Source of the DNA: a virus
Reading direction: 5' to 3' (one strand)
Virus record (IMG/VR): IMGVR_UViG_3300042922_000397
Location: 1 to 31,210 of that record
DNA length: 31,210 nt
Positions 1-31,210 of the stretch are shown here, one piece after another (within the stretch, counting starts at the first letter, position 1; every line of letters begins with the position of its first letter). The position numbers and the translations under genes are program-made. The notes beneath the pieces were generated by a model. The model saw only the letters and a list, made by a program, of their open reading frames with translations, had not been told where the DNA came from and ran no database searches.

Positions 1-11
1 CTTTTTTGATG

Positions 12-31
12 TGACTACTTTTTGACTACTT
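12..31. repeat. Left copy of 20-base integrase arm-type repeat
   Basis: Two tandem TGACTACTT units (12-20 and 23-31) separated by TT. The same 20 bases recur exactly at 280-299, on the other side of the tRNA-derived core. A further inverted unit, TAGTAGTCA, lies at 117-125. Paired short repeats on both sides of a tyrosine-recombinase core are typical of arm-type integrase binding sites. The assignment is an inference from position and repetition. The rest of 1-160 holds no gene I can support. Confidence 0.6.
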
Positions 32-160
32 ATGATGAAGAAACTATAAGGAGGTATAAGGCGAAACACGGAGTCAAAACACCTACGAGGATAGAAGACA
101 CAAGGTCTTAATGCCGTAGTAGTCAGTAATTATAAGGCTTAACGGTTTTTTGAAATTTAA

Positions 161-219
161 GACTTAAAATCCGTCGGATGGAAACATCCGTACCGGTTCG
201 ATTCCGGTCCTCGGCACCA
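161..219 (+). other. Attachment-site core: 3' part of tRNA-Leu(UAA)
   Basis: Reads as the 3' portion of a class II tRNA: anticodon loop CTTAAAA (163-169, anticodon UAA), 3' anticodon stem TCCGT (170-174), a long variable-arm hairpin (GGATG/CATCC around 176-189), T-arm CCGGTTCGATTCCGG (193-207), acceptor 3' strand and an encoded CCA end (217-219). The 5' half is missing. The bases needed to complete the anticodon stem would be ACGGA, but only the last two (161-162) are present, and no D-arm or 5' acceptor strand lies upstream. It is therefore a tRNA fragment, not a working tRNA gene. Temperate phages commonly carry such a fragment so that the host tRNA is restored on integration. Confidence 0.85.
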
Positions 220-226
220 GTAAGAT

Positions 227-262
227 AAAGACTTCGCAGAATTTGCGAGGTCTTTATTTTTT
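227..262. terminator. Intrinsic terminator at the end of the integrase gene / attachment region
   Basis: A 12-bp stem (AAAGACTTCGCA with TGCGAGGTCTTT, one G-T wobble) and a 5-base loop, followed on the plus strand by an A and a run of T. It overlaps the integrase stop codon at 254-256. The T run favours plus-strand termination; the minus-strand side is only moderately U-rich, so use for the integrase transcript is less certain. Confidence 0.65.
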
Positions 263-1441
263 TATTGTCCGTCGGGTGTTGACTACTTTTTGACTACTTG
301 GTAATTTTTTTATTTCTCTTTTCTTTTCTGTACGTCGCTTTGAGAGTTTGGCCGCAATACCTTGTTGCATCTTTGCGGTGTTGTGAGTGTATCTGTCCAT
401 TGTAAAAGCGCTGGTGGCATGCCCAAGACGAACTTGCATAGCTTTAGGGTGTATACCTAGCTCGGCAAGAGTTGTGGCGTGGGTGTGTCTTATATCGTGG
501 AAGTGGAGCGTTTCGGGTAGGCCTAGCCGACGAATCACGTCTTTAAAATAGTTCGAAATATCGGAAGGTTCTTTTGGGCTCCCGTCTAGTTTCGGAAATA
601 CTAAATCGTATTTTGATTGATAGTGGATACCGAAATTTTTCTTATGCGCCTCTTGTTGCCGGCGGTGCTCTTTTAGGATCGCTATAATCTCCTTAGTAAC
701 AGGGATATCACGATAAGCTTTTGTACTTTTTAGTTGTTTAGTGATATGTGTACCAAGTTTCTTCGTTCTTTTTACTTGCTGTGAAACAGTAATTACCCGG
801 GTTTTAAAGTTTATGTTTTGCCAGGGAAGTCCAAGGAGCTCGCCGAGCCGCATTCCTGTATCCCAAGCCAATTCAAAAAGGGCGTGGCTTGCTGATTTTT
901 TTGTTTCAACGGTTAATCTTTTAAAGTCTTTATCTGATATAACCGGGCGATCCGATTGTTCTAGAGTTGGTTTCTTAACAGCAGTACAAGGATTTGCTAT
1001 TAACTTTCCGTCCATTATTGCTTGCTTTATTGCAGCATTTAACGTTACATAAATATATTGCACTCGGCGCTGGCTCAGTCCAGCGTCTTTTTTTGTTTTA
1101 AGCATTTTTCTGATGTTCTGGGGTGTTAGGTCATGAAGTTTGATTTGGCCTAATATGGGCTTAATGTGGAGCCTAGAGAGGGTTTCATATTCTTGTATTG
1201 AGGATTCTCTAAGCTCGTCCTCAGATTCGAGTATTTCAATCCACTCATCAAGCCATTCGGAGACGGTCAGGTCTTGATAATCGATGATGCCTTTTAATTT
1301 TCTTACTTCATCTTTTTTAGTTTCTAACTCCGCTGTCGATTTAGCATAGACGAATTTGTAAGTCGCCTCTCCATTTTCATCATAGCCGGTATGTACTTTA
1401 GCTTGATACCTACCATCTGCACGTTTCTTTTGTCTTGCCAT
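254..1441 (-). CDS. int: Phage tyrosine recombinase (integrase)
   Basis: Site-specific recombinase that would integrate and excise the phage at a tRNA-Leu gene. The 395 residues fall into three parts: an N-terminal AP2-like arm-binding domain (about 1-50), a SAM-like core-binding domain (about 57-155) and a catalytic domain (about 165-365). Catalytic residues can be read directly: Arg198 in TGMRLGE, a lysine near 238 in the KSTKAYRDIP hairpin, His315-x-x-Arg318 in HDIRH, His341 in LGHAT and the nucleophile Tyr351 in DRYTH. Length and motif order match the Tn916/phage integrase family. The ATG at 1441 follows an AAAGGA about 9 bases upstream. The 3' end of the gene contains the right-hand arm-type repeat (280-299), so the binding site is itself coding sequence. 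Confidence 0.97.
   Translation of the reverse strand: MARQKKRADGRYQAKVHTGYDENGEATYKFVYAKSTAELETKKDEVRKLKGIIDYQDLTVSEWLDEWIEILESEDELRESSIQEYETLSRLHIKPILGQIKLHDLTPQNIRKMLKTKKDAGLSQRRVQYIYVTLNAAIKQAIMDGKLIANPCTAVKKPTLEQSDRPVISDKDFKRLTVETKKSASHALFELAWDTGMRLGELLGLPWQNINFKTRVITVSQQVKRTKKLGTHITKQLKSTKAYRDIPVTKEIIAILKEHRRQQEAHKKNFGIHYQSKYDLVFPKLDGSPKEPSDISNYFKDVIRRLGLPETLHFHDIRHTHATTLAELGIHPKAMQVRLGHATSAFTMDRYTHNTAKMQQGIAAKLSKRRTEKKREIKKLPSSQKVVNTRRTIKK
280..299. repeat. Right copy of 20-base integrase arm-type repeat
   Basis: Exact copy of 12-31: two TGACTACTT units at 280-288 and 291-299. It lies inside the 3' end of the integrase gene, encoding part of the basic tail of the protein. With the left copy and the inverted unit at 117-125 it brackets the tRNA-derived core, as arm sites do in a phage attP. 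Confidence 0.6.
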
Positions 1442-1533
1442 TTAATCAAATCCTTTCTGAAATTTTTGCTGTGTACGGTTTGATTACCTCTGTGTCCAGT
1501 TCTTAAAGTCGTACACGGGCGCGTCGAAGCAGA

Positions 1534-1757
1534 GGTGTGTCCACGTGTCCGGTCTAAATTGCGCTGGACACACTACCGGACACACCCGCAAGTGAAGTAG
1601 TTGTAAGGCTTTGCTGGTTTATGTGTCTACTGTGTCTGTTAATCTCTATTAATTAATAAATTATAGATATATAGAGTAATAAGACCTACTATATACACCA
1701 TATACGCTATAATAGCGCACGCAAGAGAAAATAGCAGTCGGACACACAAACGGACAT
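1534..1757 (+). repeat. GTGTCC element, copy 1 (candidate origin or structured RNA)
   Basis: This fills most of the 325-base gap 1442-1766 between the integrase and the immA-like gene. It is a diverged direct copy of 17134-17360. Exact GTGTCC or GGACAC hexamers lie at 1537, 1545, 1566, 1578 and 1740, with degenerate ones at 1623, 1632 and 1752 and one more outside the element at 1492. An extended hairpin pairs 1534-1542 with 1578-1586 and 1545-1553 with 1563-1571. A small stem with a GTAA loop lies at 1599-1610 and another at 1705-1717. The centre (about 1639-1700) is very AT-rich. Comparing 1534-1571 with 17134-17171 by hand gives 34 of 38 identical bases, and TAGCGCACG-AAGAGAAAA (1713-1731) differs at one position. 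The element also covers the likely integrase promoter region. Function unknown. Confidence 0.8.
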
Positions 1758-1766
1758 GGCTCAGTT

Positions 1767-2243
1767 TTATAGTTCACCTCCTTTGATGGAACGTATGTTT
1801 GATCTAAGGGGTAAAAAATTTTTATAAGCGCTGTTTTTAAACAACTCAATTCGCAGAGTGGCTATTTGTAGGTTCACGCAGAAGTGCTCCGCTATTTCAC
1901 CAGGGCGATATAAACCGTCGTGTAGCACTTCAAGTAAATCTTCATCGGGGATTAAATAATTGGCTGCCCATCTGAGGGCTTTATACTCTGATTTATCAAT
2001 TGTCAGGCGATGGGCGTAATTGAAAAACTGCTTTGGTAAGCAGTCACCGACAGATGTGAAATGATGCCCTAATTCTTCTGCCATAATAGACCTTTCTTCT
2101 GAGAGGTGTTTTATCAAACTGCTTAAGCCGATAATAGGCGGGCGCTCGGTCTGACATATGTAAATTCCTTTTAGCGGCGGTTCCAAATGAAATTTTTCAA
2201 CAATTATCTTCTCGCTGTGAGCTAAGTTCAACATGTTTTCCAT
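1767..2243 (-). CDS. ImmA/IrrE-like metallopeptidase, variant active site
   Basis: Probable partner of the repressor encoded just upstream on the same strand. ImmA-type proteins cleave or inactivate their XRE repressor on induction. The 158-residue protein carries the family's zinc-motif region as MAEELGHHFTSVGD (about 54-67). The first histidine of canonical HExxH is Glu (Glu56-Glu57-Leu-Gly-His60). To my knowledge this AEELGHH form is common in Firmicute phage members. A KALRWAANYLIP segment follows (about residue 89), as in the family, then a winged-helix-like tail (PGEIAEHFCVNLQIATLRI). The ATG at 2243 follows a GAGGGAG about 10 bases upstream. The gap to the repressor stop is 12 bases, so the two are cotranscribed. 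The family call is confident; peptidase activity is not. Confidence 0.85.
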   Translation of the reverse strand: MENMLNLAHSEKIIVEKFHLEPPLKGIYICQTERPPIIGLSSLIKHLSEERSIMAEELGHHFTSVGDCLPKQFFNYAHRLTIDKSEYKALRWAANYLIPDEDLLEVLHDGLYRPGEIAEHFCVNLQIATLRIELFKNSAYKNFLPLRSNIRSIKGGEL

Positions 2244-2255
2244 CAGTTGACTCCC

Positions 2256-2942
2256 TCAATCGTACTTAACGCCGTGTTTTTCAAATATAAATTTTTTGAA
2301 GTCTTCGATTGATTTTCTTGCTTCTTCCGGCAGCTCACTGGAGGGATCATCAGTACGATGAGCGGCGATAGTTTGACAGTTCGGCAGTGGTTGCTCTGTT
2401 TCAGCAATTCGCTTAATTGCTTCCTTCTTTTCAGAAGGGAGTTTTTTTATTTTACGCGCGAGCTCTACTATTTCTTTGTCTTCAGTAAAAGGCTCGGCAA
2501 AATCTTCAGCCGCACTGCTGACCGGACCTTCGTAATTAGGGGGCTCTTGACGCGCGAGTGCAGACCTTAATGCTCCCGGTGGAAGATCAAGAGCTTCGGC
2601 AATCGGCGCCATCATTTCATAATCATAACCTCCGGGTTGTATATCATCGAGGCCCTCTAAATAGTTAAGAGAAATTTGAACTTTTTTCGACAGTTCAGCC
2701 ATTGTCATTCCAAGTTCACTAAGACGGCCCTCAATAATGTTAATTAAAGCTTCTCCTGTGAGGCGGTCAGTAGAAACATTTAGAGCATCTGCTAAATCTT
2801 CAAGAGTACTAAAACTAGGGTTGTATCTGTCGTTCTCCACATCGGCTAGATATGACCTCGATATGTTTGCCTTTGCCGCTAGATCTTTTTGGGTGATTTT
2901 CCGCTTTCTTCTAAGGCTCTTGATTTTTGAACCAAGTGACAT
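2256..2942 (-). CDS. XRE-family phage repressor with two HTH domains
   Basis: Likely CI-type repressor that maintains lysogeny by binding the operator repeats immediately upstream. From the ATG at 2942 it has 228 residues. The N-terminal HTH_3 domain reads KIKSLRRKRKITQKDLAAKA followed by NISRSYLADVENDRYNPS. A second, weaker HTH-like segment follows (MTMAELSKKVQISLNYLEGL). After that come a flexible acidic stretch and a C-terminal helical tail. I chose 2942 over the upstream TTG at 2960 because an AGGGGG ribosome-binding site lies between them at proper spacing. The promoter at 2987-3015 overlaps an operator repeat, indicating autoregulation. The ImmA-like gene follows in the same operon. Confidence 0.9.
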   Translation of the reverse strand: MSLGSKIKSLRRKRKITQKDLAAKANISRSYLADVENDRYNPSFSTLEDLADALNVSTDRLTGEALINIIEGRLSELGMTMAELSKKVQISLNYLEGLDDIQPGGYDYEMMAPIAEALDLPPGALRSALARQEPPNYEGPVSSAAEDFAEPFTEDKEIVELARKIKKLPSEKKEAIKRIAETEQPLPNCQTIAAHRTDDPSSELPEEARKSIEDFKKFIFEKHGVKYD

Positions 2943-2986
2943 TTTAAAACCCCCTGTCAAATGTCGTATATACCGACCTAAAGATT

Positions 2987-3015
2987 ATTATAGAATATGT
3001 TTGACGGTAATACAA
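2987..3015 (-). promoter_or_regulatory. Repressor promoter (leftward)
   Basis: On the minus strand, -35 TTGTAT (3010-3015) and -10 TATAAT (2987-2992) are separated by exactly 17 bases. The nearest minus-strand gene start is the repressor ATG at 2942. Operator-like repeat TGACGGTAATACAA (3002-3015) covers the -35 element and part of the spacer, so a bound repressor would block this promoter. Confidence 0.75.
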
Positions 3016-3142
3016 CTCATAAAATGACGGAAATACAAGTAATTTAAAGCAAAATGATGTATTAGCAAGTAATCTCTCGTTAATGCTCTTACAAGGTCTA
3101 AAATGCTTAATTTTGCGTTTTTACAAAATGACGGAAATACAA
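3002..3142. promoter_or_regulatory. Operator cluster of the lysogeny switch
   Basis: Four related 14-base repeats lie in the same direction between the divergent regulators: TGACGGTAATACAA at 3002-3015, TGACGGAAATACAA at 3025-3038, a weaker TGATGTATTAGCAA at 3055-3068 and TGACGGAAATACAA at 3129-3142. The first overlaps the leftward repressor promoter. The last lies just before the ribosome-binding site of the Cro-like gene, probably within the rightward promoter (two overlapping TACAAT hexamers at 3138-3148 are -10 candidates). They are probable binding sites for the XRE repressor and/or the Cro-like protein. Confidence 0.65.
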
Positions 3143-3166
3143 TACAATCAAATCGTGGAGGTGGTA

Positions 3167-3388
3167 ATGGTGACGGATGGGCAAGACAAAAAAGTAATCG
3201 GGGCAAAGGTCTTAGGAGCGAGGAAAGAAAAGGGGCTTACTCAATTGCAAGTCTCAGAAGTTTCGGGTTTGTCGCGAAGCTACATTGCGGACATCGAGAA
3301 AGGCAGATATATGCCAAGCGTCAATGCGCTGGTGGAACTCGCTAAATGTTTAGAACTAGATCTTTCCTTTTTGACCCTCAAAACATAG
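3167..3388 (+). CDS. Cro-like XRE-family regulator
   Basis: Small DNA-binding protein (73 residues), essentially a single HTH_3 domain: KVLGARKEKGLTQLQVSEVS, then GLSRSYIADIEKGRYMPS and an ALVELAKCLELDLSFL closing helix. It faces the repressor across the operator region and is the first gene of the rightward operon, the standard position for Cro or an early antirepressor. The reading frame is open from 3083, but GGAGGT at 3157-3162 selects the ATG at 3167 (or the adjacent GTG at 3170, which has better spacing). The recognition helix SRSYIADIEKGRYMPS closely resembles SRSYLADVENDRYNPS of the repressor, so both may read the same operators. Confidence 0.85.
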   Translation: MVTDGQDKKVIGAKVLGARKEKGLTQLQVSEVSGLSRSYIADIEKGRYMPSVNALVELAKCLELDLSFLTLKT

Positions 3389-3427
3389 CTGCACTTACTA
3401 AAAAATCGAAAAGGAGCGCTGTTCCGA

Positions 3428-3667
3428 ATGGCTGATGCTGTACCAGTTAATAAACTAGCTCTCACTCCGGAAGAAGCCGCAGCGCTTACACCTCTAGGTG
3501 AGGATAACATTCGCAGGCTATGTAGGTCAGATCCAACATTCCCCGCTTTTATGAATGGGAATAGGATAGTAATTCCTCAGAAGCCTTTTGAGGAGTGGCT
3601 GGCACGACAAGCTGAAAACCGAATCGGGTTTCCAGAGCTCACAAAGAGATCTACTAAAAGGAGGTGA
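3428..3667 (+). CDS. Excisionase-like HTH protein
   Basis: 79-residue basic protein with a MerR/AlpA-like winged-helix pattern: LTPEEAAALTPLGEDNIRRL (helix-turn-helix), then FPAFMNGNRIVIPQKPFEEW (the wing and following helix). This is the layout of HTH_17 excisionase and Cox-type proteins that bend DNA at attachment sites or act as regulators. It is preceded by AAAAGGAG at about 3411-3416 with a slightly long spacer. It sits after the Cro-like gene in the early operon, a usual place for a regulator or Xis. Without a cognate binding site shown, excisionase and transcription factor remain equally possible. Confidence 0.7.
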   Translation: MADAVPVNKLALTPEEAAALTPLGEDNIRRLCRSDPTFPAFMNGNRIVIPQKPFEEWLARQAENRIGFPELTKRSTKRR

Positions 3668-3672
3668 GAATC

Positions 3673-3822
3673 ATGATTGAGAGAGTAATCGTTATACCCG
3701 TTACTGAAGCGCCGCAAGTACAATCAGTTAGGACGAAGTTCCAAGCCGAAAAATCAAAGGTTGACTTCGTAGTGCCGGTAATATGTCTCATTGTCGTAGG
3801 CGCGTTCATGCTAGCGTTGTGA
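3673..3822 (+). CDS. Small predicted membrane protein (49 aa)
   Basis: Short ORF with a very strong ribosome-binding site (AAAGGAGGTGA ending about 7 bases before the ATG). The N-terminal 30 residues are polar and mixed-charge (MIERVIVIPVTEAPQVQSVR...). Residues 31-49 form one hydrophobic helix (FVVPVICLIVVGAFMLAL), so the protein is probably a C-terminally anchored membrane peptide. The stop overlaps the GTG of the next small ORF by four bases, pointing to coupled translation. I do not recognise the family; superinfection exclusion or a host-modulating role would fit the position but has no direct support. Confidence 0.65.
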   Translation: MIERVIVIPVTEAPQVQSVRTKFQAEKSKVDFVVPVICLIVVGAFMLAL

Positions 3823-3908
3823 GCTGCAAAACTTGCCCTAATAGAGACTTTTGTATCCCAGATGAGTGCCTAAAAGAAAAAAGCCGCTTCCACACGGAAA
3901 GCGACTAA
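3819..3908 (+). CDS. Tiny Cys-rich protein (29 aa)
   Basis: Begins with the GTG of a GTGA overlap with the preceding membrane-protein gene, so it would be translated by coupling; there is no separate ribosome-binding site. The 29 residues contain four cysteines arranged C-x2-C-x5-C-x4-C (SCKTCPNRDFCIPDEC), which could form a small zinc knuckle, followed by a charged tail. Not recognised. The even cysteine spacing and the overlap favour a real gene, but its size and the hairpin running through its 3' end (3883-3905) leave doubt. Confidence 0.45.
   Translation: MSCKTCPNRDFCIPDECLKEKSRFHTESD
3875..3905 (-). terminator. Minus-strand terminator-like hairpin
   Basis: On the minus strand this reads GTCGCTTTCC, loop GTGT, GGAAGCGGC, then six T, a C and four T. 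The stem has one G-T wobble and one bulged base; on the plus strand the wobble becomes a C-A mismatch and no T run follows. It therefore looks like a leftward terminator, yet no minus-strand gene that I can support lies to its right. It overlaps the tiny Cys-rich ORF. Confidence 0.4.
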
Positions 3909-3956
3909 CAAAAAATCTCAACTTCATTCTATAACGCAAAAGGGTAGGTGTCAATT

Positions 3957-4112
3957 ATGGCCAGTGATTTGGGCGAAGAAATACCCACTGAATTCCTGGC
4001 TGAAGCAATTCAATACTGTCAGATCCGCCATGCAGAAACGCAAGAGCAATCGTATGTAAAAGTCGCTGAAATACTCCAAGGAACCATTGATCAAAGAGGC
4101 AGCAGTAAGTGA
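3957..4112 (+). CDS. Small hypothetical protein (51 aa)
   Basis: Acidic, helical-looking protein of 51 residues (MASDLGEEIPTEFLAEAIQY...), with no membrane segment and one cysteine. A purine-rich GGGTAGGTG stretch lies upstream of the ATG, a moderate ribosome-binding site. It is followed directly by a T run and a 90-base gap with no gene before the TTG start at 4203. I do not recognise it; position in the early operon between regulators and replication genes suggests a small regulatory or anti-host protein, which is only a guess from context. Confidence 0.5.
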   Translation: MASDLGEEIPTEFLAEAIQYCQIRHAETQEQSYVKVAEILQGTIDQRGSSK

Positions 4113-4202
4113 TTTTTTTATTGAGTTGTGAAAAGAACAGAACTTCCCATTTTATGATATGCACATTAGCAAAAATTTATACATGAAAGGGTGAAATAAA
4201 AA

Positions 4203-4706
4203 TTGGCTAAAAAGCGCGGACCTAAAATTCCAAAACCTCCAGCTGGCCCTAAGTTCGAAAATGCCCTTGAAGCAGTTTTAACCTTGGCTGCCCGATTGAT
4301 TGACGAAAATCACGGCAGACTTGCTGAAGCTAAAATCTCGTACATCATGCGTAACGGCACTTGGAAGAAGAAAGGCGAGATTGTTGACGCTGATGTATCA
4401 GTAATCTCAGGTCCTAATCGTTTTGAGATGGACAAGCATTTCCGGATTCTAATTAATGCTGACTTGTGGGCCAGTGCTGACGATAAGCTTAAGGCCTACA
4501 TACTCGACAAGCAGTTAAGCCGCTGCGTGAAAGAAGAAACCGCTAACGGTGACGTGAAATGGTCCACCCGGGATTATTACCTAAAGGAATTCCCTTCTCT
4601 AATTGAAAGACACGGCTTGATTACTGCTGAGCTGCAGCAGTTTGACCGGGTTATGAAACAAACATCCGCGTCAGTTGAAGAAGAGCCTAACGAGTTTTTA
4701 GATTAA
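4203..4706 (+). CDS. PhageMetallopep-family protein with a degenerate zinc site
   Basis: Matches from memory the putative phage metallopeptidase family (PhageMetallopep, PF18894) over most of its 167 residues. Recognisable segments are a KISYIMRNGTWKKKGEI core, ILINADLWASADDKLKAYIL before the active-site helix, and the closing FPSLIERHGLITAEL. Where the family has an HELCH-type zinc motif (…VDHELCHC), this protein reads LDKQLSRC (about 100-107). Both histidines and the glutamate are replaced by Lys, Arg and Gln. It should not bind catalytic zinc or cleave peptides by the usual mechanism, so it is better regarded as a non-catalytic paralogue. TTG start at 4203, with AAAGGG about 11 bases upstream. 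First gene of the replication operon. Confidence 0.75.
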   Translation: MAKKRGPKIPKPPAGPKFENALEAVLTLAARLIDENHGRLAEAKISYIMRNGTWKKKGEIVDADVSVISGPNRFEMDKHFRILINADLWASADDKLKAYILDKQLSRCVKEETANGDVKWSTRDYYLKEFPSLIERHGLITAELQQFDRVMKQTSASVEEEPNEFLD

Positions 4707-4731
4707 ATACGTATTTGGAGGAGTTTGAACT

Positions 4732-5172
4732 ATGGATATCAATGTAAACGTGACGATCAATGCCCCAGTGATAGAAGGTCTTTTACAATCTTTCATTGCC
4801 TCATGGAATGGCCCTGTAGCCGATGCTAAGGACGCTAAGGCGGCTGAAGAAGTTAAGCCAACAACTACTACCCGGACAAGAAAGGAAAAGGCTACAGCTG
4901 CAGCAGAGCCGACTGAAGTTGTAGCTGCGAAAGAGGAAGCGGCTGCTGCAGCTGCGCCTGCTAAGTCCGAAGAAAAACCAGATGAAACAAAGCCTGTTGA
5001 AAGCAAACCCGTTGTCACTCTTGAAGCTGTACGCGAAAAATTAACTGCAATATCCCGCGCTGGTAAAAAGACCGAAGTAAAAGAGCTGATTACTTCTTTC
5101 GGTGCTGAAAAGCTGACGGATATTCCGGAAGATAAATATGCCGAAGTACTTGAAGCAGCAGAGGCGCTATAA
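4732..5172 (+). CDS. Hypothetical protein with Ala/Glu-rich linker
   Basis: 146 residues in three parts. A short hydrophobic N-terminal segment (MDINVNVTINAPVIEGLLQS) comes first. A low-complexity stretch of about 60 residues rich in Ala, Glu, Lys and Thr (about 32-92), surely disordered, follows. The compact C-terminal module (about 95-146) begins TLEAVREKLTAISRAGKKTE and ends IPEDKYAEVLEAAEAL. That C-terminal module recurs in phage replication-region proteins as far as I recall, but I cannot name it. GGAGGAG lies about 8 bases before the ATG, and the stop overlaps the next start (TAATG), implying cotranslation with the DUF2800 nuclease. Role unknown; a tether or replication accessory would fit. 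Confidence 0.6.
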   Translation: MDINVNVTINAPVIEGLLQSFIASWNGPVADAKDAKAAEEVKPTTTTRTRKEKATAAAEPTEVVAAKEEAAAAAAPAKSEEKPDETKPVESKPVVTLEAVREKLTAISRAGKKTEVKELITSFGAEKLTDIPEDKYAEVLEAAEAL

Positions 5173-6341
5173 TGGCTGCCCATGCAATTCTTAGCGCTTC
5201 AGCGTCGAAACGTTGGCTAAGTTGCCCGCCAAGCGCAAGGCTTGAACAGCAGTTCCCGGATTCAACAAGTGCCTTCGCAGAAGAAGGCTCCTTCGCCCAT
5301 GAGCTGGCTGAGCATAAACTTCGTGCGTATGTTCAAAAGGTCAGTAAGAGCAAGCACGAGGCCGCATATGCAAAGTTAAAGACTAATCAGTACTACTCTG
5401 AAGAGCTGGAAAGCTATGTTGAAAGTTACGTTGATTTTGTGAAAGAGCGAATCAATGCGGCGCTGGCCAGGACTAAAGATGCTGTGATCATGCTGGAACA
5501 GCGTTTAGACTTCAGTGAAGTAGTGCCAGAAGGATTCGGCACCGGTGACGTGGTGATTGTTGCAGATGGCTATGTGGAAGTCATTGACCTGAAATACGGC
5601 AAGGGCGTACCGGTGTCAGCAGAGGGTAACACGCAAATGCGGTTATATGGTGTTGGCGCTTACGGTGATCTCAGTATGCTGTATGACATTGACAAGGTAA
5701 TGATGACGATTTGCCAGCCGCGCCTGGATAGTATCTCTACGGATGAAATCACGGTGGACGAGCTGCTGAAATGGGCTGTAGAAACTGTAAAGCCTACAGC
5801 TGAAAAAGCCATAGCCGGCGAGGGTGAATTTGCGGCCGGTGATCATTGCCGGTTCTGCCGGGCAAAAGCAACATGCAGAGCCAGGGCAGATTACAACCTG
5901 GAGTTAGCCAAATTTGAATTTTTAGATCCAGCGCTGCTGACTGATGAAGAGGTGGGCGAAGTACTTGTTAAAGCCGATCAGCTGAAGCAGTGGGCAAAAG
6001 ATCTACAAGATTATGCGCTGGAACAAGCTGAGAAGCACGGTAAAAAGTGGCCCGGCTGGAAGCTTGTCGAGGGACGCAGTAACCGGAAATACACAGATGA
6101 AAAGGCCGTTGCTGACACCCTTACCGGTGCGGGTTACGAAGAAACAAAGATCTATAACCCCCGCGAGATTCTTGGTATCTCTGATATGGAAAAAGCCATC
6201 ACCAAGAAAAAGTTTAATGAATTGCTTAGTAGTCTAGTGATCAAGCCGACAGGAAAGCCTACGCTTGTTCCAGAGTCGGACAAGCGTCCGGAGATATCAT
6301 CAGTGCAGTCGGCCGTAAATGATTTTAGTGAAGCTATATAA
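5172..6341 (+). CDS. DUF2800 protein, Cas4/RecB-like PD-(D/E)xK nuclease
   Basis: Probable phage exonuclease of the Cas4/AddB-like group (DUF2800, PF10926), 389 residues. The nuclease core is readable: GTGDVV (Asp126) followed by VIDLKYGKG (Asp139, Lys141). A four-cysteine arrangement typical of iron-sulfur nucleases is also present: Cys18 near the N-terminus (RWLSCPPS) and Cys226, Cys229 and Cys235 after the core (HCRFCRAKATC). It would act on DNA ends during replication or recombination together with the neighbouring ssDNA-binding protein. The gene starts within the stop of the preceding one. Family assignment is strong; the exact polarity and substrate are not visible from sequence. Confidence 0.88.
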   Translation: MAAHAILSASASKRWLSCPPSARLEQQFPDSTSAFAEEGSFAHELAEHKLRAYVQKVSKSKHEAAYAKLKTNQYYSEELESYVESYVDFVKERINAALARTKDAVIMLEQRLDFSEVVPEGFGTGDVVIVADGYVEVIDLKYGKGVPVSAEGNTQMRLYGVGAYGDLSMLYDIDKVMMTICQPRLDSISTDEITVDELLKWAVETVKPTAEKAIAGEGEFAAGDHCRFCRAKATCRARADYNLELAKFEFLDPALLTDEEVGEVLVKADQLKQWAKDLQDYALEQAEKHGKKWPGWKLVEGRSNRKYTDEKAVADTLTGAGYEETKIYNPREILGISDMEKAITKKKFNELLSSLVIKPTGKPTLVPESDKRPEISSVQSAVNDFSEAI

Positions 6342-6367
6342 ATTTTAATTTAGAGGAGAAATGTGAA

Positions 6368-6940
6368 ATGAGTAATCAAGGAAAAAGCAAACCAGCTAAT
6401 CGAGTAATTACAGGTAAAGTGAGATTATGTTATGCTTATATTTTTACGCCAAAACCGGGAGATAAACCAACTGATACCCCTAAATACTCAACAGCTGTAT
6501 TAATTCCGAAATCTGATAAAGCTACGCTTTCTCAAATCAAAGCAGCTATTGAAGCGGTTAAAAATGATCCTAAAAGTGAAAAGGTTTGGGGCAGCCGTTT
6601 CAACAGTGAAATGAAATCCGCTCTTCGCGACGGAGAAGTCAAAGCAGAAAAAAATCCCGAGTACGCCGGACATTATTTCTTCAATTGCTCAAATACGCGT
6701 AAGCCCGGGATAGTCGATAGATTTAAAAATGAAATTACTGATCCGTCTGAAGTATATAGCGGGTGCTATGCCCGTGTATCGGTTGATTTCTTCGCCTTTA
6801 ATAAGGGCGGGGGTAAGGGAATCGGTGTTTCCCTAAACAACGTGCAGAAATGGGCCGATGGTGAGCCGTTGAGCGGTGGATCACGTGCTGAAGATGATTT
6901 TGACGAGTTGGAGTTTGACGATGACGACATTCTGAACTAG
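6368..6940 (+). CDS. DUF2815 single-stranded DNA-binding protein
   Basis: 190-residue OB-fold-type protein of the DUF2815 family (PF10991), considered a phage ssDNA-binding protein similar in layout to T7 gp2.5. The beta-rich body starts VITGKVRLCYAYIF and includes YSTAVLIPKSD and CYARVSVDFFAFNKGGGKGI. The C-terminus is strongly acidic (DDFDELEFDDDDILN), like the protein-interaction tail of SSBs. AGAGGAGAAATGTGAA provides the ribosome-binding site. Placed between the Cas4-like nuclease and the DNA polymerase, the conserved order in Firmicute phages, it would coat single strands at the fork. A stem-loop follows the stop codon. Confidence 0.88.
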   Translation: MSNQGKSKPANRVITGKVRLCYAYIFTPKPGDKPTDTPKYSTAVLIPKSDKATLSQIKAAIEAVKNDPKSEKVWGSRFNSEMKSALRDGEVKAEKNPEYAGHYFFNCSNTRKPGIVDRFKNEITDPSEVYSGCYARVSVDFFAFNKGGGKGIGVSLNNVQKWADGEPLSGGSRAEDDFDELEFDDDDILN

Positions 6941-6954
6941 CCTCTAGCTAGTAA

Positions 6955-6981
6955 AAGAGGCGGGGAAATATCCCGCCTCTT
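6955..6981 (+). promoter_or_regulatory. Intercistronic stem-loop after the ssDNA-binding gene
   Basis: A perfect 10-bp stem (AAGAGGCGGG with CCCGCCTCTT) with a 7-base loop lies between the DUF2815 stop and the next ribosome-binding site. No T run follows (GTTATATC), so it is not a normal terminator. It may stabilise the upstream mRNA, mark a processing site or act as a weak attenuator that lets the ssDNA-binding protein be made in excess. Confidence 0.6.
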
Positions 6982-7006
6982 GTTATATCAAAAGGAGGAA
7001 TGGGCA

Positions 7007-7264
7007 ATGCGATTTATTCAGGTAACTTTCGCTGGTAACACGGAAGTTTTATATGATTTCAAAACCAAATTGGACGTGGTGAGGGACGATTTAGTCGTTT
7101 GCCACACGGCACGCGGCTGCAGCATCGGGCGGGTACACGGCTTTCTCAGTAATTCAAAGAAGGCAACGAATTGGGCATTTCAACGGGTAGATATGGCAGC
7201 GCTGGATCGGCTGAGATTGGATGAAGAGCGAGAACAAAAGGAATTGGATGATCTGTTAGGATGA
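7007..7264 (+). CDS. Hypothetical protein upstream of DNA polymerase
   Basis: 85 residues from the ATG at 7007, chosen because AAAGGAGG ends about 8 bases upstream; the frame is open from 6980. The N-terminal half looks beta-rich (MRFIQVTFAGNTEVLYDF, then VVCHTARGCSIGRVHGF), and the C-terminal 25 residues form a charged helix (LDRLRLDEEREQKELDDLLG). The last four bases overlap the polymerase start (ATGA), so it is translationally coupled to it. I do not recognise a family. A small polymerase accessory is a reasonable guess from coupling only. Confidence 0.65.
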   Translation: MRFIQVTFAGNTEVLYDFKTKLDVVRDDLVVCHTARGCSIGRVHGFLSNSKKATNWAFQRVDMAALDRLRLDEEREQKELDDLLG

Positions 7265-9222
7265 GCGTTCTCAGCATTGACCTTGAAACCTATTCAAGCG
7301 TTGACCTAAAGAAAACAGGCGTTTACCCGTATGTAAGTTCACCTGACTTTGAGATTTTACTTTTTGGGTACGCCTTTGATGATCAGCCTGTACAGATTGT
7401 TGATAAAGCCCGCGGTGAGCGCATACCGGATATTGTTTTAAGTGCGCTGCGTGATCCATCGATATTAAAAACCGCCTTTAATGCAAACTTTGAACGTACT
7501 TGCCTTCATGAGTATTTCCGGGACGAAATGCCAGCGGATCAATGGCAATGTAGCGCGGTACACGCTTTAACACTAGGCCTACCGCACACCTTGGACGGTG
7601 TTTCAAAAGTGCTGAAGCTACCGGCAGATAAAGCCAAGATGGGGATAGGAAAGTCTGTAATTGCTTACTTCTGCAAACCTTGTAAGCCTACTAAATCGAA
7701 CGAACAGCGGACACGCAACCTGCCGACTCACGATCTGGAGAAGTGGAACCTCTTTAAAACCTATTGTGCTGCTGACGTTGAGGCAGAGAGAGCAGCGAGA
7801 AAGTTAATGCTGCGCTTTCAACCGCCCGAGGAAGAACGTAAACTATGGGCCTTAGATCAACGGATCAATGAGTATGGCGTGAAAGTGGATCAGACTCTTG
7901 TTGCTCACGCAATCGCCTGCGATACCGCCTATCAAAAGCGGTTAATTGCGGAAGCTGTCGAGTTGACCGGAGTAGACAATCCTAAAAGCGTGGCACAGCT
8001 GAAAAAATGGCTAGAAGATGCAGAAGGCATAGAGATTGACTCACTCAATAAAGAGTCCATTCCGGTGCTGCTGAAGCAGACAGAAAGTGATACCGTAAAA
8101 CGGGTGCTGGAGCTACGACAGGAAACCTCTAAAACCTCTGTTAAGAAATATGAGGCTATGGCCCGGGCCGTATGCCCCGACAGCCGCATACGTGGCTTGC
8201 TGCAGTTTTACGGGGCCAATCGTACCGGCCGCTGGGCGGGGCGTTTAGTACAAGTGCAAAACCTGCCGCAAAACAAATTAAAAGATTTGGACTTAGCCCG
8301 GCAGCTGCTAAGAGCTGGTGAATATGAAATGCTGGAATTGCTTTTCGGCAATGTGCCGGGTGTACTCTCTCAGCTGATTAGAACCGCTTTTATTCCGGAA
8401 GAAGGCTCACGCTTCATTGTATCTGACTTCAGCGCGATAGAAGCCCGGGTAATAGCATGGTTAGCCGGTGAACAGTGGAGGCTGGACGTATTTGCAAGTC
8501 ACGGCAAAATCTATGAGGCGTCGGCCGCGCAAATGTTCAAGGTACCGTTAGAGTCTATTGATAAAAACTCCCCCCTACGACAAAAAGGGAAAGTTGCCGA
8601 ATTGGCCTTAGGGTATCAAGGCGGCCCCAGGGCGCTTGTCAAAATGGGCGCTTTAAAGAACGGACTAACGGAAGAAGAATTACCCGCCCTGGTTAAAGCC
8701 TGGCGCGAAGCAAACCCGCATATCGTGCAGCTATGGTGGGCAGCACAGAGGGCCGCTATAGAAGCGGTTATGGAAAAAAGCACAGTAGCTTTCGTTAAAG
8801 GAATTGCCTTCAGATTTGAATCCGGAATGCTGTTTATTAGATTACCGTCCGGGCGGCGCTTAGCGTATGTACGGCCGCGAATTGAAATTGACGAGAAGTT
8901 TCAGAAGCCGTCCCTCACTTATGAAGGTATGGACCAGGAAACGAAGCAATGGGGCCGGTTGAAAACTTACGGCGGCAAACTGGTGGAAAATATTGTCCAG
9001 GCCGTTGCACGAGATTGCCTGAGGGAAGCAATGTTCCGGGCGGATGATGCCGGCTATAAAATCGGGATGCACGTCCATGATGAAATTGTGTGTGAAGTAC
9101 CGTTTGGTTTTGGCTCTGTTGATCATCTGGGCGAATTGATGGGGAAACCGATACCGTGGGCTCCCGGACTGCAGCTTCGGGGTGATGGGTACGAAACTGC
9201 TTATTATAAAAAAGATGATTAA
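7261..9222 (+). CDS. Phage family A DNA polymerase with 3'-5' exonuclease domain
   Basis: Replicative polymerase, 653 residues. The N-terminal exonuclease domain is of DEDD type: SIDLETYSS (Asp7, Glu9), AFNANFERT (about 72-80) and YCAADVEAE (Asp172). The polymerase domain carries TGRWAGR (322-328), motif A VSDFSAIEARVIAWL (Asp389), motif B from Arg440 to Tyr452 (RQKGKVAELALGY) and motif C HVHDEIV (His606-Asp607-Glu608). All expected catalytic residues appear present. It is shorter than bacterial Pol I because it lacks a 5'-nuclease domain, as is usual for phage versions. The start overlaps the preceding gene by four bases. Together with DUF2815 and VapE it forms the phage's own replisome. Confidence 0.95.
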   Translation: MSVLSIDLETYSSVDLKKTGVYPYVSSPDFEILLFGYAFDDQPVQIVDKARGERIPDIVLSALRDPSILKTAFNANFERTCLHEYFRDEMPADQWQCSAVHALTLGLPHTLDGVSKVLKLPADKAKMGIGKSVIAYFCKPCKPTKSNEQRTRNLPTHDLEKWNLFKTYCAADVEAERAARKLMLRFQPPEEERKLWALDQRINEYGVKVDQTLVAHAIACDTAYQKRLIAEAVELTGVDNPKSVAQLKKWLEDAEGIEIDSLNKESIPVLLKQTESDTVKRVLELRQETSKTSVKKYEAMARAVCPDSRIRGLLQFYGANRTGRWAGRLVQVQNLPQNKLKDLDLARQLLRAGEYEMLELLFGNVPGVLSQLIRTAFIPEEGSRFIVSDFSAIEARVIAWLAGEQWRLDVFASHGKIYEASAAQMFKVPLESIDKNSPLRQKGKVAELALGYQGGPRALVKMGALKNGLTEEELPALVKAWREANPHIVQLWWAAQRAAIEAVMEKSTVAFVKGIAFRFESGMLFIRLPSGRRLAYVRPRIEIDEKFQKPSLTYEGMDQETKQWGRLKTYGGKLVENIVQAVARDCLREAMFRADDAGYKIGMHVHDEIVCEVPFGFGSVDHLGELMGKPIPWAPGLQLRGDGYETAYYKKDD

Positions 9223-9234
9223 GGAGGATGTTTT

Positions 9235-9435
9235 ATGGCTGGGAAGATCAGTGTCGAGTATACGGAAGAAGATTTAAAGCAATTAATCCGTGAGGATTTG
9301 CTAAGAAAAATGCCAGGTATTAAAATTGAGCGTCATTCGATCAGCATTGAAACAAAGTCAAAACAAAATTATCGTTCGGAATGGGAAAGCGCTGCATTTC
9401 GTGGCAAAGTGGAGATTCCCGGAACAATGGTTTGA
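9235..9435 (+). CDS. Small hypothetical protein (66 aa)
   Basis: 66 residues, preceded by a perfect AAGGAGG about 8 bases before the ATG. The N-terminal helix is acidic (VEYTEEDLKQLIREDLLRKM) and the rest looks beta-stranded (IERHSISIETKS). Not recognised. It is located between the polymerase and the radical SAM gene, whose start follows one base after its stop, so the two are probably coupled. Confidence 0.65.
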   Translation: MAGKISVEYTEEDLKQLIREDLLRKMPGIKIERHSISIETKSKQNYRSEWESAAFRGKVEIPGTMV

Positions 9436-9436
9436 G

Positions 9437-10270
9437 ATGAAAAGGATCATCAGAGTTTTTCCTAAGAAATCATCTTTTACACCGATAGATGATCTTTGCT
9501 TTTTCGATGAACCAGGGGCTATTATACCGGAACACGATGAAATCCATGTCTGCGCAGTCTTTACGTGGGATAAAGAACGGGCCCTGGAACTTCAAGAGTC
9601 TTGGCAGGAAATGACCAACAAACCTGTTCTTGTAGGTGGGCCAGCTTTTGATGATCCGTGTACTTCTGAATTTATTCCGGGGCTGTATGTTGCCCCCGGA
9701 ATAACCTTTTGTAGCCGTGGCTGCCCCCTGGAATGCCCATGGTGCTTTGTACCTAAGAGAGAAGGAAGATTAAGAGAAACCGAGGTCAAAGCCGGGAACA
9801 TCATCCAAGATAATAATTTCTTAGGTTGTTCCTTGGGCCATCGTCGAAAAGTCTATGACATGCTTAAAACTCAGCGAAAAATTGATTTTAAAGGCGGGCT
9901 AAAAACTACCTGGCTGACCGATTGGGATATTGAAGAGATGCGCGGTTTACACATCCATGAACTTTGGCTAGCCTGTGATACCAAAGGCGCGTTAAACGAT
10001 CTGAAAACAGCGTGCGAAAGGCTGAAGAGAGCAGGCTTCAGTCAGAATAAAATTCGATGCTATGTACTAGTCGGTGACAGCATGGAAGAAAATCAGCAAA
10101 GACTTATTGAAGTTTATGAAGCTGGGGCATTACCTTTTGCGCAGCTGTTTCAACCAGAGGATCGGATTAAATACGATCAGGAATGGGAGCGGTTTGCAAG
10201 AACCTGGAGTAGGCCAGCTATTACACGGACTTTCATGAAAGAGTGGAGGATGAAAAATGGCAACACCTAA
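9437..10270 (+). CDS. Phage radical SAM protein
   Basis: 277 residues from the ATG at 9437. The frame is open from 9326, but that 37-residue extension lies wholly over the preceding gene. The radical SAM cluster motif C-x3-C-x2-C is present as CPLECPWC (Cys96, Cys100, Cys103), with an additional Cys at 92, so a [4Fe-4S] cluster and S-adenosylmethionine chemistry are expected. Before it, HVCAVFTWDKERALELQESW followed by PVLVGGPAFDDP resembles a reduced cobalamin-binding-like fold, as in B12-radical SAM enzymes, but no DxHxxG motif is visible. After it, CSLGHRRKVYDML and DIEEMRGLHIHELWLACD continue the barrel. The substrate is unknown; a nucleic-acid or nucleotide modification would fit a replication operon. 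It overlaps the next gene by 14 bases. Confidence 0.8.
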   Translation: MKRIIRVFPKKSSFTPIDDLCFFDEPGAIIPEHDEIHVCAVFTWDKERALELQESWQEMTNKPVLVGGPAFDDPCTSEFIPGLYVAPGITFCSRGCPLECPWCFVPKREGRLRETEVKAGNIIQDNNFLGCSLGHRRKVYDMLKTQRKIDFKGGLKTTWLTDWDIEEMRGLHIHELWLACDTKGALNDLKTACERLKRAGFSQNKIRCYVLVGDSMEENQQRLIEVYEAGALPFAQLFQPEDRIKYDQEWERFARTWSRPAITRTFMKEWRMKNGNT

Positions 10271-10589
10271 AAATTACGACTCAGTATATGAATCAATTGG
10301 CGCTGAAGTTGGGCGCTTAGTAACCGAAAAGCAAGCTGCTTACGGCGATATGATTCGCGGGGCTCAAGATATATTTAAAATACTGTATCCGGAAGGGATT
10401 AAACCGGAACAGTACGATGATGCTCTCCTGGTCCTTCGCGTAATGGACAAGATTGGCCGTATTGCCCGGGGCGATAAAAAAGCATTTGGGGAAAGCCCCT
10501 GGCGGGATATATGCGGTTATGCGATTTTAGGCGCTGAACAGGATGAGCGCCACCTGGAGAGTGTGGAATATGTCCCTACTAAAGATTAA
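10257..10589 (+). CDS. DUF1599/MazG-like small alpha-helical protein
   Basis: 110 residues. The pattern EKQAAYGDMIRGAQDIFKIL, followed by YDDALLVLRVMDKIGRIARG and GESPWRDICGYAIL, resembles nucleotide-modification-associated DUF1599 proteins and the all-alpha MazG/dUTPase-like group, where acidic residues hold Mg2+ for nucleotide pyrophosphate hydrolysis. I make this comparison from memory and only moderately. The ATG at 10257 lies within the end of the radical SAM gene, just after GAGTGGAGG. The pairing with a radical SAM protein could indicate a shared nucleotide pathway, which is inference. Confidence 0.6.
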   Translation: MATPKNYDSVYESIGAEVGRLVTEKQAAYGDMIRGAQDIFKILYPEGIKPEQYDDALLVLRVMDKIGRIARGDKKAFGESPWRDICGYAILGAEQDERHLESVEYVPTKD

Positions 10590-10890
10590 TGATGATTGGC
10601 AAATCATTTCGGATCAATACAACTGGATTCTGCAGCAGCGGTTTGTTGCAGAAGAGAGCGGCAAAGAGCGCTGGAGTACAGAAGGGTATTACCCGACATT
10701 AGCCGGTGCTGTGAAAGGACTGGTTGAAAACGAGATTAAAGTGCCGGCAGATATTAAAGGCATATTGGAGAAGCTGGAAGTTTTACGACACTTGATTGAC
10801 GGGCGTTTCCAGGATGAAGATTCAATCATCAGCCGTAAAGCATCAAGGGAAGAACCGGCAGATGATGATTTGGAAGACTTTTTATCTTGA
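10570..10890 (+). CDS. Small phage protein, DUF5405-like
   Basis: 106 residues from the ATG at 10570; the frame is open from 10543, but GGAGAG about 10 bases upstream fits 10570. The body (INDDWQIISDQYNWILQQR, then ERWSTEGYYPTLAGAVKGLV) matches a common small phage protein that I associate loosely with DUF5405. The C-terminus is acidic (EEPADDDLEDFLS). It overlaps the preceding stop by 20 bases. Function unknown in the family. Confidence 0.6.
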   Translation: MSLLKINDDWQIISDQYNWILQQRFVAEESGKERWSTEGYYPTLAGAVKGLVENEIKVPADIKGILEKLEVLRHLIDGRFQDEDSIISRKASREEPADDDLEDFLS

Positions 10891-10911
10891 TGGGCTAAGG
10901 TGGTGTGAATT

Positions 10912-12273
10912 TTGGATTACAACGAGTTTCTAGATAAAAAACGAATCGTTGTAGCGTCTGCGGGAATTGATGTTCCTGCAGGTGCTATTAACAAAAACCT
11001 ATTTGAGTACCAGCATGATATTGTTCAATGGGCGCTTAAAAAGGGTAAAGCTGCGCTATTTGAAGGGTGCGGATTAGGTAAGACGCTCCAGATGCTAGAG
11101 TGGGCGAATCACGTTTTCGAGAACACCTGGCAGCCGGTACTCATATTGGCACCTTTAGCCGTAGCCGGTCAGACAGCAGCAGAAGGTGCCAAATTCGGCA
11201 TCGAAGTTAAGCAATGCAACAGTAAGGCTGACGTGATCGACGGTATTAACGTCACGAACTATGAAAAGCTCGAGCGTTTTGATCCTGCTGAGTTTTCCGG
11301 AATCGTACTCGATGAAAGCTCAATCTTAAAATCCTTCGCAGGTAAAATGCGAAACCAGATTATTGACGCCTTTGCTGATACCCGGTTTAAGTTAGCTTGC
11401 ACAGCTACGCCAAGCCCTAACGATTATATGGAGCTGGCTAATCATGCCGAATTTCTTGGCGTGATGACAAGAAATGAAATGCTCTCGATGTTCTTTGTTC
11501 ACGATGGCGGCGATACAAGCAAATGGCGCTTAAAAGGTCACGCGCAGGAAGAGTATTGGCGTTGGGTATCCTCCTGGGCGGTTATGATGCAAAACCCGGC
11601 AGACCTGGGATATGACGGTTCCGCTTTTATTCTTCCAGAATTGAATATTATTCCGCACACCATCATTACCGGTAAAGAACAGGCGAAGACATTGACTGAT
11701 CAGCGATTAGCCGCTAAAGACACTTTGATTGAACGCGTAAAACAATGCGCTGAGATTGTAAATAGCATTGATGAACCTTTTATTATCTGGTGCAATTTGA
11801 ATGATGAAGCTGACGCCCTGGTCAATGCAATCGAAGGGGCTGTGCAAATCCGGGGCGGTGATAAGCCGGAATACAAAGAGAAGATTCTAAAAGGTTTTAC
11901 AGATGGTACAGTGAAGCGCTTGGTCACAAAGCCGAGTATAGCCGGGTTTGGACTGAACTGGCAGCACTGCCGCAATGAGGCATTTGTGGGTTTGTCACAC
12001 AGTTTTGAACAGTATTATCAAGCTGTTCGACGGTGCTGGAGGTTTGGCCAGCAGAAGCAAGTTAACGTGCATGTTATTTCCTCCGATGTAGAAGGCGCTG
12101 TTGTCGAAAACATCAAGCGTAAAGAAGCAGAATTCAATATCATGCTGAAAAGCATGATCAGCTCTACACAAGAGATAACGAAAGAAAACATTCAAGCGAC
12201 TAGGCGTGATTCTGGGATTTATATCCCTTCAGTAAAAATGACACTGCCTGCATGGCTAAAGGAGGCCGGATGA
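10912..12273 (+). CDS. SNF2-type DEAD-like helicase/translocase (first of two)
   Basis: 453-residue superfamily 2 ATPase. Visible motifs are Walker A GCGLGKT (52-58), LILAPLAV (motif Ia), VLDESSILK as the Walker B box (Asp134-Glu135), and TATPSPN (164-170, motif III). In the C-terminal RecA lobe are IAGFGLNWQHC (motif V) and the QAVRRCWRFGQ arginine-finger motif VI. It would move along double-stranded DNA using ATP. The TTG start at 10912 follows AAGGTGGTG. It is directly followed by two DNA methyltransferases, a conserved association in Firmicute phages. It shares only general architecture with the second SNF2 gene at 17869. Confidence 0.9.
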   Translation: MDYNEFLDKKRIVVASAGIDVPAGAINKNLFEYQHDIVQWALKKGKAALFEGCGLGKTLQMLEWANHVFENTWQPVLILAPLAVAGQTAAEGAKFGIEVKQCNSKADVIDGINVTNYEKLERFDPAEFSGIVLDESSILKSFAGKMRNQIIDAFADTRFKLACTATPSPNDYMELANHAEFLGVMTRNEMLSMFFVHDGGDTSKWRLKGHAQEEYWRWVSSWAVMMQNPADLGYDGSAFILPELNIIPHTIITGKEQAKTLTDQRLAAKDTLIERVKQCAEIVNSIDEPFIIWCNLNDEADALVNAIEGAVQIRGGDKPEYKEKILKGFTDGTVKRLVTKPSIAGFGLNWQHCRNEAFVGLSHSFEQYYQAVRRCWRFGQQKQVNVHVISSDVEGAVVENIKRKEAEFNIMLKSMISSTQEITKENIQATRRDSGIYIPSVKMTLPAWLKEAG

Positions 12274-12274
12274 T

Positions 12275-13153
12275 GTGAAGGTATTAAATCAAACTCACGG
12301 CGATATGTGGGCACTTTACCACGGTGATTGTTGCGAGGTCCTGGATGGGCTTCCGGAAAACTCTATTGATTATTCCATATTCTCGCCGCCGTTTGCCTCT
12401 CTCTACACTTACAGCAACAGCGAAAGGGATATAGGCAATAACAAAGATTATCGTCAGTTTGCCAAACATATGCGGTTTTTAGCTCTGAAGTTGTACCGGG
12501 TAATGAAACCAGGACGGAACATATCAATACACTGCATGGATTTGCCGCTGCATAAAGAGCGTGACGGTGTAATTGGGTTAAGAGATTTCAGGGGGCACCT
12601 AATCCGCATATTTAACCGAGCTGGTTTCGTGCTTCATAGCCAAGTGACAATCTGGAAAAATCCTGTTACGGCTATGCAAAGGACCAAAGCACTTGGCCTA
12701 CTTCATAAGCAGTTAAAAAAAGATTCTTGCCTAAGTCGGCAGGGGATTCCTGATTATTTAGTAACCCTCAGAAAACCCGGTGTAAACCCTGATCCTGTTA
12801 CTCATACAAATGAATCCTTTCCGGTATCTGATTGGCAAGAGTACGCCTCGCCGGTATGGATGGATATTAAACCTTCAAACACACTTCAATATAAGGCCGC
12901 AAGAAGTGAAGACGATGAACGTCATATTTGCCCTTTGCAGCTAGAAGTAATTGAAAGAGCTTTGCGGCTTTGGACAAATACTGGTGACGTCGTATTAGAT
13001 CCTTTTAACGGCATTAGTAGTACAGGGCATGAAGCGATTAAATACGATCGGTATTATGTGGGGATCGAGCTAAAAGAAAGTTACTATAAACAAGGCGTTA
13101 AGAATTTGATCGAGTTAGAAGCTGAGAAATTTATAGAGGACTGCTTGCTATGA
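12275..13153 (+). CDS. Beta-class DNA methyltransferase (N4-cytosine or N6-adenine)
   Basis: 292 residues. Motif IV comes first as FSPPF (36-40) and the SAM-binding motif I last as DPFNGISSTG (242-251), the circularly permuted order of beta-class amino-methyltransferases. The SPP(Y/F) form is more usual in N4-cytosine enzymes, but N6-adenine activity cannot be excluded. The recognition domain lies between. GTG start at 12275 with AAAGGAGG upstream. The stop overlaps the next methyltransferase (ATGA). It probably protects phage DNA from host restriction or marks it; no partner endonuclease is recognisable in the operon. Confidence 0.88.
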   Translation: MKVLNQTHGDMWALYHGDCCEVLDGLPENSIDYSIFSPPFASLYTYSNSERDIGNNKDYRQFAKHMRFLALKLYRVMKPGRNISIHCMDLPLHKERDGVIGLRDFRGHLIRIFNRAGFVLHSQVTIWKNPVTAMQRTKALGLLHKQLKKDSCLSRQGIPDYLVTLRKPGVNPDPVTHTNESFPVSDWQEYASPVWMDIKPSNTLQYKAARSEDDERHICPLQLEVIERALRLWTNTGDVVLDPFNGISSTGHEAIKYDRYYVGIELKESYYKQGVKNLIELEAEKFIEDCLL

Positions 13154-14625
13154 ATATACCGTTGTTAGGAAGTCATTTTGATGGTATAAGCGGTTTTCCT
13201 TTGGCTGCTTTGCGGCACGGCATCATTCCGGTTTGGGCAAGTGAGGTAGAGCCTGGCCCGATTGCTGTTAGTAAAAAACACTTCCCAGAACTTCAGCACT
13301 TAGGCGATATTACGAAAGTCAATGGTTCAGAGATATGCCCGGTTGATGTGGTAACATTCGGGAGCCCTTGTCAGGATTTAAGCGCGGCCGGTAAAGGGGC
13401 GGGTATGAAAGTTGTATGTTCCGATTGCGGATACGCTTATGAAAAGAAAACTGTTGCGGAAGTTAAAGCGCTTCACTCCTTTTGCCCCGATTGTTTCAGC
13501 GAAGCAGAAGTGTCTTCAACAAGATCGGGGCTATTCATGGAAGCTATAAGAATTAACAGAGAAATGAGGGACGATACATGCGGAATATTTCCGAGGTTTC
13601 TGCTCTGGGAGAATGTTGCAGGAGCGTTGTCAAGTAATGGGGGCGCTGATTTTAAAACCGTGCTTGAAGAAATCGCAGAAACCAAAATTTCAATGCCTCG
13701 ATCTGGTAAATGGGCAAACGCAGGAATGGTTAGAAGCAACGGGGTTGATATCGCTTGGCGTATCCTGGACGCCCAATATTGGGGAGTGCCCCAGCGTAGA
13801 AAACGCATCTTTCTTGTCGCAGATTTTGGAGGAAGACGTGCCGGAGAAATATTATTTAAGCCCGAAAGCCTGCCGAGGTATATTGCGGAGAGCAAAGGAA
13901 CGAGGCAAGGAGCTACCCCCAATGCTGAAAAAGGCATTAGAATACCAATCTGGGATATTGGTGGTAGAAGACGTGTCTTAGAGTCAATAAATATTTCACC
14001 AACACTGTTATCTAAGATGGGGACTGGTGGTAATAACGTGCCAATTGTTCCAGCCGTTGGATTTAAAGCGAACGCCAGCATATCCGACAATGCGCCAGTG
14101 CTGAATGAGGCCACCCCACCTTTGCAGACTACAAGTCAAATTGCCGTTGCATTTCCGGAAGTATCAAATCCATTATTGGCTAAGGGAAACCTTTCCTATC
14201 GAATGGATATGGATACAGTAGTGGCGATACAGCACAGTGTAATTGGTAGGAGCGACAATGCAGGGCCCGCAGGTCCTGGATATCGAGAAGACAATAAGAT
14301 GTTCACGCTTGATAGCAGGGGCGCAGCAGTAGCAACAGTAGACTGCCGCAACCTGTACGAAAATCCGGAGTTAAGCGGAACATTGCAAAGTAAGTCGGGG
14401 GGCGGGCATAGCTTAAACTATCAAAACCCTGTACGCATAGGGTATGTCGTAAGACGCTTAACCCCTTTAGAGTGTGAACGCTTGCAAGGTTTTCCGGATT
14501 TTTGGACAATGGGGCAGCCGGATACAACCAGGTACAAGATGCTAGGCAACAGTGTAGCTATACCGTGCCCGGATTATGTGCTGGACGGAATAGCTAAAGC
14601 ATTGCGAGGTGAATTGCCCTTGTGA
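13150..14625 (+). CDS. DNA (cytosine-5) methyltransferase with inserted zinc ribbon
   Basis: 491 residues. Motif I is modified (LLGSHFDGISGFPLAAL); catalytic motif IV is FGSPCQDLS (Cys74); motif VI is WENVAG (Glu154-Asn155-Val156); motif VIII is QRRKRIF (215-221). Near the C-terminus come RRLTPLECERLQGFP (motif IX) and MLGNSVAIP (motif X). The long 221-430 region is the target-recognition domain. Between motif IV and motif VI there is an insertion with CxxC...CxxC (Cys90, Cys93, Cys112, Cys115) that looks like a zinc ribbon, right after the catalytic loop. It is coupled by four-base overlaps to the neighbours on both sides. Likely self-protection against host restriction. Confidence 0.95.
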   Translation: MNIPLLGSHFDGISGFPLAALRHGIIPVWASEVEPGPIAVSKKHFPELQHLGDITKVNGSEICPVDVVTFGSPCQDLSAAGKGAGMKVVCSDCGYAYEKKTVAEVKALHSFCPDCFSEAEVSSTRSGLFMEAIRINREMRDDTCGIFPRFLLWENVAGALSSNGGADFKTVLEEIAETKISMPRSGKWANAGMVRSNGVDIAWRILDAQYWGVPQRRKRIFLVADFGGRRAGEILFKPESLPRYIAESKGTRQGATPNAEKGIRIPIWDIGGRRRVLESINISPTLLSKMGTGGNNVPIVPAVGFKANASISDNAPVLNEATPPLQTTSQIAVAFPEVSNPLLAKGNLSYRMDMDTVVAIQHSVIGRSDNAGPAGPGYREDNKMFTLDSRGAAVATVDCRNLYENPELSGTLQSKSGGGHSLNYQNPVRIGYVVRRLTPLECERLQGFPDFWTMGQPDTTRYKMLGNSVAIPCPDYVLDGIAKALRGELPL

Positions 14626-17072
14626 ATACTCAAACAAAAGAAATATTCAAATCAATAAAGCTGAAGCATGACGGTAAGATCACCATTGCTACCGGCAGAA
14701 GCAGGCATGAAATGGAATGGAAGAACCGGGAAATGCAATGGTCCCAGTTGGTGGATAAGCTAAGTCAAACAACCAGGACGCGGGAAACGCTCGATGAGTT
14801 TGACAAGATGAGCAAACCCCAGCAGGACGAATTAAAGGACGTAGGCGGGTTTGTAGGCGGTACGCTCAAAGGCGGCCGCCGCAATTCCACCAATACAGCC
14901 TGGCGCCACATTATCACACTCGACGCAGATTTTGCTGATCCGGATTTCACAACCTTAGTCGATTTGCTTTTAGGTAATTGTGCGTATGCCATTTACAGCA
15001 CGCATAAGCACCGGCCAACAAAACCCCGGCTGCGCTTAGTGATCGTCTTATCCCGGCCAGTAACGCCAGACGAGTATCAAGCGATTTCCCGCCGTATTGC
15101 CGCGGATATTGGAATTGATCTATTCGACGATACAACCTATCAACCGCACAGGCTGATGTACTGGCCTTCAACTTCTGCTGATGCAGATTTCCTTTTCGAA
15201 TATAACGACGGCCCTTGGTTAGATCCTGACAAGATTTTAGCCAGGTATGAAGATTGGCGTGATCAGTCTTTCTGGCCAGAATCTTCGAGAGCGCATAAGG
15301 CCCGGAAACAATTAGCGGACCGTCAGGGCGATCCACACGCAAAGAATGGTGTTGTCGGGGCCTTCTGCCGCACGTACTCAATTGCAGAAGTGATTGAAGC
15401 TTTCCTGTCTGATGTATATGAGCCCTGCGCGATGGAAGGGCGGTACACCTACACCAACGGCACAGCAGCAGCGGGGCTAGTGTTATATGAAGATAAATTC
15501 GCCTATTCTCATCACGGTACTGATCCGATCAGTGGCAAGCTGGTAAATTCTTTTGACCTGGTACGCTTGCACAAGTTCGGGCATCTGGACGAAGAAGCAA
15601 AACCTGATACACCGACAGTTAAATTACCAAGTTATAAGGCCATGTTAGATTTTTCAACTAAAGACGTTAAAGTGAAGCAGTTACTGGGTGAAGAACGTCT
15701 TGCAGAAGCTAATAACGACTTTACCAACGCCGATGAAGCGGACGATAAAGCTTGGCTATCAAGGTTAGATATCGATAAGCGAGGAAAGTATTTATCAACA
15801 CCTGAAAACGCCATCTTAATTTTGCAGCATGATCCAAATCTTTCAGGAAAAATATCAAAAGATGATTTCGCCCACCGTATTGTCATTAACGGTGATCTTC
15901 CTTGGAGAAACCTAAAACACGGCACTTTCTGGGAAGATGACGACGAAGCGTGTTTATACAATTACTTCAGTAAAATATACGATATTTCGGGGCAAGGTAT
16001 TATCTCTAACGCACTAAAAGAAGTCCTAATGTATAATCGGTTTCACCCGGTTCGAGATTACTTAAATAGTCTTTGGTGGGATGGAGAAGAACGTATTGAT
16101 CGGCTTTTTATCGAATACCTGGGCGCTGAAGATAATGAATACACAAGAACGGTCACACGTAAAATGTTGATTGCTGCAGTTGCGCGTGTAATGGTTCCCG
16201 GCATTAAGTTTGATGAAATGCTTGTCTTAGTAGGACGGCAAGGGGCTGGCAAAAGTTATATACTTCAAAAGCTCGGCAAGGAGTGGTTTTCAGACTCTCT
16301 TACGACAGTACAAGGTAAAGAGGCCTATGAAATTTTGCAGGGAACTTGGATTGTTGAAATGGGCGAGTTGTCTGCATTAAAAAAGGCAGAAGTGGAAGCA
16401 ATAAAGCAGTTTCTTTCTAAAAAGGTAGATAAATTCCGTGTATCCTATGGTAAATATGCCTCTAACTTTCCGAGGCAATGCGTTTTCTTTGGGAGTACGA
16501 ATCGTGAAGAATTCCTACGTGATGTAACAGGCAATCGCCGGTTCTGGCCGGTAAAAATTGAAGCGCAGGAAAAAAACAAAAATGTTTTTAACGATCTAAC
16601 TGATTCTGAAATCGACCAAATTTGGGCCGAGGCCGCCATTGCTTGGCAGAACGGCGAATCGCTATATCTCGACGCAAAGATTAAATCTATGGCCCTAGAA
16701 GTGCAAGAAGCATATATGGAGGAATCCGATAAATCCGGGCAAGTTCAAGAGTATCTTGATAAGAAAATACCTCCTAACTGGGAAGATTTGGACTTGGGAG
16801 CAAGGCGCGAATTTCTCTATGGTGGGGATTTTGGGCAGCCTGAAGAAGGGACAATTGAACGCACCAAGATATGTGCTTTAGAAATTTGGGCTGAATGCTT
16901 TAATGGCGATCCACGTATGTTCGATGTGCAGAAATCCCGAGAGGTAAAGGATATAATGTACCGTATGCCGGGGTGGAAGCGTTATGAAAAAGGAACGGGT
17001 AAGATACGATTTGGCAAATTGTATGGACCTCAAAGGGCGTTTGTTAAAGAAGATTTTGATGTGTCCGATTAA
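14622..17072 (+). CDS. VapE-type primase-helicase
   Basis: 816-residue replication protein. N-terminal archaeo-eukaryotic primase-like domain: LDADFAD (Asp101, Asp103), STHKH (126-130) with KPRLRLVIVLSRP, and LFDDTTYQPHRLMYWP (168-183). The C-terminal VapE/D5-like helicase domain has Walker A GRQGAGKS (538-545), Walker B-like WIVEMGE (576-582), sensor-like GSTN (624-627) and RRFWP (639-643). It would unwind and prime phage DNA for the family A polymerase. GTG start at 14622 overlapping the Dcm stop. The last codons (GTG TCC GAT) already contain a GTGTCC unit (17061-17066), and the duplicated GTGTCC element begins just after the stop. A winged-helix C-terminal domain that I would expect in some relatives appears as a separate gene at 17389. 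Confidence 0.92.
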   Translation: MNTQTKEIFKSIKLKHDGKITIATGRSRHEMEWKNREMQWSQLVDKLSQTTRTRETLDEFDKMSKPQQDELKDVGGFVGGTLKGGRRNSTNTAWRHIITLDADFADPDFTTLVDLLLGNCAYAIYSTHKHRPTKPRLRLVIVLSRPVTPDEYQAISRRIAADIGIDLFDDTTYQPHRLMYWPSTSADADFLFEYNDGPWLDPDKILARYEDWRDQSFWPESSRAHKARKQLADRQGDPHAKNGVVGAFCRTYSIAEVIEAFLSDVYEPCAMEGRYTYTNGTAAAGLVLYEDKFAYSHHGTDPISGKLVNSFDLVRLHKFGHLDEEAKPDTPTVKLPSYKAMLDFSTKDVKVKQLLGEERLAEANNDFTNADEADDKAWLSRLDIDKRGKYLSTPENAILILQHDPNLSGKISKDDFAHRIVINGDLPWRNLKHGTFWEDDDEACLYNYFSKIYDISGQGIISNALKEVLMYNRFHPVRDYLNSLWWDGEERIDRLFIEYLGAEDNEYTRTVTRKMLIAAVARVMVPGIKFDEMLVLVGRQGAGKSYILQKLGKEWFSDSLTTVQGKEAYEILQGTWIVEMGELSALKKAEVEAIKQFLSKKVDKFRVSYGKYASNFPRQCVFFGSTNREEFLRDVTGNRRFWPVKIEAQEKNKNVFNDLTDSEIDQIWAEAAIAWQNGESLYLDAKIKSMALEVQEAYMEESDKSGQVQEYLDKKIPPNWEDLDLGARREFLYGGDFGQPEEGTIERTKICALEIWAECFNGDPRMFDVQKSREVKDIMYRMPGWKRYEKGTGKIRFGKLYGPQRAFVKEDFDVSD

Positions 17073-17133
17073 AGAATACGTGTGTCCAAACTATAGAGAC
17101 GGACACGGCAGTCAGAGAAAAGTCAAATGTCTA

Positions 17134-17360
17134 GGTGTGTCCGCGTGTCCGGTTTAAATTGCACCGGACACAATACCGGACACACCAGTAAACCGTCTAG
17201 CCGTAAGGCTTCATAGTTTCCTGTGTCCGGTGTGTCCATTAACTTCTATTAAATATAAAAAATAATAAATATAGATATTATATAGCGCGCGCGTAGTGCC
17301 ATAAACGCTGTATTAGCGCACGTAAGAGAAAAATAACGACCGGACACACGCATTGGACAC
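17134..17360 (+). repeat. GTGTCC element, copy 2 (candidate origin or structured RNA)
   Basis: This occupies the 316-base gap 17073-17388 between the primase-helicase and the winged-helix gene. Exact GTGTCC or GGACAC hexamers lie at 17137, 17145, 17166, 17178, 17223, 17232, 17342 and 17355, plus 17061, 17082 and 17101 just to the left. An extended hairpin pairs 17134-17142 with 17178-17186 and 17145-17153 with 17163-17171. A stem AGCC-GTAA-GGCT lies at 17199-17210, and a 5-bp stem at 17306-17318. The two hexamers at 17223 and 17232 can pair with those at 17355 and 17342, enclosing an AT-rich segment (about 17239-17285). Same orientation as copy 1, offset 15,600-15,603 bases. Iterons next to a primase gene with an AT-rich core look like a replication origin. 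Confidence 0.8.
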
Positions 17361-17388
17361 AGCTAATATTTTTATAGGAGTGGTACTT

Positions 17389-17592
17389 GTGAGTGAGGCA
17401 GTAAATTTTTTGATGGCATTGTTAGTAGAAAAACCATTACCGATTCAAGTTGTGTATGATAAAGCGCAAAGTGCAGGTTTTTCTAAGAGAGATATTAAAC
17501 AGGCAAAAAATGAAATCGGTATTTTATCCAGACAGTTCAAATTAACATACGACGAAGAATGGAACTGGCTGTGGTACTTGCCAGGGCGATAA
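17389..17592 (+). CDS. Stand-alone winged-helix-like protein beside the GTGTCC element
   Basis: 67 residues from a GTG at 17389, chosen for the AGGAG about 9 bases upstream (the frame is open from 17353, inside the repeat element). The sequence FLMALLVEKPLPIQVVYDKA, then GFSKRDIKQAKNEIGILS and EEWNWLWYLP, closely resembles, from memory, the winged-helix domain usually fused to the C-terminus of RepA/VapE-type replication ATPases (pattern GxSxRTLxRAKxELG...WxWxLP). Here it is a separate gene, split from the primase-helicase by the duplicated noncoding element. It is a good candidate for the protein that binds that element. Confidence 0.65.
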   Translation: MSEAVNFLMALLVEKPLPIQVVYDKAQSAGFSKRDIKQAKNEIGILSRQFKLTYDEEWNWLWYLPGR

Positions 17593-17594
17593 TT

Positions 17595-17879
17595 ATGGAA
17601 AGAACGATTGAAAAACGATTTAAGCGAGAAGTTGAGAAACGAGGGGCAAAGGCTTGGAAATTTGTTTCACCTGGAATGTCAGGGGTGCCGGATCGAATTG
17701 TTTTAAAGCCAGGCGGCCGGATTGTGTTTGTTGAAATGAAAGATGAGGGGAAGAACCTGGAGCCATTGCAGATGAAACGCGCAGCCGAGTTGGAGGCGTT
17801 AGGATTTACTGTTTACTGCATTGATTCGGTTCAAGGGGTAGAGGCCTTTATTCAGGAGGAGTTTGCTGATGGCGCCTAA
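17595..17879 (+). CDS. VRR-NUC domain nuclease
   Basis: 94-residue single-domain nuclease of the VRR-NUC type in the PD-(D/E)xK superfamily. Motifs: GMSGVPDRIVL (Pro-Asp), then IVFVEMKDEGKNLEPLQ (Glu-x-Lys) and a closing ALGFTVYCIDSV. Phage versions act as structure-specific (for example Holliday-junction-like) nucleases. The ATG at 17595 directly follows the stop of the winged-helix gene, and only a weak ribosome-binding site is seen. The 3' end overlaps the SNF2 gene by 11 bases. The VRR-NUC/SNF2 pair is a recurrent phage combination. Confidence 0.9.
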   Translation: MERTIEKRFKREVEKRGAKAWKFVSPGMSGVPDRIVLKPGGRIVFVEMKDEGKNLEPLQMKRAAELEALGFTVYCIDSVQGVEAFIQEEFADGA

Positions 17880-19245
17880 CGTGTACGAGCCTAAGGTATA
17901 CCAGGATTACGCAACAGGCCGCATTATTGATTTAACTGCATCGGCCCTTTTCTTAGAAATGGGCATGGGTAAAACCGTAAGCACCTTAACGGCTATTGCT
18001 GAGCTATTGCATAATCGGTTTGATGTGGCGAAAGTTTTAGTAATCGCACCGTTACGGGTAGCCGATGACACTTGGAGCCGGGAATCGGAAAAGTGGGCAC
18101 ACACTCGGTATTTAAAAATAGCAAAGGTGCTAGGATCCGAAAGTGAGCGATTACGGGCTTTACAGGAAAAAGCGGATATCTATTGCATTAACCGGGAGAA
18201 TGTCGAATGGCTGGTGGAGTATTACGGTAAAAAGTGGCCTTTCGATATGGTTGTCATCGATGAGTCCTCTAGTTTTAAATCACCAAAAGCAAGGAGATTT
18301 AAAGCATTACGAAAAGTAAGACCTTTTATCAAGCGCATCGTAGAACTAACAGGCACACCGAGGCCTAACAGCTTGATGGACTTATGGGCGCAGATTTATC
18401 TACTGGACCAGGGTGAGAGACTTGGCAAGACAGTAACAGGCTACAGAGAGCGATATTTTGAACCCGATAAACGGAACAGAACGACAATCTTTAGCTGGAA
18501 GCCGAAACCCGGAGCAGAGGAAGCGATTTATGCAAAACTAGCTGATATCTGCGTTAGTATGCAGGCAAAGGATTGGCTTAATCTTCCGGAACGGATTGAC
18601 AACTTTATACCGGTGAAGCTGCCGGCTGCCGCATATGAGCAATACAAACGACTTGAGAGGGATTTGTTACTGCCAATGGTCGGCGGTGATATTGTGGCAA
18701 ATACAGCTTCCGTTTTATCTAACAAGCTTTTGCAAATGGCTAATGGTGCTGCCTACGACGAGAATGGGAAAGTAACCAAAATTCACGATGCAAAATTAAC
18801 GGCCCTTGATGATATTGTGGAAACTGCCAATGGTGAACCGGTGCTAGTTTTTTACTGGTACAAGCACGACTTGGAGAGACTGCAAGCACATTACCCAAAA
18901 GCAAGGATATTGGACACAGCAAAAGATATCGCGGATTGGAATGCGGGGAAAGTACCGGTGATGTTGGCACATCCCGCTTCTGTAGGACACGGCTTGAACC
19001 TTCAAGACGGTGGGCATATGATTGTCTGGTTCGGACTAACCTGGAGTCTTGAACTGTACCAGCAGGCGAATGCAAGGCTATATCGGCAAGGACAATTGCA
19101 CAGCGTCATTATTCATCACCTGGTGGCAGTAGGCACTGTAGACGAGCTGGTGGCCAGGGCTTTAGATGGTAAAGCGGAAGGGCAAGAAACGATGATGAGA
19201 GCCGTTAAGGCTTTGATTGAACAAGTACGAAGGGAGGCGGCATAG
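17869..19245 (+). CDS. SNF2-type helicase/translocase (second of two)
   Basis: 458 residues from the ATG at 17869 (AGGAGG about 9 bases upstream); a TTG six bases earlier is less likely. SF2 motifs: EMGMGKT (30-36), LVIAPLRV, VVIDESSSFK (Asp131-Glu132), LTGTPRPN, then in the second lobe GHGLNLQDG and ANARLYRQGQ (motif VI). It is typical of phage SNF2 ATPases encoded next to VRR-NUC nucleases, with a probable role in replication-fork or recombination-intermediate remodelling. It ends one base into the next GTG start. Distinct from the SNF2 protein at 10912, which is linked to the methyltransferases. Confidence 0.92.
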   Translation: MAPNVYEPKVYQDYATGRIIDLTASALFLEMGMGKTVSTLTAIAELLHNRFDVAKVLVIAPLRVADDTWSRESEKWAHTRYLKIAKVLGSESERLRALQEKADIYCINRENVEWLVEYYGKKWPFDMVVIDESSSFKSPKARRFKALRKVRPFIKRIVELTGTPRPNSLMDLWAQIYLLDQGERLGKTVTGYRERYFEPDKRNRTTIFSWKPKPGAEEAIYAKLADICVSMQAKDWLNLPERIDNFIPVKLPAAAYEQYKRLERDLLLPMVGGDIVANTASVLSNKLLQMANGAAYDENGKVTKIHDAKLTALDDIVETANGEPVLVFYWYKHDLERLQAHYPKARILDTAKDIADWNAGKVPVMLAHPASVGHGLNLQDGGHMIVWFGLTWSLELYQQANARLYRQGQLHSVIIHHLVAVGTVDELVARALDGKAEGQETMMRAVKALIEQVRREAA

Positions 19246-19802
19246 TGGATAAAGAAGAAATCATCCGTATAGCTGGTGAAGCCGGGGCAAAAGCAGCATT
19301 AGAAGCCTGGGATAAACAATTTGAAGAGAGAAAAAGAGAACAAAAAAATACCCGGCTGTGGAATACTCGAATGCTTCTGAAACATTATAAATCACTAAAA
19401 GAGTATTGCAAGAAGGCCGTTTATGACAGAAGTACTGCAGCCGTATCTGCTAACCCTATAGAGATTCTAGAATCTTTAGGTACCTGCGATAAAGATATGT
19501 ACATTGACGCTGTGAAGAGCAGTGTTATTCGGACTAAAACTATAATGGCCCATGTCGATAATATGCTAAAAGTATATGAGATTTATTGCGAAAGGTCTGA
19601 TAAGCCAGAAGATACAAGACGATATCGAGTATTATGTGCGGTATATTTAGCTGAAGAAAAAATAAAAATGGAGGAAATATGTAAAATCGAGAATATTGAC
19701 AGAAGTACGTATTACCGAGACAACCGGGACAGTACAGAGATGCTAAGTGCTTTAATATTCGGGCTTGACGGGCTTTCGGCAATGCGAAAGACATGGAATT
19801 GA
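19245..19802 (+). CDS. RinA/ArpU-like late transcription regulator
   Basis: 185 residues, highly charged and helical. The C-terminal part contains VYLAEEKIKMEEICKIENID followed by RSTYYRDNRD, a sigma-region-4-like helix-turn-helix as in RinA/ArpU-family phage regulators. These proteins activate the late (packaging and structural) operon in Gram-positive phages. Its position fits: last gene of the replication operon, directly before a terminator and the terminase genes. GTG start overlapping the preceding stop by one base. The family call rests on position and HTH pattern, not a full-length alignment. Confidence 0.75.
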   Translation: MDKEEIIRIAGEAGAKAALEAWDKQFEERKREQKNTRLWNTRMLLKHYKSLKEYCKKAVYDRSTAAVSANPIEILESLGTCDKDMYIDAVKSSVIRTKTIMAHVDNMLKVYEIYCERSDKPEDTRRYRVLCAVYLAEEKIKMEEICKIENIDRSTYYRDNRDSTEMLSALIFGLDGLSAMRKTWN

Positions 19803-19855
19803 TTTGGGATTTCTTACCGTGGTAAAATGTTATTGTGTCAAAAGTATAACAGGCG

Positions 19856-19885
19856 AACCGCTTACAAGATTGTAGGCGGTTTTTC
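19856..19885 (+). terminator. Terminator closing the early operon
   Basis: An 11-bp stem (AACCGCTTACA with TGTAGGCGGTT, one wobble pair) and loop AGAT, followed by TTTTTC-type T richness. It falls after the RinA-like gene and before the first late gene, a logical boundary between early and late transcription. The upstream 19803-19855 stretch includes a TAAAAT at 19823-19828 that could be a -10 element, but I see no convincing -35. Confidence 0.75.
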
Positions 19886-19911
19886 ATTTGTCTAAAACAG
19901 GAGGGGCTACA

Positions 19912-20127
19912 ATGTCCGTACTATGTAACCGTGAAGATTGCAAATTTAATCTTGATCAATTGTGCAATGCCGGGCAAGTCGGCATTGTGGATCGTCAGTG
20001 TGTAACGTACCGAAGGGCGAAACGTAATGAGGACTATCAGCAGCTTATGCGACAGCCTTACAATGCAAACTGTCATCCTACGGCAAAAGGATATAAGTCA
20101 AGCCCTGTACTAAAAGTATGGAAATAG
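19912..20127 (+). CDS. Cys-rich DUF1540-like small protein
   Basis: 71 residues from the ATG at 19912; AGGAGG at 19899-19904 selects it over the upstream in-frame start at 19888, which overlaps the terminator tail. The first half has regularly spaced cysteines (CNREDCKFNLDQLC...QCVTYR), like the metal-binding DUF1540 domain. The second half is basic and unstructured. It lies directly upstream of the small terminase subunit in the late operon. Function unknown; a small zinc protein associated with packaging is possible. Confidence 0.7.
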   Translation: MSVLCNREDCKFNLDQLCNAGQVGIVDRQCVTYRRAKRNEDYQQLMRQPYNANCHPTAKGYKSSPVLKVWK

Positions 20128-20149
20128 CTGAAAGTGAGGTGATCCTTCA

Positions 20150-20632
20150 GTGGCTAAAGGAAAATATGAAGAATGGTTAACTGCTGAAGGTTTGCTTCAG
20201 CTGGAAGCATGGGCGCGCAATGGTTTGACGGATGAACAGATTGCTTCAAATATAGGTATTACCAGGACAACATTGTATGAATGGAAAAAACTCTATCCTG
20301 ACATTTCTGACGCCTTAAAAAGGGGTAAAGAGGTTGTTGATATCCAGGTTGAGAATGCTTTATTAAAACGGGCATTGGGGTATCAGTTTACAGAAGTTAC
20401 CAGGGAACGAGTTTACAATGAATCTACCCAAAAACATAAATTCGAGATTACAAAGAAGGTTGTAAAAGAAGTGCAGCCTGATACGACAGCTCAAATCTTT
20501 TGGCTGAAGAATCGTAAACCGGCTGAATGGCGGGACCGGAAAGAAATTGATGCCAATATTAGAAGGAATGACCCCTTTGAAGGCTTGACGCGGGAACAGC
20601 TTCTAAAAATAGCTGGTGAAGAGGATGTATGA
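20150..20632 (+). CDS. terS: Terminase small subunit
   Basis: 160 residues. The N-terminal helix-turn-helix (LEAWARNGLTDEQIASNIGI, then TRTTLYEWKKLYP) recognises the packaging site on phage DNA. The central part is helical and likely oligomerises (VENALLKRALGYQFTEVTRE), and the C-terminal tail (DPFEGLTREQLLKIAGEEDV) probably contacts the large subunit. GTG start at 20150 with TGAGGTGAT upstream. It overlaps the large-subunit gene by 8 bases, the standard TerS-TerL arrangement. Confidence 0.9.
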   Translation: MAKGKYEEWLTAEGLLQLEAWARNGLTDEQIASNIGITRTTLYEWKKLYPDISDALKRGKEVVDIQVENALLKRALGYQFTEVTRERVYNESTQKHKFEITKKVVKEVQPDTTAQIFWLKNRKPAEWRDRKEIDANIRRNDPFEGLTREQLLKIAGEEDV

Positions 20633-22031
20633 TAAACGATTAGCGCAAATAAGAGCAAAGACAGAACTTGCAAAACGTGAGTTCTTTTTTTATTGCAATC
20701 TTAAAGCGCCTAATTTCTATAAACCTTCCCGAAAATATCTCGTTGAACTGTGCAAGGAACTTCAAGCCTTCTATGAAGGTGATGATGAGGTTTTAATCAT
20801 CAATGAGCCGCCGCGGCATGGGAAATCTAGAACAGCAGGTCTTTTTGTTGAGTGGGTATTCGGTAAGAACAAAAATGAAAAAGTTATGACCGGCTCATAC
20901 AATGAAACTCTGTCAACCATGTTTGCAAAGAATGTCCGTAATAGTATTCAGGAAGTCAAAGCCGATCCATACAAGCCGGTTTATAGTGACGTATTTCCCG
21001 GAATAAAAATTCAACAGGGTGACGGAGCTATGAACCTTTGGAGTTTAGAAGGCAGTTATAATAGCTACCTGGCCACGTCACCAGGCGGAACGGCAACAGG
21101 TTTTGGCTGTTCCCTGATGTTCATAGATGATTTAATCAAAAATTCCACTGAAGCCAATAACGAAGATGTAAAGCAGAAGCATTGGGACTGGTTTACTAAT
21201 ACGATGTTGTCCCGTCTTGAAGAAGGCGGCAAAATCATCATTATCATGACTCGCTGGGCTTCAGATGACCTTGCAGGCCGGGCTTTAGATCATTATCGGG
21301 AGCAGGGAGCAAAAATCCGTCATATCTGCATGAAAGCGTTACAGGATGACGGTACTATGCTTTGTGAAGAAGTATTATCCCGTAAAAGCTATGAAGCCAA
21401 GAAAAAGGCAATGGGTGCTGATATTGCTTCAGCTAATTATCAACAAGAGCCGATTGACCTGAAAGGCCGATTATACAGCAAATTCAAAACCTATAGCCGT
21501 CTACCGATGGATGAAAACGGTAATCCGCTATTTACCGCAATCAAAAATTACACGGATACGGCCGATACCGGGGAAGATTACCTGTGCAGCATCAATTATG
21601 GCGAATATGAGAAAGAAGCCTATGTCCTGAATGTACTTTACACTAAAGCACCAATGGAGGACACTGAACCGGCTACAGCAAAAATGCTGCATGAGGATAA
21701 AGTCGATGTAGCTGACGTTGAAAGCAACAATGGTGGCCGGGGTTTTGGTAGGGCCGTTGAAAGGTTGCTGCAAACTAAACACCGGAGCAACCGAACACGA
21801 ATTAATACCTTCCATCAATCGAAAAACAAGAAAGCCCGGATACTATCAAATAGTACTTGGGTCATGGACCATATATACTTTCCGGTCAATTGGCGGGATC
21901 AGTGGCCGGAATACTACGAGGCAATGGTTAAATACCAGAAGGAAGGCAAAAACAAGAACGATGATGCCCCGGACGCAACAACCGGCATAGCTGAAAAAAT
22001 CGGCCAGGGCAACAGAATGGGATTTGATTAA
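20625..22031 (+). CDS. terL: Terminase large subunit (packaging ATPase/nuclease)
   Basis: 468 residues from the ATG at 20625; a GTG at 20616 is an alternative. The ATPase domain has Walker A PPRHGKS (62-68), Walker B LMFIDD (164-169), and IIIIMTRWASDDLAGR as the coupling motif. The C-terminal RNase H-like nuclease domain shows acidic residues in YTDTADTGEDY, VADVESNNGG and DDAPDATTG. It pumps DNA into the prohead and cuts concatemers. The complete set of motifs supports a functional enzyme. Confidence 0.95.
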   Translation: MYDKRLAQIRAKTELAKREFFFYCNLKAPNFYKPSRKYLVELCKELQAFYEGDDEVLIINEPPRHGKSRTAGLFVEWVFGKNKNEKVMTGSYNETLSTMFAKNVRNSIQEVKADPYKPVYSDVFPGIKIQQGDGAMNLWSLEGSYNSYLATSPGGTATGFGCSLMFIDDLIKNSTEANNEDVKQKHWDWFTNTMLSRLEEGGKIIIIMTRWASDDLAGRALDHYREQGAKIRHICMKALQDDGTMLCEEVLSRKSYEAKKKAMGADIASANYQQEPIDLKGRLYSKFKTYSRLPMDENGNPLFTAIKNYTDTADTGEDYLCSINYGEYEKEAYVLNVLYTKAPMEDTEPATAKMLHEDKVDVADVESNNGGRGFGRAVERLLQTKHRSNRTRINTFHQSKNKKARILSNSTWVMDHIYFPVNWRDQWPEYYEAMVKYQKEGKNKNDDAPDATTGIAEKIGQGNRMGFD

Positions 22032-22047
22032 CAGGAGGTGATAGTAT

Positions 22048-23523
22048 TTGTATTGGACAGACCAAACGGGACAATTTAATCAGCTTATTAAAACCGGAGC
22101 CGGTAGCCGCATGAGCGATTTAAAATTTATTGAAATGGAACTAACCAAGTTCCAAACTTCGCCAATACGCCGGGATATGATAACTGGTGAGAAGTATTTC
22201 AGGGGCGATCATGACATTCTGAGCCGCCGCCGCACAGTGATTGGCGAGAAGGGTGAACTGGTAGAGGTAAAAAACCTGCCGAATAACAGAGTGGTAGATA
22301 ACCAATATGGTAAGTTGGTCGATCAGAAAACTAATTACTTGCTGGCAAAGCCGATCACCTTTGAAGCTGAGGACGACAGTTACAGTGAGCTGCTGAAAAC
22401 TGTTTTAAACAAACGATTCCTCCGGACGCTGCGGAATCTTGGTGAGGATGCATTAAACGGCGGCATAGCCTGGCTGCATCCGTATTATAATGACCAGGGC
22501 GAGCTCACGTTTAAACGGTTCCCCTCTTACGAGATATTGCCGTTCTGGGCCGATGCTGAACATACCGTATTAGATTTTGCCGTTAGAGTGTACCAGGTGG
22601 AAGCCTATGAAGGCACAATCGAAGTTACCGTTACGAAGGTTGAAATTTATGATAAGCAGGGCATACACCGGTATGAACTGAAAGGCAGCTTAATCCCGGA
22701 CGTTGAAAACCCTTCGACTACACACATGTTAATTGAAGATGCTGACGGCAATACCAAAGGCTACAATTGGGACAGAGTTCCCCTTGTAGCCTTTAAGTTT
22801 AACAATAAGGAAATCCCACTCATTAAGAGGGTAAAGTCCTTGCAAGATGGCGTGAACGATCTGATCAGCGACTTCAAAAACAATATGCAGGAAGATGCCC
22901 GAAATACTATCCTTGTGCTGCAGAATTATGACGGTACGGACCTTGGGGAATTCCGAAAGAACCTCAGTCAGTATGGTGTGGTTAAGGTCAGGACAATTGA
23001 CGGTGTTGGCGGTGGGTTGGACACACTGGAAATCACGGTCAATGCAGAAAACTATGAAATCATTTTAAAGCTCTTGAAGAAAGCTTTAATTGAAAACGGA
23101 CGGGGCTATGATGCCAAGGATGACCGCATGACAGGCAATCCAAATCAGATGAACATTCAAAGCATGTACAGTGACATTGACCTGGACGCCAACGGCATGG
23201 AGACTGAATTTCAAGCTTCCTTTGAGGAACTATTATGGTTTGTGAATATGCATCTTGCCAATACCGGCCAGGGCGACTACTCCGGAGAAACGGTCAATGT
23301 GATCTTTAACCGGGATATCCTGATCAATGAAACAGAGAGCATTGACAACTGTTCTAAATCAATGGGTGTTATCTCGAATGAAACTATCGTGAGTCAGCAT
23401 CCCTGGACAACTGACGTAAAACTGGAACTGAAGCGAATTGCTGATGAGAAGGCACAGCAGCAGTCAGAAATGGATGAATACAGGGCAGCATTTGACAAGC
23501 CTGGTGATTTGAATGAAACATAG
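22048..23523 (+). CDS. Portal protein (SPP1 gp6-like)
   Basis: 491 residues matching the Phage_prot_Gp6/SPP1 portal family: a start region with IETELTKF-type helix (FIEMELTKFQTSPIRRDMIT), YFRGDHDILSRRRTVIGEKG, NLPNNRVVDNQYGKLVDQKT (crown and wing), and LQDGVNDLISDFKNNMQEDA in the clip/stem region. It forms the ring through which DNA enters the head. TTG start at 22048 after AGGAGGTGA. The end overlaps the MuF gene by 11 bases, as in SPP1-like head modules. Confidence 0.93.
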   Translation: MYWTDQTGQFNQLIKTGAGSRMSDLKFIEMELTKFQTSPIRRDMITGEKYFRGDHDILSRRRTVIGEKGELVEVKNLPNNRVVDNQYGKLVDQKTNYLLAKPITFEAEDDSYSELLKTVLNKRFLRTLRNLGEDALNGGIAWLHPYYNDQGELTFKRFPSYEILPFWADAEHTVLDFAVRVYQVEAYEGTIEVTVTKVEIYDKQGIHRYELKGSLIPDVENPSTTHMLIEDADGNTKGYNWDRVPLVAFKFNNKEIPLIKRVKSLQDGVNDLISDFKNNMQEDARNTILVLQNYDGTDLGEFRKNLSQYGVVKVRTIDGVGGGLDTLEITVNAENYEIILKLLKKALIENGRGYDAKDDRMTGNPNQMNIQSMYSDIDLDANGMETEFQASFEELLWFVNMHLANTGQGDYSGETVNVIFNRDILINETESIDNCSKSMGVISNETIVSQHPWTTDVKLELKRIADEKAQQQSEMDEYRAAFDKPGDLNET

Positions 23524-25363
23524 CGATTATTGGCGTAAACGGTTTGAACTCCTGGAAGAAGAACAATTAAAGCAGGGCCTTGCCTATTATGATGACCTGG
23601 AACGCCAGTACAAACTAGCTGCTAAATCCTTAGAAGATCAAATCGCAGGTTGGTACGGCCGCTTTGCTCAAAATAATCAGATTAGCTTTGCTGAAGCTAA
23701 ACGGCTGCTGAATTCCTCAGAACTGAAGGAATTCAAGTGGACCGTTCAGGAGTATATCAAGTATGGCAAAGAAAACGCTATAAATGGCCAATGGCTGAAA
23801 CAGCTTGAAAACGCTTCAGCCAGGGTGCATATAACCCGTCTGGAGGCCTTAAAGCTCCAAATGCAGCAGCAAGTTGAAGTCCTGTATGGCAACCAGGTTG
23901 ACGGATTAGAGCGAACCATGCGGAATATCTATTCCAATGGTTATTACTATACCGCCTATGAAGTGCAGCGCGGTTTTAATGTCGGTTATGACCTGCAAAA
24001 GTTTAATAACCGGCAGTTAGTAGCGGTAATGAATAAGCCCTGGACAGCTGACGGTAAGAATTTCACTAATCGTTGCTGGACAGCAAAGGATCAGCTTGTT
24101 AATACACTTCATACCGAGCTGACGCAAACAATCATTCGCGGCGATCCACCGGATAGATTGATTAAAACCATAGCCCAAAAATTTGAGACTACTAAAAATA
24201 ATGCAGGCCGGTTAGTGATGACCGAATCTGCATTTTTTGCGTCTGCAGCACAGCGGGACTGCTTTAATGACCTGGATGTGGAGCGGTATGAGATTGTAGC
24301 GACATTGGATGGTAAAACCTCGCTGATTTGTCAGCAGTTAGATGGTAAAGTCTTTGAAATGAAGGATTACCAGGTGGGTGTTACCGCTCCGCCTTTTCAT
24401 TGCTGGTGCCGTACTGTTACAGTCCCGTATTTCGACGATAATACCGGCTTTAGAGCTGCAAGGAATGCAGAAGGTAAAACCTACTATGTACCGGACAGCA
24501 TGAAGTATGAGGATTGGAAGAAAACTTTTGTGGATGGTGGCTCAAAAGATGGATTGAAGGAAATTGCGAAAACTGATATAGTGAAAGCAAGCTTCACACC
24601 GGCTAAAACCATTCAGGAAGCCAATCAATATGCTACTGAAACACTGGGCATAGAGTATGCCGATTATAAAGGCTTGCATGTTGATGTAGCAAACGGCTGG
24701 AATGAAGGGTTAGCTGCCAATTTTGCTAAGTTCCCGGAGTTAAAACAGCAGTTTGGTTTTGTCGGTGAATCCCACGCCCGGAACAGTACCATGAAGCCAA
24801 TAGTGCGGCAGTATTACCTGGAGCAGATGATCAAGCATAATCCTAACGCGAGCCTTGAGAGAATAGAGAGGCATGTTGATAATGAAATAGAAAAAATCAT
24901 GAATAAGTTAAAGGTTCCCTCTAATTCTTACGCTTCAAGTTGGGCGCCTCAACAAGAACCATTTAGGCGCTTTGCTGGGATTACTTTTAATTCCGTTCAA
25001 GGTAACGATATTACTAAGCTGCTGGAAAGTCTAAAGGCTGATGTAGCTGGTAAATTCCATCCTATCGGCTGTGATACGGTTAAATCCGTCCTGGATCATG
25101 AAATGGGACATCAGCTGGATAAGATGCTGAAACTGTCCAGCAAAGAGAACATACAAAAACTGTTTGATGCCCGGACGAATGACCAAATTACGGAAGAACT
25201 TTCGAAATATGCCTGGAAGAATAACAATCCAAATCGGTACAGCGAATTTATTGCTGAAGCCTGGGCAGAGTATTGTAATAACCCGAATCCAAGATCTATT
25301 GCCAAGGAAATAGGGGAAACCATTGAAAGGGAGTATGCCGCTTGGAAAAAGATGAATTCATAA
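23513..25363 (+). CDS. MuF-type minor head protein fused to a zinc metallopeptidase domain
   Basis: 616 residues. The N-terminal 310 are a Phage_Mu_F/SPP1 gp7-like minor head protein: helical start (DYWRKRFELLEEEQLKQGLA), RNIYSNGYYYTAYEVQRGFN in the middle, and the hallmark PPFHCWCRTVTVP (293-305). Ordinary MuF proteins end about there. The remaining 290 residues are an added domain. It contains DHEMGHQLDKML (His529-Glu530...His533) and, about 50 residues on, YSEFIAEAWAEY, whose Glu582 (or 578/586) could be the third zinc ligand, as in gluzincins. MuF proteins fused to toxin- or effector-like enzymes are known and may be injected with DNA. All zinc-site residues are present, so activity is expected. 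Confidence 0.88.
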   Translation: MKHSDYWRKRFELLEEEQLKQGLAYYDDLERQYKLAAKSLEDQIAGWYGRFAQNNQISFAEAKRLLNSSELKEFKWTVQEYIKYGKENAINGQWLKQLENASARVHITRLEALKLQMQQQVEVLYGNQVDGLERTMRNIYSNGYYYTAYEVQRGFNVGYDLQKFNNRQLVAVMNKPWTADGKNFTNRCWTAKDQLVNTLHTELTQTIIRGDPPDRLIKTIAQKFETTKNNAGRLVMTESAFFASAAQRDCFNDLDVERYEIVATLDGKTSLICQQLDGKVFEMKDYQVGVTAPPFHCWCRTVTVPYFDDNTGFRAARNAEGKTYYVPDSMKYEDWKKTFVDGGSKDGLKEIAKTDIVKASFTPAKTIQEANQYATETLGIEYADYKGLHVDVANGWNEGLAANFAKFPELKQQFGFVGESHARNSTMKPIVRQYYLEQMIKHNPNASLERIERHVDNEIEKIMNKLKVPSNSYASSWAPQQEPFRRFAGITFNSVQGNDITKLLESLKADVAGKFHPIGCDTVKSVLDHEMGHQLDKMLKLSSKENIQKLFDARTNDQITEELSKYAWKNNNPNRYSEFIAEAWAEYCNNPNPRSIAKEIGETIEREYAAWKKMNS

Positions 25364-25491
25364 GACGAGCAAAAGAGCTTGGTTATACGGATGAAATGAT
25401 TGCCGATGATATCAAGCTGCAGGAAGAAGCCGAAAAAGACGGTTTAAAGGTTCCCAGGGAACTAAGATTAATTGAATTGCCGGTTAGTTAA
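25342..25491 (+). CDS. Small conserved-looking protein overlapping the MuF gene end (49 aa)
   Basis: 49 residues from a TTG at 25342, with GAAAGGGAG about 8 bases upstream. It starts inside the last 22 bases of the MuF gene in another frame. The sequence (MEKDEFIRRAKELGYTDEMI...VPRELRLIELPVS) is acidic and mostly helical. I recall similar small proteins in Firmicute phages, but no name. Tight overlap with an enzyme-tailed MuF gene makes a cognate partner or immunity role conceivable, but the same kind of small ORF also occurs in ordinary head modules. Confidence 0.65.
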   Translation: MEKDEFIRRAKELGYTDEMIADDIKLQEEAEKDGLKVPRELRLIELPVS

Positions 25492-25524
25492 GCATCTACA
25501 CAGGTTTTGTGTGGGTGCTTTTTT
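25491..25524 (+). terminator. Terminator after the portal/MuF gene group
   Basis: A 12-bp stem (AGCATCTACACA with TGTGTGGGTGCT, three wobble pairs) and a 5-base loop, followed by six T. It begins on the last base of the preceding stop codon. It separates the packaging/portal/MuF genes from the accessory island that follows. Confidence 0.8.
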
Positions 25525-25557
25525 ATTAGTTCAAAAATTTGAAAGGAGGGGTTTGGT

Positions 25558-25710
25558 GTGTCCGATACAAACAATGTATTATCTGACAAATTTAGTAGAT
25601 TGGTTGTCTATGATGAAGCAAATAGTAAAGAAATTGCGGTAATAACTTCAGAACAAGTTATTACCGCAAACCCAAGCATTGTTGTTAAATTAACACCTAC
25701 TAAAATTTAG
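25558..25710 (+). CDS. Small hypothetical protein in the accessory island (50 aa)
   Basis: 50 residues from a GTG at 25558, preceded by a strong GAAAGGAGGGG. The composition is neutral and beta-like (FSRLVVYDEANSKEIAVITS, VITANPSIVVKLTPTKI). Not recognised. The middle of the gene contains a perfect 15-bp inverted repeat (25634-25669), and its last 11 bases overlap the end of the convergent DUF2188 gene. No plus-strand promoter is evident between the upstream terminator and this gene. Confidence 0.6.
   Translation: MSDTNNVLSDKFSRLVVYDEANSKEIAVITSEQVITANPSIVVKLTPTKI
25634..25669 (-). terminator. Perfect inverted repeat, probable terminator of the DUF2188 gene
   Basis: A 15-bp perfect stem (TTGCGGTAATAACTT with AAGTTATTACCGCAA) and loop CAGAAC. 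On the minus strand it follows the DUF2188 stop (25700) by about 30 bases and is followed by TTTCTTTACT, a modest U-rich stretch. It lies inside the coding sequence of the plus-strand 50-residue ORF. It could also be a palindromic protein-binding site. Confidence 0.6.
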
Positions 25711-25927
25711 TATCTTTGCTCGATGAAGGGTCATTTCCATAGCTATCTTTGTCGCGAATTTGACCATTAGGACGATGAATAACAAGTTCGGTTTCTTGAT
25801 TTTTGGCGATATTACGACCATAATCAATTGCCGCTGTTTGCGTATCAAAAAGTTTAGTAGCTTTTTGACCGCCTGCAGGTTTAACTTGCCACTTATCGCC
25901 TTTTGGTGTTACATGTTGGTTTGGCAT
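25700..25927 (-). CDS. DUF2188 protein, antisense accessory (moron) gene
   Basis: 75 residues of the DUF2188 family: HVTPKGDKWQVKPAGGQKAT, then TAAIDYGRNIAKNQETELVI and HRPNGQIRDKDSYGNDP, all diagnostic for this short beta-alpha protein of unknown function found widely in bacteria. It is the only supported minus-strand gene after the repressor and sits inside the head operon. It has its own promoter (25979-26007), an AAAGGAGT ribosome-binding site and a probable terminator, the makeup of a moron that can be expressed in the lysogen. A stress or host-benefit role is a guess. Confidence 0.88.
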   Translation of the reverse strand: MPNQHVTPKGDKWQVKPAGGQKATKLFDTQTAAIDYGRNIAKNQETELVIHRPNGQIRDKDSYGNDPSSSKDTKF

Positions 25928-25978
25928 AGTAGTTTACTCCTTTCGTGTTATTTCAACATAATTCGAGTTGATACTTTG

Positions 25979-26007
25979 AGTATAGAAATTACTGGAAAAT
26001 AAAACAA
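25979..26007 (-). promoter_or_regulatory. Promoter of the DUF2188 gene
   Basis: On the minus strand, -35 TTGTTT (26002-26007) and -10 TATACT (25979-25984) are separated by exactly 17 bases. They lie about 50 bases upstream of the DUF2188 ATG, with AAAGGAGT in between. This is a vegetative sigma-A-type promoter, so the gene should be read independently of the late operon. Confidence 0.72.
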
Positions 26008-26022
26008 GGATGTTATGTAGTA

Positions 26023-26047
26023 TAGGCGTTTATAACGCTTATTTTTT
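26023..26047 (+). terminator. Short terminator-like hairpin before the scaffold gene
   Basis: An 8-bp stem (TAGGCGTT with AACGCTTA, one wobble) with loop TAT, followed by six T. It lies only about 30 bases before the scaffold start, too close for a promoter in between. Late transcription must therefore read through it, or the hairpin is a weak attenuator. Confidence 0.5.
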
Positions 26048-26077
26048 ATGTTAAAAATTAAAAGGGAGATTGATAGT

Positions 26078-26677
26078 ATGACAAAAGAACAATTACTCGC
26101 CCTGGGCCTGGATGATGCAACGGCAACCAAAGTAGCCGCCGCCAGCGGGGAAGAGTTGAAAGGGTATGTGGTCAAATCGGAGCATGACAAGGAGGTGACA
26201 GCAAAACAGCAGCTTGAAACAGATATCAAGGCCCGTGACAAACAGCTGGAGGAACTGAAAAAGGTTGATGCTGCCGGTCTGCAAAAGAAAATTGAAGAAT
26301 TGCAGGAAACCAATAAAACCAATAAAACAGAATACGAAGGCAAAATCAAGCAAATGCAAATTGATACTGCCGTCGACAAAGCCCTGACTGGAGCGAAGGC
26401 CAAAAACCTGAAAGCCGTCAGGGCTTTACTTGACCTCGAAAAGGCTGAACTGGAAGGAGAATCTATTAAAGGTCTGGCTGATCAGATTAAAAAGCTGCAA
26501 ACAGAAGAAGGGACTAAATTCCTCTTCGATGCCGCCGCCCCTGCTCCCACAAAGTTTAAGGGAGTGAAACCAGGCGAAGGACAAGATAAGACATACTCCA
26601 CTGACAAAAAGCCTAGTGAAATGAACTATACCGAATTGTGCGCCTACATGGAAGCAAATCCTGGCGCGGAAGTTTAA
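26078..26677 (+). CDS. Capsid scaffold protein (GP20-like)
   Basis: 199 residues from the ATG at 26078 (AAAGGGAG about 9 bases upstream); an upstream in-frame start at 26048 lacks a ribosome-binding site. The protein is almost entirely charged coiled coil (HDKEVTAKQQLETDIKARDK, then KKIEELQETNKTNKTEYEGK), as in the phage minor structural GP20 scaffold family. The C-terminal tail is flexible (GVKPGEGQDKTYS...). Location just before the major capsid gene is diagnostic. It would guide prohead assembly and then leave. Confidence 0.9.
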   Translation: MTKEQLLALGLDDATATKVAAASGEELKGYVVKSEHDKEVTAKQQLETDIKARDKQLEELKKVDAAGLQKKIEELQETNKTNKTEYEGKIKQMQIDTAVDKALTGAKAKNLKAVRALLDLEKAELEGESIKGLADQIKKLQTEEGTKFLFDAAAPAPTKFKGVKPGEGQDKTYSTDKKPSEMNYTELCAYMEANPGAEV

Positions 26678-26700
26678 AAAAAGAGAGGGGAAATTAGAAC

Positions 26701-27765
26701 ATGAAATTTAATTTTAAATCTTTTAATGCAGAGGCATTTGGTAAATATGTTGCCCGTATTCCGCAAACCAAGAAAAATGAGCTGGTAAAATCCAAAGCAT
26801 TAAAAGCCAATACCGACATTCGTACTGCGTTCAGCAATCAAACGGGTACTGCATATGCTATTTTGCCGATGTACGGTTTGCTTGATGGTGATCCGCTCAA
26901 TTATGACGGCACTACCGACATTACAGCAACCAGCACCACCACCTTCGAACGGGGCGTTGTAGTTATTGGCAGGGCTAAAGCCTGGACAGAAGGCGACTTT
27001 GCCGAAGATATTACCGGCGGTGCCGGATTTATGGACAATGTAGCTGTACAGGTTGCAGGATATTGGGATGATGTTGACCAGGCCACACTGCTAAGTATCC
27101 TGAAAGGGATCTTTAGCATGACCGGCGCCAATAACCTGAAATTCGTTAACGGTCACACCTATGATATTACAGTCAACACTGCTGAAGCTGCTTTAGTGGG
27201 AGCCGCTACTTTAAACACAGCTATTCAGCAGGCCAGTGGAGACAATAAATCTAAATTTAGGATTGTTGTTATGCATTCGGCAGTAGCAACAAATCTTGAG
27301 AACTTAAAACTGTTGGCTTACCTGAAACAGACTGATGCCAATGGAATTGAGCGCGAGCTGTCTTTAGGAACCTGGAACGGCAGGATTGTCCTGATTGACG
27401 ATTCTATGCCTACTGAGGACGTTCCCACTGACGGGGAAACCCCAGCCTACACCAAATACACAACCTACGTACTTGGTGAAGGTGCGTTTGACTATGAAAA
27501 CATTGGTGCACAGGTGCCATATGAAATGAGCCGTGATCCGAAAACCAACGGCGGTCAGGATACGCTGTACAGTCGCCAGCGGAAATGTTTTGCTCCCTAT
27601 GGCATTAGCTATACCAAAGCAAGCCAGGCAACGTTATCCCCGACAGCTGCCGAACTGGAAAACGGCGCAAACTGGACACTGGTCCATGATGGCGGTGCAG
27701 GTGCTGCCCGGAAATACATTGAGCACAAGGCGATTCCAATTGCCCGGATTATCTCGAAGGGCTAA
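26701..27765 (+). CDS. Major capsid protein
   Basis: 354 residues, likely an HK97-fold capsid protein. Recognition rests on position after the scaffold, on length and on features such as RTAFSNQTGTAYAILPMYGL, WTEGDFAEDITGGAGFMDNV, SKFRIVVMHSAVATNLENLK (spine and A-domain elements) and WNGRIVLIDDSMP. The C-terminal part ends GISYTKASQATLSPTAAELE and a short extension. No protease gene is seen upstream, in line with SPP1-type heads that use a free scaffold. AGAGAGGGGAAAT precedes the ATG. Confidence 0.9.
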   Translation: MKFNFKSFNAEAFGKYVARIPQTKKNELVKSKALKANTDIRTAFSNQTGTAYAILPMYGLLDGDPLNYDGTTDITATSTTTFERGVVVIGRAKAWTEGDFAEDITGGAGFMDNVAVQVAGYWDDVDQATLLSILKGIFSMTGANNLKFVNGHTYDITVNTAEAALVGAATLNTAIQQASGDNKSKFRIVVMHSAVATNLENLKLLAYLKQTDANGIERELSLGTWNGRIVLIDDSMPTEDVPTDGETPAYTKYTTYVLGEGAFDYENIGAQVPYEMSRDPKTNGGQDTLYSRQRKCFAPYGISYTKASQATLSPTAAELENGANWTLVHDGGAGAARKYIEHKAIPIARIISKG

Positions 27766-27770
27766 TTGTT

Positions 27771-28142
27771 ATGGAAGAAGAGGTAAAAAAACGCCTGGAG
27801 TCATTTGGCTATGTGACAACCACCGTTGATGACTGGATACTTACTTTCTGTATTGAAAAAGTTGAAGCACATATCAAAAATAGCTGCAATGTGAGCGAAG
27901 TACCGGAAGGGCTTCGCTCTGTAGCTGTAGATATGGTTTGCGGGGAATTCCTTTACGGTAAGAAGCAAAGCGGCCAGAACGTAGGCATTGAATTTGAGGC
28001 GGTAGTGAAGCAAATAACCGAGGGCGATACAACTGTCACCTTTGACACTTCCGCAAGCGCAGAGGCTAAATATGACGCTTTGGTAAAGTATCTGCTGCAC
28101 AGTGAAGTAGATTTTGCCGCTTATAGGTGTATCCGATGGTAA
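27771..28142 (+). CDS. Head-tail connector (adaptor) protein
   Basis: 123 residues, six bases after the capsid stop. The helical pattern (VDDWILTFCIEKVEAHIKNS followed by VPEGLRSVAVDMVCGEFLYG) is that of SPP1 gp15/HK97 gp6-like adaptors that bind below the portal. Gene order (capsid, adaptor, stopper, gp10-like, tail terminator) supports this. It overlaps the next gene by 7 bases. Sequence similarity in this family is weak, so the call is partly positional. Confidence 0.75.
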   Translation: MEEEVKKRLESFGYVTTTVDDWILTFCIEKVEAHIKNSCNVSEVPEGLRSVAVDMVCGEFLYGKKQSGQNVGIEFEAVVKQITEGDTTVTFDTSASAEAKYDALVKYLLHSEVDFAAYRCIRW

Positions 28143-28498
28143 GCCCTACGCGTAAGGCCATTGAAAGCCTATACAAAGGGAAGTGTACCGTGTATGAATA
28201 TCAGTCAGTGCAAGATCCCGACACCAAAATATCTACGCAACAAGAAGTTGCTGTATTAACGGATCAGCCTTGTCGGTTATCTTACAAAACCATTGCCAGC
28301 ACTTCAAGTTCCGATGGTGCGGCCTCTGTTACACAGACCGTTACACTGTTCATTGCACCTGAAATTATAATTAAGCCAGGGAGCAAGATAACGGTTGTAC
28401 AGAATGATGTTACAGCCGATTATCAAAGCAGCAGCAAACCTGCCGTTTATACCAACCATCAAGAAATCAGTATTGAGCTGTTCCAGGGGTGGGCGTAA
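28136..28498 (+). CDS. Head closure (stopper) protein
   Basis: 120 residues from the ATG at 28136; a GTG at 28127 in the same frame lies within the AGGTG that serves as ribosome-binding site. Beta-rich protein (KCTVYEYQSVQDPDTKISTQ, then TQTVTLFIAPEIIIKPGSKI and AVYTNHQEISIELFQGWA) typical of SPP1 gp16/YqbH-like head-completion proteins that close the portal after packaging. The call combines position and predicted fold. Confidence 0.75.
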   Translation: MVSPTRKAIESLYKGKCTVYEYQSVQDPDTKISTQQEVAVLTDQPCRLSYKTIASTSSSDGAASVTQTVTLFIAPEIIIKPGSKITVVQNDVTADYQSSSKPAVYTNHQEISIELFQGWA

Positions 28499-28990
28499 AT
28501 GGGTAAGTGGGGCACATGTGATTTTAAGCAGCTGCAGCAATTGCAAAAACGCTTGGAAAAGCTTGACCGTGTTGACGTTGATAAATTCTGTGAAGACTGC
28601 GCGAAGGAGCTGGCTGCTCGACTGTTGGCAAAGGTCATTAAGCGAACGCCAGTAGGGCAGTATGCAGGGGAAGGTAAGAATGGCGGCACTTTGCGGCGAG
28701 GGTGGACAGCTTCAACCGAGGCTGAAGCACAAGGCAAAGGTCAGTCAAACGCTAAACAATATGTTCAGACCTTGACTTTAACCAAGATAGGTAATGTCTA
28801 TCAGATTGAACTTATTAACCCGGTTAATTATGCGTCATATGTTGAGTTTGGACACCGGACCGGGAGCGGCAAGGGGTGGGTAAACGGCCAATTCATGCTT
28901 ACAATAAGTGAAGAAGAATTGGACAGCCAAGCCCCGGCGATTCTGGAAAAGAAATTAATGAAATACTTAGGGGATGCGTTCAATGCTTAA
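28499..28990 (+). CDS. HK97 gp10/XkdI-like tail completion protein
   Basis: 163 residues, starting immediately after the preceding stop. It shows RLLAKVIKRTPVGQYAGEGK, GGTLRRGWT and the hallmark IELINPVNYASYVEFGHRTG followed by WVNGQFMLTISEEEL, as in HK97 gp10 and PBSX XkdI proteins. These act at the head-tail junction. A long C-terminal helix closes it. It overlaps the next gene by 8 bases. Confidence 0.87.
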   Translation: MGKWGTCDFKQLQQLQKRLEKLDRVDVDKFCEDCAKELAARLLAKVIKRTPVGQYAGEGKNGGTLRRGWTASTEAEAQGKGQSNAKQYVQTLTLTKIGNVYQIELINPVNYASYVEFGHRTGSGKGWVNGQFMLTISEEELDSQAPAILEKKLMKYLGDAFNA

Positions 28991-29414
28991 CGAAACTATG
29001 ACCGGCATTGCCCGAAAGCTAAATGCAACATTCGGTAATGGGTATGAAATTTATATTGATGAGGTTAAGCAGGGTTTAAAGGAACCCTGCTTTCTACTTG
29101 TCTGCTTGACCGGCAGACAGCAGCAGGAAATAGGTCCTACCTACAACCGGGAACAAGCCTTTGATCTTCATTACTTCCCAAAAGCGAAAAACTACACCAC
29201 GGAAGTTAATGGTGTAGTGGATACGTTGAATATGGAACTGGAGTATATCACGGTTGACGGCAATTTGGTCCGGGGATCCAAAATGAAGCATCAAGTGACT
29301 GACGGTGTGCTGCATTTCTTTGTGAACTATGATCTTAGAATCCGTAAAGTTGTTGATCTTGATCCGGTTATGGAGGATTTAGAAATTATAGAAAGGGTGA
29401 AAAACAGTGGCTAA
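28983..29414 (+). CDS. Tail terminator family protein
   Basis: 143 residues from the ATG at 28983 (TTAGGGG about 10 bases upstream); the ATG at 28974 is too close to that site. Pattern: GIARKLNATFGNGYEIYIDE, GLKEPCFLLVCLTGRQQQEI, DLHYFPKAKNYTTEVNGVVD and DGVLHFFVNYDLRIRK, like the DUF6838/phage tail terminator family of PBSX-type phages. These cap the tail and join it to the head. Position between the gp10-like and sheath genes agrees. Confidence 0.82.
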   Translation: MLNETMTGIARKLNATFGNGYEIYIDEVKQGLKEPCFLLVCLTGRQQQEIGPTYNREQAFDLHYFPKAKNYTTEVNGVVDTLNMELEYITVDGNLVRGSKMKHQVTDGVLHFFVNYDLRIRKVVDLDPVMEDLEIIERVKNSG

Positions 29415-29613
29415 AACGGAAACACCGGCAGAACCGGTAGCAAAATTCAGCAAGCAGCAAATCCTGGCTGCCAAGAAATATGCGGAACGGCGGGACTTGC
29501 TTTCTGTTTTATTGGCAGAAGACAAGTCGTATGAGCTGGCTGAAGTCGATAAGCTGATTAATGCGTTTTTGAAAAAAGAATTTGATAAACCAAAAGTAAA
29601 GGAGGGTGACTAA
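29407..29613 (+). CDS. Small tail-module protein (68 aa)
   Basis: 68 residues from a GTG at 29407 with AAAGGGTG upstream, overlapping the tail terminator gene by 8 bases and the sheath gene by one. Basic and helical (FSKQQILAAKKYAERRDLLS, then LLAEDKSYELAEVDKLINAF). A small gene in this place is common in PBSX-like tail operons; its function is not known to me. Confidence 0.75.
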   Translation: MAKTETPAEPVAKFSKQQILAAKKYAERRDLLSVLLAEDKSYELAEVDKLINAFLKKEFDKPKVKEGD

Positions 29614-30920
29614 TGGCTTTAGGTGGCGGCACATTTCTTGTGCAAAATAAGACACTACCGGGGAGTTATATTAACTTCATTTCTCTTATCAGGGCGTCCG
29701 CGACTCTCTCAGATCGGGGCTACGGTGCATTAGCCCTTGAACTGGATTGGGGGCCAGAAGGCGAAGTGTTCACAGTAGAAAATGTAGACTTCCAATCTGA
29801 CTCACTGAAGATATTTGGCTATGATTACACAAGCGACAAGCTAAAGGGCTTGCGTGATTTGTTCCTTAACCTCAGAATCGGTTATTTCTACCGGTTAAAT
29901 AATACGGCTGTAAAAGCTCAGAACACCTTCGCTACGGCAAAATATGGCGGTATCCGGGGCAATGACATTAAGATTGTGATAGCCTCTAACGTTGATGTTC
30001 CAGCAAATTTTGACGTGTCAACTATGATAGGTACTACGTTGGTTGATTTGCAGACAGTGGCAAATGCTGCCGCCCTAGTGGCAAATGATTATGTGACCTT
30101 TAAAACCGGAGCGACATTAGCCGTGACAGCCGCTACACCTCTTACCGGAGGGACTAACGGTGCAGCTATTACCGGCACACAGTATCAGACCGCGCTGGAT
30201 AAATTCGAGGCTTATAAATTCAATACGCTGGGTTGCTTATCGACAGAGGAAACTATTAAGAGTCTGTATATGGCCTATACGAAGCGCATGAGGGATGAAG
30301 TAGGGGCGAAGTTCCAAACAGTTATTTATGATAAAGCAGCGGACTATGAAGGCGTTATTAGCATAAAGAATCAAACGCTAGGCGGTGAACTGGAGTCAGC
30401 CGCTGTGTATTGGGTAACTGGTGCCAGTGCTTCCTGCGCTGTTAACCGGTCTAATACCAATAAGAATTATGACGGTGAATTTACCTTCTTTGTGGACTAT
30501 AAGCAGTCCGCATTAGAGGCGGCAATGAAAGCAGGCTCCTTCATGTTTCACAAGGTGGGGGATGAGGTTCATGTGCTGGATGATATCAATTCATTCGTGA
30601 GTGTCACACCGGAAAAGAATATTGACTTTAACTCAAATCAAACTATCCGCGTGCTTGACCAAATCGCTAACGACATTGCAGTACTGTTTAATACGCAGTA
30701 TCTTGGCAAAGTGCAAAATAATAACGCAGGCCGCATTTCCTTCTGGAACGATCTTGTGAAGTATCATCAGGAACTGGAAGGTATACAGGCTATTGAAGAA
30801 TTTAACCCGGATGATGTTGTTGTTGCGAAAGGTAATGATAAAAAATCCGTTACTGTGACCGATCCGGTACAGCCGGTTAATTGCATGACTAAGCTTTATA
30901 TGACGGTTATCGTCAAGTAA
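29613..30920 (+). CDS. Contractile tail sheath protein (XkdK-like)
   Basis: 435 residues. Recognised as a tail sheath by LPGSYINFISLIRASATLSD and RGYGALALELDWGPEGEVFT near the N-terminus, a variable middle domain rich in Ala/Thr (about 130-190), and the conserved C-terminal region NQTIRVLDQIANDIAVLFNT with FWNDLVKYHQELEGIQAIEE. This makes the phage a myovirus. GGAGG lies about 6 bases before the ATG. The sheath slides over the tube encoded next and contracts to drive it through the cell envelope. Confidence 0.93.
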   Translation: MALGGGTFLVQNKTLPGSYINFISLIRASATLSDRGYGALALELDWGPEGEVFTVENVDFQSDSLKIFGYDYTSDKLKGLRDLFLNLRIGYFYRLNNTAVKAQNTFATAKYGGIRGNDIKIVIASNVDVPANFDVSTMIGTTLVDLQTVANAAALVANDYVTFKTGATLAVTAATPLTGGTNGAAITGTQYQTALDKFEAYKFNTLGCLSTEETIKSLYMAYTKRMRDEVGAKFQTVIYDKAADYEGVISIKNQTLGGELESAAVYWVTGASASCAVNRSNTNKNYDGEFTFFVDYKQSALEAAMKAGSFMFHKVGDEVHVLDDINSFVSVTPEKNIDFNSNQTIRVLDQIANDIAVLFNTQYLGKVQNNNAGRISFWNDLVKYHQELEGIQAIEEFNPDDVVVAKGNDKKSVTVTDPVQPVNCMTKLYMTVIVK

Positions 30921-30937
30921 GAAAGGAGGGGCTTTAG

Positions 30938-31210
30938 ATGCAAAAAGTAATGCAGGCCAGGGACGCAGTAAGCGCTAAACTTGCTGAGTGCTTTGTCACC
31001 ATAGAGAGTAACCGATACCTGCTAATGCAGGGTAAAAAGTTTGAAGCCAAATTCGAAAAGCAAAAACAGAAAGTATCCATTCTGGGCAAGACCGGCCAGG
31101 GTAATAAAACCACTAGCTGGAATGGCACCGGCACTATGACGGTCTACCAAAATACGCCCATCTTCAATGAACTAATGTTGAAGTTCAAAAATACTGGTGA
31201 AGATGTCTAT
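30938..31210 (+). CDS. Tail tube protein (XkdM-like), partial at window end
   Basis: The first 91 codons are visible, running off the window. AAAGGAGG lies about 11 bases before the ATG. The sequence (SAKLAECFVTIESNRYLLMQ, GKKFEAKFEKQKQKVSILGK, then NKTTSWNGTGTMTVYQNTPI) matches the PBSX XkdM/DUF2001 core tail protein, which stacks into the inner tube. The family is about 145-150 residues long, so perhaps 55 remain outside the window. Confidence 0.9.
   Translation, partial: MQKVMQARDAVSAKLAECFVTIESNRYLLMQGKKFEAKFEKQKQKVSILGKTGQGNKTTSWNGTGTMTVYQNTPIFNELMLKFKNTGEDVY

Follow-up and report, generated by a model that had tools for sequence, protein, structure and literature searches.

A temperate phage genome carries two related, essentially non-coding arrays in which GTGTCC/GGACAC iterons surround an AT-rich core, on the one hand an array directly downstream of vapE (copy 2), which from its sequence is in all probability a replication origin, and on the other hand a second array in the gap between the integrase gene (int) and immA (copy 1). 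This second array beside int is rare, and its iterons appear to have been kept by selection.

Two iteron arrays on either side of the replication genes

The whole stretch of DNA analysed here, hereafter the window, is a virus record of 31,210 bp. It comes from a contractile-tailed temperate phage and is probably truncated since its right end falls in the tail-sheath region. In the left part, int (minus strand) is followed by copy 1, by immA (minus strand), encoding an M78 peptidase and having its stop codon adjoining the right end of copy 1, and by a cI-like gene (minus strand). Rightward of the latter come the genes for a DUF2800 nuclease, a single-stranded DNA-binding protein, a family A DNA polymerase (PolA), an SNF2 helicase, two DNA methyltransferases and VapE, then copy 2 and the genes for a VRR-NUC nuclease, an SNF2 helicase, TerL, portal, capsid and tail proteins. 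The initial annotation had the two copies bracketing the replication genes, and with this gene order they literally do. A radical-SAM-like protein gene (9326–10270; weak Pfam match; phrog_9298) has polA to one side and the SNF2 helicase gene to the other, and the genes for adjacent N6/N4 and C5 DNA methyltransferases (12275–14625) are located immediately 5′ of vapE. The features considered below are the following:

254–1441, minus strand: tyrosine integrase (Pfam PF00589, 1.3e-29)
1490–1757, plus strand: copy 1, the additional iteron array between int and immA; 6 exact GTGTCC/GGACAC units
1636–1712, no strand: AT-rich core of copy 1; best 40 bp 88% AT
1713–1731, plus strand: shared block in copy 1, TAGCGCACGCAAGAGAAAA
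1767–2243, minus strand: ImmA/IrrE-type M78 peptidase (Pfam PF06114, 6.1e-10)
2256–2960, minus strand: CI-like repressor (HTH_3)
7261–9222, plus strand: family A DNA polymerase, also part of the replication module (Pfam PF00476)
14622–17072, plus strand: VapE, predicted initiator of primase-helicase type (Pfam VapE-like_dom, 7.8e-83; phrog_256, DNA helicase)
17061–17360, plus strand: copy 2, vapE-downstream iteron array, likely primary origin; 11 exact GTGTCC/GGACAC units
17236–17283, no strand: AT-rich core of copy 2, a putative unwinding element; best 40 bp 95% AT
17314–17332, plus strand: shared block in copy 2, TAGCGCACGTAAGAGAAAA
17559–17879, plus strand: VRR-NUC nuclease; in relatives its gene is the constant neighbour to the right of the array

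When positions 17034–17400 were compared with the record by BLAST, the query matched itself and 1533–1747 on the same strand (72% identity, E=1.8e-26), which bears out the repeat pair initially described, in the same orientation and at a near-constant offset. The window holds 25 occurrences of the hexamer GTGTCC/GGACAC, where shuffled sequences hold 7.9 ± 2.9 and 0 of 100 shuffles reach 25, and 17 of these 25 occurrences lie within the copies, namely 11 at 17061–17360 and 6 at 1492–1745; four further units of copy 1, with one mismatch each, stand at positions where the unit is exact in copy 2. The AT-rich core and the block TAGCGCACG(C/T)AAGAGAAAA, both reported as common to the two copies, are found in each of them at the positions listed. 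The element was further described as non-coding, which is essentially right except for the left flank of copy 2, this being partly coding since its first GTGTCC (17061) falls inside the 3′ end of vapE, with the stop codon at 17072. The double hairpin is built mostly from inverted iterons; while pronounced in copy 2 (z −5.7 and −7.2), it barely goes past shuffled sequences in copy 1 (z −1.1 and −2.0). A small ORF (17353–17592), with a GTG start near 17390 and no family match, runs over the end of copy 2.

The vapE-downstream array as the probable standard origin of the module

Relatives were gathered via PolA and VapE and supplemented with named phages, giving 211 distinct loci, among which the region following vapE was readable in 161. 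With a strong array defined by a 7/8-mer array score above 15, such an array follows vapE in 81% of these relatives and is found in 1% of the 1535 segments drawn at random from the same loci as a control. Its place is conserved in synteny, i.e., the gap of about 280 bp between vapE and the VRR-NUC gene (quartiles 267, 283 and 305 bp), and in 145 of 155 cases the repeated word appears in either orientation within the array. The iteron word varies by phage (GTCAACA, GTCTACA, GGTAACA, GGAAACA, GGATACA, CTGATACA, CGGCAACA, TGGACACA and others); a loose frame, TG-NNN-ACA, is frequent among the iterons of the relatives, and the CGGACACA of the window is near that frame.

The candidate reader of these iterons is VapE itself. 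The window VapE matches 7PDS, which we take to be SaPIbov1 Rep (PriRep1), at 1e-119 in a profile search and 7e-84 in a sequence search. Its last 120 residues, as modelled (pLDDT 90), exhibit a winged-helix-like order of elements, and the model finds as significant structural matches only the six chains of 7PDS, described as “PriRep1 with dsDNA.” SaPI Rep reads the iterons immediately 3′ of its own gene via its C-terminal domain (PMC7581432). Since VapE is homologous to SaPI Rep, whose iteron origins sit right after rep, copy 2 is very likely a VapE-bound origin as judged by homology; the earlier proposal of an iteron origin bound by VapE is thus well supported for this copy by its conserved position, the initiator homology and the AT-rich core. 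Two features of the SaPI-type Rep-ori are found at copy 2, namely the homology of the initiator and an array directly 3′ of the initiator gene.

The pairing of VapE tails with iteron words was followed in nine C. difficile phages (L010, L033, L035, L110, L195, L199, L200, L201, and L202), where the whole VapE proteins are 95–99% identical and the parts outside the tail about 87–100% identical per 60-aa block. The last ~40 aa fall into three classes (100% identity within and 63–70% between classes), in exact correspondence with three iteron words. The VapEs of L110 and L202 have a body slightly off that of L033, yet share with it both tail and iteron, and between L033 and L010 the VapE bodies are almost identical whereas tail and iteron both differ. 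Linkage alone could explain this match, since tail and array are neighbours on the DNA. Across 110 diverse VapEs, a Mantel-type test found no correlation between the similarity of the C-terminal domain and that of the iterons (partial r −0.006).

Second arrays in other phages

Whether the pair always flanks VapE/polymerase modules, as the initial annotation asked, is answered in the negative, since about 95% of the relatives with a readable int slot have the vapE-downstream array only. Indeed, an array is present in 3 of the 68 readable int slots (window, L040 and L041) and lacking in the other 65; a fourth int–immA array, in L271 (IMGVR 2831408181), stands outside this count because it came from a pattern search. 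The int–array–immA layout is therefore encountered in four phages, with different integrases, and a fifth pair occurs in L012 (Dulem virus 37), where the second full array (L012:2739–3018) lies ~7 kb from int over small annotated ORFs. All five pairs are direct repeats. As it is missing in most relatives, copy 1 is dispensable for the module.

Between the two arrays of a phage, identity in the iteron columns and in the other columns is respectively 93 and 69% in the window, 98 and 80% in L041, and 97 and 81% in L012, an excess that 0–1 of ~270 circular shifts equals in these three phages. With iteron columns 93–98% identical against 69–81% elsewhere, the binding sites of these three pairs appear to be kept by selection. 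The two other pairs have iterons that differ partly or wholly between the copies. In L040 (1215–1475 vs. 11440–11695), the backbone is 86% identical and the iterons are in register, the variable triplet being TCA in the int-slot array (GTCAACA, i.e., TG-TCA-ACA) vs. GAT in the vapE array (GGATACA, i.e., TG-GAT-ACA), and the int-slot array resembles that of phiCDKH02 (75% over 249 bp). In L271 (1203–1470 vs. 15313–15585), GGAAACA and GGATACA iterons are mixed, and the pair is ~96% identical over the right ~150 bp and ~68% over the left part, which resembles a gene-conversion tract. With the iterons mismatched in L040 and mixed in L271, the VapE of a phage need not read both of its arrays.

Using copy 2, or patterns common to both copies, DNA searches of phages and viral contigs returned no close relative of the window. 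Copy 1 had no match in 380 genomes of one bacterial class (a search run without positive control), the Rfam search gave no match, and neither did the slot copies of L041 and L271 in the phage collection. With the L041 slot copy as query against 207 Clostridiaceae genomes, the best seven matches were all vapE-downstream arrays. Candidate extra arrays in L003, L157, L074, and L112 were rejected as coding or tandem repeats, and a weak second match in L034 as AT-rich DNA without iterons; the tandem coding repeats of L003:4113–4814 and L157:4930–5200 (VSGNA/VYGNA type) mimic iteron arrays in k-mer scans.

Proposed roles of the two arrays

In the scheme proposed here, both arrays would serve as platforms to which VapE, the initiator encoded by the phage itself, binds. 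At copy 2, VapE would dock on the iterons via its C-terminal winged-helix-like domain, then open the AT-rich core and load itself as helicase, copy 2 being as such the main origin. Copy 1 would be a second platform of the same build and orientation, with iterons matched to those of copy 2 through selection, and in the window it is likely to be bound by VapE as well. It could act either (i) as a second, late origin, or (ii) as a VapE-bound block stalling the fork that comes from copy 2, with a resulting switch to concatemer (sigma) replication. By analogy with known systems, we lean somewhat towards a role in replication, as second origin or block, rather than as operator, decoy or relic. The paired origins suggested by the initial annotation are plausible for copy 1, considering that the iterons are conserved between the copies and that the layout recurs in other phages, its origin activity being putative. 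From homology, position, iteron conservation and recurrence of the layout, we infer the binding of VapE, the firing of the origin and the role played by copy 1, with moderate confidence in the scheme as a whole.

Comparison with known systems

It was initially stated that no described family has such a layout, which is too strong since SPP1 oriL/oriR works alike and the SaPI rep-ori is of the same kind as copy 2. Respective to SaPI/PICI elements, where the initiator is Rep (PriRep), the resemblance lies in the homologous initiator, the array right after the initiator gene and the C-terminal DNA-binding domain; the differences are that the window belongs to a phage and not a satellite, that it has a PolA/DUF2800/SNF2 module and that a second array is present near int. 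Copy 2 thus resembles a SaPI-type Rep-downstream origin placed in a phage.

In SPP1, oriL and oriR are 12–13 kb apart, and gp38 at oriR has been proposed as a fork block in the theta-to-sigma switch (PMC6316719, PMC3485210). As in SPP1, the window exhibits two similarly built origin-like regions (direct repeats and AT-rich DNA) in one phage, with one initiator, here a candidate. In contrast to the window, oriL is inside gene 38 and SPP1 is lytic; unlike VapE, the candidate initiator here, gp38 needs a separate helicase and loader. No origin-binding protein other than VapE was named among the window proteins searched, these covering part of the ORFs and gp38 not serving as a query. In phage P4, the alpha protein, at once primase, helicase and initiator, recognises one set of iterons at two cis sites far apart, ori and crr; likened to the window by description only, P4 differs in that crr is not a full copy of the origin. 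Searches for direct literature on VapE phage origins and on P4 crr found none, and a second array between int and immA, as well as iteron differences between copies, is undescribed in the literature searched, which covered few subscription papers.

Alternative readings of copy 1

Copy 1 could alternatively be an operator, where lytic VapE would bind the int–immA gap and silence int or the 3′ portion of the lysogeny operon, thereby tying integration to replication. In each of the four int-slot phages, the array does take up the space 5′ of int, so that any int-specific promoter there must overlap it. We nonetheless consider this unlikely, for a few sites would do, and not a whole array with its AT-rich core and palindrome, conservation outside the iterons reaches the values given above for the L040 backbone (86%) and the right half of L271 (~96%), a sigma-70-like promoter was not found in 1400–1850, and the second array of L012 is away from int.

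That copy 1 is a functionless relic of duplication or recombination, its similarity to copy 2 being kept only by gene conversion, is doubtful. The rarity of second arrays, the mismatched iterons of L040 and the conversion-like tract of L271 all go in this direction, but conversion tracts alone would not leave the iteron columns of three distinct pairs so much better conserved than the backbone, nor does a relic sit well with the use of the same slot in four phages with different integrases.

Improbable too is a decoy or hijack origin which, in a lysogen, would titrate the VapE of an incoming related phage or be fired by it, in the manner of PER-like superinfection interference. The intact GTCAACA iterons of the L040 int slot match the origins of other phages and not its own GGATACA array, and precedents exist, as ectopic origins block lambda (PMC4488673) and the Sfi21 origin element has been reported to confer resistance (PMC6356513). 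PER elements and the Sfi21 ori element, here likened by description only, are similarly short non-coding phage origins that can interfere with phage replication; their effect, however, is described as copy-number dependent, and for PER a single chromosomal copy may fall short. In addition, the window, L041 and L012 carry the same iteron in both arrays, so the main array would serve equally as decoy.

Finally, integrase arm or excisionase sites, or chance, can be practically dismissed, for while copy 1 adjoins int, its repeat matches the vapE array and not int, L040, L041, and L271 differ in both integrase and iteron, 65 of the 68 int slots are without array, and chance is excluded by the BLAST E-value and the shuffle counts.

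Significance for VapE phages

Beyond the replication role favoured for copy 1, some temperate phages might keep a spare origin next to int and the immunity genes, with iterons that need not match the ones of their own initiator. Through it a prophage could react to the VapE of another phage or hamper it, or the spare origin could bridge a change in VapE specificity; origin specificity would then amount to a recognition code, written as TG-NNN-ACA and read by the tail of VapE, that evolves quickly between phages. This broader idea is speculative and we give it little credence. The mismatches in L040 and L271 pose the question of what use a phage has for an origin that its own initiator may not read.

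The relatives offer a large natural series of initiator-iteron pairs, with one backbone and many recognition sequences, in which a change of origin specificity is directly open to study. Should copy 1 work as a second origin or be a fork block, temperate VapE phages would have an SPP1-like two-origin layout with another initiator, offering a further system in which to test the theta-to-sigma switch.
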